Assembly: GCF_030127145.1 (NCBI RefSeq)
Contig: NZ_CP126158.1
Location: 2,046,001 to 2,110,000, forward strand
Origin: Halobaculum halobium
Lineage (GTDB): Archaea; Halobacteriota; Halobacteria; Halobacteriales; Haloferacaceae
Direction: 5' to 3'
DNA: 64,000 bases
Below, one piece after another: positions 1 to 64,000 of this stretch. A model generated the notes under the pieces. It had not been told where the DNA came from. It saw only the letters and a list, made by a program, of their open reading frames with translations, and did no database searches. The translations under genes were made by a program, and so were the position numbers. The stretch's first letter is position 1. The number at the start of each line of letters is the position of its first letter.

Positions 1-1273
1 TGGGTTCTACAGGGGTGACGCTGTCCGAATACTCACGTACTCAGGAGTGCCAATGAATGGAACGTGGCACTATGGGGCGGTCCCGGGGGCACGAGAAACA
101 AGTCCGGAATTAGTTGACTCCAAGACACAAGTCAACCGTGACCACTGTGAAGCAATGGTGATCCGATACAACAATGGGAGCACGACGGTTGACGGATGTT
201 GATCTGGTTGACAGTTTGGTGAAACCCGATGAATTTCCGGAGCTGATTTTTAATAATGTGCCGTCGGATTTCAATTTAGAACAGATAGCTATTTTCGTTT
301 CTTCACACAGTATTCGCGTGCGAATTCCCCAGCTTCAGCTCATTGGCCATCTGCAGTAGTGAGAACACCCGATTTGACCCAATTGTCGTTCACAATTTAT
401 GGGTCTCAGTAGTTATTATGACAGACCGTATTGTTCTGACCTGATATTCAGATCATATTTCAGATGATCATCCAGAAAGTCTAAGCTGGATCCATCTGAT
501 GGACCGTCAGAACTCACTTGTCGCTATTTCTTCTCAGACACGGCGCCTCCGTCAGGCCGTTTGTGTGATGACTCCGACGAGGACCGGTCAGATTTGAGGG
601 CGACACATCGCCGTCGAGGATTGATACAGCCAGCAATAAGAGAACAACTTGCTACAAAGTTTGATCCTACGCAACTTGTGCATGACTCCGTCACCTGGCG
701 TGAGCTAAATGCAGTTGTCGTCATCTGTGTCGGTAAAGTCAGCGAGCGTTCTATGTTTCCAAGACTTCTATAGAGTCTCTGGGTTTATCCACTTAAAGCC
801 AATAACATTGATAAAATATCCGTCTCTTTCATTGACCAAGGTTGGCTGCGTCGTTTCCTCTGATGGTATTCGCCAAGACTACAGATTTGCCCGTCGCAGC
901 GTGGACGCGGGCGCAATACAACGTATTTTCCCCACAGTAGACCTGGTAGAATCGCCAAAAAGTACCAATATCTGTTTTCTAGGTGCATCCCGTCTTCAGG
1001 CGTTTCGTTTATCAAAAATTCGTAGTATTAACACCGTCCAGCTGAATAGCAGTCAACAGTTTCATCCCGATGGATGACGTGGCCAGGTGTGTTGTTATCT
1101 CTGTTACCGCTGAGATAGTGATTCAAGAAGCAGTTGTACCCCGTTGTTACGAATAGATCATCGTCGAGATCGTTTCCCTAGTTGACTCTCGTCTGACCGT
1201 AGTTGTGCGTTTTTTGCCGGATTGCTGGTTCTGGCTTTGACCGTGGCCTTGCTGTACTGAACGCAGGTCCTAA
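1..1273. other. Gene-poor stretch, no intact gene recognised
   Basis: All open frames here are short, lie on both strands, lack haloarchaeal acidic bias and resemble no family I know. GC is visibly lower than in the right half of the window. Near 1207-1257 one plus-strand frame gives a short hydrophobic segment (AFFAGLLVLALTVALLY) ending in a stop. It could be the membrane anchor of the decayed gene that follows, but it lies in a different frame. I see no RNA gene or clear repeat. Confidence 0.5.
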
Positions 1274-1678
1274 GTTTCAGGCGTTCAATCCCTCGATAGC
1301 AACCTAAAGAACGGTGTAAAGGTCGTCGCAACCCAGGGTGTGAATCTCTCAGACTGTGGGCCCGCGAGAATCTCTCCGCTTTTTGTAGACGACGTAGTCA
1401 ATCGCTTCACTTACGCTAAAGAGACTCTCTGGAGTTGTTGGTGTCTTTGATTGGGACTATCTATGATCTTATTGACAGCGGTGATGTCATAGGTATATGA
1501 CCCGGCGGAGACAACCATTGACCAGTGTCCGAATAAGCACTTCCACAAGCTCGATGGGATGGACATGGAGTGGGCTCCAAGTCGGGATGAAAGGCCCGCA
1601 GATTCGGTACGTACAGAGGTCGATGTTCGGCAACAAGCCACACGCCACATAAATCTTCCACGCCATTTTGGTGATTGA
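1274..1678 (+). pseudogene. Decayed protein-coding gene, two frameshifts, family unknown
   Basis: Three consecutive plus-strand frames join into one plausible protein. Segment A (1274-1450) includes VATQGVNLSDCGPARISPLF and FVDDVVNRFTYAKETLW. Segment B (about 1432-1500) reads ELLVSLIGTIYDLIDSGDVI. Segment C (about 1493-1678) starts YDPAETTIDQCPNKHFHKLD and ends RHINLPRHFGD before a stop. The frames shift near 1430 and again near 1496. The residue composition is protein-like (DD, ID, DP, ETT patterns) and there is no overlap between the segments, as expected for a gene broken by small indels. I do not recognise the family. It precedes the arylsulfotransferase-like gene and may once have belonged to the same surface-glycan locus. 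Confidence 0.5.
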
Positions 1679-1741
1679 TCGCTGGCCCATTGAATGAGAG
1701 TTCCAAACTGATTTTAGCAACGGAAGGATCTACCAATTATC

Positions 1742-3088
1742 GTGGTCTCCGCACGGACAATTCGAACGATATTTGCACTGCTCCTTCTCGTCTCGGTTGG
1801 GCTGGTTGGTTCCGAGTATGTATTCGCCCAAAGAGACACCCTTGAAGAGCGATCTTCACTCCAGGGAAGTCCGTCTGAGTCGGTTGTACTGATCGAAACG
1901 AACTCCTCCTATAAGCCGAACAACTTGACCGTCGTAACGAGTGTGGCAGGAGCGATTTCTTCGGCGCAAGAACGTGGTGCACTATTTGTTGTGACGCCGA
2001 ACGGAACTGTCGTCCATCAGGAGTCCCGGTACAACATCTATGATGATGTCGATCCTAGTCCATACGGCCGGTACAGCGTTTCATACGTTGCTGCGGAAAT
2101 ACTGACTGGTGAGGACTGTGCTGGGTTCAACTCATCGCCGTGCACTCGGAATTTCATCGAGTACCTGAACTTTTCGACGGGAGAACGGGAGCGTCTCTAC
2201 ACTGAGAAGACGGCTGGTGTGGCGAACACGCGCTGGCACGATGCAGATCGGATCAATGAGACTCACTTCGCTATCGCCGATATCTCACAGGATAGGCTCA
2301 TCGTTGTCGATATCACGAGTGATGAAACTGTGTGGGAATGGCGGATGGACTCCGCATTTGATCCAGCTACTTCTGGTGGCGATAGCGATGACTGGGCTCA
2401 TCTGAATGACGTGGAGATTCTTGAGGATGGGACGTATATGCTCAGCCCCCGAAACCACGACCAAGTGATATTCGTTCGTCCGGGCGAAGGGCTCGTCCGC
2501 GATCGAACGCTGGGTGCTGACGAGGAGTACGACATCCTCTACGAGCAGCATAATCCGGATTACCTCACCGGCGACGGGCAAACACGTAGCGTCCTGGTCG
2601 CGGATTCACAGAATAATCGAATCATCGAATACGAACGCCGGAACGGCAGCTGGGTAGAGACATGGACGTGGCGTGATGACGGTCTCCGGTGGCCACGAGA
2701 CGCTGATCGGCTTCCCAATGGAAACACGCTCGTCGGTGACACTGGAGGAGACCGAATTATAGAGGTGACCCCCTCTGGAGAGGTAGTCTGGGGAGTTCGA
2801 GTTGACGGGAACTACGAAGCCGAACGACTTGGAACAGGTGACGAAAGTGAAACTGGTCTCCCTATGAGCGAGATCCGTGGGGAATCCGATAACGAGGCTG
2901 ACAACGTGAATGGGGCATTCTTCTCACCACACATTCGACTATTGATTAATGGGTTGCTGTTCATCATCCCGCCATGGGTGGGTGCACAAACTGTGGTCGG
3001 CGTCGTACTCGGGGCTGTGGCGATATTCGGAGAAGTAATCTTTGAACTTAAGCGTCAACTACAGGTTCGGAGGGGAATGGGCTTGTGA
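1742..3088 (+). CDS. Arylsulfotransferase (ASST)-like membrane beta-propeller protein
   Basis: A 448-aa protein starting at GTG. Residues about 8-30 form a signal or membrane anchor, and two hydrophobic segments near the C terminus (after residue 395) are followed by positively charged residues. The central part has repeated beta-propeller blades with the sequences RWHDADRI, WAHLNDVEILEDGTYMLSPR and RWPRDADRLPNGNTLVGDTG. These HxD/N-containing blade motifs are typical of the arylsulfotransferase (ASST) family of haloarchaea and bacteria. Bacterial ASSTs move sulfate between phenolic compounds; the archaeal substrates are not known. The extracellular domain and nearby glycan genes suggest a role in surface sulfation or as a binding propeller. 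The family call is firm, the reaction is inference. Confidence 0.72.
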   Translation: MVSARTIRTIFALLLLVSVGLVGSEYVFAQRDTLEERSSLQGSPSESVVLIETNSSYKPNNLTVVTSVAGAISSAQERGALFVVTPNGTVVHQESRYNIYDDVDPSPYGRYSVSYVAAEILTGEDCAGFNSSPCTRNFIEYLNFSTGERERLYTEKTAGVANTRWHDADRINETHFAIADISQDRLIVVDITSDETVWEWRMDSAFDPATSGGDSDDWAHLNDVEILEDGTYMLSPRNHDQVIFVRPGEGLVRDRTLGADEEYDILYEQHNPDYLTGDGQTRSVLVADSQNNRIIEYERRNGSWVETWTWRDDGLRWPRDADRLPNGNTLVGDTGGDRIIEVTPSGEVVWGVRVDGNYEAERLGTGDESETGLPMSEIRGESDNEADNVNGAFFSPHIRLLINGLLFIIPPWVGAQTVVGVVLGAVAIFGEVIFELKRQLQVRRGMGL

Positions 3089-3118
3089 GGTGGGTAGTGA
3101 ATTATACGATTTTGGAGT

Positions 3119-3889
3119 TTAATTTATGATCTCCAAAGTTGCGCTGTGTACGAACCCCCGTTCTGAGTGATCTCCCCTATCATGGAGCTTCATCATGACG
3201 GCAACTTTTCCTTTTGATGGGAAATTTTGCCCATTCTCTTTGGACAGATCTGCTTGCAATTCCCCGTCAACATATCCTCGGACTTCACCCGTAGATGAAC
3301 GGAGTTCAAGCCTTAGTTCGCGTTTCTCAGAATGATCAATGGGCGCGGATTTGAATTTATCCCAACTAAACATTGGGTTACCTACATCATCTCGCCAATG
3401 CGATAAGATTTGATCCTTTCTGGCGAAGAATCCATCTCCAGAGCTATCATCTTTCAATTCTGTATTTTCGACCCCCATCCCACCTCCGGCGTCAATTAGT
3501 ACCCACGGCCTGTGTCCAGCAGAATCTTGAGATATAATAAAGAACTCCCAAGCACCGCCCATTTGCGGTTGTGAAGCACTCTCAACCACAGTGAATCGGA
3601 CATCTGGATTCTTGTCTAAATCGATCACATTTTCTTCCATTTCTAAGTATGCTTGCTCATCTGTCTTTGAGTTTTTAAATTCAACGAATCCCTCAGAGGG
3701 ATGGGGAGTAATTTTAGAACCATCTCCCAACCGGGGGTTCCAGCTAAATTCACTCTCTGATGGGTCTGTCCATGTGAAATCATCGTGGTACTCCATTACA
3801 CTTGGGGAGCTTTGCCTACCACTAATACAACCGGAACCCAGGCCGAGCAGGCCAGTACAGGTGGAAGACAAAAATTGACGGCGATTCAT
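3119..3889 (-). CDS. Tat-exported lipoprotein with probable jelly-roll (LamG-like) domain
   Basis: A 256-aa protein with an N-terminal MNRRQFL twin-arginine-type signal and the lipobox GLGSGC around residue 16-21, so it is expected to be exported folded and lipid-anchored outside the cell. The mature part has alternating beta-strand patterns ending in a VDGELQADL/GKVAVMMKL/ATLEI series, as in concanavalin/LamG or 3-keto-disaccharide-hydrolase-like jelly-rolls, which often bind carbohydrate. No catalytic motif is evident. It is convergent with the ASST-like gene (30-bp gap) and has lower GC and more Lys than most genes here, suggesting acquisition. Fold assignment is tentative; export is well supported. 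Confidence 0.6.
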   Translation of the reverse strand: MNRRQFLSSTCTGLLGLGSGCISGRQSSPSVMEYHDDFTWTDPSESEFSWNPRLGDGSKITPHPSEGFVEFKNSKTDEQAYLEMEENVIDLDKNPDVRFTVVESASQPQMGGAWEFFIISQDSAGHRPWVLIDAGGGMGVENTELKDDSSGDGFFARKDQILSHWRDDVGNPMFSWDKFKSAPIDHSEKRELRLELRSSTGEVRGYVDGELQADLSKENGQNFPSKGKVAVMMKLHDRGDHSERGFVHSATLEIIN

Positions 3890-3977
3890 TTAATGATAGA
3901 ATCTTCTTGATTAGGTATAAAAACTCTGGGTGATGATTGGTCTGATAGCATTCGGAAGGGTCGGATTCCATACCTGA

Positions 3978-4154
3978 TCTGTCGAGGATATTGTAGTTGG
4001 TTCCGAATTCCTCAAACCGACCGGCGTCATCGTCGGGGATGCGTTGATCTTCGGAGGTGTGATTCCGGGCCTGGCCAACATCTACAATCGCATGACTATG
4101 TTCTTAATCATGAGGAATTGGAACAAAAATGTAGAAACCACAGTAAAAGACTAA
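3978..4154 (+). pseudogene. C-terminal relic of an unidentified gene
   Basis: An open frame of 58 codons that follows a stop and has no start codon. It includes EFLKPTGVIVGDALIFGGVI and GLANIYNRMTMFLIM and ends at TAA. The composition is protein-like and partly membrane-like. It probably is the tail of a deleted gene of the glycan locus. I cannot name the family. Confidence 0.35.
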
Positions 4155-4242
4155 TGTCAAATAAAAACAACATGGAAAGTTAACTCAGAATATGCCCTAT
4201 CGAGAAGTTAAATTCTCAGTTATCAAACTAATTTGTATAATA

Positions 4243-4265
4243 TCGCATAAAATATTAATAAACTG
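4243..4265 (+). promoter_or_regulatory. Probable promoter of the 4.3-9.8 kb glycan operon
   Basis: The intergenic stretch 4155-4302 is strongly AT-rich, and AAAATATTAATAA at about 4250-4262 resembles a haloarchaeal TATA box with A-rich BRE. The GTG start of the O-antigen ligase-like gene lies about 40 bases further on, which leaves a short leader. It is the only good promoter candidate before four co-directional genes. Confidence 0.45.
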
Positions 4266-4302
4266 AGTAATCCTCGGTTAGCGACTGTCGGCAGTTTCAT
4301 GT

Positions 4303-5616
4303 GTGACCAGTGGTTCGTTCCGACAACGAGTGACCTCGGAAGCATCTTCTGAATCTACTGCTGAATCCGATCCAGCATTCAATTGTCTTTCCACCAACAG
4401 CATTCGCAGGATTCGACTTCAAAAGTTAGCAGTGGTAGTGCTAATTACGTTCCTCTTGGCGTTACCAGTCGAGGGCCTAACGACATTCTCGGTTGGACGG
4501 CTCTCGTTTGCGGATCTAGCGCTTCTGATAACGGCTGCTATCGTCGGTTTAGCTGCGCTCACCGACGGACCACTAGTCATCCCACGACCGCTCGTTGGTG
4601 ACATCGTCATTTTTGGTGTATTCGTTGGACTCGCTGTTGTTGCTACCTTCGTCTCCGGGAGCGCTGATGCGTTAGCCGTGCTCAAACTGTATACTAAATT
4701 TTTCTTGACGTATGCGCTGGTCGCATACATAATCGCAATGTTGCCGGCGACCCGCGCGATCGTTGCCGCGGTTGTCGGAGCTGCTGTACTTGCTGCAGGC
4801 GTGGCTGTCACCCAAAGCGTAACCGGCGTCCCGGCAGGCATTGGTCGACTCCTCCCGGGACGGTCTGTTGCGGGCTTTAACCTACCGTTTGACCGGAGTG
4901 CTGGCCCATACGGTACGTATGGACGGTACGGAATGCTGGTGAATACGGGATTGGCGGTCGCACTCGTAGCAGCGGGTCGGTCAAATCAACGCCGCTGGTT
5001 CGCCGCGAGTGCCATCGGTGTTCTACTGGTTGGCGTCCTCGTTTCGCAGTCCCGGGCAACTTGGATGGCAGCGGGCGTCGTCATTGGACTGATCGCTTTT
5101 CGACGAATCACTGAACGCTACTCACTGGCGGATCTAGTCGCTGTCGTGATAGTGACAGCGCTGCTGACTGGACCGCTCGCAGTGCTCCTGGCTCGTTTTC
5201 TCGTTGCTATTGAGCCTGCCACGGTTTTTGAGCGCATCCGCGTCTACCGATTTGCTCTTGTCGTAATCGCCGACAACCTGGTTTTAGGCGTCGGATTCGA
5301 CGGATTCCGTCCACTCGCAACCCCAGTTGGTATTGACGTTGCTGTCCACAACCTATTCCTTGAGATTGCTGTCACAACGGGGCTGACTGGATTGGCTTTG
5401 TTCCTCGCCCTCTTCTGCCGGGTTGCTCGACGAGGAACCCAGTTGTTGAAAAATGGAGACAATATACTAGCATCGGCTGCACCTTTCGCGCTTGCAGCAG
5501 TCATTCTTGAGGCACAATTTTTCCGTGGAGTGTATTCATATGAACTTTGGATCGTGTTCGCTGTCGCCAGCGGTATGTTCCTGCGGCAGACAGATCATAA
5601 TGACCAAAATGTCTAA
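4303..5616 (+). CDS. O-antigen ligase/polymerase-like polytopic membrane protein
   Basis: A 437-aa protein starting at GTG. After a roughly 40-residue soluble N terminus come about ten to eleven hydrophobic helices. The motif QSRATWMA in the middle and HNLFLEIAVTTGLTGL near residue 345 are typical of the Wzy/WaaL O-antigen ligase superfamily (Wzy_C domain), in which a long extracytoplasmic loop carries Arg residues that bind the lipid-linked glycan. By family, it would polymerise or transfer lipid-linked oligosaccharides outside the membrane. It overlaps the next gene by 17 bp and starts an operon with GT39, GT4 and flippase genes, an arrangement like bacterial Wzx/Wzy clusters. Confidence 0.75.
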   Translation: MTSGSFRQRVTSEASSESTAESDPAFNCLSTNSIRRIRLQKLAVVVLITFLLALPVEGLTTFSVGRLSFADLALLITAAIVGLAALTDGPLVIPRPLVGDIVIFGVFVGLAVVATFVSGSADALAVLKLYTKFFLTYALVAYIIAMLPATRAIVAAVVGAAVLAAGVAVTQSVTGVPAGIGRLLPGRSVAGFNLPFDRSAGPYGTYGRYGMLVNTGLAVALVAAGRSNQRRWFAASAIGVLLVGVLVSQSRATWMAAGVVIGLIAFRRITERYSLADLVAVVIVTALLTGPLAVLLARFLVAIEPATVFERIRVYRFALVVIADNLVLGVGFDGFRPLATPVGIDVAVHNLFLEIAVTTGLTGLALFLALFCRVARRGTQLLKNGDNILASAAPFALAAVILEAQFFRGVYSYELWIVFAVASGMFLRQTDHNDQNV

Positions 5617-7138
5617 CGCTCGCTTACGGTCTCTCACTGAAACGCTCTCTCATATTCAGAGGTCGTTGACAGATCGTTTGCCAATTACAGGTGGCGTCGA
5701 ATTCCTAATATTGGTACTCTTGACATTTACAATCCTGGCTCATATTAATCTCTTCACAATCCGGGTGCCACGTGACGCAGGTGCTTTCCTTACAATTGCC
5801 GATGGTATACTTGAGGGTCAATTACCGTACCGCGAGTACGTAGACCATAAGCCACCGGGCATTTATTATACGCTAGCGGCTGTACTGGTTATTGACCGGT
5901 CGGTCGAGACAGCTCGGACATTATTACTAGTGACTAACGTCGCGACGTCAGCGTTGCTGGTGACCGTCGCACGCAATTGCTGGTCGCGCGACGTTGGTTT
6001 GCTTGCAGCGTTGCTCTACCTTGCGGCGCTTCCGCTATACCAAGGTGTATTTCTCCTCACTGAACCGTTTCTCGCGCTCGCGTTAGTCGCTACGGTGGTT
6101 ATGCTCAGCCGGTATGTCGAACACCGCGATCTAAAGTTTGCAGCTGCCGCTGGATTCGCAATAGGTGCTGCACTGTTGTTCAAACAAGTCGCTCTTGCTG
6201 GACTTCCAATCTTCGCCGTTGCCATCGTCATACTCCCAGCAGTCCACGACAATAGATTGGCTCTTCCTATCTCCTATCACTATTTACGTCCATTAGTACC
6301 GCTAGCAATCGGTTTCGCAGTTCCGCTACTGATAACTTCTGGATACTTTATTGCAAATGATTCGATAGGTGAACTATTATTTTGGACTACTACTGCAAAT
6401 GTAGGTTACGGGATCATGTCTCCAACTCGAACTCTCAAGTTGATAATCGAACGGGTTGGTCTCGCGACGGAGTTGTGGTTGATTGCTGCAATTAGTACTG
6501 GCCTACTCCTCACTGTCGCTAAGCGTGAGTGGGCAGTTTGGGGAGCTGTGTTTACGGCGCTACTGGTAGCGACAGCTGTTCCTCTGATTGTCCATCAGTT
6601 CCACCACTATTTCATCACTATGCTCCCTTTCGTAGTATTGCTCACGGCCGGGGGAATTTTTGTCGCAGGCGAATGGCTCGCCGAGCGATTTGAGTTGTCG
6701 AGTGTGGTTACCCGGCGTGGATTAATTATTGGAGTACTCGTAATAACATCGCCAATCATCGGGCCCACAGCCATCAATACTGTGACGGTTCCCGGTGGCG
6801 ATGGTACGCTGGCCGATCAACGTGTCCTTGCAGATCGTATCGCCATGGAGACTGACCCGAATGAACCTATCGTTTTACTTTCGGCAGAACCGCAATTCTA
6901 CTTCTTAGCTGACCGTCGTCCGATGGGGCGAAACGTCTACTACTTACCGATCAACCGAGGAATTTCGTACACCGATGCCGGTCTCGCACGACGAATCGCA
7001 TCTACTCGGCCACCTGTGGTTATCATTCGCGATTGCCGGACACTCTCTCGGAGTTGTATGGTTGTCCGCGACCAGTATCTGGGACCAGATGATTATCACC
7101 GCGGACTCCGATATTGGCGCGACTCCGAGAGCCCTTAA
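5600..7138 (+). CDS. GT39/ArnT-like membrane glycosyltransferase
   Basis: About 512 aa, with multiple membrane helices. I chose the ATG at 5600 (MTKMSN...), because the longer frame lies inside the upstream gene; the ATG at 5609 is also possible. The first extracytoplasmic loop has the sequence RVPRDAGAFLTIADGILEGQ followed by PYREYVDHKPPG. This acidic pattern before KPPG is typical of the PMT/ArnT (GT39, GT83) superfamily, which uses polyprenyl-phosphate sugars as donors on the outer side of the membrane. The C-terminal soluble part (from about residue 430) is short. It is coupled by overlap with the O-antigen ligase-like gene. The likely role is sugar transfer from dolichyl-phosphate to a surface glycan or protein. 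Confidence 0.75.
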   Translation: MTKMSNARLRSLTETLSHIQRSLTDRLPITGGVEFLILVLLTFTILAHINLFTIRVPRDAGAFLTIADGILEGQLPYREYVDHKPPGIYYTLAAVLVIDRSVETARTLLLVTNVATSALLVTVARNCWSRDVGLLAALLYLAALPLYQGVFLLTEPFLALALVATVVMLSRYVEHRDLKFAAAAGFAIGAALLFKQVALAGLPIFAVAIVILPAVHDNRLALPISYHYLRPLVPLAIGFAVPLLITSGYFIANDSIGELLFWTTTANVGYGIMSPTRTLKLIIERVGLATELWLIAAISTGLLLTVAKREWAVWGAVFTALLVATAVPLIVHQFHHYFITMLPFVVLLTAGGIFVAGEWLAERFELSSVVTRRGLIIGVLVITSPIIGPTAINTVTVPGGDGTLADQRVLADRIAMETDPNEPIVLLSAEPQFYFLADRRPMGRNVYYLPINRGISYTDAGLARRIASTRPPVVIIRDCRTLSRSCMVVRDQYLGPDDYHRGLRYWRDSESP

Positions 7139-7166
7139 TAAATGATTTTTTAAATGGTATTCCACA

Positions 7167-8264
7167 ATGTCGATCCGTAAAATGTCTTTGACCGATGGAC
7201 CGATCCGCGTGTTTGTCGTCGGCACCACCGACCGAACCTGCAAAATAACTAGTCCCCTCACCCAAGCCGACATTGATGTGAAACATCTCCAGTTCACTGG
7301 ATCAGAGTCACTCCTCCCGTTTTCCCGGCGCGTTGGTGCCTTCGATCCTGACATCATCATCACAGACTCCGTTGGCTGGGTCGGCGCAATCACATTCGCC
7401 GTAGCCGTTCGCCACCGCATACCGTATGCTGTCCGGGTTCGCGGTGACGCGCTAACTGAACACGGTATATGGCTACGAGAGCACGCCAGTGAGCGTTCTG
7501 CATTCCAGTTTCTGAAAGAGATAATCAAGACTGGATGCACTGTAGTCTCGCTGTCAGCTGCATCCTGTCGGTTGTTCGTCTCCGAATTTCTTCGCGATCG
7601 CAGCCTATGTCGGCTATTTAAACACGAACAAGACCCAGTCATTCCCACACCTACACCGCTTCCTGAGACAGAAACCGATACTTCAGATGGGAATGCCCTT
7701 GTAACCGGGATTGACAATGGAGGAGTCATTCTTTCAGTTAGTAATTTTGTATTCCGCGAGAAGGCCGAAGGGCTGGCTGATGCCATCCCGGAAATCGTAG
7801 AGGTTCTTGACGCACATCCAGAATGGCAGCTCAGAATAGCGGGCGATGGGCGGCATCATGACTTGGTAGCTAATGCTGTCTCAGCTGCCGACACCGACGA
7901 TATCAATTTACTGGGTTATGTTGATGATCTCGCTACCGAGTACCGCAGTGCCGATGTGTTTGTTCACTTCTCGCGGCTTGACGCTTACCCCTCGACAGTA
8001 CTCGAAGCAGGTAGCTACGGCTTGCCGGTGGTCGTGAACGATTCGGGTGGAATGCCCGAGCAGGTAGCGGACGGCGAGACAGGTTATGTCGTTGATCTTG
8101 GCGAGCCGACGACAATCAAAGACTCTCTCAACAAATTGATTAATCACTCCGACCACCGCAGGTCGCTCGGACGAGCTCACCGCAGAATAGTCGCTGAACG
8201 TAACACCGACCGCGCCGTTGGCAAGCAGTTTCGGAAGGTGCTCAATCGACTCACAGGGCGATGA
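7167..8264 (+). CDS. GT4 family glycosyltransferase
   Basis: A 365-aa cytosolic protein of the GT-B fold. The C-terminal half has the GT4 donor-site sequences LRIAGDGRHH, YRSADVFVHFSRLDAYPS, TVLEAGSYGLPVVVNDSGG and the terminal PEQVADGETGYVVD, with the E of the EX7E motif in SRLDAYPSTVLEA. The N-terminal acceptor half is shorter than usual and begins directly with VFVVGTTDRT. An in-frame ATG at 7182 is an alternative start. It lies 28 bp after the GT39 gene and overlaps the flippase gene by 4 bp. It would add a sugar from a nucleotide donor to a lipid-linked precursor on the inner face. Confidence 0.85.
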   Translation: MSIRKMSLTDGPIRVFVVGTTDRTCKITSPLTQADIDVKHLQFTGSESLLPFSRRVGAFDPDIIITDSVGWVGAITFAVAVRHRIPYAVRVRGDALTEHGIWLREHASERSAFQFLKEIIKTGCTVVSLSAASCRLFVSEFLRDRSLCRLFKHEQDPVIPTPTPLPETETDTSDGNALVTGIDNGGVILSVSNFVFREKAEGLADAIPEIVEVLDAHPEWQLRIAGDGRHHDLVANAVSAADTDDINLLGYVDDLATEYRSADVFVHFSRLDAYPSTVLEAGSYGLPVVVNDSGGMPEQVADGETGYVVDLGEPTTIKDSLNKLINHSDHRRSLGRAHRRIVAERNTDRAVGKQFRKVLNRLTGR

Positions 8265-9784
8265 CAAACGAGGACGGTATACAAGCGTTATTCAGAGGAG
8301 GCAGCCTTCTACTCGTTGGTCTAGCCATTGAACTGAGCATATCCTTCGGTGTGAAAGTACTCTTGGCCCGCTATCTAGGCCGTGTCGACTTTGGCATTGT
8401 CTCCATCGGTATGACGCTGATGACTATCGTCGCTACTGTGGTTCTTGCTGGGTTGCACACTGGTGTCGGTCGTTATATCCCTCGATCCGATACCCCTCGA
8501 GAGCGAAACGGGGTTATTATATCTGCCCTACATATTGTCATTCCCCTGTCAGTAGTGGCGGCAGTCGTCCTCGCCGTGTTTTCAACTCCGTTGGCTGAAG
8601 CCCTACTCAACGATCAGAAGCTTAGGTGGGTAATCATCGCTTTTGCCGTTGGTGTACCATTCAATACTGTCGTAAGATTCGCTAATGGGACTATTCAAGG
8701 GAGTCAAGAGGTACTCCCCAGAGTCTATCTTCAGAACATTGGGATCCCCGGCGCCCGTTTTGTATTCCTCGGTATCGCGGTTCTGTTCGGGTTGGGTTTA
8801 TCGGGAGTTGTCGCTGCGACTGTCGGCGCATATGTAGCCCTTTCAGGATATGCGTTATGGGTTATTTCGCGTTCGCTTTCATCGATTCGAACAACCGGCT
8901 ATGACCCGGCCCACCGCGAGTTACTCAGTTTCTCCATACCTCTTCTGATCACTTCAGCGATGTTGTTGGTATTTTCTGAGATCGATACTCTCATGCTGGG
9001 ATACTTCGCGTCCTCTGGGACGGTTGGCGATTATAAAGTCGTCTATCCACTGGCGATGTTACTTTTGATTGTCCTCCGTTCGTTCCAGTTCCTATTTATG
9101 CCACAGATTTCTGAGCGGCACGCTGATGATGATCTTGCGGGTGCCGTCGAAGCGTATGCTTCCGTCACGAAGTGGGTGTTTGTCGCCACAGTTCCTGTGT
9201 TCCTTGTTCTTATCAGTGCTCCTAAACAAATTATCATATTGTTGTTTGGTGCCGAGTACACTGGCGGCACACTCGCGCTGATTGTTCTCTGTGTTGGTTT
9301 TGTCACTCACACAGCTGTCGGTCCTAACGGGACGACACTCACATCCATCGGCCGCACCCGGACTATAATGTATGACAATATTGTTGTCGCTGCTATTAAT
9401 GTGATATTGAACTTTTTGCTCATCCCTCGATATGGAATCCTTGGTGCTGCGATCGCCACCGCAGTTGCGTATGTCGGAATTAATATTCTCTATTCCGCAC
9501 AGCTTTTTCGTGCGCTCGGTATCCTACCCTTCCCTGGCTCAGCAATTCGTCTATACCTCTTTAGTCTCATTAGCGCAGCAGCCGTCCTTTGGACGTGGTT
9601 CATTGACGCCGCTACAGTCCGCTTGATCGTCGCCGCCGTCGCTTTGTTGCTGTTTCCCGTTGCGGTGGTACGGCTTGGCGGAATTAGCGTACGTGAAGTT
9701 GAGCTACTGGAACAGGTCGGTCAGCGGATCGGATTATCAGACGGGCGACTCACCGAGATACTTGACCGGTTTGTCGATGATTAA
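8261..9784 (+). CDS. Wzx-like oligosaccharide flippase
   Basis: A 507-aa protein with about 14 predicted membrane helices, the size and pattern of the MATE/MVF-superfamily polysaccharide exporters (RfbX/Wzx, and AglR-like proteins in Haloferax). The N terminus has the typical GLAIELSISFGVKVLLARYL and GRVDFGIVSIGMT segment. It would flip lipid-linked oligosaccharides to the outer face. ATGA overlap with the upstream GT4 gene gives translational coupling; its stop overlaps the convergent GT4 gene on the other strand by 4 bp. Confidence 0.85.
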   Translation: MTNEDGIQALFRGGSLLLVGLAIELSISFGVKVLLARYLGRVDFGIVSIGMTLMTIVATVVLAGLHTGVGRYIPRSDTPRERNGVIISALHIVIPLSVVAAVVLAVFSTPLAEALLNDQKLRWVIIAFAVGVPFNTVVRFANGTIQGSQEVLPRVYLQNIGIPGARFVFLGIAVLFGLGLSGVVAATVGAYVALSGYALWVISRSLSSIRTTGYDPAHRELLSFSIPLLITSAMLLVFSEIDTLMLGYFASSGTVGDYKVVYPLAMLLLIVLRSFQFLFMPQISERHADDDLAGAVEAYASVTKWVFVATVPVFLVLISAPKQIIILLFGAEYTGGTLALIVLCVGFVTHTAVGPNGTTLTSIGRTRTIMYDNIVVAAINVILNFLLIPRYGILGAAIATAVAYVGINILYSAQLFRALGILPFPGSAIRLYLFSLISAAAVLWTWFIDAATVRLIVAAVALLLFPVAVVRLGGISVREVELLEQVGQRIGLSDGRLTEILDRFVDD

Positions 9785-10881
9785 TCCGGAGTTATTGAGC
9801 GGTATAATTTCCGATAAGCCTCTGATGCCCTACTTAAACGAAACTTGGCAACGCTTTCACGAGCGCGGTTACCCATCAGTTCCCACTTTTTCGGGTTCTC
9901 AACAACATCGGCGAGGACTGTCGACAAAGCCTCCACATCGCCGGGTTCAATCAATCGGCCAGTCTCGCCATCTGCCACCTGTTCAGGGATGCCCGCGACA
10001 TTGGTCGCCACCACGGCGGTTCCGGAGGCTAGCGCTTCCGTGACAACCCGAGGCGTCCCTTCGCGGTATGATGGTAAAACTAACACATCGGCGCCTGCCA
10101 TCAGTGCTGGCACATCCTCGCGGTATCCGAGGAAATGAGTTGGAAGTCCGTGCGCCTCGGCCTTAGCCTCCAGCCCAGCTCGCTCTGGACCTTCGCCCGC
10201 TATGAGCAACTCAACACTCGGCTGGTGTAGTCGGTTTAGCGCAGTTAGCAGGTCATAAAGCCCTTTTCCGTCCGCAAGGCGGCCAACGTACAGTAGGGTT
10301 GTACAATTGTCGGCAGGAACAGACGAAGGCGTTGCCGTTCGGAACTGCTCAATATCTACACCATGATAGATGAGTTTGTACTGATTCGGCTGGCCAATGT
10401 CCCGTTTGAGATATGTTTCACGGATCCGTTCAGATTTCACGACGATTCGGTTGGAAAACCGAGCGCAGAGCCGTTCAGACGTGAGCAGAAACTGGTTAAA
10501 CAGCCACGGCCGATCGTCAGTGATTGGATCGCCGTGGACTTCGTGAATAATGACTGGGGTGCCAGCAAGAAGGCCGGCAAGACGTCCGACGACTCCAGCC
10601 TCCGTACTGTGGGTATGTAGAACGTCAATCTCCTCAGAATGGAGATAGCGGGCAATGGAGCCCACAGCAAAAACGGCTGAAACGGGGGCGTAGTGTCGCA
10701 ATGAGTCGAAAACGACCGACTTGATATTGAGGTTTTCCAGCCGATTGGGATCATGCTCTCCCCCAGTTCCCAACCGAATATCATAGTTAGCGTCAGAACT
10801 TTTAAGTGTGTCAATGGTATTTAACGTTGTTGTCTCTGCACCGCCGTCAAGGAACCGTGTGATCAGGTGGAGGACGCGCAT
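9781..10881 (-). CDS. GT4 family glycosyltransferase
   Basis: A 366-aa GT-B enzyme. The start is the ATG at 10881 (MRVLHLITRFLDGGAETTTL), because the GGAE motif near the N terminus is the usual beginning of GT4 proteins and this ATG overlaps the stop of the upstream gene in a TAATG arrangement. The C-terminal half has LLYVGRLADGKGLYDLL, ELLIAGEGPE, ADVLVLPSYREGTPRVVTEA and GIPEQVADGETGRLIEPGD. It is co-transcribed with the sugar-phosphate transferase, which suggests that it adds the second sugar to the product of that enzyme. Confidence 0.87.
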   Translation of the reverse strand: MRVLHLITRFLDGGAETTTLNTIDTLKSSDANYDIRLGTGGEHDPNRLENLNIKSVVFDSLRHYAPVSAVFAVGSIARYLHSEEIDVLHTHSTEAGVVGRLAGLLAGTPVIIHEVHGDPITDDRPWLFNQFLLTSERLCARFSNRIVVKSERIRETYLKRDIGQPNQYKLIYHGVDIEQFRTATPSSVPADNCTTLLYVGRLADGKGLYDLLTALNRLHQPSVELLIAGEGPERAGLEAKAEAHGLPTHFLGYREDVPALMAGADVLVLPSYREGTPRVVTEALASGTAVVATNVAGIPEQVADGETGRLIEPGDVEALSTVLADVVENPKKWELMGNRARESVAKFRLSRASEAYRKLYRSITPD

Positions 10882-12299
10882 TACTTGTGGATCTGCTCCA
10901 TTATATCCGCACCGATCTTCCAAATCTGTCGTACCACGAGTTTCAAATCGAACCGAAATGAGCGCCTTTTGACATACTGGAGGTCATAACGTATTTTTTC
11001 CTCAGGATCTATCCCAGTAATATCGTTAATTTGTGCCAAGCCTGTCAGCCCTGGCTTCACGAACCACCGTTTCTGCCACTCCACGACCCCAGACTGAATA
11101 TCCGAGTCCAGTTCAGGCCGCTCGGGCCGCGGGCCGACCACGCTCATATCACCACGCAAAACCGACCACAACTGCGGGATCTCGTCCAGGTGCGTCCGCC
11201 GCAACACGCGACCCATGTCCGTCACCCGAGGATCAACCCTCCCGTCGTCATCATCGCTGATTGTCGCACCCGTCTCCGCCTCCGCGTTCTCGATCATTGA
11301 CCGGAACTTGTACACGTCGAACGTCTCTCCGAACACTGCCGTCCGCTCCTGCTTGTAGAGTACCGAGCCACCGTCATCCAGCTTAATCGCCACACATATC
11401 CCCACAATAACGGGCGCCAACACCACCAACCCAACCACCGAGAACACAACGTCGAACGCCCGCTTGAGCATGTAGTCCTGCACGTCCCAGGGTTCGATCA
11501 CGACGTCCAGCAGCGGACCCACGTCGTCGCCCGAGGTCAACACTGTATCCGAATGGTCACGGTGAACCTTCGCATTCACACCATGCTCGTAACATGCGTC
11601 CAGCGCCCCGAAGAACTCCGCCCTATCCGCGTGTTCGAACGCGAGCACGACCGTGTCCACGTCGTACTCCACGAGCACGTCCTCGATGCGCGAGAGGCCG
11701 CCCAGCCGGGAGAGTCCCTCCACGTGCACGCCGCCGTCGGCCATGGCCTGTGGACCGAGTTTCGTCTGCACGCCAAGGGTGTTCGTCGGGCACAGGTACC
11801 CTAACAGCTTCTCGTCCACCTCGGCGATCACGTCCTCGATCACGTCGGGGTCGTCCCCGACGACGATCGTCCGAGCCCCGTCGACGTTCGGCCGCTGTCG
11901 GATCCACACGAACCACGCGGGCAGCGCGACGAACAGCACAGGCGTAACCAGCAGGACGGTCAGCCGCGGAAGCGCGTATGTGTAGTCGAAGAAGCCGATC
12001 GTCGCGACGGCGAACACGGCGACGACGACACGCTTGTGCGCGAGCGCGACCGTATCGAGGACGCGACGCGGCCGTGGCCGATAGAGAGGAAAGAACGCCC
12101 CCGTGAACACCGCGACGGTGAGCAGGACTTCGATCGCGAACTCCGGACCACCAGGTGATCCTGCGGGCAGTTGGCCCAACAGCGGCAACATCGCCGCAAC
12201 TGACTGGACCGCGCCGTGGTTCGCAATAGCAACCGCCAGCGTCGATAGGAGAATCACGCCTCCGACGCTGGCGAATCGATAGCGCCAGCCTCGTTCCAT
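10881..12299 (-). CDS. Polyprenyl-phosphate sugar-1-phosphate transferase (WbaP/EpsL-type)
   Basis: A 472-aa protein. Four N-terminal membrane helices come first (to about residue 130), then a Rossmann-like CoA-binding region with VVGDDPDVIEDVI, then the bacterial sugar transferase domain from about residue 275 with KRAFDVVFSVVGLVVLAPVI, YKQERTAVFGETFDVYKFRS, RRTHLDEIPQLWSVLRGDMS and VGPRPERPE. This family starts glycan assembly by placing hexose-1-phosphate on a polyprenyl phosphate at the membrane. The length agrees with the family norm of about 460-480. It is the first gene of a two-gene operon, with the GT4 downstream. Confidence 0.88.
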   Translation of the reverse strand: MERGWRYRFASVGGVILLSTLAVAIANHGAVQSVAAMLPLLGQLPAGSPGGPEFAIEVLLTVAVFTGAFFPLYRPRPRRVLDTVALAHKRVVVAVFAVATIGFFDYTYALPRLTVLLVTPVLFVALPAWFVWIRQRPNVDGARTIVVGDDPDVIEDVIAEVDEKLLGYLCPTNTLGVQTKLGPQAMADGGVHVEGLSRLGGLSRIEDVLVEYDVDTVVLAFEHADRAEFFGALDACYEHGVNAKVHRDHSDTVLTSGDDVGPLLDVVIEPWDVQDYMLKRAFDVVFSVVGLVVLAPVIVGICVAIKLDDGGSVLYKQERTAVFGETFDVYKFRSMIENAEAETGATISDDDDGRVDPRVTDMGRVLRRTHLDEIPQLWSVLRGDMSVVGPRPERPELDSDIQSGVVEWQKRWFVKPGLTGLAQINDITGIDPEEKIRYDLQYVKRRSFRFDLKLVVRQIWKIGADIMEQIHK

Positions 12300-12385
12300 T
12301 ATACACGTGTTGCCACGGGAACGAGGTTAAGTGCTACGTACCACGCCTGTGACAGGGCTCGTCAGCATCCCGGACGGGAGCAGGA

Positions 12386-13425
12386 TTATCTCGTAGCTTG
12401 GACGCTCGATCGAACACGGAGGCGAACCGAACCGTCGGGTCGAGTGTTCGCACTCGCTTTGAGTGAGAGATCCTCTGTCACCTGTTCAAACTCGAAACGC
12501 TGGAGGAGCGTCGCCGTTGCGAGACGGAGTTCTTGGCGTGCGAACCGCATCCCGATGCAGTGTCTCGGCCCGCCCCCGAACGGGAAATACGAGTACTCCG
12601 GTCGCTCGCCGACTGCCGGGCCACGCGTTTCGTCGCCGCGAACCGTCGCCCCCTCTGCGGTCTCACGAAGCCAGCGTTCGGGCTGGTACGTCTCGAGGTC
12701 GCTCCACCAACGGCCGTCTCGATGGACTGTCCACGGAGTGAGCGTGAGGACGACGCCCTCGGGGATACGGTACCCACCGAGTTCCACGTCTTCAGTCGGT
12801 TCCCGAAAGAACGAGTGGACAGGCGGATACAGCCGCAAGGCCTCATCGACGGCCGCGCCAAGGACCGGACACTCACGAACGGCTGACGGTGTCGGGTCGC
12901 CGTCGAATGAATCGACCTCTGCGTGGATCTGCTCTTGTATCTCGGGCCGGCCCGCCAGACAGTAGAGCGCGTACCTCAACCCGAGCGCGCTCGTCTCGTG
13001 ACCGGCGAACAAGAACGTCACTGCGTTATCGACGAGTTCCTCATCGTTGAGTGCGCCCATCTCTGCGGCTGCGAGGAGCGTCCCCAACAGATCGTCGGCA
13101 GACGCCGGGTCAGAGGGCGGTCCCGCGGCGCGGCGTCGGGCGACGAGTTCGCGTATGGTCTCCCGGAGTGTGTCGTGTCTGCGGCGGTACCGCCGATTCG
13201 TCGCCGTTGGTATCCACTCGGGAAGGAACGAGCTCAATCGACCGGTGTCGAACCGTGCCGTGATGCTTGCGGCGGCGTCGCGGACAGTCTCTCGTTCTGC
13301 GTCGATATCGCTTCCGAGGAGACTCTCTGCGAGAACCGAGAACGCGTAGTCGGTCGCCGCCTCGTGAACCTCGACGACATCACCTTCAGTCCACGACGAG
13401 ACCATCGATCGAGCGTGCTTACGCG
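12386..13425 (-). pseudogene. Cytochrome P450, N-terminally truncated
   Basis: The frame encodes the last ~345 residues of a P450. It has the I-helix AGHETSALGLRY, the K-helix ExxR in DEALRLYPP, the PERF-like YQPERW and the haem-binding FGGGPRHCIGMRFA with its axial Cys. The first ~100 residues of the family are absent. In frame, only RKHARSMVSSW precedes the first Met, and a TGA lies a few codons further upstream, where the sequence runs directly into the moxR-like gene. All catalytic parts of the C-terminal domain remain, but without helices A-C and the start region a functional enzyme is unlikely. The nearest Met at 13405 may be used to make a fragment. Deletion between two genes is the simplest origin. 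Confidence 0.8.
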
Positions 13426-14001
13426 GCCACCATCAAACAGGAGATCGCCGATGGCGACGGAGTACGCGAGGCCCAACAAGCGGCTGCTGACTCTGACGGT
13501 GACGGGGGAGAGGAGGCGGGAGACGGCGACGACGTGATCGAGGAATCGATCGCCGGTGATGGTCCGGTTCTGCGTGGCGATGACGACGAACGGGTCAGGT
13601 AACGAATGGACTTCGCCGTTGACGGTGACCTGTCCCTCTTCCATCGCCTCCAGCAGCGCCGCCTGCGTCTTCGGCGGCGCTCGGTTGATCTTGTCGGCCA
13701 GCATGACGTTCGCGAAGACCGGCCCGGGACGGAACTCGAACTCCCGCGTTGCCTCATCGACGACGTCCGAGGGGAGCAAGTCGGGCGCGAATTGCACACG
13801 CGAGAACGACACGCCGAGGGTGTTTGCGAACGACCGCGCAGTCAGCGTCTTTCCCGTCCCAGGTACGTCTTTGAGGAGGACGTGTCTGTCTGCGAGGATC
13901 CCGACGAGAATCGTCTCAAGGGTCGACCGCTCGGTAACGACGGCGCCTGCGATCTCATCAAGGAGTTCATCACACTGGCGGCATACCGCCTCCGATTCCA
14001 T
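13426..14001 (-). pseudogene. MoxR-family AAA+ ATPase, internally deleted and C-terminally truncated
   Basis: The N terminus is a good MoxR protein: VLLKDVPGTGKTLTARSFAN (Walker A), VQFAPDLLPSDVV, FANVMLADKINRAPPKTQAA (Walker B region) and DPFVVIATQN (sensor 1). After IATQN the usual segment with the Arg finger and the PLPEAQLDRF-type sequence is missing or scrambled. A possible sensor-2 remnant (SSRLLGLA...DGGRVSTLD) follows, and the frame then continues out of phase into the P450 remnant. MoxR ATPases work with VWA/DUF58 proteins as chaperone-like complexes; none is present here. I judge it non-functional. The 165 bp around 13426-13575 could also contain sequence of other origin. Confidence 0.7.
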
Positions 14002-14058
14002 GGTGGCTGCTGGGCCAGTGCGGGATTGTTATCTCTTTAATACTCGAAATTATGAAGC

Positions 14059-14832
14059 TCACAACCCATCTGCTGTCTCTGCCGGAATAATGATATTCTG
14101 CTCGGTAACAGTAACGGACCCGTCAATCGCACACTCAACGAGCTTACCGACCGCTTTCCGATACAGCTGTGTGCGCGAACGCATCTGCAGCTTGACCGTA
14201 TTGCGGTTGGGATCCTTCGTCATCCGTTCGTGAATCCAAATCGTTCCGAGAGTCTCTTTTGCGTCTTCGGGGAGCTCCAGAATCCACTCTGGCAGCGCAC
14301 CAACCTGTGAGGCCTCCCCAATGTGGACACCAGCCGCAGCCATCACTCGACCGAACAACACCGCGTTTCGAGCTGGAACGAGCTCTGTCGGCCTGTCGAG
14401 ATCGCCCTCGTGACGTGTTGTTACTCCAGTATCAAGGGTGGTGAGTGCCTCCTCAATTAGTGATCGAACCGTTGGAGATGAGGGATTCCACGATGGGCCG
14501 TAGTTCTCCGCACTGATCCCGCCGCATGTATAGACGCCGGCAACGACGATCGCGAAGCTTCTCCCAACACGGCTGTCTGTAGTCATATCGAGCCACCCGT
14601 ATTCACGAGCGATTTCGGTCCCGCGGACTGCGTCGGGCTTGCCATCATCAATCCAACTGCGGACACGAGATGGCGGGAGATCTAACGCGGACCCCACTCG
14701 TGTTCGTCCGTGATCTGGATGATGACTCGCGTACTGTTTGACCCGCTTGTAATCATCCACAGCGTCTGCTGCATCAACGTAACTCGGATGATCGTAGGTT
14801 CGAGCGAGACCTGCTTCAGAGATGATTTGCAT
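14059..14832 (-). CDS. HTH protein with probable LAGLIDADG-derived domain, next to pilin genes
   Basis: A 257-aa protein. I prefer the ATG at 14832 over TTG at 14850. Residues about 25-65 look like a helix-turn-helix that recognises a repeated element (GSALDLPPSRVRSWIDDGKP). The remainder has FAIVVAGVYTCGGIS, then ARNAVLFGRVMAAAGVHIGE, ALPEWILELPEDAKETLGTI, and a basic tail QLYRKAVGKLVECAI. The order (helix, LPEWI...P...ETL, basic helix) resembles the LAGLIDADG fold of homing-endonuclease-like regulators such as WhiA, with the acidic catalytic residues not evident. It lies 52 bp downstream of two pilin genes on the same strand. A regulatory role for pilin expression is inference. Confidence 0.5.
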   Translation of the reverse strand: MQIISEAGLARTYDHPSYVDAADAVDDYKRVKQYASHHPDHGRTRVGSALDLPPSRVRSWIDDGKPDAVRGTEIAREYGWLDMTTDSRVGRSFAIVVAGVYTCGGISAENYGPSWNPSSPTVRSLIEEALTTLDTGVTTRHEGDLDRPTELVPARNAVLFGRVMAAAGVHIGEASQVGALPEWILELPEDAKETLGTIWIHERMTKDPNRNTVKLQMRSRTQLYRKAVGKLVECAIDGSVTVTEQNIIIPAETADGL

Positions 14833-14884
14833 AGATTTCTCTGTCAACAATTATGATATGGAAGCAAATATTCCGGCGTGAGCC

Positions 14885-15328
14885 TTATGCCGGCGCGTCT
14901 TCGGTCGCGAGTGCCTGTGAGGTATCACCGTTCGGCGACGTCCAGAGGACGCGAACGGTTGCACCGGCAGTCACGGGGCCATCAGTGTCATCGCTGAGGT
15001 TTGCCGATGTGCCCGCGCTCACTGGCAGACCGAACGCCGTTGAATTGCCATCACTGGCATTCAGCGTGAGGCTTCCAGTGTTCTCCGCGTTGAGAGTGCT
15101 TCCTCCAGTGTGGGTTGCGGTGACGTCGTACGCCCCGCCAGATGCAGTTTCGTTGAAGTCAAACTGGAAGTTCGCGTTCGGCGTGGTCTGCTGCACGCTG
15201 TTCCCTTGACCGAGGACGAACGAGCCGATGACCGCCGCGAGGATCACAGTAATGGCAACCATGAGGATGACACCAATGACAGGTGAAACCGCGCGATCGT
15301 CATCGTTGAGGAGTTGATTGAAATTCAT
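14885..15328 (-). CDS. Archaeal type IV pilin
   Basis: A 147-aa class III-signal protein. The N terminus MNFNQLLNDDDRAVSPVIGV is followed by a hydrophobic helix (ILMVAITVILAAVIGSFVLG). The cut by prepilin peptidase PibD is expected between R and A before VSPVIGV, leaving the helix for pilus assembly. This is the DUF1628/PilA-type architecture of haloarchaea. The rest is a Thr/Asn-rich beta domain with N-X-S/T glycosylation sites (NLS, NAS). It lies 6 bp after the stop of a paralogous pilin and surely shares its transcript. The N-terminal halves of the two pilins are nearly identical and the C-terminal halves diverge. Confidence 0.92.
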   Translation of the reverse strand: MNFNQLLNDDDRAVSPVIGVILMVAITVILAAVIGSFVLGQGNSVQQTTPNANFQFDFNETASGGAYDVTATHTGGSTLNAENTGSLTLNASDGNSTAFGLPVSAGTSANLSDDTDGPVTAGATVRVLWTSPNGDTSQALATEDAPA

Positions 15329-15334
15329 TGTTTG

Positions 15335-15745
15335 TTAGGGAGCGGTCTCCTCAGCAAGCGTTTGTGAGGTGTCTCCAGTCTGTGATGTCCAGAGGACGCG
15401 GACGGTTTCTCCTGAAGCATATTCTACATCAGTAACACTGTCGCCTGCGCTCACTTCATCAGTAAAGGCTTTAGAGTCGACGCTGGTGTTGACTGAAACC
15501 CGCTCATTCGCGGGGATCGTATCTCCGCCAGTGTGCGTCGTATTAACGACATCCGTGGTTGCATTCTCACCAAACTCGAACTGGAAGTTCGCGTTCGGCG
15601 CGGTCTGCTGGACACTGTTCCCTAACCCGAGGACGAACGAACCGATCACGGCCGCGAGGATCACGGTAATGGCGACCATGAGAATGACCCCAATAACCGG
15701 GGACACGGCACGTTCATCGCCGTTGAGTAGTTGGTTGATATTCAT
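15335..15745 (-). CDS. Archaeal type IV pilin (paralogue)
   Basis: 136 aa from the ATG at 15745 (MNINQLLNGDERAVSPVIGV), preferred over the Met four codons upstream because its paralogue starts the same way. A PibD site lies after DER and is followed by the hydrophobic helix ILMVAITVILAAVIGSFVLG. The head domain has NTS and NTT-like glycosylation contexts and ends with ETVRVLWTSQTGDTSQTLAE, as in its neighbour. It is the first gene of the pilin pair; a TATA-like TATATTTATC on the minus strand near 15825-15835 could be the promoter, giving a leader of about 50 bases. The role is adhesion, surface attachment or biofilm formation. Confidence 0.92.
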   Translation of the reverse strand: MNINQLLNGDERAVSPVIGVILMVAITVILAAVIGSFVLGLGNSVQQTAPNANFQFEFGENATTDVVNTTHTGGDTIPANERVSVNTSVDSKAFTDEVSAGDSVTDVEYASGETVRVLWTSQTGDTSQTLAEETAP

Positions 15746-16088
15746 GTTGTGTTCCACACAGCCACGCGAGTGGGCTCAACCCCCCATGGTGCCTGTGATA
15801 AGCTTGTCTTACTCTCCACGGCTGATAAATATACGGGTCCGATATTCAGAAATGAAAAATGTAGAAGGTGACTGGCATCTCCCGACAATCTATTTCCAAT
15901 AATGACCTTCTACAAAATAATCTCGTGGGGCTGGAACGGAGGAGATTCCGAGCGACCTTTGGAGGCGTTCTCTCCGCCATTTAATGAGGTATTATCCGAG
16001 ATCGTAACGCGGTGAATTTGAACCCCCAAAGAATCATTTTGTACCCTCAGCCTGAGGCGGACTCTATACAGGGGTGCTCCGCCGATTG

Positions 16089-16385
16089 TACGAATACATG
16101 GCGTACAGAGCCGAAGAGGAGGGTATTGAAGCCCCGTAGGTAGACCCGACCTACGTGCCCAAGGATTGCTCGAAATGTGGGACGACGTTGAACGAGCCGT
16201 CGTAGGGTCGGTCCTGTTGTAAGAAATGTGCCTACGAGGTACAGGCAGCCTACAATAGGGCGGAGAACGCCGTCGTGAATATACTTGGAGCGGGGGAAAT
16301 CTCAAGAAAGCACAAAACACCACCTCGCCCTAAAATCGAGCCAGATCGTGAATCAAGCGACAAGCCCAGTCGCGGGCGTAGGTGA
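16089..16385 (+). pseudogene. TnpB (IS200/IS605 family, IS1341 type) C-terminal relic
   Basis: One frame, interrupted by two TAG codons, reads YMAYRAEEEGIEAP, stop, VDPTYVPKDCSKCGTTLNEP, one more stop, RSCCKKCAYEVQAAYNRAEN and AVVNILGAG. The CxxC...CxxC zinc ribbon and the following YEVQAAYNRAENA (the D-to-A altered version of the YxxHADxNAAxN catalytic end) are diagnostic of TnpB, an RNA-guided nuclease ancestral to Cas12. The two stops sit where Tyr or similar residues are expected. The element is dead and I see no TnpA gene near it. Confidence 0.8.
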
Positions 16386-16475
16386 ATCTCCGCCCAACAG
16401 CCTGATTCTTCTCATTGAATATTTCTGGTATCTAACCGGTTATATTATACAGGGAAATGATATTATAGGTGACGT

Positions 16476-18002
16476 ATGTCTCAGGGGAGTCACGGTGGCA
16501 CCCAACTCACCTCCAGCAGACTCTCTCCATGGGAACTCCTCGTGACCGTCGCTATCGTGGGTGGGCTCGTCATCGGCCTGTCCTACCTCCTCCCGGTCCG
16601 ACTCCTGGGTGTCGTCCTCGCGGTTGCGAGCATGACTGCTGTGTTCTATCTTAGCTCCGTCGCGATCGCCCACTACGCCGATGCACTACCCGAGTGGGCA
16701 CAGACGGTTCCCATTTGGACGACACTGGCACTCCCGTTCACGATCGCTCTTGTTCTGATCACCCAACTCAACATCGCCATCCCTGCGTTGACGCTCGTGT
16801 TGCTGTTCGCACTCGTGCTTGTGTTCTTCTATTACTGGCTAGTAGTCCCACTGGCACTGTATCAGCGCCTCCGAGAACAGGCCCGCGACCAGTCCATCGA
16901 CAGCTGGCCAGAACTGAGCGTCCTGATCCCCGCGTACAACGAGGAAGGCTACGTTGGCCGGACGATCGAGTCGTTTCTCGCGGCCGACTACCCCGACAAC
17001 CGCCTCGAACTGATCGTCATCGATGACGGGAGCTCGGACAACACGTATGAGGAAGCACTAGCATACGCCTCCGAAACGGTAACTGTCCTTACAAAGGAGA
17101 ATGGCGGAAAACACTCAGCGCTCAATCACGGCCTCGCACACACAGACGCAGCCCACATCGTCACCGTTGACGCCGACTCAGTCATTGCCCCAGACGCCCT
17201 CAGGAAGCTCGTTCGATCACTGAAAGCGAATCCCAACGCTGGCGCCGTCGCAGGGAATGTCAAGGTGGCCAACCGGGACTCGTTCATCACGCGCCTCCAA
17301 GCACTCGAGTACATCGTCGGAATCAACACGTTCAGACGGACGTTCGACCTGCTGGGTGTCGTCACGGTGGTCCCCGGCTGTCTCGGGTTGTTTCGCCGCG
17401 AAGCCATTGAGTCGGTCGGCAGGTATTCGGCCGACACGATCACCGAGGATTTCGACCTCACGATCGAACTCCTAAAACACGGTGTTTCGATCCATCACAG
17501 CAACGCTATCGTATCCACCGAGGTACCTGATACGTGGCGAGATCTGTACCGGCAGCGCTTGCGGTGGTTCCGCGGGAACTTCCAGACCGTCCTCAAACAC
17601 CGGACCGTCTTTGTCGACCCCAATTTCGGGCTCCTCCACAGCGTTGGCTTCCCGTATCTCGTCCTCTCGATGTCGGTGTTGCCGGTGTTAGGTGTGATCA
17701 TCCTCGGGGTCATCCTCTGGCTCGTCATCCAAGGCTCGCTGAGTCAGTTCCTCGGCTTGCTGGGATTGTTCATCCTGCTGCAAGTGTTGCTCTCGCTATT
17801 GGCGATCCGGATCGAAAATGACGACCTGTGGCTCGCACGATACGCCCCGCTGTCAATTGTCGGCTACAAACAGTTCCTTGACGGCGTCTTGCTCAAGAGT
17901 GTCGTCGACGTCTTCACTCACGACGATCTTGTATGGACCGGTCCCGAGCGGATCCGCCAACGCGAGCAGACACCGGCTGCAGATGACCAGTTCGAGGACT
18001 GA
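16476..18002 (+). CDS. Processive GT2 membrane glycosyltransferase (cellulose/hyaluronan-synthase-like)
   Basis: A 508-aa protein with three to four N-terminal membrane helices, a cytosolic GT2 domain and three to four C-terminal helices. The GT2 domain has LSVLIPAYNEEGYVGRTIES, LIVIDDGSSDNT, the DXD-like VDADS, TEDFDLTIELLKHG (catalytic TED) and QRLRWFRGN (QxxRW), the full motif set of processive beta-glycosyltransferases such as NodC, HasA and BcsA. It probably makes and exports a homopolymeric extracellular polysaccharide. A TATA-like TTATATTATA lies at 16440-16449, 27-36 bases ahead, so the leader is very short. No accessory BcsB-like partner is seen. Confidence 0.88.
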   Translation: MSQGSHGGTQLTSSRLSPWELLVTVAIVGGLVIGLSYLLPVRLLGVVLAVASMTAVFYLSSVAIAHYADALPEWAQTVPIWTTLALPFTIALVLITQLNIAIPALTLVLLFALVLVFFYYWLVVPLALYQRLREQARDQSIDSWPELSVLIPAYNEEGYVGRTIESFLAADYPDNRLELIVIDDGSSDNTYEEALAYASETVTVLTKENGGKHSALNHGLAHTDAAHIVTVDADSVIAPDALRKLVRSLKANPNAGAVAGNVKVANRDSFITRLQALEYIVGINTFRRTFDLLGVVTVVPGCLGLFRREAIESVGRYSADTITEDFDLTIELLKHGVSIHHSNAIVSTEVPDTWRDLYRQRLRWFRGNFQTVLKHRTVFVDPNFGLLHSVGFPYLVLSMSVLPVLGVIILGVILWLVIQGSLSQFLGLLGLFILLQVLLSLLAIRIENDDLWLARYAPLSIVGYKQFLDGVLLKSVVDVFTHDDLVWTGPERIRQREQTPAADDQFED

Positions 18003-18110
18003 TCACAGCTCGTTCGCTGAACCGCACCTCCCCTTAACGACCAGTTCCCCACGCTACTGTCTCTTCACTGCTACAGCCTTCTCGTAACCTACCGATGACG
18101 CCCAACCCAC

Positions 18111-18938
18111 TTACTCACAGTACGCAATCGCTTGCTCAACCCCGTCTCGAGTCACCGCAACCTGATTCGCAACCGAACTGCACAGCGCCAACACCGGATG
18201 CGCCGCTCCCGAATCACGATATAGATACGAACGGACAGTCGGAATCTCACCACCAAACTCGTACTCTTCTCGTCGTCGATGCAGTGATTGTTGTCGGCGT
18301 CGAACAATGGTGTCACAGCGCTCTTCCAGCCGGAGGCAACGGTCACGATAGTACTGGAGCCGCGTGTACGGCTGGTCGGCAAACGTCTCGCTGGCAATCG
18401 ACTCGCATTCGGTTGCAACGGGGACAAGCTCTTCGCGAACCATCGAAAGCGACTCTTGCTCTTCGTAACAGATACCCAATAGCCTCGCTCGCTCTTCGAG
18501 TGCGATCTCAATCTGTTCGACAAGCGACGCGCGGACAGCCGACGTGAAACACGCCGGCTGCGTCAACGCGATGGCGATCTCCTCACCAAATTCGGCGCGG
18601 AGACTCTCACCATAGGAGTCGCCGTATTCATTCTCATAAAATGAGAGACCCATGACCGTCTCTTGATACGCCCGCCGAATTGCCGCGATGGTATCGGCTG
18701 CGCTCGAGGCCTCGGCGACCCGCGAGCGGAGACACTGCTCCTCGGGTGAGTCAGTTGCGATAGATGAGTGTATCGTCGCTTGCGGAGCCAACTCAAAAAT
18801 CTCCGTAAGGCGATCGCGAAACGACTGCAATGCTTCATGCTCTGCATGTGTTTGAGCGATCTCGGTGTCAACCTGCTGCCGGAGTGAATCGAGTTCCCCC
18901 GAAACGGATTCTTTTCCACCGAGAGTCTGTACTGACAT
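18111..18938 (-). CDS. DUF7260-like coiled-coil protein
   Basis: 275 aa if it starts at MSVQTLGG (18938); an upstream Met at 18995 is also in frame. The first ~60 residues are a charged helical/coiled-coil segment (HAEHEALQSFRDRLTEIFEL). The middle has RRAYQETVMGLSFYENEYGD followed by a long helix and LLGICYEEQESLSMVREEL. This pattern (YxETVM...Y..EYGD...EFG) matches the haloarchaeal DUF7260 family as I remember it, which has no known function. It has no membrane segment. It is convergent with the processive GT2 gene (109 bp apart). Confidence 0.6.
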   Translation of the reverse strand: MSVQTLGGKESVSGELDSLRQQVDTEIAQTHAEHEALQSFRDRLTEIFELAPQATIHSSIATDSPEEQCLRSRVAEASSAADTIAAIRRAYQETVMGLSFYENEYGDSYGESLRAEFGEEIAIALTQPACFTSAVRASLVEQIEIALEERARLLGICYEEQESLSMVREELVPVATECESIASETFADQPYTRLQYYRDRCLRLEERCDTIVRRRQQSLHRRREEYEFGGEIPTVRSYLYRDSGAAHPVLALCSSVANQVAVTRDGVEQAIAYCE

Positions 18939-18995
18939 CCGTGGACTGGTCGTTCGTGTCTCAAGGTAATTAACCTGATATAGTTCTCCTCTCAT

Positions 18996-20505
18996 ATACC
19001 GCAGAGAAATATTGAACTCTCAATATGTTGGGTTACCTGCCCAGAGCGGTATCATCGTCTACAGGCGGAGCAGGCCGAGTGCCTCGGGGCTTGACCCCGA
19101 GGCGGTTCACCCCATTGGGCGGGTTCGTTTATCGGTTCCTGACGAATCCACACACGCGACTACCCGTGACCTTCCGCTGTACATAGCTCACACCTTCTCT
19201 CGGCCACGCGCATGCAGGCCATGACTAGCACCCATCCGTTTACCACTCAGATTCACAGCAGTGGATCTCTCCCCATTAATTTGGCTGGCGGCCCACAGGA
19301 GTAGACAACTCCCGACTCACGATAGCCCGAAAATCACTGCTATTATGACACTCTCCGAATCCGTTCATGATGGGCCCAGCGCTGGTGCCGCCTGGATACG
19401 TGAATGGGAGTGTCACAATCCGACGGAGTGGATCTGAGAGGCCGTATTCAGTTCCGGCGATGGGCTCAAATCTCTCGTTTGTGTGGATAATTCACCACCA
19501 CAAACTGCAGTGTGCTTGATTCCACCAGAGACGAACGGATTGGTCGTCCATCGGTTCAGTTGTCGTAATCGACGCGTAGACTGCATGGTGGGAGACAACA
19601 ACTGTGCCACTGCACCCCCTTATTTCAAGTCCAACTCCACAGTCGTCAGTAACTAGATTCTAGAGAGTCTCGCCTGTGAAGCCGAGGATATCTGATTCCA
19701 CAGGTGGGCTATCGCCCCGCAATAAGAAAACTACAGAGAGTGTGTGACACGCATAATCCACCCAACTGCCATTGACGCTATTCAGGGCGACCGCCCGCGC
19801 GGCCAGCAACGACTCAGCGGGTGCGGCGTCGCGACGTCGGGACTGACCACTCGCTCGATTGCCTCGCGATGGTGATTCCGAGATGTCGTCGTCGATCTGG
19901 AGGGTGACTCGTCGAATACCGATGACGTACTATGGCTGCTTTTGTGGCCCCGCGACTGCGTTATTGAGGGCTACTTGTTGAGCAGTGGGGACCCACTCCG
20001 AGGACTACTCGTCCGGCAATCCAGATGCGCTATGGAATATTGTTGTCACGTACTGTCGCTGTGTCGACGATCGCGGCCGTGTGCCGGTGTGCACACCCCT
20101 ATCCGACGAGGAGTCGGGTTCGTCGCCTTCTGGTTGTACCGTGCTGATTTAGTCCCTCTTGCTTCTTCCTCTTGCGGTGCCGTTGCGTAAGCGTGACCTC
20201 GCTATTTCTGAGGGGTCGTCGAGTACGTCAATTGTTCTCTGAAGTACGGCTCTGTGAATACTCATTCTGTGCGTTACCTGTCCATGGACCAGCAAATTCC
20301 ATTCTTTATAGATCTCCGGATAGAGGTGTTCCACAGGCTAAATTCGTCTGTGGAGACTGTCCAATACGTCTGTGGAAACAGCCAAATTCCTCCTCCAAAC
20401 AGATAGCGATCGAACCATTGGACGAATTGTACAAGCCCAGTCTCGGTGTTCGAACGTCGATGGCAAAACCCGTGAAGGATTCCGACGAGGAGACTCTCTG
20501 TGTTG
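18996..20505. other. Decayed intergenic island without intact gene
   Basis: About 1.5 kb without a credible gene. It holds a solo IS200/IS605-type end (19071-19113). Several short minus-strand frames around 20149-20561 have haloarchaeal-looking pieces (EWNLLVHGQVTHRMSIHRAV and VLHGFCHRRSNTETGLVQFV) but they are broken into different frames and lack recognisable domains. Composition changes several times, as in a region built from gene fragments. Confidence 0.5.
19071..19113 (+). repeat. Solo IS200/IS605-type right-end hairpin, copy 1
   Basis: A perfect 9-bp stem hairpin, GCCTCGGGG-CTTGA-CCCCGAGGC, at 19081-19103, is preceded by GAGT and followed by GGTTCACCCC. The same core is present at 52779-52801. 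In haloarchaea such hairpins close the right end of IS200/IS605-type elements and overlap the 3' part of the TnpB guide RNA. No tnpB lies directly upstream, so it is a remnant or a non-autonomous end. Confidence 0.65.
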
Positions 20506-20537
20506 ATAGCAACACCGACACATTCATACAAATCGGA

Positions 20538-20558
20538 GTTACTCACAACTTGAGTAAC
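20538..20558. promoter_or_regulatory. TrmB-type operator palindrome, copy 1 (before relic)
   Basis: The perfect inverted repeat GTTACTCA-N5-TGAGTAAC, with spacer CAACT, ends 2 bases before the ATG at 20561. It is identical to the site at 33554-33574, including the spacer, and sits in a duplicated ~50-bp promoter segment (ACACATTCATA...) that begins near 20506. It fits TACT-N8-GAGTA. Because the gene it serves is broken, this copy may only titrate the regulator. Confidence 0.7.
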
Positions 20559-20560
20559 CA

Positions 20561-20700
20561 ATGACGATCCTCGTCACCGCCGCCGATGGCTATCTCGGCA
20601 GTGCGCTCGTTCCGAACCTTCGAGATGACGAGTGGATCGACCGCCTACGCTTTCGTCGCGGTGATACCACCGGGTACAGCAACGTCGCTGTCTTTCGCAG
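20561..20700 (+). pseudogene. Chimeric fragment of nucleotide-sugar epimerase genes
   Basis: The first 11 codons (MTILVTAADGYL) match the start of the sulfoquinovose-synthase-like gene at 33577, down to its operator. The sequence then continues as GSALVPNLRDDEWIDR, matching the epimerase gene at 34821 (GSALVPILRDDERVDR). Next it jumps over about 25 codons to RFRRGDTTGYSNV, matching RFRRGDITEYGDV of that same gene. The frame then runs into unrelated sequence. It is thus a hybrid of the beginnings of two genes that are now adjacent, with an internal deletion. No function is expected. Confidence 0.75.
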
Positions 20701-20844
20701 AATTCGTGACCCGAGTATTCGATGTCCGGTTCTATCCGCGACGAACCTTCGGACCGATAACGAACAATATGATAACTTATCTAATGTCCACCAACGTTGA
20801 CGAATAGATGGGTATTATATACACCGTAACTCCAAAAGAGCGTT

Positions 20845-21621
20845 ATGTCGAAGTTTAATGAGGCGCTTTCAATCTTAAGAGATGATGGAATAATAAAACT
20901 ATTCAAAAAAATATACGAATCGTATTTTGAATATGTGGTTTTAAGTATTAGGGGAAAAAGCAATATAAATATTGATAGTTATAGTATAGAAGTTAATATT
21001 TCTAATAAAGGATCATATAAAGAGATGAGACACATAAATAATACAGAAATTTCTATTATCAAAGACATGTTAGATGAATCTGAGAAGAGTGACACTTTTT
21101 TAGATATTGGTGCTAATATGGGGGTACATTCAATATTTATTGATAAGAAGGTTGAAGATGTCTATTCGATAGAACCACATCCTGTGAATCTATCACATCT
21201 AAATATAAATTCACACATAAATCAATCTGGTATCAGTATGTATGCGTGTGGATTTTCAGATACAGCAGGCTATATTGAGATCAATAGCTCAAGAACGGGG
21301 ATGCAGGTAGATGGCAGAGCCTCAATTAAGCGACCAAATGATAACAAAAACAACAGTACTATTTTAGTAAGACTAGAAAAAGGTGATAAGTTCATACAGC
21401 AAAACGAATTAGATATTCCAGAAATGATAAAAGTAGATGTAGAAGGAGCTGAAATGAGTGTATTGCGTGGATTAGAGGACACAATAAATCACGCTAGTTG
21501 CAAAGTGATATATTGCGAATATCATAATAATGAAAAAAACATACGTAGTTTCTTAAAATCCGCTGGATATTCGACGACACTAATCGGAGATGGTCGGATA
21601 ATCAAAGCTATGAGGGAATAA
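20845..21621 (+). CDS. FkbM family SAM-dependent methyltransferase
   Basis: A 258-aa protein. The core has [18 protein letters not shown] (SAM-binding motif I), [15 protein letters not shown], and [20 protein letters not shown] near residue 200, which is the FkbM signature (KVDVEGxE). FkbM enzymes O-methylate sugars or lipids and are common in glycan clusters. The gene is extremely AT-rich (roughly one third GC) with Lys/Asn/Ile-rich codons, unlike every neighbour, which strongly suggests recent transfer from a low-GC archaeon or bacterium. A TATA-like ATTATATA lies about 25 bases before the ATG. It stands alone between gene relics. Confidence 0.85.
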
Positions 21622-21979
21622 CAATCGTCGCAAACGCGATATTGACGGTCTCTGATTTGGTAGCCCATCTAGTCCACAGATCTCCCGTCAAAGATGTCGC
21701 TGTTAGTTCGTCAAACCTTCCCTATGGCTATCTCTCCATAGGTCTGGCTACCCGGATACTCGTCCCACTTCGGACGCATCCGACTAGAGGCTCGGAAAGC
21801 CTTGTTCATCAACTGCTGTATTCGCGCTGTGTATTTAATACTCTCACCGGAACATACTTCGATCCTGGTAGAATCCTCATGCGAGATACAGCGGATGCAC
21901 TCAACAGCCCACGCTCTTCGTTTCATCAGTGAACGGGTCGATAGGCCGATAGGGAGATCCCGTGGCGTGGTCACATCCG
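21622..21979. other. Spacer with no recognisable gene
   Basis: Short frames on both strands (longest about 96 codons) have no recognisable motif, and their composition is not haloarchaeal-like. It lies between the AT-rich methyltransferase and the VapC relic, and is probably decayed DNA. Confidence 0.4.
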
Positions 21980-22187
21980 CTAATAGGGGTTGGTAGCAGT
22001 ACCAAGGCGGTCGAAATCATCAACAGCGATGGAGTCGACGGCGAACACATAGAGGTAGCCTAGCCCTTCGGTCTGCATGTAGGCGACGGTATATGCATCA
22101 ATGAACGAAATCTTTCGATGTCGTCGGAAGAGGATTTCACTGTTGTGAAGACACTCCCGCAACGAGTCAGTTCCTTTCTTCCATAAT
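21980..22187 (-). pseudogene. VapC (PIN-domain toxin) C-terminal relic
   Basis: A minus-strand frame without an ATG start reads SLRECLHNSEILFRRHRKIS, FIDAYTVAYMQTEG, YLYVFAVDSI and DRLGTATNPY before a stop. The pattern RRHR-ISF-DA-TVAYM followed by YLY-F and a final LxTATNP(Y/F) is the C-terminal third of haloarchaeal PIN-domain VapC RNases, including the conserved D after SF. The N-terminal two thirds with the first catalytic Asp are absent, and no VapB is present. The fragment is not functional. Confidence 0.7.
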
Positions 22188-22217
22188 ACTCATGTTAGCG
22201 GCGAACGACCCAGAGAT

Positions 22218-23669
22218 GTGAGAGATAAGCCAAATATTATCCTTGTGGTGTTGGACACGGTCCGGGCACGAAATCTCTCCTGCTACGGGTACCACCGACA
22301 AACCACGCCGTTCCTGACTGATTTCGCGTCAGACAACACCTTGTTCGAAAATGCGTTCTCTCCCGCGGAGTGGACTCCGACATCCCATGCGTCCATATTC
22401 ACCGGCACATACCCGTGGGTACATCAGACAGGGAGAAAGTCAAGTAAGCTACACCCCCAATTAGAGACCTTAGCTGAGGTTCTTCAGAGTGACGGATATG
22501 AAACGGTTGGATTCTCCAGCAACACATATATTAGCCCTGTTTTCGAATTCGATCGCGGGTTTGACACATTCTTATTCAATTCCTCAGCATTCGGAGAGCC
22601 GTTCAGTGACGGGGTTCCGATCCAGCAGATGAGACAAAGTATCGATTCAGCGACCTTCCCCGGTGAAGCGTGGCAGGCACTGAAATATATCCGAAATAAC
22701 GATGGGTCGCTCGTTCAGACGTTTGGAAACTGGATCGTAAAGAAACTGAACAAACGAGGTGTATTTTCACAAGCCGACAGTGGAGCTCAGAAGGCGAACA
22801 GTTTCGTCCGGGACTGGCTTCGGAGGCGAGATGATGACCAGCCATTTTTTCTATTTATAAACTATATGGAGGGTCACACTCCGTATCAGGCGCCTGATCA
22901 ATACCTCGCTGACTTCGGAGACCCGTCAGACGATCGGGGTTGGGAGAGCCTCGATCGATTCTTCGCCGATACTGACGGGGACCTCGACCCCACGGCCTCT
23001 CGACTTCAGGATCTGTACGACGGTTCTATTTCCTACCTGGACGCTCAATTACGAGAGTTGACCGAGAGTATTGACGAATACGCAGACGACGAGACACTTA
23101 TCATCATTACCGGCGATCACGGGGAGGCATTCGGCGAACACGATATATACGGACACACGGCAGGGCTCTACAACGAGATTACTCGAGTCCCACTACTCAT
23201 CAGGGATCCTGCCCGAAAAAAAGAAACTAGCTCTGAACCTGTCTCGATTCAATGGATCATGCCGACTCTGTTGGAACGAATCGGCCTCTCGCTACCCGAG
23301 TACTGTGTTGATGCGTCACTATTCGAGAGCAGCAACCCCCCGGTAGTCGGAGATACAAAAGCCCTCGACTTGTCGGTTGATATCCCGGACAGCATCGGTC
23401 ACCTGACTCAGCCAGCACGGTTCTGTGTGGATGACGAGTGGAAGCTCATCAGTGGGGTCGATAGCGACTATTCTGAGCTGTACATGATCAGTGATGAAGA
23501 AGAGACGGAAGACTGCTTCTCTCGATACCCCGACCGTGTGAGCGAATATCGGAACAGGCTCTCAGCCGAAATTGAGCGGTTTCCGGACCTTTCTGAGTCG
23601 TACAGCGGACAAGTATCTATCGACTCAGAAACCAGCCAACAACTCAAAGAACTTGGGTACGTGGAATGA
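22218..23669 (+). CDS. Sulfatase-like alkaline phosphatase superfamily hydrolase
   Basis: A 483-aa protein starting at GTG. It has the metal-binding NIILVVLDTVRARNLSCYGY at the N terminus, the nucleophile region EWTPTSHASIFTGTYP around residue 52, and the second metal site IITGDHGEAFGEHDIYGHT near residue 295. Classical sulfatases carry C/S-x-P-S-R, where Cys or Ser becomes formylglycine. Here the aligned residue is Thr (TPTSH), as in phosphotransferases of the superfamily. It may therefore act on phosphate or phosphodiester groups of glycans, or be a transferase, rather than be a true sulfatase. The protein lacks a signal peptide and ends in LKELGYVE, as related haloarchaeal proteins do. It opens a glycan-modification cluster. 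Confidence 0.78.
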   Translation: MRDKPNIILVVLDTVRARNLSCYGYHRQTTPFLTDFASDNTLFENAFSPAEWTPTSHASIFTGTYPWVHQTGRKSSKLHPQLETLAEVLQSDGYETVGFSSNTYISPVFEFDRGFDTFLFNSSAFGEPFSDGVPIQQMRQSIDSATFPGEAWQALKYIRNNDGSLVQTFGNWIVKKLNKRGVFSQADSGAQKANSFVRDWLRRRDDDQPFFLFINYMEGHTPYQAPDQYLADFGDPSDDRGWESLDRFFADTDGDLDPTASRLQDLYDGSISYLDAQLRELTESIDEYADDETLIIITGDHGEAFGEHDIYGHTAGLYNEITRVPLLIRDPARKKETSSEPVSIQWIMPTLLERIGLSLPEYCVDASLFESSNPPVVGDTKALDLSVDIPDSIGHLTQPARFCVDDEWKLISGVDSDYSELYMISDEEETEDCFSRYPDRVSEYRNRLSAEIERFPDLSESYSGQVSIDSETSQQLKELGYVE

Positions 23670-23844
23670 GAGCTCTCAATCTCTCTCGAGTGACGACGAT
23701 CACGCAGGGCTAAAAATCGGCCAAATACGCCCGGTCCGATCAAATACACTCTGTGGATGATCCGCCCGCGGAACCATTTTCTGATCAGCCGGAGATGTAA
23801 CTCTCGATGGACTCAATGAAACCAGTTGAGTCGAAAGGTGTATT

Positions 23845-25011
23845 TTGGACACCGTCAAATCGACTACATTGACAGATCAAGCCGGGGACGTACATCTTCA
23901 CATGCTTCTGGACACCTCAGCGAAGACGATCGAGGGCGTAACTCAACTGACTGATTTCTTTTCGTACCGGTTCGCCGGCGAATCTCTCGTTCATCGGGAG
24001 TACGTCTCGGTCGCTCCTGGCAGTTACCAGTACCTGATTCACCCCTCTGAAAGGAGCCTTTCCTGGCTATCGAACCGCGTCGATGGTCACTCCTATCGCA
24101 GGCGAATCGCGAGCCTGGGGATCAACGCGCTTGGGTCGACCCAGCCATCCCTACTCGGTAGCGTGCCCGGGGTCCGGAGTGTAACGCTCGAAGTACCACG
24201 GACGTGTCAGTTCGATATCGCAGTTGTCGGTATGCGGATTAAGGTTATCGACTATAGACGGGAGCGAGTATACACGCTCCCCCTCGCGAGGGAGCACCAC
24301 GAGAATATCCACGAGGAGGTCCGGACCAGACGGAACCTACCTCCATCGATCGACACGCCGCGAGTTCTCGATGCTGACGACACGTTCCCGTACTTCGTAG
24401 AGGAACTTTGCGACGGGCGTACGCCGTCGAACGTCGTCGAAGACTGGGATATTCTCCGCGAAGGACTTCGTCAATTGACTCCTCTCCACCGCGAGACGAG
24501 AAGCGTATGGGTCCCCACGGAGGAGGCGATAGATCAGGCGTTCGAAGCGCTCGCAGCATCCGAACTCTCGAACGATCCTGTCGTTAACCACACGAGAACG
24601 TTTCTCGACCAACACACACTTCCCAACGAACTACGTCGGTCCCGGATTCACGGTGATTTCCAAACCGGGAACCTGATAGTGCAAGATGACCGAGTAATTA
24701 TTCTGGACTGGGAGTCATCTAGGATTGATCTCGTCCTGGTTGACCTGTTCGATCCCTTCAAACGTCATTCGATCGAGAGTGACGACGGAGGCCCACTCGC
24801 TGACTTGATCCTACGGACCGGCGCGTTTCGCGCGATCTCGGACGACCTCCGGACCGGATTCGGACCTCTCGCTTGGGGTGATAACACCTACTACCCCGCC
24901 CTTCCAGTTGTGTACCTGTTGCTACAGTTGGCACACGACCCACCCGAGAGTACGCACAGCAGAAACCCAGTGTATGAGCTGCTTGTAGACGTCCTCGCCG
25001 ACGTGATGTAA
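23845..25011 (+). CDS. Aminoglycoside/choline-kinase-like phosphotransferase (APH family)
   Basis: A 388-aa protein; TTG at 23845 is the best start available, and another alternative start is possible. The C-terminal half has the Brenner motif SRIHGDFQTGNLIV (HGDxxxxN, catalytic Asp) and VIILDWESSRIDLVLVDLFD (metal-binding Asp), as in APH, choline and homoserine kinases. The N-terminal ~150 residues are divergent but have a plausible beta-rich lobe with PLAREHHENIHEEV, a region that may hold the helix-C Glu. By family it phosphorylates a hydroxyl on a small molecule, here perhaps a sugar or a lipid head group. It is convergent with the nucleotidyltransferase-kinase gene (12-bp gap). Confidence 0.72.
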   Translation: MDTVKSTTLTDQAGDVHLHMLLDTSAKTIEGVTQLTDFFSYRFAGESLVHREYVSVAPGSYQYLIHPSERSLSWLSNRVDGHSYRRRIASLGINALGSTQPSLLGSVPGVRSVTLEVPRTCQFDIAVVGMRIKVIDYRRERVYTLPLAREHHENIHEEVRTRRNLPPSIDTPRVLDADDTFPYFVEELCDGRTPSNVVEDWDILREGLRQLTPLHRETRSVWVPTEEAIDQAFEALAASELSNDPVVNHTRTFLDQHTLPNELRRSRIHGDFQTGNLIVQDDRVIILDWESSRIDLVLVDLFDPFKRHSIESDDGGPLADLILRTGAFRAISDDLRTGFGPLAWGDNTYYPALPVVYLLLQLAHDPPESTHSRNPVYELLVDVLADVM

Positions 25012-25023
25012 CGATGGTACCTG

Positions 25024-26400
25024 TCATCGGACATAGTTGGAGTACGCGAGCACTTCGCCGTCGCGAAACACCGCTTCAAGCACATCATCGACGACGCTGT
25101 CGATATCCTGTGTTGCATCTACCTGTTCCAAATCCAACTGCTCGAAGTCGGCGAGCATCCGCTCGATCGACCTGCGGTCGTATTCCGACCGGTCGGCGAT
25201 GGTTCTTGCGTCACCACCCAGCACGACTCCGGTGAATGCCGTCCCCTCGAACAACTGAAAGGTTCGTTCCGGATGCGAATCGAAATCGTCGTACGCGACC
25301 ACATCATGCACGAATCGGTCCGCGACGAGTACGCCGTGGGTTTGCGACCGCGCAGATAGCAGCCGAACAGCGATGTCTGCGATGTGGAACCCTGACTTCC
25401 ATGATGGTCGCTTCGCCGGCAGCGATTCGGGACCGGACTGACCGTGGTCGTTTTCATGGTCGGATTCCTCCGTTTGAGGGGAAATATTCACCAATCGTTT
25501 CAGCCGTGTCCGCCAGTCACCGACGCGTTGGAGGACAGTCTTTCCAAATCGGAGCGGCACGCTCTGGGCGTTGTAAGTTCCCAGTTGTGCACGGGTGACT
25601 TGGAAGCCAGCCTCACGCAACACCGTGGCCACGTTGTCGGTGACCGTTGTTTTCCCGGCTCCGTCTGGACCCAGTATCGCGATCACGAACACCGTCTCGG
25701 TCGGATCGTACGTTTTGAGCCCCCGCTTGAGCGGTATCACGATCTCACGGCGCACCACCAAGTTCCATACGAACCGCTGGACACGTGACGGGTGTCGTAC
25801 TAGTGCTACACCAACGAGTGGCCACTTGAGACGTACCGCCCGGTCCAAATTCCCGTTGAGTGCACCCCTTGCAGCGTACCGACCAATCTGTCCGAAGACA
25901 GCGGAGGCGTGGGTCAATACCTGCTCTTCGCTGACACGGTCGGCGAGGTTTCGTAGCGTCTCCTCATACTCCCGACGGAACCCGTTCTTGTTCAACGCGC
26001 CGTGGAATAGGAGTTCGACGAATAGGTCCTCCTCACTCGGGACGCGGACCCCTTCGTGCCGGCGGGCACGCTCCATCGTTCGGGCCCCATCGATGATCGG
26101 AATCCCGTTGTAGGTCGGTGCGTCCCAGTAGAAATCCAATACGAGGAGTCGCCTTGACGGGACGTGGAATTTGAGGTACGTTGTTTGCTGACTTGTGTCC
26201 CCTCTCCCCCGCTGAAAGCCGAGGCCAGTGAGGGCGGAGTCCACCGCTCTACACGCCGTAGCCGGTGCGAGGATGTCCACATCGCCATCGACCTCCGCAC
26301 CGGTGAGAAACTCGAAGTTCCGGAGGACGCAGTAGTCGATCCCACGGTCATCTAACTTATCGATCGCCTGAAGAGCAAGTGCGTTCAGCGCTTCCGTCAT
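25024..26400 (-). CDS. Nucleotidyltransferase-like / thymidylate-kinase-like fusion protein
   Basis: A 458-aa two-domain protein. The N-terminal domain (to about residue 210) begins with LDDRGIDYCVLRNFEFLTG and VDGDVDILAP, the pattern of the 'uncharacterised nucleotidyltransferase' family (NTP_transf_5-like), and ends with EEDLFVELLFHGALNK. The C-terminal domain begins with VIAILGPDGAGKTTVTDNVA (P-loop, near residue 250) and has VLVADRFVHDVVAYDDF, the DR(Y/F) motif of thymidylate kinases. In glycan clusters such fusions are thought to make or transfer nucleotidyl or phosphate groups on sugars. Its ATG overlaps the stop of the upstream phosphodiesterase gene by 4 bp, so the two are coupled. 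Confidence 0.7.
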   Translation of the reverse strand: MTEALNALALQAIDKLDDRGIDYCVLRNFEFLTGAEVDGDVDILAPATACRAVDSALTGLGFQRGRGDTSQQTTYLKFHVPSRRLLVLDFYWDAPTYNGIPIIDGARTMERARRHEGVRVPSEEDLFVELLFHGALNKNGFRREYEETLRNLADRVSEEQVLTHASAVFGQIGRYAARGALNGNLDRAVRLKWPLVGVALVRHPSRVQRFVWNLVVRREIVIPLKRGLKTYDPTETVFVIAILGPDGAGKTTVTDNVATVLREAGFQVTRAQLGTYNAQSVPLRFGKTVLQRVGDWRTRLKRLVNISPQTEESDHENDHGQSGPESLPAKRPSWKSGFHIADIAVRLLSARSQTHGVLVADRFVHDVVAYDDFDSHPERTFQLFEGTAFTGVVLGGDARTIADRSEYDRRSIERMLADFEQLDLEQVDATQDIDSVVDDVLEAVFRDGEVLAYSNYVR

Positions 26401-27956
26401 AGATAGCCCATATCCCGGAGTCGATCCTCCACATCCTCGTTCGTGGTCGATTTCTGTTCTGGATCCACCAGTGTGGGTGCGCGTGGCCGGATGGTGGTTA
26501 CGTCATCGGTTCGTCGATGTGTACTGAGTGCTTCGGTCATTGGTGAGGCGTCGATGTCGGCGGGAACCCCAACACCGAGTTCGTGAAGCACCGTCGGGGC
26601 GAACTCTTCGGCAGCGATCGTCAGCCCCGCAGCCGTCGGTATCTCCGCTCCGCTCGCTGCAAACACGCCGTCCGGGTTGTAAATGTGATATCCCGACCGA
26701 TGTGACGAGCCACCAGTCGGTGACGTGAGTGACCGGGAGAGCGTGTGGTTGAGGTGGTACTCTCGGGTTGGCAATACGATCACGTCCGGGAACCGGTCGA
26801 GATACCGTCCGGTATAGACGTCCTCTCGTCTGGCGACGAACCGGAACACCGGCTCTCCTTGGATGTGAAGCGCTCGTAGGTCGGAAACCAACGAATCGAC
26901 AATCTCACTGCGTCTGTTGGAAGCTAGAACATTTATCCCCCACTCGTTCACCATGACAGCCGTCGACCGCTCGTAGTCAACGCCCGGAACTGTCACATTC
27001 CGGCGAGTGCTACCCGCCGAGTGGCTCGCCGCCTCATCACCGCTGGTGGCTGCCCCTCCCATCTTTGAGAGCACAGATTGCGCCTTGTCTGTGAGGCCGT
27101 TCGGCACGTACTTCGACACCAGCGGTCCGATGTACCTCGACATCGGTGCCGCGGGGGTCGTTCGAAGATAGCCCCGCCGCTCGAGCCACGTATTCAGGTG
27201 GAGTTCCCGTTCGTAAACGGCTTCGAACCCATGATCAGAGATTACGTAGGTTACCTCCGGCTCGAATCGGTCGAGCGTCTGCTTGAGTAACCCGTCGATG
27301 AGTTCGTAGTACTCCGCGAGCACATCCTTCTCATCCCATGCGAGGTGCTGTAGTTTGTCCGCGGCCCCAATCCAAAACATCGCGAGATCGGGATCCGTCT
27401 CCGCGATGATGTCCTCGAAGACCCCGTGCTGCGTTCGAGTTGTCGTACTTGCGGCCTCAATGAAGCACGGAATGTCCGCATTCTTTTGTAATTCATCGAG
27501 TTCTGCGAGCCCATCATGAAACGATTCTACCCCCGGGACATCGTCCGGCAGGTGTTCCGGGAACATGTAATCCGTAGCGTCCGGTGGGGTATAGAGGTCG
27601 CCCGAAACGACAACTCCGTTCTCGACGGGTCGTGGCGGGTAAGTCGTTCGAACCCCGACGGCGCATGTTCTCAGTCCCTGTCGCCCGGCGATTTCCCAAA
27701 GTACCTCGTCCTCGATATCAGTGAAATCCTGAAGCGTCCCATCGACCCGCTCGAACCCAACCATCCCCGTCGTGCCTGGGTTCTTTCCCGTTAGAAGAGT
27801 TGGAACCGCGATCCCGGTGTAAGCTGGTATTGTCGACCTGAGCGTACCACTGGCTCCGGTCTCGATCATCCGAGAAAGCGTTGGGATCCGACCGCTGTCC
27901 TGTAACTGTTTCAGTAACTCCCACTCAGCGCCATCGATCCCCCATATCAGATTCAT
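26397..27956 (-). CDS. Type I phosphodiesterase/nucleotide pyrophosphatase-like protein
   Basis: A 519-aa protein of the alkaline phosphatase superfamily. It has NLIWGIDGAEWELLKQL (first metal-binding Asp), the nucleophile region IPAYTGIAVPTLLTGKNPG (Thr nucleophile), MFWIGAADKLQHLAWDEKD and TYVISDHGFEAVYERELHL (DHGF metal motif). The architecture is like nucleotide pyrophosphatase/phosphodiesterases and AP2179-type haloarchaeal proteins. It ends in RLRDMGYL. No signal peptide is present, so it probably acts in the cytosol on nucleotide sugars or phospho-glycan intermediates. It is first in a two-gene minus operon and divergent from a flippase gene 121 bp away. Confidence 0.8.
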   Translation of the reverse strand: MNLIWGIDGAEWELLKQLQDSGRIPTLSRMIETGASGTLRSTIPAYTGIAVPTLLTGKNPGTTGMVGFERVDGTLQDFTDIEDEVLWEIAGRQGLRTCAVGVRTTYPPRPVENGVVVSGDLYTPPDATDYMFPEHLPDDVPGVESFHDGLAELDELQKNADIPCFIEAASTTTRTQHGVFEDIIAETDPDLAMFWIGAADKLQHLAWDEKDVLAEYYELIDGLLKQTLDRFEPEVTYVISDHGFEAVYERELHLNTWLERRGYLRTTPAAPMSRYIGPLVSKYVPNGLTDKAQSVLSKMGGAATSGDEAASHSAGSTRRNVTVPGVDYERSTAVMVNEWGINVLASNRRSEIVDSLVSDLRALHIQGEPVFRFVARREDVYTGRYLDRFPDVIVLPTREYHLNHTLSRSLTSPTGGSSHRSGYHIYNPDGVFAASGAEIPTAAGLTIAAEEFAPTVLHELGVGVPADIDASPMTEALSTHRRTDDVTTIRPRAPTLVDPEQKSTTNEDVEDRLRDMGYL

Positions 27957-28077
27957 TGTTCGGGGGGAGTCAATCGGCCCATGTAACCCTTACCCCATCG
28001 GTGTCCGAAGACCGATCGACGCTCCGTTCACTGTCTAGTTTCGGCATATACAAACTGGGGCAGTCTGAGTTTGGACT

Positions 28078-29604
28078 ATGCCGGAAGAGCAGTCTGGTTC
28101 GTTCTCACGAATCCTATCTGGCTCGGCTGTTATCTTTCTGGGCGCTATTCTCCACAAATTCATCGCGTTCGGTGGGAGTGTATTCAACGCGCAGTTACTG
28201 GGACCGTCGGGGTACGGTGTCATCGTCGTTGCGCTGTCGGTCTATTTCATCCTCTGTGATATCCTCTCGCTGGGGTTGAACTCCGGCGTCGCACGAAACT
28301 ACTCCCAGTCGGACCCTTCGGCCGTACGACGCGGTGTACTGACGACAGCGTACCAACTCGCAACGATTACTGCCGTTGTCGGTGCTATCGCTGTTTTCGT
28401 TGCTGCAGGTCCTGTTGCGGAGTATGTATTTCAGGACGAATCGATTGCGCCTGCACTCCGTATTCTCGCCGTCGCTATTCCGCTCAAGATCTTTCTGAAT
28501 CTCATAAACGGAACACTTCAAGGCGTAAAGAAACCGCTCGTGAAGACTGTCGTCACGAGCATTCTCCAACCGGTCGTTCGCATCTCGCTCATCGTCTCGT
28601 TGGTCCTCCTCGGGTATGGGGCAATCGGTGTCGCAGGTGCCTACCTCGGTGCGACCGCTGTCACTGCAGTCGTCTCCCTGTACTACGTACGCAAACATAC
28701 AGAACTATTCGAATTCGGCACCGATGCGGTTCCGGTCCACCGGTCGCTGCTTCGGTTTTCGGTGCCACTGGTGGGGTCGTCTATTATCCTTAAGTTCATG
28801 AATAATCTCGACACGATCCTGATCGGCACCTTCGCCACGTCTGCAGACGCCGGCGGGTACAACGTCGCTTTTGTCCTCGGGCAAACGACACTCTTGTTCA
28901 TCGAGTCGATCGCGTTTATGTATCTCCCAGAAGTGTCGGACCTGTACAAGGAGGGGGCCCTCGAGCAGGTAAGCGACATCTATCGAACAGTTACCAAGTG
29001 GGTCGTCTTCCTTTCTGCCCCGTTTGTCTTGACGGCACTTGCCTTCCCGAACTACGTTTTAACGTTCATTTATTCCGCCAACTACGGGTACGCGACGACC
29101 GCCTTCGTAATCTTGGTTGTCGGGTTCTCTTCACACATCCTGAACGGTCCGAACCGTGGAACGCTCGTTGCCTTCGGGAAGACCAGACGGTTGTTGGGGT
29201 TCGATTTGGGCACTCTCGCTGCGAACTTCGCACTGAATGTCGTACTGATTCCCCGCTTCGGAATCGCTGGCGCTGCGGTTGCGACCGGGTCGTCGTATCT
29301 ACTCCGGAACGCAATGATGACGTGGTATCTCAATCGGGAGTTCCGGATCATTCCGTTCTCTCAAGCGCTCCTCTTCCCCCTGATCCCGCTGGCTATTACA
29401 GCAGTGGTTGTTCGAGGAATTGTACCGTCGCCGTCCGTCCTTTCGGTAATCATCTACACGGCGGTACTGACCATCACGCTCGCGCTGGGGTACCTCAGTA
29501 TGGGAGTCGAGGAGACTGACCTCCTCCTTGCGGAATTGCTTGAAGAACAAGGGATCGACCTCGACATTGTCCGGCGGGTCCACGAACGGGTAAACAGGCC
29601 TTGA
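28078..29604 (+). CDS. Wzx-like oligosaccharide flippase
   Basis: A 508-aa polytopic protein with about 14 hydrophobic segments. FLGAILHKFIAFGGSVFNAQ, LLGPSGYGVIVVALSVYFIL, MNNLDTILIGTFATSADAGG and the C-terminal LLEEQGIDLDIV tail match haloarchaeal polysaccharide exporters of the MVF superfamily. It is a clear paralogue of the flippase at 8261. It would move the lipid-linked glycan of the second cluster to the outside. It is divergently transcribed from the phosphodiesterase/nucleotidyltransferase operon. Confidence 0.87.
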   Translation: MPEEQSGSFSRILSGSAVIFLGAILHKFIAFGGSVFNAQLLGPSGYGVIVVALSVYFILCDILSLGLNSGVARNYSQSDPSAVRRGVLTTAYQLATITAVVGAIAVFVAAGPVAEYVFQDESIAPALRILAVAIPLKIFLNLINGTLQGVKKPLVKTVVTSILQPVVRISLIVSLVLLGYGAIGVAGAYLGATAVTAVVSLYYVRKHTELFEFGTDAVPVHRSLLRFSVPLVGSSIILKFMNNLDTILIGTFATSADAGGYNVAFVLGQTTLLFIESIAFMYLPEVSDLYKEGALEQVSDIYRTVTKWVVFLSAPFVLTALAFPNYVLTFIYSANYGYATTAFVILVVGFSSHILNGPNRGTLVAFGKTRRLLGFDLGTLAANFALNVVLIPRFGIAGAAVATGSSYLLRNAMMTWYLNREFRIIPFSQALLFPLIPLAITAVVVRGIVPSPSVLSVIIYTAVLTITLALGYLSMGVEETDLLLAELLEEQGIDLDIVRRVHERVNRP

Positions 29605-29649
29605 ACACCGAACCATCCGGGAGCTTTTCGGGTCGGTGCGCCGCACTGC

Positions 29650-30183
29650 TTATAAGAGAAGTTCACGGAGCAGCCACGGTCCGTACTGCGGATATCGGGC
29701 GGCAAGGTACGCGGAGTTCCGAAGAGTCGCCCAACGCCCTTGTCCCGGTGACTCATGTTCCTCGTGATGTACGGCACAGCGGGGAAGTTCGTTGAGCGTC
29801 TTGCCACGTGAGAGCGCGTTCAGGCAGAACTCCGTGTCTTCCATGTGATTGAGACGCTCGTCGAATCCTCCGAGCTCCTCGAAGTCCACACGGTGTACGA
29901 TCATGAACCGAGTGAGGAGGAGACCGAAATCGAAGTCCTCCAGGCCTAAGATTGTCCCCGTCTCGGTCGCTTCGACCTGTTTCCATAGGAAGGACTCGTC
30001 GAAAGACACATCGTCGTCACAAAACACGAGGACATCTCCGCTCGTCCGACGAGCACCCTCATTTCGCGCTTCCGATCGGTTCCCCTCCTGAACGACTGCC
30101 GTCTCTACCCCCGCCGGAACGGAATCCAATGTCCAAGGGTCCCCGTCGAGTGTGGGAATGACGATGCTAATCGAGTCGCTCAT
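29650..30183 (-). CDS. GT2 family glycosyltransferase (short)
   Basis: 177 aa from the ATG at 30183 (MSDSISIVIPTLDGD); the longer frame runs through the upstream gene and is rejected. It has SEARNEGARRTSGDVLVFCD followed by DDVSFDESF, the GT2 DXD metal site, and GGFDERLNHMEDTEFCLNAL, the acceptor-side (E/D)D motif. It is shorter than typical GT2 proteins (about 250-300), as the loop after the nucleotide-binding core is trimmed, but it ends naturally. It overlaps the GT4 gene upstream by 17 bp and is third in a three-glycosyltransferase minus operon. Confidence 0.8.
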   Translation of the reverse strand: MSDSISIVIPTLDGDPWTLDSVPAGVETAVVQEGNRSEARNEGARRTSGDVLVFCDDDVSFDESFLWKQVEATETGTILGLEDFDFGLLLTRFMIVHRVDFEELGGFDERLNHMEDTEFCLNALSRGKTLNELPRCAVHHEEHESPGQGRWATLRNSAYLAARYPQYGPWLLRELLL

Positions 30184-31279
30184 ATATTTCCTCCAGTCGA
30201 GCCGTCTGTGCGTCCCAGCTAAACTGGGACGCCGTCTCTCGAGCGTTCCTCCCGAGTCGTTCCCGAAGCGAGGCGTCATCGGCGAGTCGGCGTAACGCCG
30301 CTGCGAGGCCATCGACATCGCCGGGAGGAACAAGGAGTCCGTTTTTTCCGTCGACGAGATACTCCTCGATCGCGTCTATGCGGGTAGACACCACAGGTGT
30401 TCCACAAGCCATCGCCTCGATGTTTACCATCCCGAAGCTTTCGTGATGTGATGGAAGGCAGAACACGTCCGCAGCAGTGTAGTAGTGCGCGACCTCTCCG
30501 TGATCGACTGCTCCGGTGAACACTACGTTGTCCTCGATATCGAGATCTCGAACCGCTGCTTGAAGATCGTCCGCCAGCGTCCCATCACCGACGAGATAGA
30601 GTCTAGTTCGGTCGCCAAGACGCGCCTGTGCATTCAATAACTCGAACAGTCCCTTCCCCTCGTCAAGTCGTCCAACGTACAGAACAGCCACAAGCTCCTC
30701 GTCGAACACCGGATCGGCAGAAGGAGAAAACATCGTAAGATCAACTCCCGGGTAGACAACGTCCTGCACTTGGATATCCAACCACTTTTTCACCCGGGAA
30801 GCCGTCGCACGACTGTTCGCGAGATAGGCGTTCGGGTGGCCAAGTCGTGCCATCGCCTTCCAGCGAACGGAAGGCTGTTTAATACCAGGGAACCGGAACA
30901 CCATCGGTACAGGTGAGACCCGGCTGACTAGGATGTTATCTAGGTAATAATGTGTCGAGACGATATCTACCTGCTTATCCATCTCCTCGAAGATCCCTCT
31001 GCGCCGGGCATTCCGGAACATCGTTAGCGACTCAACTTCCGCGGGAATGACCGGCGTTGCTCCTGTGATTGCTCTGTTGGTCGCAGACTCTTTGCTTATT
31101 AGAGGTATCTGTTCTATCCGTACGTCGAGATTGAGAACTTCCTCAATGATCTCTCCTTCACCACAATAAAAAACAATCTCGTGGTCGGACTGGAGCTGCT
31201 TTGCGATCTGGCGGATGAATGTCTCTGTCCCACCCGATCGCGCGAAGCCAACTCGTGGATTATAGAATCCAATCCTCAT
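30167..31279 (-). CDS. GT4 family glycosyltransferase
   Basis: A 370-aa GT-B protein. It begins MRIGFYNPRVGFARSGGTET (glycine-rich acceptor loop) and has VAVLYVGRLDEGKGLFELL, LYLVGDGTLADDLQ, AADVFCLPSHHESFGMVNIE and CGTPVVSTRIDAIEEYLVDG. The EX7E motif is in ESFGMVNIE. Length agrees with the family. Its ATG overlaps the stop of the upstream GT4 gene by 4 bp. It adds one sugar in the second glycan cluster; the specificity cannot be read from sequence. Confidence 0.87.
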   Translation of the reverse strand: MRIGFYNPRVGFARSGGTETFIRQIAKQLQSDHEIVFYCGEGEIIEEVLNLDVRIEQIPLISKESATNRAITGATPVIPAEVESLTMFRNARRRGIFEEMDKQVDIVSTHYYLDNILVSRVSPVPMVFRFPGIKQPSVRWKAMARLGHPNAYLANSRATASRVKKWLDIQVQDVVYPGVDLTMFSPSADPVFDEELVAVLYVGRLDEGKGLFELLNAQARLGDRTRLYLVGDGTLADDLQAAVRDLDIEDNVVFTGAVDHGEVAHYYTAADVFCLPSHHESFGMVNIEAMACGTPVVSTRIDAIEEYLVDGKNGLLVPPGDVDGLAAALRRLADDASLRERLGRNARETASQFSWDAQTARLEEIYERLD

Positions 31280-32442
31280 TTGATATTTCCACCGGTACTG
31301 TTGACGGTATGCTCAAACGCTTCTTCAAGCAGTTCTTCGAGCTTGTGCTGAAATGTTTCGGTTGAGAATTCATCGACGTTCATTCCGTCCGTGCCCGGCC
31401 TCTCGGAACGCATCCGGTCTATCGCATCCCGGATCCCGTCAGTGGTTCCGTCATGGAGGTAGCCGTTTTCGCCGGATCGAACGTACACACCGGGAAAGCC
31501 TTCGTCCCGAGCGAGTACGGGTTTTCCGCTCGCGTTCGCTTCGATCGGAACGATACCGAAGTCCTCGTTTCTCCCATTGAATACAACGGCTGTACATCCT
31601 GCGAGAAGTTCGATCTTTTCATTCTCACTCACGAATCCTTTATAATCGATGTTTTCAGCCCCTCTGATGCGATCGATCGTAGCCTCGGCGATATCTCCGC
31701 GGCCGCCAGCCATTACGAGGTGTTCATCGAGTTTCTCGAAGGCATCGATAACCGCCGGGACGCCTTTCTCCTCGTCAAGTCGCCCTAAATGTAAATAATA
31801 CCCCTGATCGCCCTCGTCCTGATACTGATTGAGGTCGAGTGGCGGATAAAGGACGGTACTGTCCCGTTTGTAGTACTTCCAGAGCCGCCGTTTGATGACT
31901 GGGCTGTTGACGAAATACTGGTCGACGCGTGGGTCGAGAGTTTGGTCTCTCATCCGCAGATACCGCACAAGCGGACGAGCGAGCATACCGAGCATCGAGT
32001 CTTTTCGATCATGATAAAGGTCATAAAACCACCGCGGGGGAGAATGACAGTAGTTGACATGGAGCGTGTCATCGGGCGTGATGACTGCCCGGGTCGTTGA
32101 ACCTGATGTCACGAGGATATCAGGGTCACCCACGGTCCTCCAATCGACATCTTCCCACTGCGCGTATTCGAAAACACGACCGGCGCTCTGCTGGAGCCGC
32201 CGAATCTGTGGATAATCAAGAGACGACGTTACGTCTACGAACTTAATATCGCCGTACGGATTCGGCTCTTTCGGGTTCGGATCCCCGAGCGTATGAACCA
32301 CACTGACATCGAGGGCCTCAGCGAGTTTCGTGACGAGATACTCCGCGCCTCCCCAAGCATCCACATGCCAGTGAGCGACAGCGATGTCGAGGCTGTCGAG
32401 ATCTCCCTCTTGGCTCTTACTTGAACCAGAGGTCGACTGCAT
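31276..32442 (-). CDS. GT4 family glycosyltransferase
   Basis: A 388-aa GT-B protein. After a ~20-residue polar lead it has IAVAHWHVDAWGGAEYLVTK, HVNYCHSPPRWFYDLYHD, YYLHLGRLDEEKGVPAVIDA and NGRNEDFGIVPIEANASGKP, and ends with SGENGYLHDG. The HSPPRWFYDLY stretch is characteristic of GT4 proteins related to mannosyltransferases WbaZ/AglE-type. It leads the minus operon 32442-29650. A possible GAATATATATTC palindrome at 32699-32710 belongs to the divergent promoter region between it and the methyltransferase. Confidence 0.86.
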   Translation of the reverse strand: MQSTSGSSKSQEGDLDSLDIAVAHWHVDAWGGAEYLVTKLAEALDVSVVHTLGDPNPKEPNPYGDIKFVDVTSSLDYPQIRRLQQSAGRVFEYAQWEDVDWRTVGDPDILVTSGSTTRAVITPDDTLHVNYCHSPPRWFYDLYHDRKDSMLGMLARPLVRYLRMRDQTLDPRVDQYFVNSPVIKRRLWKYYKRDSTVLYPPLDLNQYQDEGDQGYYLHLGRLDEEKGVPAVIDAFEKLDEHLVMAGGRGDIAEATIDRIRGAENIDYKGFVSENEKIELLAGCTAVVFNGRNEDFGIVPIEANASGKPVLARDEGFPGVYVRSGENGYLHDGTTDGIRDAIDRMRSERPGTDGMNVDEFSTETFQHKLEELLEEAFEHTVNSTGGNIK

Positions 32443-32728
32443 GGGATGTAAACTTCTGAGTGAAGAGAAAAGTATGTCGTTCCGTCGTCTCCTTTCCGAG
32501 CACAGACTTGATTATGAGCGAGATTGTAACCCCTACAGACCACCTCGAAGTGAGCTGGTCCGTGAGTGTTGGGGCCCTAGCCAAATGGGTAGACCGGCTA
32601 TCGTTCACGATGATTATGATGGGAGGTATATGATTGGAAAGAGTCGGTTCGTACAGTCGGTGGGCTGAGGAAACACCTCGTGTTACAAAATACGAAAAGA
32701 ATATATATTCTGATTTGACTTTTAATGT

Positions 32729-33343
32729 GTGGTTAGATCTGATAAAATCGAGTACATAAGCAGGATCTGCGCAGGAAAAAACGTGCTTCATCTTGGGTGC
32801 GTTGGAAACGAACAAACAGTTGGTGCAGATCGGTGGCTTCATGCAAAGTTGCACGAGGTCAGCGAAAACTGCGTAGGAATGGACATTGATGAATCAGGTG
32901 TCGAAGAGATGAACGAACAGGGATATCATGCTGTCGTTGATGATGCCCAGAACTTTCACGTTGATGATCAATTTGATGTGATTGTAGCAGGTGAAATAAT
33001 TGAACATCTCGCAAATCCCGGAGGGATGTTCGAATCAGCGAGGAGAACTCTTTCCGAAGGTGGTACATTCATAATTACAACGCCGAACCCCTTCGCGTTA
33101 ATACGGTTTATTAAGTACATTTCCCCGATTCATGAGTTCAGTGTATTTGAAGAACACGTTTCTTGGTTCGATAGAATTACACTCAGCCAATTTGCTTCAC
33201 GGTATGGATTCGTTGAAAGTGACCACTATTACGCAAAAGCTGATACTTTTGGACTGACACAAATTCTCCATGATATAGGATTTGAAAAGTTTGAAGACGA
33301 CTTCATTGGAGTATATCGTTTAAATAAAAAACCAGGAAAATGA
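32729..33343 (+). CDS. Class I SAM-dependent methyltransferase
   Basis: A 204-aa protein starting at GTG (no in-frame ATG is near). It has NVLHLGCVGNEQ (motif I), CVGMDIDESGVEEMNEQGYH, FDVIVAGEIIEHLANPGGMF (post-I/motif II) and GGTFIITTPNPFALIRFIKY. This is the Methyltransf_11/UbiG-type fold, often found in glycan clusters where it methylates a terminal sugar. The GC content is lower than its neighbours (about 42%), suggesting acquisition. A strong TATA-like ATATATATT precedes it at about 32701, so the message is nearly leaderless. Confidence 0.82.
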   Translation: MVRSDKIEYISRICAGKNVLHLGCVGNEQTVGADRWLHAKLHEVSENCVGMDIDESGVEEMNEQGYHAVVDDAQNFHVDDQFDVIVAGEIIEHLANPGGMFESARRTLSEGGTFIITTPNPFALIRFIKYISPIHEFSVFEEHVSWFDRITLSQFASRYGFVESDHYYAKADTFGLTQILHDIGFEKFEDDFIGVYRLNKKPGK

Positions 33344-33553
33344 CTATTCTTCCTTACTAATATTGATAGATTATTGAGGCGGGACGGAACAACAAACGCT
33401 GAAGTTGGAGCTTTGCCGACTGGGTCTATTCCAGACGTTACGAACTGATTCAACGGGGGGTTCACAACCAATTTCGCACCGGGCTGAAGCATCAGAGTCA
33501 TATTGGGAAGTCACTTGTTAACAATAGTACCAACACATTCATATCGAATCAGA

Positions 33554-33574
33554 GTTACTCACAACTTGAGTAAC
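33554..33574. promoter_or_regulatory. TrmB-type operator palindrome, copy 2
   Basis: The inverted repeat GTTACTCA-N5-TGAGTAAC (spacer CAACT) lies 2 bases before the ATG of the sulfoquinovose-synthase-like gene. It fits TACT-N8-GAGTA, the known site type of Halobacterium TrmB. A TATA-like TTCATATC starts about 15 bases upstream, so a bound regulator would cover the transcription start and act as a repressor. Confidence 0.75.
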
Positions 33575-33576
33575 CA

Positions 33577-34791
33577 ATGACGATCCTCGTCACGGGCGCC
33601 GACGGCTACCTCGGTTGGCCCACGTCGCTGCGCATCGCCTCGCGAACCGATGACCGCGTCGTCCTCGTCGACAACTTCGGCCGGCGTGAGTGGGTCTCGG
33701 AAGTTGGCTCGGTCTCTGCGACGCCCGTCGCGGACATCGAGACACGCCTCAAGGCCGCGGAAGAAGTCCACGGTCTCACGAACCTCTCGTTCGTCGAGGG
33801 TGACCTCACTGACCGGTCGTTCGTCGACGAACTCCTCCAAGTACACGAGCCCGAGACGATCGTCCACACGGCCGCTCAGCCGAGCGCCCCCTACTCGCAG
33901 ATCAACGGCGAGCGCGCCAACTACACCCAGCACAACAACATGCAGTCTACGCGGAACCTCGCGTGGGGGCTCCACGAGAACGACCTTTCGGACACGCACC
34001 TGATCGAGACGACCACCACGGGCGTCTACGGTGCCCCCGAGTTCCCCATCCCCGAGGGTGGTGCGACAATGGAGAACCAAGGCGACCGCGACGACGTACC
34101 CTTCCCCGCGATGGCGGGCAGCTGGTACCACCTCACCAAGTCCCACGACGCGGCGAACCTCCGTCTCGCGAACAAGCAGTTCGACATCCCCGTCTCGGAC
34201 GTGCGCACCGCGATCACCTACGGTGCTGCCACCGAGGAGACCGCGGCCGACGAGCGCCTCGCGACGCGCTTCGACTTCGACTACTACTTCGGCGTCGTCG
34301 CTCACCGCTTCGCCGCGCAGGCGATCGCCGGGTATCCAATCACGGTGTACGGCAAGGGCGAACAGCGCAAGCCGTTCATCTCCCTTGAAGACGCTGTTGA
34401 GGGACTCGCCCGGCTCGCGCTGAACGATGTCGACGACCGACCGGATGACCACGTCGTTTACAATCAGGTCACGCGCCCGATCTCCATCGTCGAGATGGGG
34501 ACGACGATCGCGGATGTTGCGAACGAATTCGGCTTCGATACCGCGGTCGAGCACTTCGAGAACCCGCGTGATGAGGATGAGACCCACCAGATGGAGATCG
34601 AGAACGACCGCTACATGGACCTGATCGGTGACCAGCAGGTCACCTTCGAGGAGGGTATCCGCGGCGTCTTCGAGCGGCTGGCCGACCACGCCGACCGCAT
34701 CGGTGCCTACGAGGACCGGTTCCTCCCCGGTGTTCTCGAGGATCGACATGACGACGACAAGAAGGAGGCACCCGCGGCCGCAGACGACTAA
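33577..34791 (+). CDS. agl3: UDP-sulfoquinovose synthase-type NAD-dependent epimerase (SQD1/Agl3 family)
   Basis: A 404-aa extended short-chain dehydrogenase. It shows the complete SQD1 pattern: VTGADGYLGWPTSLRIASRT, DNFGRREWVSEVGS, IVHTAAQPSAPYSQING, RANYTQHNNMQSTRNLAWGL, ETTTTGVYGAPEFPIPEGG, the catalytic YHLTK with MAGSWYHLTKSHDAANLRLA, and YGKGEQRKPFISLEDAV. By family it converts UDP-glucose and sulfite to UDP-sulfoquinovose, used for sulfolipid or, in Sulfolobus (Agl3) and Haloferax-type N-glycans, for S-layer glycosylation. It is preceded immediately by a TrmB-type operator and followed by two further epimerases 29 and 67 bp apart. The acidic C-terminal extension after residue 375 is a halophilic adaptation. 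Substrate is inferred from the family. Confidence 0.85.
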   Translation: MTILVTGADGYLGWPTSLRIASRTDDRVVLVDNFGRREWVSEVGSVSATPVADIETRLKAAEEVHGLTNLSFVEGDLTDRSFVDELLQVHEPETIVHTAAQPSAPYSQINGERANYTQHNNMQSTRNLAWGLHENDLSDTHLIETTTTGVYGAPEFPIPEGGATMENQGDRDDVPFPAMAGSWYHLTKSHDAANLRLANKQFDIPVSDVRTAITYGAATEETAADERLATRFDFDYYFGVVAHRFAAQAIAGYPITVYGKGEQRKPFISLEDAVEGLARLALNDVDDRPDDHVVYNQVTRPISIVEMGTTIADVANEFGFDTAVEHFENPRDEDETHQMEIENDRYMDLIGDQQVTFEEGIRGVFERLADHADRIGAYEDRFLPGVLEDRHDDDKKEAPAAADD

Positions 34792-34820
34792 GCGACTCCA
34801 CCCCTCCCACTACCTCACGC

Positions 34821-35780
34821 ATGCACGTTCTCGTTACCGGCGGCTGTGGCTACATCGGCAGCGCGCTCGTTCCGATCCTTCGGGACGACGAGCGGGTCGA
34901 CCGGATCACTATCTTGGACAACCTCTCGATGTCCTCACCGCGTAACCTCATGGGGAGCGGCCTCGGGAGTGACGACAGCCTGCGCTTCCGTCGCGGCGAC
35001 ATCACCGAGTACGGCGATGTCGAGTCGGCGATGCGCGGGTGTGATACCGTCATCCATCTCGCGGCGATCACCGGCGCCGACAGCACACACGACAGACGCG
35101 AGGAGACGTTCCACGTGAACTACGACGCGACGCGGAACGTCCTCCGAGCCGCAGGAAAGCTCGACGTCTCGAACGTCGTGTTCGCCTCCTCGTGTAACAT
35201 CTACGGCCGCGCGGCCTCCCGCGACATCGACGAGACGGTTGACCCCGATCCGCTAAACCCCTACGCTGAATCGAAACACGAGGCGGAGGACCTCCTCACG
35301 AACGCGATCGACGAATACGGCTACGACGGGACCGCGCTCCGGATGAGCACGAACTACGGCTACTCGCCGGGCATGCGATTCAACCTCGTCGTCAACCACT
35401 TCGTCTTCCGTGCGATCACCGACCGGCCGCTCACGGTGTACGGCGACGGCTCGAACTGGCGCCCGTTCATTCACGTGAAGGACGCCGCTCGCGCGTACGC
35501 CCAAGCCGCACTCGAACCGGAGAACTGGCCCGAACAGGTCTACAACGTCGGGGCCAACGACAGCAACTACCGCGTCGAGGAGATCGCCGAGGCCGTCCGC
35601 GACGAACTCGACCGTGATCTCGACATCACATATCTGGAAGACGAGCACCCGGGGCCCTCGTATCACGTGAATTTCGACCGCGTCGCCGAGACGGGCTTCG
35701 AGCCCGAACACTACCTTCGAGCGGGGATAGCCGATTTGGCCAAGCGATTCCAGAACGGAACTGCAGGGGGACACCGATGA
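34821..35780 (+). CDS. NAD-dependent nucleotide-sugar epimerase/dehydratase
   Basis: A 319-aa extended SDR. It has HVLVTGGCGYIGSALVPILR (GxxGxxG), DTVIHLAAITGADSTHDRRE, FASSCNIYG, the catalytic YAESKHEAE and NWRPFIHVKDAARAYAQAAL. This resembles UDP-glucose 4-epimerases and related haloarchaeal enzymes, and specificity is open. It is part of the agl3-led operon. Its start region is the source of the chimeric fragment at 20588-20695, including the RFRRGD sequence. Confidence 0.85.
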   Translation: MHVLVTGGCGYIGSALVPILRDDERVDRITILDNLSMSSPRNLMGSGLGSDDSLRFRRGDITEYGDVESAMRGCDTVIHLAAITGADSTHDRREETFHVNYDATRNVLRAAGKLDVSNVVFASSCNIYGRAASRDIDETVDPDPLNPYAESKHEAEDLLTNAIDEYGYDGTALRMSTNYGYSPGMRFNLVVNHFVFRAITDRPLTVYGDGSNWRPFIHVKDAARAYAQAALEPENWPEQVYNVGANDSNYRVEEIAEAVRDELDRDLDITYLEDEHPGPSYHVNFDRVAETGFEPEHYLRAGIADLAKRFQNGTAGGHR

Positions 35781-35847
35781 TCGGTGCATCCCCCAATTCC
35801 GGAACTGGATCGCGAGGTATTTGCACTGACCCCGGTGGTGAACGTAC

Positions 35848-36834
35848 ATGAGCACGACAGATGACTTCCACGTCACGGTCACCGGTGCGGCAGGGTACAT
35901 CGGCAGTCGCGTCGTCAAAATTCTCCAGCGTGACCACCCGGAGTGGGAGATCACCGCCCTCGACAATTTCTATCTCGGGACTGTTCGCCAGATCGATGAC
36001 GTCGAAGTCGAACACGTGGACATCCGCGATCGCGACTACCTCGAGGACGCGCTCGCGGGCGCCGACCTCGTCATGCATCTCGCGGCGATCAGCGGCGTCG
36101 ACGACTGCGACACCAACCGTGATCTGGCGTACGACGTGAACATCACGGGCACGAACAACGTCGCGTGGTTCTGCCGCAAGACCGGTGCTGGTCTGGTCTT
36201 CCCGTTCAGCATGGCTGTCCTCGGCGACCCGGAGTCGTTTCCCATCTCCGTCGACGACCCGCGTGACCCGCTGAACTGGTACGGGCGAACGAAGGTGCTC
36301 AACGAGCGTGCCATCGAGTCCTTCGCCGACGACGCGTTCCCGGCGCACCTGTTCTTGAAGTCCAACCTCTACGGCGAACACACGATCGGCGACACCCGCG
36401 TCTCGAAGGGGACCGTGATCAACTTCTTCGCGAACCGAGCCGCCGCCGGAAACACCCTCACCGTGTATGAACCGGGGACGCAGGCGCGCAACTTCATCCA
36501 CGTGAAGGACGTGGCTCGTGCGTACGTCCACAGCGCCGAACGGCTCTGCGAGCAACTCGCCGCCGACGAGACCGGAGTCGAGAAGTACGAGATCGCTTCC
36601 CATGAGGACCCCGGCGTGATGGATGTCGCCGAACTCGTCCAACAGTACGCCGCGGAGATCCTCGACTCCGAGGTCGACATCGAGGTCGTCGAGAACCCGC
36701 GAAGTGGGGAGACGATGGTTGAGTCCTTCGAGGTGGACATCTCGGCGGCCGAGGAAACGCTCGGATGGACTCCCCAGGAGACGGTGGAGGGGTCGATTCA
36801 GGAGCTCCTCGAAGCGAAGGCACGGGGAGAGTAA
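35848..36834 (+). CDS. NAD-dependent nucleotide-sugar epimerase/dehydratase
   Basis: A 328-aa extended SDR. It has VTVTGAAGYIGSRVVKILQR, ADLVMHLAAISGVDDCDTNR, FPFSMAVLG, the catalytic YGRTKVLNERA and ARNFIHVKDVARAYVHSAER, with C-terminal ETLGWTPQETVEGSI of the dehydratase family. It probably makes a dehydrated or epimerised UDP-sugar for surface glycans. A serine in FSMAV takes the place usually held by the SDR catalytic Ser/Thr, so activity is plausible. It is last in the operon and ends 3 bp from the convergent trmB-like gene. Confidence 0.85.
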   Translation: MSTTDDFHVTVTGAAGYIGSRVVKILQRDHPEWEITALDNFYLGTVRQIDDVEVEHVDIRDRDYLEDALAGADLVMHLAAISGVDDCDTNRDLAYDVNITGTNNVAWFCRKTGAGLVFPFSMAVLGDPESFPISVDDPRDPLNWYGRTKVLNERAIESFADDAFPAHLFLKSNLYGEHTIGDTRVSKGTVINFFANRAAAGNTLTVYEPGTQARNFIHVKDVARAYVHSAERLCEQLAADETGVEKYEIASHEDPGVMDVAELVQQYAAEILDSEVDIEVVENPRSGETMVESFEVDISAAEETLGWTPQETVEGSIQELLEAKARGE

Positions 36835-36837
36835 CCC

Positions 36838-37698
36838 TCAGGCGTCGCCGTACGGGTCCGCGTCGAGCGTGTCGTGGTTCCACGTCAGATCGAAGTAGCG
36901 ACCCAGCCCCGCGACGAACGAGTGGTTCTCGGTCACCGCGGCCTGTCGCTTGTGTAGCGGGACGTTCTCCTCCTCGACGAGGAGCACCGCGTCACCGGAG
37001 TCGTACTCCAAGCTAGGGTCGATGAGCGTTCCGCGCCAAGGGAGTCGTGTCGCGCTGAAGCGATACTCGACTGCGGGATATTCCGCACGGAGATACTCCA
37101 CCGTCTCTCGTTGGATCGATCTGTTCTCTGTTTCGAGGAGATCCGGATCGAGAAACAGGATTCGGAGTTCACAGTCTCGTTCGTAGGCGTCCGCGAACGC
37201 GGGTTCGATTGCCTCGAAGTACTCGAAACTCTTCGTGATGATCCGAATTTCTTGCTGCGCGTCCGCGTATAACGTCCGGGTCTCGCGCTCGCTCGGGTCA
37301 CCGACATCGACGACGTGAAAGAGCTCCTCCGTCGGAGAGATGTCCTCGCTGGCCTGCTCGTACAATGGGCCGAACGCTGCGACGAACTCCTCACGGGTGT
37401 CTTCGATCTGTGCCCGGTCGGTCTCGTAGGTCTGTCGGCGGTTCTCGATCGCCCGGTCGAGGATCTCCTCGGGCGACTTGGGTTGGTACTGTTTCGGCCG
37501 ACCGGGGATAACCTTGAGGTACCCCAGATCGGCCAACTCATCGAGGACGCCGTAGATTCGTGCCTTGGGGATCCCGGTTGCCTCGGAGAGATCCGGTGCC
37601 GTCGTTCGCCCCAACTCGATCAGACGTTCGAGCGCCTGCTCCTCGTACTCCGTCAGATCGAGTGGATCGAGAAGCGCGTCCCTGTCGCGGCTGCTCAT
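36838..37698 (-). CDS. trmB: TrmB-family sugar-responsive transcriptional regulator
   Basis: 286 aa from the ATG at 37698 (MSSRDRDALLDPLDLTEYEE); the longer frame lacks conservation. The N terminus is the TrmB winged helix with YEEQALERLIELGRTTAPDL, ATGIPKARIYGVLDEL and DLGYLKVIPGRPKQYQP. A coiled helix (SPEEILDRAIENRRQTY) leads to a C-terminal sensor domain with phospholipase-D-like fold (EIRIITKSFEYFE, LRILFLDPDLLE). Known TrmB proteins bind glucose or maltodextrin and bind TACT-N8-GAGTA-type palindromes. The three matching sites in this window, one 99 bp upstream in the divergent gene start, point to autoregulation and control of nucleotide-sugar genes. The name is by family; true orthology to Halobacterium TrmB is not shown. 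Confidence 0.8.
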   Translation of the reverse strand: MSSRDRDALLDPLDLTEYEEQALERLIELGRTTAPDLSEATGIPKARIYGVLDELADLGYLKVIPGRPKQYQPKSPEEILDRAIENRRQTYETDRAQIEDTREEFVAAFGPLYEQASEDISPTEELFHVVDVGDPSERETRTLYADAQQEIRIITKSFEYFEAIEPAFADAYERDCELRILFLDPDLLETENRSIQRETVEYLRAEYPAVEYRFSATRLPWRGTLIDPSLEYDSGDAVLLVEEENVPLHKRQAAVTENHSFVAGLGRYFDLTWNHDTLDADPYGDA

Positions 37699-37796
37699 AC
37701 CAACCGTATGCGCGTCCGATTGATAAGCCACGGCGGTCGATGCTCGTTCTCACGATCGGTTTTCGCTCCGATAGCTTCATATCGGTGGCGTCTGCA

Positions 37797-37817
37797 GTTA
37801 CTCACAAGATGAGTAAC
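37797..37817. promoter_or_regulatory. TrmB-type operator palindrome, copy 3 (overlaps a start codon)
   Basis: GTTACTCA-N5-TGAGTAAC with spacer CAAGA. It differs from the other two sites only in the spacer, and the ATG at 37809 lies within it. A TATA-like TTCATATC lies at about 37775-37782. It lies between the divergent trmB-like gene and a small gene, so one bound regulator could control both. Confidence 0.72.
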
Positions 37818-37943
37818 TCAACGCGGGACGATGATCACCTCCACGATCTCGAGGACGGTGCGGGCTGCACAGAGATCTGGGAGAAGCTCAGCGAACAGCG
37901 TGAGGAGGCGGCACAGACAACGGACCGCAGCCAGGACGACTAG
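37809..37943 (+). CDS. Small acidic conserved-looking protein (44 aa)
   Basis: A 44-aa protein (MSNSTRDDDHLHDLEDGAG, then CTEIWEKLSEQREEAAQ and an acidic tail). It has one Cys in GCTEIWE. Strong acidic composition and the operator overlapping its start codon support a real gene. Haloarchaeal genomes hold other small proteins with a DLxDGxGCTEIWExLSxxR pattern as I remember, of unknown function. It lies 56 bp before the first GlmU-like gene and may share its transcript. Confidence 0.6.
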   Translation: MSNSTRDDDHLHDLEDGAGCTEIWEKLSEQREEAAQTTDRSQDD

Positions 37944-37999
37944 AGCCGTCGGTGTTGCGGGTGCGAAAGACACAGTAGTCCGCTCACGAGTTCACGGGT

Positions 38000-39193
38000 A
38001 TGTCAATTGATTCCGCAGTCGTCCTCGCAGCTGGCGAGGGCCAACGACTCAGGCCGCTCACGAAGTATCGACCGAAGCCGATGCTCCCGGCCGCGAATCG
38101 GCCGATCTTAGAGTACGTCTTCGACGCGCTGATCGACGCCGGGATCGACGACCTCCACGTCGTCGTCGGCTACGAGGGCGACCGGGTGCAGAACCACTTC
38201 GGGCCGACTTATCGAAACCGCACGATCACGTACCACACCCAAGAGAAGCAACTCGGAAGCGGACATGCGCTTCTCCAAGCGCGTGACGCACTCGATGGTG
38301 ACTTCCTCGTCGTCAACGGTGACGAGGTTGTCGACACAGAGACGATTGTGGCAGTCGTCGACGCGCACTCGGCGGAGGATATCTGCACCCTCGCGATTGT
38401 CGAGTCGGCCGAAGCACCGATGTACGGTGCCGTCACACTCGACGGATCAACTGTGACCGAACTCATCGAAAAGCCGGGGACGGGATCCTATCGCCTGCTT
38501 AACGCGGGCGTGTACGCGTTCGGCCCCTCGTTCTTTTCGACCGTCGAGAACGTCGAGCGGACGGACGGCGAACTCGGGCTCACTGAGGGCATCTCTGCCG
38601 TGATCGACCGCGGTGGCCACGTCCGCGGCGTCACGGCCAATGGCCTCCACTCTGAGGTGACCTATCCGTGGGACCTCACCGCCCTCGCCAGCACACTGCT
38701 TGCGGACGGTCGGGTCGACGAACCCGAGACCACTCCGGGCGTGTACGTCGCCGACTCCGCGTCGATCGCCGACACCGCCGACCTGTATGGGCCGGTCGTC
38801 ATCGGCTCCGACACCGTGGTCGAACCCGGCGCAGTCGTCGGTCCCGACGTTGCGGTCGGTCCCAACACGAGTGTCGAAGCGGGTGCGGTTGTGCGTCGGT
38901 CGGTCCTCGACACCGACACGCGCGTTGGCGCGAACGCGACCGTCGTCGACTCGATCACGGGACAGGGCGCAGAGATCGAGGCCGGTGCGACCGCTCCAGG
39001 CGGCCCTGCAGACGTGCGCGTGAGCGACCGCGTCCACGAAAACGAGCGCCTCGGATGCGTCCTCGCCGACCGAGCGCGCCTCGGCGGAGGGGCGACGGTC
39101 TCACCCGGCTTGCTCGTCGGTCCGGGTGCCGATATCGCCGCAGGTGTCACTCTTCGTCGCAATGTCGACGAGAACGCGGAGGTGCAGGGCTGA
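38000..39193 (+). CDS. GlmU-like sugar nucleotidyltransferase with beta-helix domain
   Basis: A 397-aa protein. The N-terminal nucleotidyltransferase domain has VVLAAGEGQRLRPLTKYRPK (the G-X-G-x-R-x3-T-x2-P-K signature), VVNGDEVVD (metal Asp), EKPGTGSYRLLNAGVYAF. The C-terminal left-handed beta-helix has many hexapeptide repeats (VVIGSDTVVEPGAVVGPDVA) from residue ~240. By family it makes UDP-GlcNAc (and possibly acetylates GlcN-1-P) or a similar nucleotide sugar. It shares a 1-base TGATG junction with glmS. The paralogue at 41051 has a slightly different sugar-binding sequence, so the two may serve different sugars. Confidence 0.85.
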   Translation: MSIDSAVVLAAGEGQRLRPLTKYRPKPMLPAANRPILEYVFDALIDAGIDDLHVVVGYEGDRVQNHFGPTYRNRTITYHTQEKQLGSGHALLQARDALDGDFLVVNGDEVVDTETIVAVVDAHSAEDICTLAIVESAEAPMYGAVTLDGSTVTELIEKPGTGSYRLLNAGVYAFGPSFFSTVENVERTDGELGLTEGISAVIDRGGHVRGVTANGLHSEVTYPWDLTALASTLLADGRVDEPETTPGVYVADSASIADTADLYGPVVIGSDTVVEPGAVVGPDVAVGPNTSVEAGAVVRRSVLDTDTRVGANATVVDSITGQGAEIEAGATAPGGPADVRVSDRVHENERLGCVLADRARLGGGATVSPGLLVGPGADIAAGVTLRRNVDENAEVQG

Positions 39194-40998
39194 TGTGCGG
39201 GATCATTGGCTGTGTCGGACACGGGGACGACACACTCGATGTCGTGCTTGACGGCTTGGAGACGTTGGAGTACCGCGGCTACGATTCGGCGGGGGTCGCA
39301 CTCGCCGGCGACGAGATCGATGTGGAGAAGAAGGAAGGGCGGCTCGAAGCGCTCCGCGAGGAGATCGCCACACGTGACGGGACCCCCTCCGGCGACATCG
39401 GGATCGGCCACACGCGCTGGAGCACACACGGCCCGCCGACGGACGCGAACGCCCACCCGCACACCGACGAGTCCGGCCGGGTCGCGGTCGTTCACAACGG
39501 GATCATCGAGAACTATCAGTCGCTGCGCGACGAACTCGAGGCGGAGGGCGTCACCTTCACCAGCGACACCGACACGGAGGTCATCCCGCACCTCTTGGCC
39601 GCCTACCTCGACACTGAGTTGGATGTCGAGGCGGCGTTCCGTCGGACGCTCGACCGAATCGAGGGCAGCTACGCGATCGCGGCGGTCGTCGCCGGCGACG
39701 ATCGGATCTTCGCGACGCGCAACGACTCCCCGCTCGTCCTCGGGGTCGGCGAGGGACGGTACTACCTCGCGAGCGACGTTCCCGCGTTCCTCGAACACAC
39801 GCGCGACGTCGTGTATCTCGATGACGGCGACGTCGCGGTCATCGACGCCGACGGATGGCGCGTCTCCGACCGTGACGGCCAGCCCGTCGAGAAAGACGTG
39901 TCCACCGTCTCCTGGAGCGCCGAGCAGACCGGCAAGAGCGGCTACGACCACTACATGCTCAAGGAGATCCACGAGCAGCCGACGGCCCTCCGGCAGGGGC
40001 TCAGTGGTCGACTCGACGAACTCTCCGGACAGGTCACCGTCGAGGAACTCGACGATGTCGGTACACCCGAAACCGTCCACTTCGTCGCTTGCGGTACCTC
40101 CTATCATGCCGCGTTGTATGGGGTCGAACTGTTCCGCGAGGCCGGCGTGCCCGCACAGGCGTTCCTCGCCAGCGAGTACGCGACTGGTCCCGCGCCGGTT
40201 CCGGAGGACGGTCTCGTCGTCGGCGTCACCCAAAGCGGTGAGACGGCTGATACTCTCTCGGCGCTTCGAGAGGCCCAGGGGCGAGGTGCAGAGACACTCG
40301 CAGTGACGAACGTCGTGGGTAGCACGGCCGCCCGCGAGTGCGACCACGCGCTGTACATCCGCTCGGGGCCGGAAATCGGCGTCGCCGCGACGAAGACGTT
40401 CTCTTCGCAGCTCACGGCGTTGAACCTCCTCGCGGAGACACTCACCGACGGTGCCGCAGGCTCTCGCGATCTCGTCGGTGCGCTCCGGGATGTCCCGGGC
40501 GACATTCAACAGGTGCTCGACGAGACGACCGCGGAAGCGATCGTCGACGAGTACCGGGATCACGAATCGTTCTTCTTCATCGGCCGCGGCCTGCACTTCC
40601 CGGTCGCACTGGAGGGTGCCTTGAAATTCAAGGAGATCACCTACGAGCACGCGGAGGGGTTCGCCGCGGGCGAGTTGAAACACGGTCCGCTCGCGCTCGT
40701 CACACGGAACACGCCGGTGTTCGCGATCGTCACCGGCGACGACGAGCGCGCTCGCAAGACTATCGGGAACGTGAAAGAGGTCGAGGCTCGCGACGCGCCT
40801 GTGATCGCAGTTACTGACGGGCAGTCCGATGTGGAGCGGTACGCTGACCACGTGCTCGAGATCCCCGAGACGCATCCACGGACCGCGCCGATGCTCGCGA
40901 ACGTCCAGCTCCAACTCGTCGCCTACCACATGGCCGACCGGTTGGGGCGCTCCATCGACAAGCCGCGCAACCTCGCGAAGAGTGTCACCGTTGAGTGA
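39193..40998 (+). CDS. glmS: Glutamine-fructose-6-phosphate aminotransferase
   Basis: 601 aa from the ATG at 39193; the codon after Met is the catalytic Cys (MCGIIGCVGHGDD). The N-terminal Ntn glutaminase domain has LEYRGYDSAGVAL, HTRWSTHG and VHNGIIENYQSLRDEL. The C-terminal SIS isomerase domains have HYMLKEIHEQPTALRQGLSG, HFVACGTSYHAALYG, TQSGETADTLSALREAQGR and EHAEGFAAGELKHGPLAL, ending in the DKPRNLAKSVTVE signature. The enzyme makes glucosamine-6-phosphate from fructose-6-phosphate and glutamine, the first step to UDP-GlcNAc. Placed between two GlmU-like genes, it supplies sugars for S-layer glycans. GlmM (phosphoglucosamine mutase) is not in the window. Confidence 0.96.
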   Translation: MCGIIGCVGHGDDTLDVVLDGLETLEYRGYDSAGVALAGDEIDVEKKEGRLEALREEIATRDGTPSGDIGIGHTRWSTHGPPTDANAHPHTDESGRVAVVHNGIIENYQSLRDELEAEGVTFTSDTDTEVIPHLLAAYLDTELDVEAAFRRTLDRIEGSYAIAAVVAGDDRIFATRNDSPLVLGVGEGRYYLASDVPAFLEHTRDVVYLDDGDVAVIDADGWRVSDRDGQPVEKDVSTVSWSAEQTGKSGYDHYMLKEIHEQPTALRQGLSGRLDELSGQVTVEELDDVGTPETVHFVACGTSYHAALYGVELFREAGVPAQAFLASEYATGPAPVPEDGLVVGVTQSGETADTLSALREAQGRGAETLAVTNVVGSTAARECDHALYIRSGPEIGVAATKTFSSQLTALNLLAETLTDGAAGSRDLVGALRDVPGDIQQVLDETTAEAIVDEYRDHESFFFIGRGLHFPVALEGALKFKEITYEHAEGFAAGELKHGPLALVTRNTPVFAIVTGDDERARKTIGNVKEVEARDAPVIAVTDGQSDVERYADHVLEIPETHPRTAPMLANVQLQLVAYHMADRLGRSIDKPRNLAKSVTVE

Positions 40999-41050
40999 AC
41001 GCCGATCGCGAACCGTAACGAGTTACCCGTAGCCGGAACCCCACTGATTC

Positions 41051-42256
41051 ATGCAAACCATCATTCTCGCTGCCGGACAGGGAACCAGAATGCGTCCCCT
41101 GACGGACCGCAGACCCAAGCCGATGCTGCCAGTCGCGGGTAAGCCCTTGGTTGCACACACGGCGGAAGCCGCTGTCGCGGCCGGCGCCAGCGAACTGGTG
41201 ATCGTCGTCGGCTACGAGGCGGACGATGTCCGCACGTACTTCCGAGAAGAATTCGCAGGTGTCCCCGTCTCGTTTGCCGAGCAGCCCGAGCAACGCGGCA
41301 CGGCCGACGCCGTTCGGGCGGGCGCATCATATCTCGACGACGGCCCATTCGCTGTCCTCAACGGTGATGCGCTGTACGACCACGACTCGTTAGTGACACT
41401 GTACGAGTCGGCACCAGCGGTCGGGTCGTTTCGTGTCGACAATCCCAGCGCCTACGGTGTCCTCCATACGGACGAGACTCCCGATGGTACTCGTGTGACT
41501 GGTGTGACCGAGAAGCCCGCAGACCCGCCTTCCAATCTGATCAACACCGGTGCGTACGTCTTCCCCGCTGAGGCACACGACTGGCTCGATGTCGGCGAAA
41601 GCGAACGTGGTGAGCTCGAATTGACGGATGTCCTCGAACGCGCCTGCGAGGAGACGACCGTTTCGGCGGTCCCGTTCGACCGCTGGCTCGACGTTGGTCG
41701 CCCGTGGGAACTGCTCGAGGCGAACGAGTGGAAGCTCGACGAACTGGAGCGTCGGATCGACGGCGACGTGCACGAGGACGCCGACCTCCGCGGCGCGGTC
41801 GTCGTCGAGGCTGGTGTGGAGATCGATTCGGGCGTCGTGATCGAGGGTCCTGCGCTGATCCGGTCGGGTGCGAGTGTGGGACCGAACGCGTACGTGCGCG
41901 GGCGAACACTAATCAGTTCTGACGCGACGGTCGGTCACAGCGTCGAGGTGAAAAACAGCGTGCTGATGGAGGGTGCCACCGTGGGTCACCTCTCATATGT
42001 CGGTGACAGTATACTCGGTCGCGACGTGAACTTCGGTGCGGGGACAACTGTCGCGAACCTGCGTCACGACGACGAGGACGTTCGGACGCTCGTCAAGGGT
42101 GAGGTCGTCTCGACCGGACGCCGGAAGTATGGTGTTGTCTGTGGGGACGGTGTGAAGACCGGTATCCAGACGAGTTTGAACGCAGGTGTGAAACTGGGAT
42201 CGGATGCGCGAACCAGTCCTAACGAACCGGTCTTGCGGGATCGGACGGATGAGTAA
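41051..42256 (+). CDS. GlmU-like sugar nucleotidyltransferase/acetyltransferase
   Basis: A 401-aa protein. It has IILAAGQGTRMRPLTDRRPK, LVIVVGYEADDVRTYF, AVLNGDALYD and EKPADPPSNLINTGAYVFP in the nucleotidyltransferase domain, and a C-terminal beta-helix with VVIEGPALIRSGASVGPNAY, VKNSVLMEGATVGHLSYVGD and the FGAGTTVANLRHD segment, which resembles the acetyltransferase active site of GlmU and archaeal bifunctional enzymes. It probably is the bifunctional UDP-GlcNAc pyrophosphorylase/GlcN-1-P acetyltransferase. It lies 52 bp after glmS, on the same strand, and 433 bp before the S-layer gene. Confidence 0.87.
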   Translation: MQTIILAAGQGTRMRPLTDRRPKPMLPVAGKPLVAHTAEAAVAAGASELVIVVGYEADDVRTYFREEFAGVPVSFAEQPEQRGTADAVRAGASYLDDGPFAVLNGDALYDHDSLVTLYESAPAVGSFRVDNPSAYGVLHTDETPDGTRVTGVTEKPADPPSNLINTGAYVFPAEAHDWLDVGESERGELELTDVLERACEETTVSAVPFDRWLDVGRPWELLEANEWKLDELERRIDGDVHEDADLRGAVVVEAGVEIDSGVVIEGPALIRSGASVGPNAYVRGRTLISSDATVGHSVEVKNSVLMEGATVGHLSYVGDSILGRDVNFGAGTTVANLRHDDEDVRTLVKGEVVSTGRRKYGVVCGDGVKTGIQTSLNAGVKLGSDARTSPNEPVLRDRTDE

Positions 42257-42544
42257 GCAGTCAGACGTGACTGACTGACGAAGATATCGCTGACGACGGA
42301 GAGATTAAGACTTCAGTACCGTACGACCGCGATTCGCCTGTCGACTTCACCGACAGGGTGGACGAGATCGTGACCTGTCTCTGGGCGCGCGCGAGCCGAA
42401 ATCGGCCCGAAGTCACGAAAGAGCCCGTGGCGACTCCTCACACAATCTCCACAAAGTACTTATTCACGATTCGGCGAGAATCCCCGAAACGCCCGAATTT
42501 GGGTGTGTGAAGCGTTGACGCGCCCTCTGATTTACCACAAGACA
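42257..42544. other. Spacer between the sugar genes and the S-layer promoter
   Basis: About 290 bp with no credible gene. The first 50 bases contain short repeats (GACTGACTGACGAAG). The last part becomes AT-rich before the S-layer promoter (ACAAAGTACTTATTCACG). No terminator hairpin with T run is clear. Confidence 0.5.
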
Positions 42545-42551
42545 TTTATAA
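42545..42551 (+). promoter_or_regulatory. TATA box of the S-layer gene
   Basis: TTTATAA with A-rich BRE (ACAAGACA) directly upstream. A transcription start 24-27 bases downstream (about 42574) leaves a leader of about 115 bases, comparable with the long leader described for csg in Haloferax volcanii. Confidence 0.6.
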
Positions 42552-42584
42552 GGTCCGATGTTGGTTATGTCCGTACCCCTACCC

Positions 42585-42683
42585 ATGGTGACAGCAGAGA
42601 GTATCTCTCGTCAAGTCCGCCTCGCGGGCGTTCTGCGGCAGGCGTGGGAAAACGGTGTTGTCGCCGCTTGCAGTGCGACCTAG
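42585..42683 (+). CDS. Possible 32-codon leader ORF upstream of csg
   Basis: Inside the predicted S-layer leader an ATG at 42585 opens 32 codons (MVTAESISRQVRLAGVLRQ, then AWENGVVAACSAT) ending in TAG at 42681. The stop is 6 bases before the csg ATG, close enough for coupled translation. A stem CGCCT/AGGCG with inner CGC/GCG pairing spans 42618-42644. The csg ATG has no Shine-Dalgarno sequence in the leader. It may be a real upstream ORF that affects csg expression or a chance frame; no family is recognised. Confidence 0.3.
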   Translation: MVTAESISRQVRLAGVLRQAWENGVVAACSAT

Positions 42684-42689
42684 CAAACC

Positions 42690-45407
42690 ATGACAGAAAC
42701 AAACAACAAGATCCGCGCGCTGTTCCTAACAGCGCTGATGGTGTTCAGCGTCTTCGCTGGCACTGTCGCGTTCGCAGGTACAGCCGCTGCGGCCAACAAT
42801 GCTACAGTAACTGCCAATCCGGCAGATGCTGATGCAACTTCTACCCACACGTTCACCGTGGAGCCTAGCGGTGGTGAAGTGGGTAGTTCGCTGAACGGTA
42901 TCGTGATCGATTATAGCGTCGGTACTGCTCCGTCGTCCGTCAGTAACGTCGAGCAGAGCGACGTTACGGTCGAACTTACGGGTCCTGGTGACATCTCCAA
43001 CGATGTGAGCGGCGTCTCCGCATCCAACAACGGAGAAACCCTCACTATCTCACTCGGCGGCAGTAACTCGTTGTCCTCCGGTGACACGGTGACGGTTACC
43101 GTTGATAACGTCGAGAACCCGTCGAGCGGTAGCTCGACAGACATCGAGGTTGACCTGAACCCGCAGTCGAACGACAATCCGTCAACGGTGACGACGGCGT
43201 TCGGCAGCACGACTAACCCGAACGACAACGCTGTTGTCTACGATACAGAGGCGACCAACAACGTCGACCTCATCTACTCGGGTCAGGAGTTCAACGCGAC
43301 TGAACTTCAGGCTGACGAGGAATACGAACTCCGTTCGGTCGACGAGACCAGCGGCAACGACATCACTTCGAGCACCTTCGAAGACACTTACACCTCGAAC
43401 GGTAACGGAGAAATCATCGGTATCAGCACTGATGGTCTGGAGACCGGTGACTACTACATCGATGGTCCGGGCGTCACGGCGACGACCAACAACACCATCG
43501 AGATCGTTGAGCAGACGTTCTCGACTGAGTTCGACGCGGACTCTGTCGATAACGAGGGGTCGACCACGGTCGACCTGAACGTCAACTCCAACCGCAACAA
43601 CTTCGACGTCATCGTCGAGTCGGAAGACTTCGACTACGACGACCCGGAGCTCGAAGACATCTTCGGCGAGGGCTTCACCTACAACGTCGATGACGACGAT
43701 GAGGAGTTCGTTCTGACCGGTGTTTCGGATGACGCCGCGACGAACTTCTCGGACATCGACGAGGGTCAGTACAACTTCACCTTCACGGTCGCAGACACTG
43801 GCGTTGAGGACGACGCGTCCATCGACGTCAACAGTGTCGGCGCGGGTGAGGCTGACCTCTCGCAGGGTACCACGAGCGTCCAGCAGGGCGACTACGGTAC
43901 CTTCACCGTCACGATGAACAGCGCCGCAGAGGGCGGCGACGCAACAGTGCTCATCGGTGACGAGGACGCGGACGGCTACCAAGCGAACATCACTGTCACT
44001 GACGACGACTCAGACGGTGAGGTTACCTTCGCCTTCAACACGTACAAGGCTGGTAACACGAGCGCTACCGACGACCAGATGGTCACGCTCGTTGGCGACA
44101 GTGTTGGCGAGGACGAGATCAGCTTCGACGGCCAGTCCAGCCTGAACGACATTCTGGACACGGGCGACTACATCATCTCCGTGGGGACGAACGACGACCC
44201 CGCTGAGGTGCTCGACAGCCCGGACAACGTCGGCACGCTCGTGATTAACGAGCGTCAGACGCCCGAGCAGCAGCTCTGGCGTACGAGCACGGCTACGCTC
44301 GAAGATGTTGAGACCGCCGCTGGCGACGACGACGTCGACGCCGCCTCGGCAATCACGACCGCAGTCGAGAACGACCAGGTGACCCAGACCGACACGCTCG
44401 CGCTCGACCCCGACGGGACGAACGACGACGTGATGGTCCACCAGCTCACCGCCCCCGGCCTGTCCGGTCTGCTGGGTGCGGCCGAGTCCGGTGAGGTCAC
44501 CAGTGAGTTCACGGCTGCGCTCGACACGAGCAACACCTACGGCGACGCGAACCTGAGCGTCGTGCTCGAAGAGGAGAATCCCGGTGCAAACCAGGATCCC
44601 GCAACGCTCGACCTGAACGCTAGCGGCCTCTCCGACGCCCTGACCGTCATCGCTGACGGCGAGGGCAACTACTACGTCTTCGTCGACTACAGTTCGGTCG
44701 AAGACACTGACTACGAGGACTCGGACCTCACCTTCGAGGACGGTGACGATGTCACCGCCGACATCTCGGTGCAGGACACGCGCCTGCTCGACATCGACAC
44801 GGACGATGTCGACGGTGACGAGGCCTCCGAAGACTACTACCAGACCGCCTCGGCGAACTTCTCCGTCGAGGAGGTCGAGGGGAGCTTCAACCTGAACGAG
44901 GACGACCTCGTTGCGGTCACGGCGTCCGAGGACGCCATGGTCGAGGGCACGACGAACGTCGCGCCCGGGACGGAGTTCACCGTGCGCGTCCAGTCGACGG
45001 GCGACACGGAGCCGCGGTTCTTCGAAACCCAGACTGTGACGGTTCAGGCTGACGGGAGCTTTAACGCGACCTTCGACCTGAGCGACCAGTCCGCAGGTGA
45101 CGAGTTCACCGCAAGTGTCCGTCAGGCTGGCTTCTCGCTGAGCGAGGACGGTGTGGTTGTCGAGAGCGTCTCGACGGCAACGCCGACCGCCACCGCCACC
45201 GCCACCGCGACCGAGGGCGACGACGCCACGGAGACGGCAACCGCGACGGCAACCGCGACGGCGACTGCGACGGCCACCGAGGCTGACGACAGCACGCCGA
45301 CCGAGACCGCGACGGAGACCTCCACGTCTACGCCCGGCTTCGGCGCTGTGCTGGCAGTCATCGCCCTCATCGGCGCTGCGCTGCTGGCAGTCCGCCGCGA
45401 CAACTAA
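42690..45407 (+). CDS. csg: S-layer (cell-surface) glycoprotein with PGF-CTERM
   Basis: A 905-aa secreted precursor. The N-terminal signal MTETNNKIRALFLTALMVFS continues to a cut near AAA-AN at residue 34. The mature protein is very acidic, rich in D, T and S, with beta-sandwich-like repeats and about eleven N-X-S/T sites for AglB glycosylation (for example NAT, NFT, NIT, NLS). A Thr/Ala/Glu-rich stretch at residues ~830-880, built from TATATA repeats, is the O-glycosylated spacer of Haloferax-type proteins. The end PGFGAVLAVIALIGAALLAV plus RRDN is a textbook PGF-CTERM, cut and lipid-modified by archaeosortase A, whose gene lies 166 bp downstream. The neighbouring sugar genes feed its glycosylation. 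Confidence 0.95.
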   Translation: MTETNNKIRALFLTALMVFSVFAGTVAFAGTAAAANNATVTANPADADATSTHTFTVEPSGGEVGSSLNGIVIDYSVGTAPSSVSNVEQSDVTVELTGPGDISNDVSGVSASNNGETLTISLGGSNSLSSGDTVTVTVDNVENPSSGSSTDIEVDLNPQSNDNPSTVTTAFGSTTNPNDNAVVYDTEATNNVDLIYSGQEFNATELQADEEYELRSVDETSGNDITSSTFEDTYTSNGNGEIIGISTDGLETGDYYIDGPGVTATTNNTIEIVEQTFSTEFDADSVDNEGSTTVDLNVNSNRNNFDVIVESEDFDYDDPELEDIFGEGFTYNVDDDDEEFVLTGVSDDAATNFSDIDEGQYNFTFTVADTGVEDDASIDVNSVGAGEADLSQGTTSVQQGDYGTFTVTMNSAAEGGDATVLIGDEDADGYQANITVTDDDSDGEVTFAFNTYKAGNTSATDDQMVTLVGDSVGEDEISFDGQSSLNDILDTGDYIISVGTNDDPAEVLDSPDNVGTLVINERQTPEQQLWRTSTATLEDVETAAGDDDVDAASAITTAVENDQVTQTDTLALDPDGTNDDVMVHQLTAPGLSGLLGAAESGEVTSEFTAALDTSNTYGDANLSVVLEEENPGANQDPATLDLNASGLSDALTVIADGEGNYYVFVDYSSVEDTDYEDSDLTFEDGDDVTADISVQDTRLLDIDTDDVDGDEASEDYYQTASANFSVEEVEGSFNLNEDDLVAVTASEDAMVEGTTNVAPGTEFTVRVQSTGDTEPRFFETQTVTVQADGSFNATFDLSDQSAGDEFTASVRQAGFSLSEDGVVVESVSTATPTATATATATEGDDATETATATATATATATATEADDSTPTETATETSTSTPGFGAVLAVIALIGAALLAVRRDN

Positions 45408-45440
45408 CTAACCACGACTGACCGGCCGTAACCCGGTCAC

Positions 45441-45466
45441 GTCCGCTTCACGCGGACCCTTTCTTT
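45441..45466 (+). terminator. Hairpin and T-rich terminator of csg
   Basis: GTCCGC-TTCAC-GCGGAC (6-bp stem, 5-base loop) followed by CCTTTCTTT, 33 bases after the stop codon. It fits a strong terminator for a highly expressed gene and separates csg from artA. Confidence 0.55.
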
Positions 45467-45573
45467 CGACGCGCCCACACCGACCAGCGACGGCGCCGTC
45501 GATGGATACGGCTCGGCGCTCTCGACACACGAGACGACAAGGGCTTTACCCGACAGCGCCGATCCACGAACGA

Positions 45574-46572
45574 ATGGCGAGCATCTACACCGACCTGCTC
45601 GGGTGGGTGGTGATCGCGACGTTCCTCGCCGGTGCGGGCGCCGAGTACGTCCGTCGCAACCGCGGCGGCGACACGGGCGCGCTCGCGACCCTCCGGCGTC
45701 GCCTCGATGCGTTCGACACGCCCCCCGAGCGGACGCTCGCAACCGCCGGCTGGGTGCTGTTCGCCGCCTTCTGGCTGGCGCTGTTCCCGCACTTCGCGTT
45801 CACGCAGAAGAGCTACGTCGAGGGCGTGCTCTCCCTGTTCGCCGTCCCCGCGAGTCTGTACGCCGGGTGGCTGCTGTGGAACGGTCGCGACTCGCTGCTT
45901 GTGCTCTCGCGGGCGGTCGCCGCGATGGGGATCGTCTACTTCCCGTTCGAGTCGATCGAGCCGCTCAAGCGCACCCTCATCCTCGTCGTCACCGGGCAAA
46001 CCGGCTGGGCGATGGCGCAGCTCGGCTACGAACCCACGCTGGTCGAGGGACCGATCCTCGGCTATCAGAACGCCTATCGGTTCGTCACCGCCGACGGCCA
46101 CGGTCTCCTGTTCGAGATCGTCCTCGCGTGCACCGGCTTGGGGAGCATGGCCATCTTCGCGGGACTCATCGCCGCGGTGCGTGCCCCCCTCGGTCGGAAG
46201 CTCCGCGCGTTAGCCGTCTCGATCCCGATCATTTGGGGGTTGAACATCGCCCGAACCACGTTCATCGGGATCACCTTCGGCAACCAGTACCTCCAACTGT
46301 TCGTCGACGAGGTGCTGTTCCTGTTCGGCTCCTCGGACCCGTACATGGTGTCGTTCTTCCTCTCGGACCGGGTCATCTCGCAGGTGCTCGCGGTCGTCGC
46401 GCTCGTGGGCGTCACCTACCTCGTCGTCCGCGAGCTGCCCGAGCTCGTCACCGTGATCGAGGACGTGCTGTACATGGTCACTAAAGAGGAGTACGACCTG
46501 CTGGAGTCGCTGGACCTCCCGCGGGAGCCGGTTCGGACCGACGGCGGGCGCAGTGACTCCGACGAACTGTAA
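45574..46572 (+). CDS. artA: Archaeosortase A
   Basis: 332 aa from the ATG at 45574 (MASIYTDLLGWVVIA). It has about eight membrane helices. Catalytic residues are Cys186 in VLACTGLGSMAIFAG, Arg227 in NIARTTFIG and Arg266 in LSDRVISQV. The spacing of 41 and 39 residues equals that of Haloferax volcanii ArtA (Cys173, Arg214, Arg253). ArtA recognises the PGF-CTERM tripartite C terminus and replaces it by an archaetidyl lipid anchor on the outer face. The C-terminal ~55 residues are soluble and acidic. It is adjacent to its main substrate, csg. Confidence 0.95.
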   Translation: MASIYTDLLGWVVIATFLAGAGAEYVRRNRGGDTGALATLRRRLDAFDTPPERTLATAGWVLFAAFWLALFPHFAFTQKSYVEGVLSLFAVPASLYAGWLLWNGRDSLLVLSRAVAAMGIVYFPFESIEPLKRTLILVVTGQTGWAMAQLGYEPTLVEGPILGYQNAYRFVTADGHGLLFEIVLACTGLGSMAIFAGLIAAVRAPLGRKLRALAVSIPIIWGLNIARTTFIGITFGNQYLQLFVDEVLFLFGSSDPYMVSFFLSDRVISQVLAVVALVGVTYLVVRELPELVTVIEDVLYMVTKEEYDLLESLDLPREPVRTDGGRSDSDEL

Positions 46573-46604
46573 CCTAAGCCACAACCTGCGGTGGCGACTC
46601 GCCT

Positions 46605-47417
46605 TCACTCCGACCCGGGCAACACGTCCCGCGGACACCCGGCCAACTCCGCGAGTGCCTCCGCCTCCAGGTGGTGCAACTCCCCCGGGATCACGAGCAT
46701 GTGTAGCGGGTCACCGAAGTCGCGCTCGCCCAGCGCCGCGAGCGTGTCGGCGGCGACGACCGGCTCGGGGCTCCCGGCTCGCGCGACTGCCACCCCGACG
46801 ACGTCCTCGTCCCAGTCGCGGGCCAGCGCGGCGGCGGCGTGGTCCGCGGTCATGTACTCGTCTGGCTCGCCCTCCGCGGGCCCGGCAGGGGAGGAGCCGG
46901 CGACCTTGATGTCCAGATACACCAGCGTGTGAAGCCCGCGCTCGCGGTTCGCCTCGATCCCGTCGATCACGCTCTTGGGGGTTCCGTCGGCGCCGTGAGC
47001 GTACTCGAACGGCAGGGTTACGGCCTTGCCGAAGCGGTAGTTCTGCAGCCCCGTCAGCGACGAGGCGGCCGACTGAGCGGTGATCCCGTGGATCACCCGG
47101 GTGTCGATGCCGCGTTCTGCCGCGCGGACACGGAGGTCGACGTGTGTCGTCGAGATCATCGTGTCTCCGGCGGTACAGAAGGCGACGTCCTCCTCGGCGG
47201 CCGCATCGAGGATCGGCGTCGGGTCCTGTTCGACGCCCGCGCGATCACGGACCTCGACGCCGATCCCGTGGTGGGCTTCGAGATCCTCAACGGTGGTACC
47301 CGCGAGCCGGCTGGTGTAGAACTCTGCAAACACGCGGTCGGCGGTTCGGAGCGCCTCCCGCCCCTCGACGGTGACGGAGCGCTCGTCCCACAGCCCCAGG
47401 CCGATGAAAGTGAGCAT
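46605..47417 (-). CDS. dphB: Diphthine synthase
   Basis: A 270-aa tetrapyrrole-methylase-fold enzyme. It starts MLTFIGLGLWDERSVTVEGR and has the SAM-binding VAFCTAGDTMISTTHVDLR and GLQNYRFGKAVTLPFE. DphB methylates 3-amino-3-carboxypropyl-histidine on translation factor aEF-2, the middle step of diphthamide synthesis. Length agrees with the archaeal norm of about 260. It is convergent with artA (32-bp gap). One long exposed insertion (SSPAGPAEGEPDEY) looks like a halophile-specific loop. Confidence 0.95.
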   Translation of the reverse strand: MLTFIGLGLWDERSVTVEGREALRTADRVFAEFYTSRLAGTTVEDLEAHHGIGVEVRDRAGVEQDPTPILDAAAEEDVAFCTAGDTMISTTHVDLRVRAAERGIDTRVIHGITAQSAASSLTGLQNYRFGKAVTLPFEYAHGADGTPKSVIDGIEANRERGLHTLVYLDIKVAGSSPAGPAEGEPDEYMTADHAAAALARDWDEDVVGVAVARAGSPEPVVAADTLAALGERDFGDPLHMLVIPGELHHLEAEALAELAGCPRDVLPGSE

Positions 47418-47692
47418 GCCCGGATCTGACGGGTCGAGGGCTTCGGGGTTTCGCTCCGCGACGACCGACTCCCAGAACGGTACTGCGTGGGGTCGATTCA
47501 GGCCGGTTTTCCGGGCACGTACTGGGTGACTAACGGTGACGGTACGCTCGTCAGTTCCAGAGTGTATTCGTTCGAACGGGAACGCCCGCAGGAGATATCA
47601 CCCACGTACTCGGGGTTCCTCTCCACCTAACAAGTGACACAGACCTGATCGGGTTCCTCCTAACAATACACAGGGACCGGATCACCTGTACC

Positions 47693-48967
47693 ATGGGTTC
47701 CCTCGACGACCTCACGGTGCTCGATCTCACACGCGTTCTTGGGGGGCCGTACTGTACGATGCTGCTCGCGGACATGGGGGCGGACGTGTTGAAAGTCGAG
47801 CCACCCGGCGGAGACTGGGTCCGCCGCACGCCGCCGTTCCTCGACAGCGAGGAAGAGCCGTACGGCGGCTACTTCCAGAGCGTCAACCGCGGGAAATCGA
47901 GCATCGAGCTCGATCTGACGGACTCCGACGACCGCGAAGACTTCCTCACGCTCGTCGACCGCGCGGACGTGCTCGTCGAGAACTACCGCGCGGGGACGAT
48001 GGAGGGGTTCGACCTCTCGTACGAGCGCCTCCACGAGCGCAACCCGGGGCTCGTGTACGCGGCCATCCGGGGGTTCGGCGACCCTCGAACCGGCTCGACC
48101 CCCGAACAGGCTCGCCCGGCGTACGACCTGATCGTACAGGCGATGGCCGGCGTGATGCAGATCAACGGCCAGTCCGACGACCCACCGACGAAAGTGGGCG
48201 TCGGTATCGGCGATCTGTTCACCGGTGTCCTCAGCGCCGTGGGAATCTTTGCGGCGATCCACCATCGGGATCGCACCGGCGAGGGACAGTTCGTCGACAC
48301 CTCGATGTACGACGCCATGCTGTCGATGTGCGAGCGCACCGTCTACCAGTACTCCTACACGGGCGAGGTTCCCGGCCGCGTCGGCAACGCCCATCCGGTT
48401 CTGTTTCCGTACGACGCCTTCGAGGCGCACGACGGACTCGTCGTCATCGCCGCAATCGGCCCGAGCCAATGGGACGCATTGTGTCGTGCTATCGACCGGC
48501 CGGACCTGACCGAGTACCGCGAGCAGTCGGTCCGACTCGCGAACCGCGAGCGGCTGCGCGCCGAGATCGCCGCGTGGACTCGCGAGCGGACCGTCGAGGA
48601 GGTTCTCGACGTGCTCGACACCGTCGTGCCGTGTGCCCCGGTGCAGGACGTGGCTGACGTGTTCGAGGGCGGAATCGCCGACCGCCGGGACATGCTCGTC
48701 GATCTCCCACATCCCGGGAGCGGCGAGCGCGCGACCGTCGCCGGCTCGCCGATCAAGATGACGGCGACCCCGGCGCACCCGCGGGGGCGCGCCCCACTGC
48801 TCGATGAACACCGGGAGGCGGTGGTAGCCAAAGAGCGTACGACTGTCGACGCGAATCCGGACACGCGCGCCGAATCCGACGGATCGGGCAACCCTGACGC
48901 TGGGGCCGCCTCCGCCGACGGGGAGTCCGCAATCACCGACGACACCGGATCGGGGAGCGTCACGTGA
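47693..48967 (+). CDS. CaiB/BaiF family CoA-transferase
   Basis: A 424-aa class III CoA-transferase. It has VLDLTRVLGGPYCTMLLADM and GADVLKVEPPGGDWVRRTPP at the N terminus, ENYRAGTMEGFDLSYERLHE, and FVDTSMYDAMLSMCERTVYQ, where the Asp is the catalytic residue. The family moves CoA between carboxylic acids (formyl/oxalate, carnitine, succinate) and the substrate cannot be told here. The C-terminal ~50 residues (after 375) are low-complexity acidic sequence. It overlaps the GNAT gene by 4 bp (GTGA), so the two are coupled. Confidence 0.88.
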   Translation: MGSLDDLTVLDLTRVLGGPYCTMLLADMGADVLKVEPPGGDWVRRTPPFLDSEEEPYGGYFQSVNRGKSSIELDLTDSDDREDFLTLVDRADVLVENYRAGTMEGFDLSYERLHERNPGLVYAAIRGFGDPRTGSTPEQARPAYDLIVQAMAGVMQINGQSDDPPTKVGVGIGDLFTGVLSAVGIFAAIHHRDRTGEGQFVDTSMYDAMLSMCERTVYQYSYTGEVPGRVGNAHPVLFPYDAFEAHDGLVVIAAIGPSQWDALCRAIDRPDLTEYREQSVRLANRERLRAEIAAWTRERTVEEVLDVLDTVVPCAPVQDVADVFEGGIADRRDMLVDLPHPGSGERATVAGSPIKMTATPAHPRGRAPLLDEHREAVVAKERTTVDANPDTRAESDGSGNPDAGAASADGESAITDDTGSGSVT

Positions 48968-50097
48968 CCCGCCCGGCTCGCCACGACTCCGACGGCTACA
49001 CCGTGCGGCTGTTCGAGCCAGGCGACCGCGACGACTATCTCGCGCTCCACCGTGCGGTGCTCGATGGCGGAAGCGAAGCGTGGTTCGACTGGAAGTACGT
49101 GGACGACCCCTACACGGACCACGTCACGGTCGTCGTCGCGACCGACGGGAACCGCATCGTCGGCACGAAGTCGGGGATGCCGTTCGAGGTCGGTTGGAAC
49201 GGCCGGCGGTTCCCGGCACTCCAGCCGGGTGACACGATGGTCCACCCCGACCACCGTCGCCGTGGCCTCTTCTCGCGGATGACCGAGTACATGAAGTCGA
49301 CGTACGCCGACGCTCCCCAGGCGCTGTTCTTCAACTACCCGAACCACGCGACCCTCCGCGGGAGTCGTAAACACGGCTGGCGCGAGGTCGGTCGTGTCAC
49401 GACCCGCTACCGGATCGCCGATCCGGCGGCGTTCGCCGGGGTGGACGCGGGCCGGCTCGACGGAGCCCTCTCGCGTACCGGGCGGACGGTCGCCGACGGA
49501 CTCCTCCGGCTCCCCCGTCTCGCGTCCCGGGGAGCGGAGGATCTGACTGTTCGCCGCCACCGCGACATCCCCGTCGACACGCTCGCATCGCTGTATCGGC
49601 GCTCGATCCCCGACGAGTTCCACGTCGTCCGCGATGAGGCGTATCTGGGCTGGCGATACGGGAACCCGCAGTGGGAGTATACCGCCTTCACCGTCGAGCG
49701 TGGCGGACGGACGGCGCTCGGAGCCGTCGTCGGCGCCGACGAGGCAGCCGACCCGGCGACCGCGTCCGTCGTCGACGTGCTCCCGTTGCGGGCCTCAGGG
49801 GACGACCGCGGCGACACGGACGGTTCCTCCGCTCGCGCGCGACTCGCGGCCGAGCGGGCGCTGCTCGATCGGATCGTCGCCGCCTACGACGTGGACGTGT
49901 TCTCAGCCGCCGAGGACTCGTTCGCGCGCTCCACGCTTCTGAGGCTCGGGTTCCTCCCGGATACGGCGCCGCCGCTGTCGTGGGTCTCCTCGCCGAGCAC
50001 GCTCGTGGCGTATCCGCTCGACGACGCGCTCGACACTCCCGACCTCTCGGCACTCGACGGCTGGACGCTCGGGCTGAGCGACCGCGACACCCGGTGA
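48964..50097 (+). CDS. GNAT family N-acetyltransferase
   Basis: A 377-aa protein starting at GTG. The N-terminal half is a GNAT domain with YTVRLFEPGDRDDYLALHRA, the acetyl-CoA site VHPDHRRRGLFSRMTEYMKS and LFFNYPNHATLRGSRKHGWR. The C-terminal half (from residue 160) is a second divergent GNAT-like domain ending with RSTLLRLGFLPDTAPP. This two-domain form matches haloarchaeal proteins near acyl-CoA genes. The substrate is unknown. It is coupled to the CoA-transferase by a GTGA overlap. Confidence 0.82.
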   Translation: MTRPARHDSDGYTVRLFEPGDRDDYLALHRAVLDGGSEAWFDWKYVDDPYTDHVTVVVATDGNRIVGTKSGMPFEVGWNGRRFPALQPGDTMVHPDHRRRGLFSRMTEYMKSTYADAPQALFFNYPNHATLRGSRKHGWREVGRVTTRYRIADPAAFAGVDAGRLDGALSRTGRTVADGLLRLPRLASRGAEDLTVRRHRDIPVDTLASLYRRSIPDEFHVVRDEAYLGWRYGNPQWEYTAFTVERGGRTALGAVVGADEAADPATASVVDVLPLRASGDDRGDTDGSSARARLAAERALLDRIVAAYDVDVFSAAEDSFARSTLLRLGFLPDTAPPLSWVSSPSTLVAYPLDDALDTPDLSALDGWTLGLSDRDTR

Positions 50098-50179
50098 CCG
50101 AGCGTCGACTCCGGTGCAGCAGTCCGTGCGGGACACGGCAGCGGGCACACCGATCCCGGAGTGACACGCCAGACTGCCG

Positions 50180-50189
50180 ACTTCGAAGT
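50180..50189. promoter_or_regulatory. ACTTCGAAGT palindrome downstream of hxlR
   Basis: The perfect 10-base palindrome ACTTCGAAGT (extended to 12 as GACTTCGAAGTC) lies between the convergent GNAT and hxlR genes. The same 10-mer is at 50691-50700 in the hxlR promoter. It may be a second binding site, or half of a terminator hairpin; it has no T run. Confidence 0.3.
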
Positions 50190-50214
50190 CCGGACCCTGC
50201 GACAGCGTTCGACG

Positions 50215-50622
50215 TCAGAGGTCGTGCTCGATCGCCCAGTGGTGGAGGTGCGCGAACACGGGGAACAGCGACTCGGCCTTCTCGGTCGGCGTGTACTCAA
50301 CGCGGGGCGGGACCTCGTCGTAGGCCTGACGGTCGAGCAACCCCGCGTCCGTCAGTTCTCGCAGTCGCGTCGACAACGTGTTCGGTGCGACGTCGAGCTC
50401 GGCCTCGAGGTCGCTGAACCGGAGCGACCCCTCGGCGAACGCGAACGCGCTCAGCACCGCCATCGTGTGGGTCTTCCCGAGGAGATCGAGGAGGTCCGCG
50501 ACCGTCCGACGGATGCGATCCTGCTCTTCGGCGTCGAACGATTCGCGGAGCGCGACGGCTTCCTCGCGGGACAGCCCCCCGCTCAGGTCGGGCACCTCCG
50601 GCGGGTCGCTCGGTTCGGTCAT
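50215..50622 (-). CDS. HxlR-family winged-helix regulator
   Basis: A 135-aa protein. After an acidic N-terminal ~45 residues it has DLLGKTHTMAVLSAFAFAEG, LRFSDLEAELDVAPNTLSTR, LRELTDAGLLDRQAYDEVPP and VEYTPTEKAESLFPVFAHLH, the complete HxlR/MarR-like winged helix. The usual N-terminal Cys of redox-sensing members is absent. It is divergent from two NAD(P)-binding proteins, with a clear inverted repeat in the shared promoter region, so it most likely represses them and itself. Confidence 0.9.
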   Translation of the reverse strand: MTEPSDPPEVPDLSGGLSREEAVALRESFDAEEQDRIRRTVADLLDLLGKTHTMAVLSAFAFAEGSLRFSDLEAELDVAPNTLSTRLRELTDAGLLDRQAYDEVPPRVEYTPTEKAESLFPVFAHLHHWAIEHDL

Positions 50623-50681
50623 GAACTCGGATAGCGACTTGTCGATTTGTATCTTTGGTTAAAATCGGACTAACGATCCAA

Positions 50682-50708
50682 TACTTCGAAACTTCGAAGT
50701 TGGAAGTA
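50682..50708. promoter_or_regulatory. Probable HxlR operator over the divergent promoter
   Basis: Nested inverted repeats: an outer TACTTC/GAAGTA pair (50682-50687 and 50703-50708) and an inner palindrome ACTTCGAAGT (50691-50700). The outer right half includes AGTATAA (50705-50711), the likely TATA box of the gene at 50736. Binding would block that promoter. Confidence 0.6.
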
Positions 50709-50735
50709 TAACCGCTCGGGGGACCTATGGCGTGC

Positions 50736-51389
50736 ATGCGAATCGCAGTATTCGGCGCGACCGGGCGAACCGGCCGCCCGCTCGTCGACCAGGCGCTCGA
50801 CCGCGGCCACGAGGTTGTCGCCTTCGTCCGGAACCCGACAGACCTCCCGTCGGCGCTCCGGGACGACGACCGGGTCAGCGTGATCGAGGGCGACGCCTAC
50901 GGCGGCGACGGCGTCGACCGCGCCATCGGCGGCGACGACCCGGTCGACGCCGTCGTCAGCGTCCTCGGACGGAGATCCGAGAGCCCCGACGACCTCCTGA
51001 CGGAGGCGGGGAGACACGTGCTCGCGGCGATGGATAGGCACGGGATCGAGCGGCTCGTGACGCTGGTCGGCGCGGGCGTCCGCGAGGAGAGCGAGTCGGT
51101 GAGCCTCGGCGGGAAGGTGATGGGGTCGCTGTTGAAGCTGCTGGCGCGATCGACGCTCGAGGACGCCGTCGACCACGTTGAGTCCGTCAGGGCCAGCGAC
51201 GCCCGGTGGACGGTCGTCCGCGGCCCGCGGCTCACCGATGGACCACACACGGGCGAGTTCCGCCACGGGACGGGTCTCGCGCTCGGCGTGCGCGCCGCCG
51301 CCGCGCGGGCGAACGTCGCCGAGTTCGTCCTCGACTGTCTCGAGGAGGACCTGTACGTCCACGAGATGCCCAAGGTCGCGGACGCATGA
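50736..51389 (+). CDS. NAD(P)-binding (atypical SDR, NmrA/BVR-B-like) protein
   Basis: 217 aa from the ATG at 50736 (MRIAVFGATGRTGRPLVDQA). An upstream Met three codons earlier is less likely. It has the Rossmann GATGRTGRP motif, VISVLGRR-type turn (AVVSVLGRRSESPDDLL), IERLVTLVGAGV and WTVVRGPRLTDGPHTGEF. These belong to the NAD(P)H-binding family of flavin-reductase/NmrA-like proteins, often redox or quinone sensors and reductases. It is divergent from hxlR and followed, 88 bp away, by a similar protein. Confidence 0.85.
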   Translation: MRIAVFGATGRTGRPLVDQALDRGHEVVAFVRNPTDLPSALRDDDRVSVIEGDAYGGDGVDRAIGGDDPVDAVVSVLGRRSESPDDLLTEAGRHVLAAMDRHGIERLVTLVGAGVREESESVSLGGKVMGSLLKLLARSTLEDAVDHVESVRASDARWTVVRGPRLTDGPHTGEFRHGTGLALGVRAAAARANVAEFVLDCLEEDLYVHEMPKVADA

Positions 51390-51477
51390 CCGATCTCGCA
51401 CACGCCGGTCCCGGGTCCTGCTCAGTCCCGAAGCGGGCCGGATCCGCGGTCGTGCCCGCCCCTCGGGGGGCCGACCG

Positions 51478-52344
51478 ATGACGGAGGCGATACTCGTCAC
51501 CGGGGCGACCGGGACCGTCGGCCGGCACGTTGTCGCCGCGCTCGCGGACCGCGACGTCGCCGGCAGGGCCGGAGTTCGCGATCCCGAAGCCGTCCCGAGG
51601 CAGATCGCGGACGCCGGCGAACCGGTCGAGTTCGACTTCACGAAGCCCGAGACGTGGGGCCCCGCGCTGGCGGACGTCGACGGCGTCTTTCTCGTCCGGC
51701 CGCCGATCGTGGACGGGTCCGCCGTCGGGTCGTTCGCCGAGGCCGCGGGCCGCGTCGGCGTCGACCGCGTCGCCTACCTCTCGACGCTCGGCGCGGAGAG
51801 GAACGTGCTCATCCCCCACCACCGGATCGAGAAGCGCGTCGCTGCGGCGGATGTCGACTACACGCTCTTACGGGCGTCGTTCTTCATGCAGAACCTGCTC
51901 GAGGTCCACCGTCCCGACATCGTCGAACGCGACGAGGTGTTCGTTCCGGCCGGGAGCGGGCGGACCAGCTTCGTGGACGCGCGCGATATCGGCGAGATCG
52001 CGGCGGTCGTGTTGACCGAGTCGGGCCACGCGAACCGGGCGTACGACCTCACGGGGCCCGCGGCGCTGGAGTACGGGGACGTCGCCGAGATCTTCGCGGA
52101 CGTTCTGGGGCGCCCGATCACGTATCCGGAGCCGTCGCTGCCGGCGTTCGCGAGACGGATGCGTCGGCGTGGAAAGCCGTGGGCGTTCATCGCGCTCATG
52201 TGCGGCATCTACACCGTCGCACGCCTCGGGCTGGCCGCCCGTGTTACCGAGGACGGCCGACGACTCCTCGGCCGACAGCCGCGGGACATGCGAACGTTCG
52301 TCGAGGACCACGCGGACCAGTTCCGGTCGGAAAACGTGGCCTGA
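51478..52344 (+). CDS. NmrA-like NAD(P)-binding protein
   Basis: 288 aa from the ATG at 51478 (MTEAILVTGATGTVGRHVVA); the longer frame comes from the gene upstream. It has GATGTVGRH, VDGVFLVRPPIVDGSAVGSF, DRVAYLSTLGAERN, YTLLRASFFMQNLLEVHRPD and SFVDARDIGEIAAVVLTESG, the NmrA/QOR2 sequence set. Such proteins act as NADPH-dependent quinone reductases or redox sensors. It very likely belongs to the regulon of the HxlR protein. Confidence 0.87.
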   Translation: MTEAILVTGATGTVGRHVVAALADRDVAGRAGVRDPEAVPRQIADAGEPVEFDFTKPETWGPALADVDGVFLVRPPIVDGSAVGSFAEAAGRVGVDRVAYLSTLGAERNVLIPHHRIEKRVAAADVDYTLLRASFFMQNLLEVHRPDIVERDEVFVPAGSGRTSFVDARDIGEIAAVVLTESGHANRAYDLTGPAALEYGDVAEIFADVLGRPITYPEPSLPAFARRMRRRGKPWAFIALMCGIYTVARLGLAARVTEDGRRLLGRQPRDMRTFVEDHADQFRSENVA

Positions 52345-52511
52345 TCTGTTCGACAGTCGTGGCTCTGGGTGGGTGTGCTGTGGGTGCTGTCGGGTCTGTC
52401 GGAATCGGCGGTGCCGTGGAACAGGACGGATTCGATACCGAAACCCTCAATGCTAGTATGACACCTGCTACTGGTCGATCCTACTCCTTCGCGATTGAAC
52501 GCAAAACGAAA

Positions 52512-52583
52512 GCCGGTGGAGGGATTTGAACCCTCGGCCTATTCCTTACGAAGGAATCGCTCTGCCAGCTGAGCTACACCGGC
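52512..52583 (-). tRNA. tRNA-Thr (anticodon CGU)
   Basis: A complete 72-base cloverleaf: acceptor GCCGGTG/CACCGGC, D stem GCTC/GAGC, anticodon stem ATTCC/GGAAT with loop TTCGTAA (anticodon CGT), variable loop of five bases and T arm GAGGG-TTCAAAT-CCCTC. There is no intron and no encoded CCA. A TATA-like CTTATTC on the minus strand about 25-30 bases upstream is the probable promoter. Confidence 0.95.
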
Positions 52584-52768
52584 GCGTGCAATCAGTCGTA
52601 CTGCCATGATGGGAATAAGGGTTGCGAATGTGCGTCGCCGTGTCCCGGACTCGCACGTTTACTCAGAAGGAAGATCGAACGTTCCTGAGGTGACCGACAG
52701 TGATGATCTCCAGCAGGCCTGATCGGGGGACGTGTTCATCGTACCCGGTCCGGGCCTCTACAGATAAG

Positions 52769-52810
52769 CAAGGCGAGTGCCTCGGGGCTTGACCCCGAGG
52801 CTGTTCACCC
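52769..52810 (+). repeat. Solo IS200/IS605-type right-end hairpin, copy 2
   Basis: GCCTCGGGG-CTTGA-CCCCGAGGC at 52779-52801 preceded by AAGGCGAGT and followed by TGTTCACCCC. Core and flanks (TCTACAG...GAGT and GTTCACCCC) agree with the copy at 19071-19113, and identity ends exactly after CACCCC in both, which marks the element boundary. No transposase is nearby. The remaining 52584-52949 interval holds no gene. Confidence 0.65.
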
Positions 52811-52949
52811 CGATCACTTGGTCAGGCGTTGAGAATAGTTGTCTCGATGCGTATCGTTCCCGAACTGCTCGGTCGAGACTATATTTCATCAATCACATGG
52901 ATTTCACTGATAACGCTCTTCACAGTTGAACCCATACTCTCGTTCAGCA

Positions 52950-53321
52950 ATGTCTATCGACCGAGACACCTTCGAGAACACGAGCGAGGAAGAGCTCGCC
53001 GACCTTTCGGTCCCGGAGCAGGTCCTCGGGTTTCTCGCCGCCAACGACGAACGGGCATTCAAGGCCCGTGAAATCGCCACCCAGATCGGTGTCGACGAGG
53101 GGGCAGTCAGCACCGCGCTCTCGCGGCTGAAGGATCGGGACGTAGTTGAACACAAAGCGACGTACTGGGCGGTAACTGACGACACTGGGCGACTCGAACG
53201 ATACAGTGGCTACGAGCGAGCGACTGCCCTGTTCAACGATCAGCTCGGTGCAGAAGAGAAGGAATCCTGGCGCGAACACGCCCCCAGCGAGCCCCATCCG
53301 AGTGTGGAGAACGAACGGTGA
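52950..53321 (+). CDS. MarR-like HTH protein, probable antitoxin partner
   Basis: 123 aa from the ATG at 52950 (MSIDRDTFENTSEEELADLS). The centre has EQVLGFLAANDERAFKAREI, ATQIGVDEGAVSTALSRLKD and RDVVEHKATYWAVTDD, a MarR-type winged helix. The acidic C-terminal tail (EKESWREHAP...) may wrap the toxin. Its stop overlaps the start of the MazF/PemK gene (GTGA), the standard arrangement of this haloarchaeal toxin-antitoxin pair. It probably neutralises the toxin and represses the operon. Confidence 0.8.
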   Translation: MSIDRDTFENTSEEELADLSVPEQVLGFLAANDERAFKAREIATQIGVDEGAVSTALSRLKDRDVVEHKATYWAVTDDTGRLERYSGYERATALFNDQLGAEEKESWREHAPSEPHPSVENER

Positions 53322-53671
53322 CGGGCGAGGGATCGCTGCCGATCTTCGAGCGAGGAGATGTCATCTACGGCGACGACCCGTTCAAAGGAGAGGCGGATGC
53401 CCGACCGTGGCTCGTTCTCTCGAACCACGAGGGACGGCCGTTCCATGGCGATCAGTACATCGCGCTGACGTTGACGTCGAAATCTTGGATGGACGGCCTC
53501 ATCGATATCCCTGCGGAGAGTTGGCTTCGTGGCGGAACTCCTGAGAAGAGTGGAATCGTTCCGTGGGCTGTTCAATCGGTCGACAACGAGGACATCGATT
53601 TCTGGCAGGGCCGGCTCGAGAGCGACCTTGTCGATGAGGCGGTGGCTGCGCTTGTCGACGAACTTCGATAA
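53318..53671 (+). CDS. PemK/MazF-family toxin (endoribonuclease)
   Basis: A 117-aa protein starting at GTG. It has FERGDVIYGDDPFKG, ARPWLVLSNHEGRPFHGDQY, IALTLTSKSWMDGLIDIPAE, and SGIVPWAVQSVDNEDIDFWQ. GDVI followed by RPWLVLSN and a later P/W-x-V pattern is the beta-barrel of the MazF/PemK/Kid family, mRNA interferases that cleave RNA at short motifs. It is coupled with the HTH gene upstream. It is convergent with trm5 (32-bp gap). Confidence 0.85.
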   Translation: MTGEGSLPIFERGDVIYGDDPFKGEADARPWLVLSNHEGRPFHGDQYIALTLTSKSWMDGLIDIPAESWLRGGTPEKSGIVPWAVQSVDNEDIDFWQGRLESDLVDEAVAALVDELR

Positions 53672-53702
53672 CAGACCACTCTCGTTTCAGCTTCCCTACT
53701 CC

Positions 53703-54692
53703 TCAGTTTCGAAGAATCCGCACGTCCAGACAGACGTTGAGCTCGTGTGGCGCGTACGACCGCACTTCTCGCCTCGTCAGCACCTCCACCTCGTAGCCCG
53801 CGGGCTCGGCGATTTCCCGAATCGCGCGCTCGCTGGGTCCGAACGGGTCGTCCTCGTGGGCCATGTCGTACAGGTGGAGCACGCAGTCGTCGCCCGCGAG
53901 CCGAACCGCGGTGTCGAGGAACTCGTCGGCGCTGTGCGGGAGGTTCATCACGACCCGGTCGGCCCAGCCGTCGTAGTCGGCGGTCGTCTCGCGAACGTCG
54001 CCCTCCAGCGCGGTGACGCGATCGGCGACGCCGTTGCGCTCGGCGTTCGCTCGGAGGTAGTCGATCGCGGCGGGGTTCACGTCGCAGGCGAGCACCTCGG
54101 CGCCGCGGGCGGCCATCGGCACCGCGAAGGGACCCACGCCCGCGAACATGTCGACGACGCGCTCGCCCGACTCCACCTGCTCGACGACGCGGTGGCGCTC
54201 GGTGGCGAGCCGGGGCGAGAAGTACACCTCGGCGACGTCGAGGGCGAACTCGTGGCCGTACTCGCGGTGGACCGTCTCGGTGTGCTCCCCGTACAGCACG
54301 TCCCACTCGCGGACGCGGAACTCGCCGGCGACCTTCGAGGCGCGGTTCACGACCGTCTCGCAGGGAACGTCCGACTCGACGATCGCGTCGGCGATCGCCC
54401 GTGCGCGTTCGGCGTCGTCCTCGTCGAGGATGACGATGTCGCCGAGGCGCCCGTAGGAGGGTTCGAATCCGAGGACCTCCGCGGGCGGGGTGGGGCCGTC
54501 GCGCTCGGCGGTCTCGCGCTCGACGACCGCGTAGCCGGCGTCGCGGGCGACGGCGGCGTCGACGACGGGGAGGAAGATGTCGCCGTCGTCGACCGCGATC
54601 TCGCGGTCGCCGTCGAGCAGGTCGCGCTCGGCGAGCGCCTGTCTCGTTCCCTCGCCCTCGCTGACGGGGACGCGGACGCACGGCGTGGTCAT
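53703..54692 (-). CDS. trm5: tRNA (guanine-N1)-methyltransferase Trm5 family
   Basis: A 329-aa protein. The N-terminal D1-like domain has TPCVRVPVSEGEGTRQALAE and GFEPSYGRLGDIVILDED. The middle has REYGHEFALDVAEVYFSPRL (the R/Y-FSPRL signature), then the SAM domain with VVDMFAGVGPFAVPMAARGA, VLACDVNPAAIDYLRANAER and VVMNLPHSADEFLD, where NLP binds the guanine. Archaeal Trm5 methylates G37 of tRNAs, preventing frameshifts. The C-terminal YAPHELNVCLDVRI is typical. It lies 30 bp downstream of cbiP on the same strand, probably by chance. Confidence 0.94.
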   Translation of the reverse strand: MTTPCVRVPVSEGEGTRQALAERDLLDGDREIAVDDGDIFLPVVDAAVARDAGYAVVERETAERDGPTPPAEVLGFEPSYGRLGDIVILDEDDAERARAIADAIVESDVPCETVVNRASKVAGEFRVREWDVLYGEHTETVHREYGHEFALDVAEVYFSPRLATERHRVVEQVESGERVVDMFAGVGPFAVPMAARGAEVLACDVNPAAIDYLRANAERNGVADRVTALEGDVRETTADYDGWADRVVMNLPHSADEFLDTAVRLAGDDCVLHLYDMAHEDDPFGPSERAIREIAEPAGYEVEVLTRREVRSYAPHELNVCLDVRILRN

Positions 54693-54722
54693 ACCCGCCC
54701 TCGCCCGCCCGCGCGAAAAGGG

Positions 54723-56387
54723 CTACCGGTCCGCGCTCGGAGGCGCCTCACCGCTCGGATCCAGCTTGTGCTCCACCTCACCCGCGAACAGCGCCGACAC
54801 CTCGAGGCCGCCGACGAGCGACGCGGCCGCCTCGTACGGGTCTCCCGCGTCCCCGGCGACCGCTGGACGCCCGCGCCCCGCGTGCGCGAAGACGGCGTCG
54901 ACGAACGCCTCCCGCACGGTGTCGGTCGCGAACACGTCGTGGAGGTACGTGCCGACGACGTCGCCGACGGCGGCGCTCCCCGGTTCCAGCGGGGTCTCGA
55001 CGGCCGCGGACTCGAGCGGCGCTGTCCGCCCCATGTGGATCTCGTACCCGGATACGGTCCCGGTCACGCCCGCGAGCGGGCCCGCACCGTCGACTGTGAC
55101 GGTCGTCTGGCGCACGCGCTTGTCCTCGCTGAAGCGCGTCTCGACGGGGAGGAGGCCCACCCCTTGGACCACGTCCGCGTCGCCGGTGCCCTCCACGGCG
55201 GCGTTCGTGATCCGCTCGCCGAGCAGCTGGTAGCCGCCGCAGATCCCGATTATGGGGCCGTCGAACGTCCGAATCTCCTCGTCGAACCCCGCATCCCGAA
55301 GCGCCAGCAGGTCGTCGACGGTGTTCTTCGTGCCCGGGAGCACCACCGCGTCCGCGCAAGTGTCCGCGCCGACCTCCGCGTCCGCGCCAGCGAGGCCGGC
55401 GTCGAGGGGGACGTACGCCACCCGGACGCCGGGTGTGCGCGCGAGCGGGTCGAGATCCGAGAAGTTCGACACGCGCGGGAGCCGGGGCACCGCGACAGTC
55501 ACCGCGGCCGCGTCCGCGACGCCGTCGTCGTCGCCGACGACCGCACGCGAGTCCCGGTCAGGGAGGGCGACGCTGTCCTCCTCGGGCAGCCCCGGGTCGT
55601 CGTACGGGAGCACCGCGGAGACGGGCACGCCGGTCCGCGATTCCAACTCCTCGATCCCCGGGTCGAGGAGGGAGGCGTCGCCGCGGAACTTCGTGATCAC
55701 CGTGCCGGCGACGCGTTCCCGGAGGTCGTCGGGCATGAGCTCCAGCGTCCCGTAGAGGCTGGCGAACACGCCGCCGCGCTCGATGTCGCCCAGCAGGAGG
55801 ATCGACGCGTCCGCGAACCGTGCGGTCTCGACGTTCGCCAGATCGCGGTCGTGGAGGTTGATCTCCGCGATCGAACCGGCGCCCTCGGCGACGATCACGT
55901 CGTGTTCGGTCGCGAGCCGCTCGTACGCGTCGCGAGCGGCCGTTCGCGCCCGCTCCCAGTGGTCGTCGTAGTAGGCGCCCGCCTCGTAGTGGCCGACCGC
56001 CTCGCCGTCGATCACGAGCTGGCTCTCCCCCTCGCCCCGAGGTTTGAGGAGCACGGGATTCGTGTCCGTCGTCGGCGTGACCCGGGCTGCGCGGGCCTGC
56101 ACGAACTGCGAGACGCCGATCTCCCCCCACTTGCCCGCGGGCGTGAGCGCGGCGCGGGCGTTGTTGCTCATGTTCTGCGCCTTGAACGGCGCGACCGAGA
56201 CGCCGGCATCGGCGAGACGGCGGCACAGCCCCGCGACGACTGTGCTCTTGCCGACGTGGCTCGCCGTTCCGGCGACGAGGAGGGTGGCTGCGCCGTCGCC
56301 GGTGTGCTGGCCGTCACCGGCCGCCTGCTGGCCGTCATCGGCCACCTCGTCGTCGCCGTCGGCGCTCGTGCGCTCGCCCCCGCCCAT
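54723..56387 (-). CDS. cbiP: Cobyric acid synthase
   Basis: 554 aa from the ATG at 56387 ([20 protein letters not shown]). After an acidic ~30-residue extension it has [20 protein letters not shown] (P-loop-like), [40 protein letters not shown] and the C-terminal glutaminase with [17 protein letters not shown] (catalytic Cys). CbiP amidates adenosylcobyrinic a,c-diamide at four side chains with glutamine and ATP. Its ATG overlaps the cobO stop (TGATG). Compared with bacteria it has extra inserts of halophilic type. Confidence 0.95.
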
Positions 56388-57121
56388 CAGTACTCGGTTC
56401 CCTTGCGGGCGCGGTGGCCATCGTCGAAGGGGTGTTTCACCTTGCGGACGTTCGTGATCAGGTCGGATACCTCCCGGAGGTAGTCGGGCTCCTCGTGGCC
56501 GCCCGTGAGGACGAGTTCGAGCGCGTCGGGTTTCGACTCGACCAGACCGACGAGGTCGTCGGGGTCGACGAGCCCGCGGTTGGCGGCGTACACGACCTCG
56601 TCGAGGACGAGCATGTGCGCGCCCGCCTCGGGGTCGCCCTCGAGGTCGAGCGGCGCGGTCAGGTCGGCGTCGGCCCACCCGTCGACTAGTTCGCGGGCGC
56701 GCTCGAACCCCGCGGCGGCGCGGGCGGCGTGGTCGTCCTCGTCGGTGCCGTCCGCCATCGCGTGCCAGCCGTAGTGGCCGGAGTTCTCGTAGCTGATCCC
56801 CGGGATCGCGGCGATCGCGTTGTACTCGCCGCGCACGTCCTCGACGCTGTCGGCGCCGCCCTTCATGAACTGGAGCAGGTGAACCCGGTAGCCGTGGCCG
56901 GCGGCCCGGAACGCCATCCCCAGCGCGGCCGTCGTCTTCCCCTTCCCGTCGCCCCACCACGTCTGCACGAGGCCGAACTCATCGGGCGCGGCGGGCTCGA
57001 TGTCGCGGGCGGCCGGGGTGACGCCCTTTCCCGGGGTTCGGGCGCGCGGGTCCTCGGCGGCGTCGTCGCTCGGTCGGTCGTCGGTTCGGTGCTCGTCGTC
57101 GGTGGCGTTCGTGTCGGTCAT
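56387..57121 (-). CDS. cobO: Cob(I)alamin adenosyltransferase (CobA/CobO type)
   Basis: 244 aa from the ATG at 57121 ([19 protein letters not shown]). After an acidic 50-residue tail comes [20 protein letters not shown] (P-loop 57-64), [40 protein letters not shown] and [20 protein letters not shown], all typical of CobA/CobO. It adenosylates cobinamide or cobyric acid before amidation. It follows cbiZ after a 58-bp gap, the largest in this operon, and is coupled with cbiP. Confidence 0.94.
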
Positions 57122-57179
57122 GGGTTGCTCCTCGGAACTGGATCGGCAAACGGGTGTGGATCGCAACGCTGGCGCTCGG

Positions 57180-57932
57180 TCACGGCTCGCCGACCTCCGT
57201 CTCGCGGTCGGTGACGACGCCGTATTTCGCGTCGGCGACCGAGTCGGGCAGCGCCACGTCGCCGACGGCGTACCGCGAGTCGAGGCTCGCGCGGACGGCG
57301 TCGCGGACGCACGCTCGTGCGGCGCTCCCGACGGGCGTCGCGCTCCCGGAGAAGGCGGCCGGCTCGCCGTCGCGGGCGCTTCCGGCGACCACCGCGTCGG
57401 TCGTCGTGCCCGGAAAGCCCGTCGCGGCCAGCAGCGTCGCGGCCTTCGCCTCGGCGGCGACCGCGACGAGGTTGGCGAGCGCGCCGTCGTCGAGCAAGCG
57501 GTCGGTCCACACGAGGACGTTCACCGTCCCGCGACCGGGACGATCCGGCGCGTCGACGGCGTTCGACTCGCTCGCCCGGCCGGCGCCGCTCGCGACCGCC
57601 TCGGGAGCGTCCATCGGCAGCGCCGCGGGGTTCGACACGCCCGCGGTCGCGACCGCGACGACCGAGCCGGAGCGCGCCACTCGCGCGTGGCGCATGTCGA
57701 CGCCGGTGAGCAGCGCCGGACCAGTGCGCTCCTCCGCGCCGGTGAACCCGGCGTCCGCGAGCCGCTCCGTCACGTACGCGTCGAGGTCGGTGCGCTCCCA
57801 TCCCTCGGGGACGGAGACGTTGAACGCCGCCGGCGCGTCGGCGAACCCGCCGGCCCAGCCCGTCGAGAGCCAGCGCGTGTCCGGTCGGCGCAGGCGGAGC
57901 ACGCCGTCAGCGACGACGGTCTCAACGGTCAC
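57180..57932 (-). CDS. cbiZ: Adenosylcobinamide amidohydrolase
   Basis: 250 aa from GTG at 57932 (VTVETVVADGVLRLRRPDTR), 11 bp inside the end of cobD. It has WLSTGWAGGFADAPAAFNVS, LTGVDMRHARVARSGSVVAV and the characteristic LLAATGFPGTTTDAVVAGSA, then KYGVVTDRETEVGEP. CbiZ cuts the aminopropanol side chain of cobinamide so that salvaged precursors can enter as cobyric acid. Its presence with cobD, cobY and cbiB is the archaeal salvage set first studied in Halobacterium and Methanosarcina. Confidence 0.92.
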   Translation of the reverse strand: MTVETVVADGVLRLRRPDTRWLSTGWAGGFADAPAAFNVSVPEGWERTDLDAYVTERLADAGFTGAEERTGPALLTGVDMRHARVARSGSVVAVATAGVSNPAALPMDAPEAVASGAGRASESNAVDAPDRPGRGTVNVLVWTDRLLDDGALANLVAVAAEAKAATLLAATGFPGTTTDAVVAGSARDGEPAAFSGSATPVGSAARACVRDAVRASLDSRYAVGDVALPDSVADAKYGVVTDRETEVGEP

Positions 57933-58935
57933 GCAGCACCTCCAGCAGGCGGTCGTTCGCCGCGCGCGTTCGGACCGCCACGCGGACGTGGTTGTCGAGC
58001 CCGCGGAACGTCGTCGCGTCGCGAACCGCGATCCCGGCCTCGGCGGCGCCGGCGACGACGGCGTCGACGCCGCGGTCGCCCACGTCGAGCAGAACGAACG
58101 GGGCATCCGAGGGGTGGACGGCATACCCCGCGTCGGTCAGCCCCTCGCGCATGCGCTCGCGCTCGGCGGCGACGCGCTCGCGGGTCTCGGCGACGAACTC
58201 GCCCTGGCGCATGCAGTGGGCACCGGTCGCAAGTGCGGGCGCCCCGAGGTTCCAGGTCCGCCGAGCGTTCGCCAGCGCCTCGCGCCACGCGCCGGTCGCG
58301 ACGGCGAAACCCGCGCGGATCCCGGGCAGCCCGAACAGCTTCGTCAGCGACCGCGCGACGACGACGCCCGGCTCGCCCGCGAGGGAGGGCCGGTCGGTGA
58401 ATCCCAGGAACGCCTCGTCGACCAACAGCGGCGTCCCGGCCGCCCGACACCGGGCGGCCAGCGTTCGCAACTTCTCGTCCGGGTAGGCGTTCCCGGTGGG
58501 GTTGTTTGGGTTGCAGACGATCACGAGCGCGTGCGCTGCGGGGTCCGCGTCGGCGATCTCCGCCTGCGGGACGAACACCGGCTCGCCGTCCTGGAGGCGG
58601 ACCTCCCGAGCGTACTCCCCGAAGCTCGGAGACGGAATCGCGACCGAGTCGCCGGGATCGACCGCGAGGTCGATCACGAGTCGGATCGCCGCCAGCCCGC
58701 CGGGGGTCGAGATCACCGCTTCGGGGTCACAGCCGACGTACTCGGCGGCCGCCCGGCGGTACTCGGCGGGCGGTTCTCGTGGGTACGTCCCTGCCGCCTC
58801 GAAGGCGTCGCGGTACGCTGCCTCGGTCCCCTCGGGGACGTGCGGGTTCGTGTTCGCGCTGAAGTCCAGCACGTCGGGGTCGTCGCTGCTGCCGTGGGGC
58901 GTGCGTTGGGTGTCGCGTGCGGTGTCGAAGTTCAT
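57922..58935 (-). CDS. cobD: Threonine-phosphate decarboxylase-like (CobD) PLP enzyme
   Basis: A 337-aa class I aminotransferase-fold protein. It has LDFSANTNPHVPEGTEAAYR, ISTPGGLAAIRLVIDLAVD, VCNPNNPTGNAYPDEKL and SLTKLFGLPGIRAGFAVA with the PLP Lys. It makes (R)-1-amino-2-propanol phosphate from threonine phosphate for the cobalamin linker. HisC-like histidinol-phosphate aminotransferase is the alternative, but position between cobY and cbiZ decides for CobD. Its ATG overlaps the cobY stop (ATGA). Confidence 0.9.
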   Translation of the reverse strand: MNFDTARDTQRTPHGSSDDPDVLDFSANTNPHVPEGTEAAYRDAFEAAGTYPREPPAEYRRAAAEYVGCDPEAVISTPGGLAAIRLVIDLAVDPGDSVAIPSPSFGEYAREVRLQDGEPVFVPQAEIADADPAAHALVIVCNPNNPTGNAYPDEKLRTLAARCRAAGTPLLVDEAFLGFTDRPSLAGEPGVVVARSLTKLFGLPGIRAGFAVATGAWREALANARRTWNLGAPALATGAHCMRQGEFVAETRERVAAERERMREGLTDAGYAVHPSDAPFVLLDVGDRGVDAVVAGAAEAGIAVRDATTFRGLDNHVRVAVRTRAANDRLLEVLRDR

Positions 58936-59611
58936 GACTGGCTTCCGTGATCGGTGTCGGTCTCGGTTCGCTCGCGCCGCCGCAACAGCGCCTCGGCGAC
59001 GCGCAGGTCGCGCGGCCGGTTCGTGTTCACGGCGAGGCGCTCGTCGTCGACGACGATCGAACGCTCGTCTCCGTACTCGCTCTCGCCGTCGTCGACGCCG
59101 ACGACGTTCAGTCCGGTCGGCGCAACCGTCCTGCCGTCCACCATCGTCGTCGTCCCGTCGTCGACGCTGACGCCCACATCGCGCTTCAACTCGACGGGAA
59201 CGTACACCGACAGCGACGCGTCGCCGGCGGCGTCGATCGCGCGGTCGACGGCTCCGGCCGACAGCAACGGGATGTCCGCGGCGACCGTGAGCACCGGCCG
59301 CTCGACCCGCTCCAGCGCGTAGCCCAGGTCGGCCACGTAGCCGTCGCCCGGGGCGTCGAGGATCGAGACGCCGGCAGTCGCGTCGTCGGCGTCGTCGGGG
59401 CCTCGCTCCGCTCGCCGCGGAGGTGCTCGCGCGTCGCAGGCGCGTTCGGGGAGACGACCGCGTGGATGCGGTCGACTCGGCTCCCCACGAGCGCCGCGAG
59501 CACGCGGTCGATCATGGGTTCCCCGCCGACCGAGACCAGCGGCTTCTCCGTGTCCTCGCCGACTCGCCCGAGGCGGGTGCCGCGCCCGCCGCACATCACG
59601 AGAGCGTCCAC
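58932..59611 (-). CDS. cobY: Adenosylcobinamide-phosphate guanylyltransferase, frameshifted in this sequence
   Basis: The N-terminal part from GTG at 59611 (VDALVMCGGRGTRLGRVGED, then TEKPLVSVGGEPMIDRVLAA) is in one frame up to REHLRGERSEAP, and the rest (DDADDATAGVSILDAPGDGY...LTVAADIPLLSAGA) is in the -1 frame. One base more in the GGGG run at 59397-59400 (CCCC on the coding strand) would give an uninterrupted 226-aa CobY; 680 bases plus one is a multiple of three. CobY is the archaeal enzyme that activates cobinamide phosphate with GTP. The homopolymer context makes a sequencing error as likely as a real mutation. It overlaps cobS by 16 bp. Confidence 0.85.
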
Positions 59612-60399
59612 GCGATCACCCCCACGTGGAGCCCGACGACGCGGGCGACCTCGTTCGTCGCGCCGAGCACGTCGCCGCTGACGCCGCCGAGCCGAGCCCT
59701 CGCCCACCACAGCGCAGCTGCGGCGACGACGCCGGCGGCGGCGAGGACGGCGAGGCCGGGCGCGAGCGCGGGCCACCCGACGAACGCGACGGGCGCGGCG
59801 ACGACACCGACCCCGAGCAGCGAGCGCGGGCCGGACTCGGCGGTCAGCGCGGACCCGAGGCCCTCGTGGGCGGCGTCGCCGAGACACACCAGCGTCGCCG
59901 TCGCCGCCTTCGCGGCCACCTCGGCGGCGACCACGAGTCCGACGGCGGCGACGGGGAGGTTAGGGGCGAGCCGCGCGAGATCGACCAGCAGCAGGGCCGC
60001 CGCAGCGAGTCCGAGGACGACCACTCCGAGCGCCAGCGCGCCGCCGACGCCGACGGCGCTGTCTTTCAGTACTTCGCGCCGACGCTCGGCGTCGCCGTGG
60101 ACCACCGCGGCGTCGCCCAGGTCGGCCACCCCGTCGAGGTGGGTGATCCCGGTGACCGTGTACAGCCACGCGACGAACAGCACCGCGACCGTCTCGCTCG
60201 GGACGGCGGCGGCGCGGGCGGGGGCGGCGGCGATCGCCGCGATCGGCAGCGCCAGCAGCGCGCCGATCACGTAGCCGGCGGCCGGGATCGCCGCCGGGGT
60301 TCGACGGAACGCCTCCCAGTTAGCCTCGCTGTGGCCGACCGGAACGCGCGAGAGGAAGCCCAGCGCGCCGCGCAGGGCCGCGAGCGGGGCCGGAGTCAC
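59596..60399 (-). CDS. cobS: Cobalamin synthase (adenosylcobinamide-GDP ribazoletransferase)
   Basis: 267 aa from GTG at 60399 (VTPAPLAALRGALGFLSRVP). It has six to seven membrane helices, the family signature THLDGVADLGDAAVVHGDAE then RRREVLKDSAVGVGGALALG (metal-binding Asp residues), and the terminal GATNEVARVVGLHVGVIAW. CobS joins alpha-ribazole (phosphate) to adenosylcobinamide-GDP in the membrane. GTG overlaps the cbiB stop (GTGA) and its end overlaps cobY. Confidence 0.92.
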   Translation of the reverse strand: MTPAPLAALRGALGFLSRVPVGHSEANWEAFRRTPAAIPAAGYVIGALLALPIAAIAAAPARAAAVPSETVAVLFVAWLYTVTGITHLDGVADLGDAAVVHGDAERRREVLKDSAVGVGGALALGVVVLGLAAAALLLVDLARLAPNLPVAAVGLVVAAEVAAKAATATLVCLGDAAHEGLGSALTAESGPRSLLGVGVVAAPVAFVGWPALAPGLAVLAAAGVVAAAALWWARARLGGVSGDVLGATNEVARVVGLHVGVIAWTLS

Positions 60400-61315
60400 G
60401 CCCCCGCCCCCGCGGCCGTCGCCGCGATCGCTCCGGCGAGCAGGAACGCCAGCGCACCGGCGATCGCGACCGCTCGGACGCCGGCTCGCCCCTCGGCGAG
60501 CGAGGGCAACGCGGCGTCGGGGTTCAGCGCGTACGCGCCGGGCTTTTCGAGCCGGACCCCGAGGGCGGCGGCCGCGGTCGCCATCGGCCACCCCGAGTTG
60601 GGGGAGGCGGGGACGCGAGCCCACCGCCGGGCGTCGAGGAGCGATCCGGGCGAGCCGGCCGCGACGGCGAGCAACACGGCCGACACGCGGGCGGGCACCC
60701 ACATAACCGCGTCGTCGAGGCGGGCGCTGGCGGCGCCGACCGACTTGTCCGGGTAGCCGAGCATCGAGTCGAGCGTGTTCACGCCCTTCACCCACGCGGC
60801 GGCGGCGACGCCGACCGCGAGCGACGCCTGCGCGCCGACCGCGAACCACAGCAGGGGCGCGACGAGCCCATCCGCGAGGTTCTCTGCGGCGCTCTCGACG
60901 CCGGCGCTGCGGATCTCCGCGGGCGACAGCGACGACGTGTCCCGACCGACGAGCGCGATCGCCGACGCCCGTGCCGCCTCGGCGTCGCGTTCGGTCGCCT
61001 CGATCACCTCGCTCGCGACGGCGACGAGCATCCGCAGGCTCGTGAGCGAGAACAGCGCGAGGCCGGCGGCGACGCTCCCCGCGAGGGCGCCCACGCTCCC
61101 CGTGCCGGCGACGACCCCCACGCGACCGCCGCGAACGCCAGCGGGAGGACGACCGCGACGGCGACGCCGACGGCCCGCGGCCGGGCCCACTCGCGGTCGA
61201 CGCGACCGACGACGCCCCCGAACAGCGCGATCGGGTGGGCGCGACCGGGCGGCTCCGCGAACGCCGCGTCGAGCGCGGCCGCCAGCCCGACGGCCGCGAG
61301 CGCGGTCAGTCCCAT
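60396..61315 (-). CDS. cbiB: Adenosylcobinamide-phosphate synthase CbiB, frameshifted in this sequence
   Basis: It begins MGLTALAAVGLAAALDAAFA with EPPGRAHPIALFGGVVGRVD and LPLAFAAVAWG in one frame, and continues as VVAGTGSVGALAGS...TSLRMLVAVASEVIEATERD, SLSPAEIRSAGVESAAENLA and WVKGVNTLDSMLGYPDKSVG in the next. One extra base in the CCCCC run at 61115-61119 (GGGGG coding) restores a 306-aa CbiB; the span is 920 bases, one short of a multiple of three. CbiB attaches aminopropanol phosphate to cobyric acid. The homopolymer suggests a sequencing artefact, as for cobY. Confidence 0.87.
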
Positions 61316-62019
61316 CGCTCCGCGACGACCGCGGGGAGCTCCCGAAGCGACGCCGCCGCTGTACCGACCTGAACGAAGTAGCCGCCGGCGGCAGTCACGC
61401 CGCCGTCCGTCTCCGCGTCGTCGCCGACGTGGAGCAGGCGGTCGACCGGGACGCCGAGGTCGTCGGCGACCGCCTCGAACGCCCGCGCGTCGGGCTTGCG
61501 CCACCCGCGGTCGACGCTCGCGACCACGGCGTCGAACGCGTCCGGATCGAGGGCCGACCGCGCCAGCGTCCGCCCGAGGAGCCCGGAGACGCTGCAGTTC
61601 GAGTAGACGCCGACGGGGTACTCCGCCGCGAGCGTCGCGACCGCCTCGGCGGCGCCCGGGCGCGTCTCGACCGGTCGGTCGAACGCCGCGCGAACGGCGG
61701 CAGCGGCGTCGTCGACGAACGCCCGCGGCTCGTGCTCGGATGAGCGACTCGCGAGCGCCGCCGAGACGTGGTGGTGCAACGGCCGCTCGACGCCCTCCGC
61801 GTACTCCAGGTGCACCTCCGCGTACGCGTCGGCCCAGTCGTCCGGGACGGAGACGCCGCAGTCGCGGAGTTCGGCGGCGACGCCGGCGGCCGGGTCGGCC
61901 GGCCGCTCGACGGACACGAGCGTCCCGAACAGGTCGAACGAGACGGCCGCGACGGGAGACGCCTCCTTGCCTGCGCGGGCGTCGGGTCCACCGGTCTCAC
62001 GTCCGTCGCGACGCGCCAT
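61306..62019 (-). CDS. HAD-superfamily hydrolase in the cobalamin operon
   Basis: A 237-aa HAD phosphatase. It has VAAVSFDLFGTLVSVERPAD (DxFGT, nucleophile Asp), VGVYSNCSVSGLLGRTLARS (motif II Ser/Asn), DRGWRKPDARAFEAVADDLG (motif III Lys) and LLHVGDDAETDGGVTAAGGY (motif IV GDD...D). The C1-type helical cap follows motif I. It lies between cbiA (1-bp gap) and cbiB (10-bp overlap), so it is surely co-translated with them. It is a candidate for a phosphatase of the pathway, for example for alpha-ribazole-5'-phosphate or cobalamin-5'-phosphate, a step for which I see no CobC or CobZ here. Confidence 0.82.
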   Translation of the reverse strand: MARRDGRETGGPDARAGKEASPVAAVSFDLFGTLVSVERPADPAAGVAAELRDCGVSVPDDWADAYAEVHLEYAEGVERPLHHHVSAALASRSSEHEPRAFVDDAAAAVRAAFDRPVETRPGAAEAVATLAAEYPVGVYSNCSVSGLLGRTLARSALDPDAFDAVVASVDRGWRKPDARAFEAVADDLGVPVDRLLHVGDDAETDGGVTAAGGYFVQVGTAAASLRELPAVVAERWD

Positions 62020-62020
62020 C

Positions 62021-63337
62021 TCAGATCGCCTCCAGGAACGAGTCGAACGCGCCGCTCTCGGGGTGGACGTGCGCGTACGTGCCGAGCGTGCGGTACTCCG
62101 TCAGGCCGTCCATCCCGTCGGCGATACCGTCGCCGCGGACCACCTCGAAGGCGAAGCGGGCGTCGTCGTCGACCTCCGCCGAGGAGTAGTGGAACTCGTG
62201 GCCGCGGCGGGTCTCGCCCGCACGGGCGGTGAGCGCGTCGTCGCGGGCGCGGAGCTCGACGTGGTCGAGCGCCTGATAGCGGTCGTGCATCCGCACGTCC
62301 GCGGGGAGCACGCCGGCCAGCTCGTGGGTGTCGCCGTCGGCGGTCGTCAGCGTCTCCGAGAGCGCCATCAGTCCGCCGCACTCCCCGAGCACGGAGAGGC
62401 CCTCGCTCGCCCGGTCGCCCAGTTCCGCGAGCGCGTCGCTGTCGGCGAGCGCGGGCGCGTGGAGCTCCGGGTAGCCGCCGGGGAGGTAGACGGCGTCGCA
62501 CTCGGGGAGCGGGTCGCCGCGCGTCGGCGCGAACGTGACCACGTCTGCACCCTCGCGAAGGCGCTCCAGCGTCGCCGGGTAGCGGAACGCGAAGGCGGCG
62601 TCGTCGGCGACCGCGACCCGCGTTCCAGCCGGCGATCCCGAGTCGGTCCCGCCTTCGTGGTCCCGTTCGGGCGGCTGTGGCGGTTCGCGCGCGAGGTCGG
62701 CCAGCGCCTCGGCGTCGAGGCGCTCGGCTGCGGCGTCGAGCGCGTCCGTCGGGAGCGGCGACTCCGCGCCCATGTGGAGGCCGAGGTGGCGGTCGGGGAT
62801 CTCCAGATCCGGGTTCGGTGGGATCCGACCGAAGTAGGCTATCCCCTCGGGCAGCGCCTCGCGGATGCCACGCTCGTGGCGACCGCCGTGAGCGCGCTGG
62901 GCGATCACACCCGCGACCTCGATGTCGCGGTCGGCGTGGGCGGCGTACTCGCGAAAGCCCAGCGCGGTCGCGGCGACGCTCTCCATGCCGGCCTTCGCGT
63001 CGACGACGAGCACGACCGGGAGATCGAGCGCCTCGGCGACCCGGGCCGTGCTGGAGCCGTCGCCGTCGTACAGTCCCATCACGCCCTCAACCACACACAG
63101 GTCGCCCTCGCCGCGGTGGTAGTTCCGCCGAACTCCTCCCTCGCCTTGCAGCCAGGTGTCGAGCGTCCGCGAGGGGACCCCGGCGACGGCCTCGTGGTGG
63201 CTCGGGTCGATGAAGTCCGGTCCCGCCTTGGCCGGTTGGACCGCGTAGCCGGCGGCGTCGAGCGCCCGGATCGCCGCCAGCGTCGCCACGGTCTTCCCGA
63301 CGCCGGAGGCGGTGCCGCCGAGGACGAGCCCCCTCAC
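62021..63337 (-). CDS. cbiA: Cobyrinic acid a,c-diamide synthase
   Basis: A 438-aa protein starting at GTG. It has [20 protein letters not shown] (P-loop-like), [40 protein letters not shown], and a C-terminal glutaminase with [20 protein letters not shown] and [18 protein letters not shown] (catalytic Cys), ending [20 protein letters not shown]. CbiA amidates the a and c side chains of cobyrinate. In the same operon as CbiP it would link ring synthesis (genes elsewhere) to the late steps. Start overlaps the cobT stop (GTGA). Confidence 0.95.
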
Positions 63338-64000
63338 GGACCGCCCTCCGGCGGCTCCGCCGGCTCCACGGCCGGCCCGTCCCCCGCGAGCAGGCGGTCG
63401 TACACCTCGACGATCCGCTCGCGGAGGTCGGCCATCGAGGCCGTCGACTCGTCGATCAGCCGGAGCGCGCCGCCCATCGCGACGCCCTCCTTCGCCTCGC
63501 CGGCGACGTACGCGTCCATCGCGGGGTGATCGACCGCGTCGAACCCGGGGTCGGTGACCACGAGGTCGACGCCCAGCGAGTCGGCGAGGCCGGCGACCCC
63601 GGCGGAGTCGTCGGCGGCGACGAACGACGTCGTCGCGAGCGTCAGCGGCGCGTCCACGCCCGCGTGGCGGACCAGCGCCGCCGCGGCGGCGAGCTGCGTG
63701 CCGCCCGCGAGCGTCACTTCGGTTCCGGACTCCACGGCGCCCGCGGTCAGCCCCGCGACCGCCGCAAGCACGGGGTCGCCGACGGCTCCGACCGCCGTCA
63801 GGGGGTCGCCCGCGGCGTCACCGGGCGCGAGCCCGCTGGCGTCAAGCCCCTCGTCGACGACCCGCCGCTTCAGGTCGAGAGGATTCTCGGGCAGCGACGA
63901 CGACACCGCCGGTTCCTCGCCCAGCGCGGTCAACACCCCGAGAGCGGTGGTCGTGCCCCCGGGAATCGTCTCGCCGATCACGACGCGATCGTCCGGGAGT
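63334..64000 (-). CDS. cobT: Nicotinate-nucleotide-dependent phosphoribosyltransferase CobT, partial
   Basis: The C-terminal ~220 residues of the archaeal CobT-like family (TIGR00303 type). It has [20 protein letters not shown], then [60 protein letters not shown] and [13 protein letters not shown]. The frame is open through the window edge, so the N terminus lies beyond 64000. CobT activates the lower-ligand base as its riboside phosphate. GTGA overlap with cbiA shows that it is the upstream part of the same operon. Confidence 0.9.

Follow-up and report, generated by a model that had tools for sequence, protein, structure and literature searches.

A TrmB-family regulator and a palindromic operator as a putative dedicated switch for SQD1-like sulfosugar genes in haloarchaea

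We analysed a window of 64,000 nucleotides from Halobaculum halobium (the whole stretch, positions 2,046,001 to 2,110,000 of contig NZ_CP126158.1) and compared it with 292 haloarchaeal genomes, of which 100 encode an ortholog of the local TrmB-family regulator and 192 do not. From this comparison, the regulator and a palindrome probably constitute a dedicated switch conserved across haloarchaea, whose conserved targets would be an SQD1-epimerase-epimerase operon and the gene of a protein of about 44 aa. We consider it probable that the local regulator binds the palindrome and represses both the operon and the small-protein gene, with a sulfosugar for surface glycans as the outcome of the pathway. 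The features discussed below are as follows.

20538..20558, strand not applicable: putative operator in a decayed second copy of the operator 1 promoter (91% identity, 86 bases)
20561..20800, plus strand: relic gene of 79 codons, in which an SQD1-like gene start runs into pieces of the 34821 epimerase gene and ends at a stop
33538..33544, plus strand: TTCATAT, TATA-like element in the SQD1-like promoter (operator 1 lies 10-16 bases downstream)
33554..33574, strand not applicable: putative operator 1, GTTACTCACAACTTGAGTAAC, 3' end 2 bases before the SQD1-like ATG (33577)
33577..34791, plus strand: predicted SQD1-like UDP-sulfosugar synthase, 404 aa (NF041015; plant SQD1 E about 1e-67)
34821..35780, plus strand: NAD-dependent sugar epimerase/dehydratase 2 (PF01370)
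35848..36834, plus strand: NAD-dependent sugar epimerase/dehydratase 3 (PF01370)
36838..37698, minus strand: TrmB-family regulator, 286 aa, winged HTH and PLD-like C-terminal domain (PF01978, E=4.5e-16)
37776..37782, plus strand: TTCATAT, TATA-like element in the small-protein promoter (operator 2 lies 15-21 bases downstream)
37797..37817, strand not applicable: putative operator 2, GTTACTCACAAGATGAGTAAC, overlapping the small-protein ATG (37809), in the region divergent from the regulator gene
37809..37943, plus strand: 44-aa protein, whose haloarchaeal family shares the motif HL..(E/D)DG(A/C)GCxE(I/V)WExxSExR
38000..39193, plus strand: sugar-1-phosphate nucleotidyltransferase carrying a hexapeptide (GlmU-like) domain, separated from the small gene by 56 bases
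39193..40998 (start approximate), plus strand: GlmS, glutamine:fructose-6-phosphate aminotransferase (TIGR01135, 737 bits, residues 177-776 of the 38668-40998 ORF)
41051..42256, plus strand: archaeal GlmU-type nucleotidyltransferase/acetyltransferase (TIGR03992, 520 bits, above the cut-off)

Palindrome sites in the window and the genome

The perfect inverted repeat GTTACTCA-N5-TGAGTAAC occurs in the window at 20538-20558, 33554-33574 and 37797-37817. Within the window no further copies were found with up to three mismatches (mean 0.18 in shuffles), and in the whole 3.46-Mb assembly (95% complete; genome-wide scans by pattern search) the full motif with 0-1 mismatch was found at these three sites only, confirming the claim of an earlier note on this DNA that there are three perfect copies and no others. 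An estimate from base composition gives about 2e-4 expected full-motif matches per genome. Scanning for the core motif with two mismatches added two places, both weak and both on C3. The start codons had also been placed correctly: the ATGs at 20561 and 33577 each follow a site by 2 bases, and the ATG at 37809 lies inside the third. Both gene types named earlier are present, but in reversed order, the intact SQD1-like gene standing after 33554 and the relic after 20538.

The duplicated stretch at 20538 comprises the site with its flanks and the SQD1-like gene start, followed by 34821-gene fragments. As this is the 33554 promoter in a duplicated and decayed form, the independent sites number two, and the idea of three independent targets is not supported. 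The copy at 20538 probably has no working gene under its control any more. Given the numbers from the 292-genome comparison, the palindrome copies are very likely real operators.

Co-occurrence of regulator and operator

The perfect site is present in 63 of the 292 genomes, all of them among the 100 with the ortholog (63/100 against 0/192), and a reversed-pattern control across the genomes gave 0. The corresponding Fisher value is 4e-38, in which independence is overstated, the genomes being related. SQD1 accompanies the ortholog in 99 of 100 genomes. At SQD1-like starts in ortholog genomes, the site was found in all 112 distinct promoters, -1 to 6 bases before the ATG, compared with 1 of 13 promoters where the ortholog is lacking. 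SQD1 persists without the regulator in 13 genomes, which belong to several families and amount to a natural deletion test. One exception, genome G087, has the site with no detectable ortholog. Among sites with up to two mismatches in 20-kb loci, 88 of 91 lie at SQD1 or small-protein starts; the other three comprise two at small-protein genes and one before a nucleotidyltransferase gene. Sites with at most one mismatch number only 1-3 in each of 23 genomes. Computation thus shows the sites, where they lie and that they occur almost only together with the regulator, which much strengthens the proposal that the operators link nucleotide-sugar genes to the local TrmB-family protein.

Since the palindrome is an inverted repeat standing at a start codon, it might instead be a 5' RNA element or a translational signal. 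We regard this as extremely improbable, given that both arms are nearly fixed around a variable spacer, that compensatory change is absent, that the distance from the site to the coding start varies among loci at operator 2, and that the presence of the site depends on the gene of a DNA-binding protein.

Promoter geometry and direction of control

In the alignments of both promoters (112 and 66 sequences), a conserved BRE/TATA signal directly precedes the operator, which covers the predicted transcription start. The element at 33538..33544 coincides with this signal at -23 to -10 in the 112 aligned promoters, and the element at 37776..37782 coincides with it at -31 to -17 in the 66 aligned loci. 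The arrangement resembles that of TGM sites, as TrmBL1/Tgr repress from sites downstream of BRE/TATA (PMC4158304). The earlier note had left open whether the genes are repressed or activated; judged from this geometry alone, repression would be the better-supported direction. TrmB-family proteins can activate when bound upstream of BRE/TATA (PMC4158304), and operator 2 also lies upstream of the regulator's ATG, at a distance of about 99 bases, so the local protein could be the binder and yet act mainly as an activator, or in both ways. However, we consider this unlikely, as the operator is downstream of BRE/TATA at both conserved targets and conservation of the site does not extend to the regulator gene. 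A sigma-70 promoter scan was uninformative for archaea.

Small-protein gene and autoregulation

Of 73 small-protein genes in related loci, 68 have the site at their start. Several genomes carry the small-protein gene apart from the regulator gene, and there the site stays with the former; therefore, the suggestion that the regulator controls itself is not supported. As a general rule, autoregulation was rejected, considering that in 29 of 95 regulator loci the 500 bases upstream contain no site and that the site tracks the small-protein gene. The 44-aa family is near-universal in haloarchaea, and the proposed switch would give a lead to its function. HAH_0188 and HAH_2805, small proteins bound by TrmB in Haloarcula hispanica, were considered as relatives of the 44-aa protein, and no link was established: the relative at 2.71 Mb adjoins a histidine kinase, with no riboflavin synthase recognised, and that at 0.23 Mb lies off the position interpolated for HAH_0188.

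Regulator protein and canonical TrmB

The regulator belongs to the TrmB family in the broad sense (PF01978, 58.9 bits over residues 13-77, cut-off 25.6). It is shorter than canonical TrmB (286 aa vs about 350 aa) and by sequence has no recognisable sugar-binding domain, PF11495 giving no match even at E=10. Its score against the canonical haloarchaeal TrmB model NF047392 is 33.3 bits, in the HTH only (cut-off 500), and against the TrmBL2 model NF041141 it is 39.3 bits (cut-off 530). The closest solved structure, by fold and by profile, is TrmBL2. Because PF11495 is absent and the fold is like that of TrmBL2, which has no sugar-binding domain, sugar sensing as in Halobacterium TrmB, which had been proposed earlier, is not supported.

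Canonical haloarchaeal TrmB (VNG1451C in Halobacterium, HAH_1548 in Har. hispanica) shares with the local protein the TrmB-type winged HTH and TACT-N8-GAGTA in the operator. On the other hand, it carries a sugar-binding domain at its C-terminus and regulates promoters of gluconeogenesis and other metabolism, whereas the local regulator has about two sites per genome. The Halobacterium motif is TACT-N7/8-GAGTA (PMC4158304), and the likeness pointed out earlier is real, as 3/3 window sites match it with N8. The loose TACT-N8-GAGTA pattern occurs at about 20 genomic places, rather than the hundreds feared as a refutation, and outside the three window sites its frequency is about that of a reversed-pattern control. 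This shared motif, a canonical TrmB encoded in this genome and the link of TrmB to S-layer glycosylation in Halobacterium (PMC4245038) would fit a reading in which the glucose-responsive TrmB of the VNG1451C type binds the sites and the genes form part of a general glucose regulon. Yet in a search of the 292 genomes canonical TrmB scores over the cut-off in 248, the majority of them lacking the site, and some site-bearing genomes, G017 and G061 among them, match the canonical model only weakly in that search (best E 1e-16 to 1e-17). Moreover, in TrmB ChIP-seq of Har. hispanica, 0 of 15 peaks were annotated as epimerase or SQD1 (PMC10817205, Table 2), despite a perfect SQD1 operator. This species has an ortholog of the local regulator, at 1151763-1152575 on C3. 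We therefore hold this reading to be quite improbable and prefer the local regulator as the binder.

Target enzymes and probable sulfosugar product

The catalytic residues of SQD1 are Thr, Tyr and Lys. In alignment with plant SQD1 (1qrr/1i24), TxGxYG and YHLxK are conserved in the SQD1-like protein, and by homology and catalytic residues it is predicted to be an SQD1-type sulfosugar synthase. Compared with SQD1/Agl3 UDP-sulfoquinovose synthases, it is clearly homologous to plant SQD1, including the active-site region, but is below the curated equivalog cut-off (NF041015, 341.8 bits against 575). In each of the 36 loci that contain the SQD1-like gene start, the 34821 epimerase comes after this gene.

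In Har. hispanica, an STT3/AglB-like gene adjoins the SQD1/epimerase operon, and the S-layer N-glycan contains 6-sulfo-quinovosamine (PMC9943897). The same operon in H. walsbyi was read by its authors as sulfolipid synthesis (PMC1544339). The association with glmS and glmU here, together with the Har. hispanica glycan, suggests an amino-sugar substrate. The product is most likely a sulfosugar for surface glycans, perhaps sulfoquinovosamine. Har. hispanica serves as a genetic model, is known to have a sulfo-quinovosamine N-glycan and has a perfect SQD1-like operator, which makes the switch directly testable there.

Proposed mechanism

We infer direct binding by a dimer, repression, an inducer, and the product with its use. 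The protein 36838-37698 would bind the palindrome as a dimer and cover the transcription start, so that two promoters are repressed. One target would be the operon 33577-36834, leading to a UDP-linked 6-sulfo-sugar. The other would be the small-protein gene, here probably cotranscribed with the nucleotidyltransferase, glmS and glmU genes for hexosamine supply. The inducer may be a sugar nucleotide or a sulfur compound. More tentatively, and with some doubt, this dedicated regulator without a sugar-binding domain might run a two-part regulon, consisting of UDP-sulfoquinovosamine synthesis by the SQD1-like enzyme from UDP-GlcNAc and sulfite and of a regulated copy of the 44-aa protein acting in the pathway or its control, with the PLD-like domain sensing a pathway sugar nucleotide or sulfur availability.

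Relation to known regulators

Haloarchaeal regulators with a defined operator and target set are rare outside central metabolism. In the literature, TrmB and sulfoquinovose were found together in one review, which treats canonical TrmB only, and among described regulators we met none that is dedicated to a surface-sugar pathway. Thermococcales TrmBL1/Tgr shares a palindrome with a 5-base spacer (TGM, TATCAC-N5-GTGATA), located downstream of BRE/TATA at repressed promoters, but differs in half-site, global role and possession of a sugar-binding domain. Thermococcales TrmBL2 is like the local regulator in having a winged HTH and a PLD-like domain without a sugar-binding domain; however, it is an abundant chromatin protein on coding and intergenic DNA, whereas the local regulator appears site-specific with a tiny regulon. 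The proposed switch would thus show a site-specific role for a TrmB relative of this kind. CsmR of Haloferax is also a haloarchaeal palindrome binder, but it is a small 13-kDa protein with a different motif.

Probable operators and their putative regulator across haloarchaea

The earlier note reported three perfect 21-base palindromes (spacer N5), and we found all of them where it had placed them.

20538-20558: site followed by a relic gene (20561-20800, +)
33554-33574: operator 1, followed by an intact SQD1-like sulfosugar-synthase gene (33577-34791, +; 404 aa)
37797-37817: operator 2, overlapping the ATG of a 44-codon small-protein gene (37809-37943, +)
36838-37698 (-): TrmB-family regulator, 286 aa

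Such a triplet in the window is far beyond chance. A whole-assembly scan at zero or one mismatch returned only these three copies of the full motif, and the base composition gives an estimate of about 2e-4 expected per genome.

Among 292 haloarchaeal genomes, a regulator ortholog (E below 1e-40) was found in 100 and a perfect site in 63. All 63 are ortholog carriers, none of the 192 genomes without the ortholog has a perfect site, and the reversed-pattern control gave zero in every genome. The Fisher value of this co-occurrence (4e-38) is only indicative, since related genomes are not independent. The SQD1-like gene occurs in 112 genomes, 99 of them with the regulator; the 13 that keep it without the regulator belong to several families. 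When 125 distinct SQD1 promoters were compared, allowing up to three mismatches, the site was present in all 112 from regulator-carrying genomes, at -1 to 6 bases before the ATG (mostly 1-2), and in 1 of 13 from genomes without it. This exception (genome G087, locus L172, G087:C4:77694-77714) carries an operator with one mismatch at its SQD1 start; a repeat search with looser settings detected no regulator ortholog in this genome, which could reflect recent loss of the regulator or an assembly gap. In the genus of H. halobium, all seven other sampled genomes lack the regulator, SQD1 and perfect sites. The cluster (33554-42256) is thus patchily distributed and, given its absence from these congeners, may have moved horizontally.

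It is very improbable that canonical TrmB (VNG1451C/HAH_1548 type), rather than the local regulator, binds these sites. Canonical TrmB passes its cut-off in 248 of the 292 genomes, this one among them, but the sites occur only with the local-type regulator. Har. hispanica ATCC 33960 carries a perfect operator at SQD1, and among the 15 peaks that ChIP-seq gave for canonical TrmB of this species, none lies at a gene annotated SQD1 or epimerase (PMC10817205 Table 2).

Proposed mechanism

The promoters, aligned on the operator, share an A-rich stretch followed by an A/T-rich one, a conserved BRE/TATA signal that spans -23 to -10 in SQD1 promoters and -31 to -17 in those of the small-protein gene. 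The usual spacing from BRE/TATA to the transcription start is 26-27 bases, which puts the predicted start within the operator. In Thermococcales, a site that lies downstream of BRE/TATA and covers the start is repressive, and one that lies upstream is activating (PMC4158304). By this rule, we consider that repression is favoured, in which case the regulator on the operator would block polymerase recruitment.

The regulator has the TrmB HTH, but its scores against the TrmB, TrmBL1, TrmBL2 and haloarchaeal TrmB models fall far short of their cut-offs, and the sugar-binding domain PF11495 gave no match in it even at E=10. Its AlphaFold model (mean pLDDT 79, pTM 0.55) has TrmBL2 as its best structural match, followed by TrmB and PLD-fold proteins, with whole-chain TM-scores so low (about 0.4) that the domain orientation is uncertain. 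The nearest solved chain by profile was also TrmBL2, which has no sugar-binding domain (PMC4158304). The established TrmB mode of sugar sensing is therefore not supported for this regulator.

Probable targets and size of the proposed regulon

With one mismatch allowed, 23 genomes have 1-3 sites each. In 75 loci (1.47 Mb in total), a scan that tolerated up to two mismatches gave 91 sites, 88 of them at SQD1 or small-protein starts; two of the others are at small-protein genes, and one precedes a nucleotidyltransferase gene in Natribaculum. This last operator (locus L091, 10905-10925), two bases ahead of a 14-codon ORF and directly before nucleotidyltransferase-glmS genes, suggests that the latter can be direct targets. 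The same two epimerase genes as here (34821-35780, 35848-36834) follow SQD1 in all 36 loci containing its start. Related loci contain 73 small-protein genes, and 68 of these have the site at their start. A nucleotidyltransferase gene follows the small gene in the window and four other loci, which means that hexosamine supply, too, may be under operator 2 (nucleotidyltransferase, 38000-39193; glmS, 39193-40998; glmU, 41051-42256).

Self-control of the regulator, proposed earlier, was not borne out: where the small-protein and regulator genes are apart (G039, G050 and several loci, e.g. L069, L072, L107, L131), it is the small-protein gene that keeps the site, and 29 of 95 regulator genes lack one in the 500 bases upstream. 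In the window the two genes are divergent, and an effect on the regulator gene is possible without being implied.

Nor do the copies amount to three independent sites. Around the 20538 copy, an 86-base stretch shares 91% identity with the promoter and gene start at 33554, and the sequence beyond it matches fragments of the 34821 gene (80-82% identity); the relic frame meets a stop after 79 codons. Judged by these alignments, the copy is a decayed duplicate of the 33554 region. Halobaculum saliterrae, which holds the closest orthologs found, has the regulator/SQD1 cluster in two full copies, indicating that duplication occurs in this group. Directly after the relic lies an A+T-rich FkbM-type methyltransferase gene (20845-21621; the window is otherwise 60% G+C), possibly a recent acquisition.

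Text searches of the open-access literature turned up no earlier account of the regulator, its motif or its regulon; the regulon is new, and the regulator is of a known kind.

Possible pathway product and neighbouring genes

The SQD1-like protein aligns with plant SQD1, including the YHLxK motif, with a score below the equivalog cut-off. The same operon was read as sulfolipid synthesis in the H. walsbyi genome paper (PMC1544339). In Har. hispanica, an STT3/AglB-like gene follows the SQD1/epimerase operon, other nucleotide-sugar genes flank it, and the S-layer N-glycan is 6-sulfo-QuiN-(1,6)-[Glc-(1,2)-]Gal, with a DolP-QuiNS intermediate (PMC9943897). The window abounds in polysaccharide genes, among them those for glycosyltransferases and flippase. 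We infer that the operon would supply a sulfosugar, possibly sulfoquinovosamine, for surface glycans.

The 44-aa protein family occurs in 275 of 292 haloarchaeal genomes, many with extra copies; the second copy here (G000:C1:1150538-1150621) has no operator. The conserved GCGC/GAGC cysteines of the family might form a metal site. At 42690-46572, adjoining the sugar cluster, are genes for a 905-aa PGF-CTERM protein and then an exosortase/archaeosortase-like protein.
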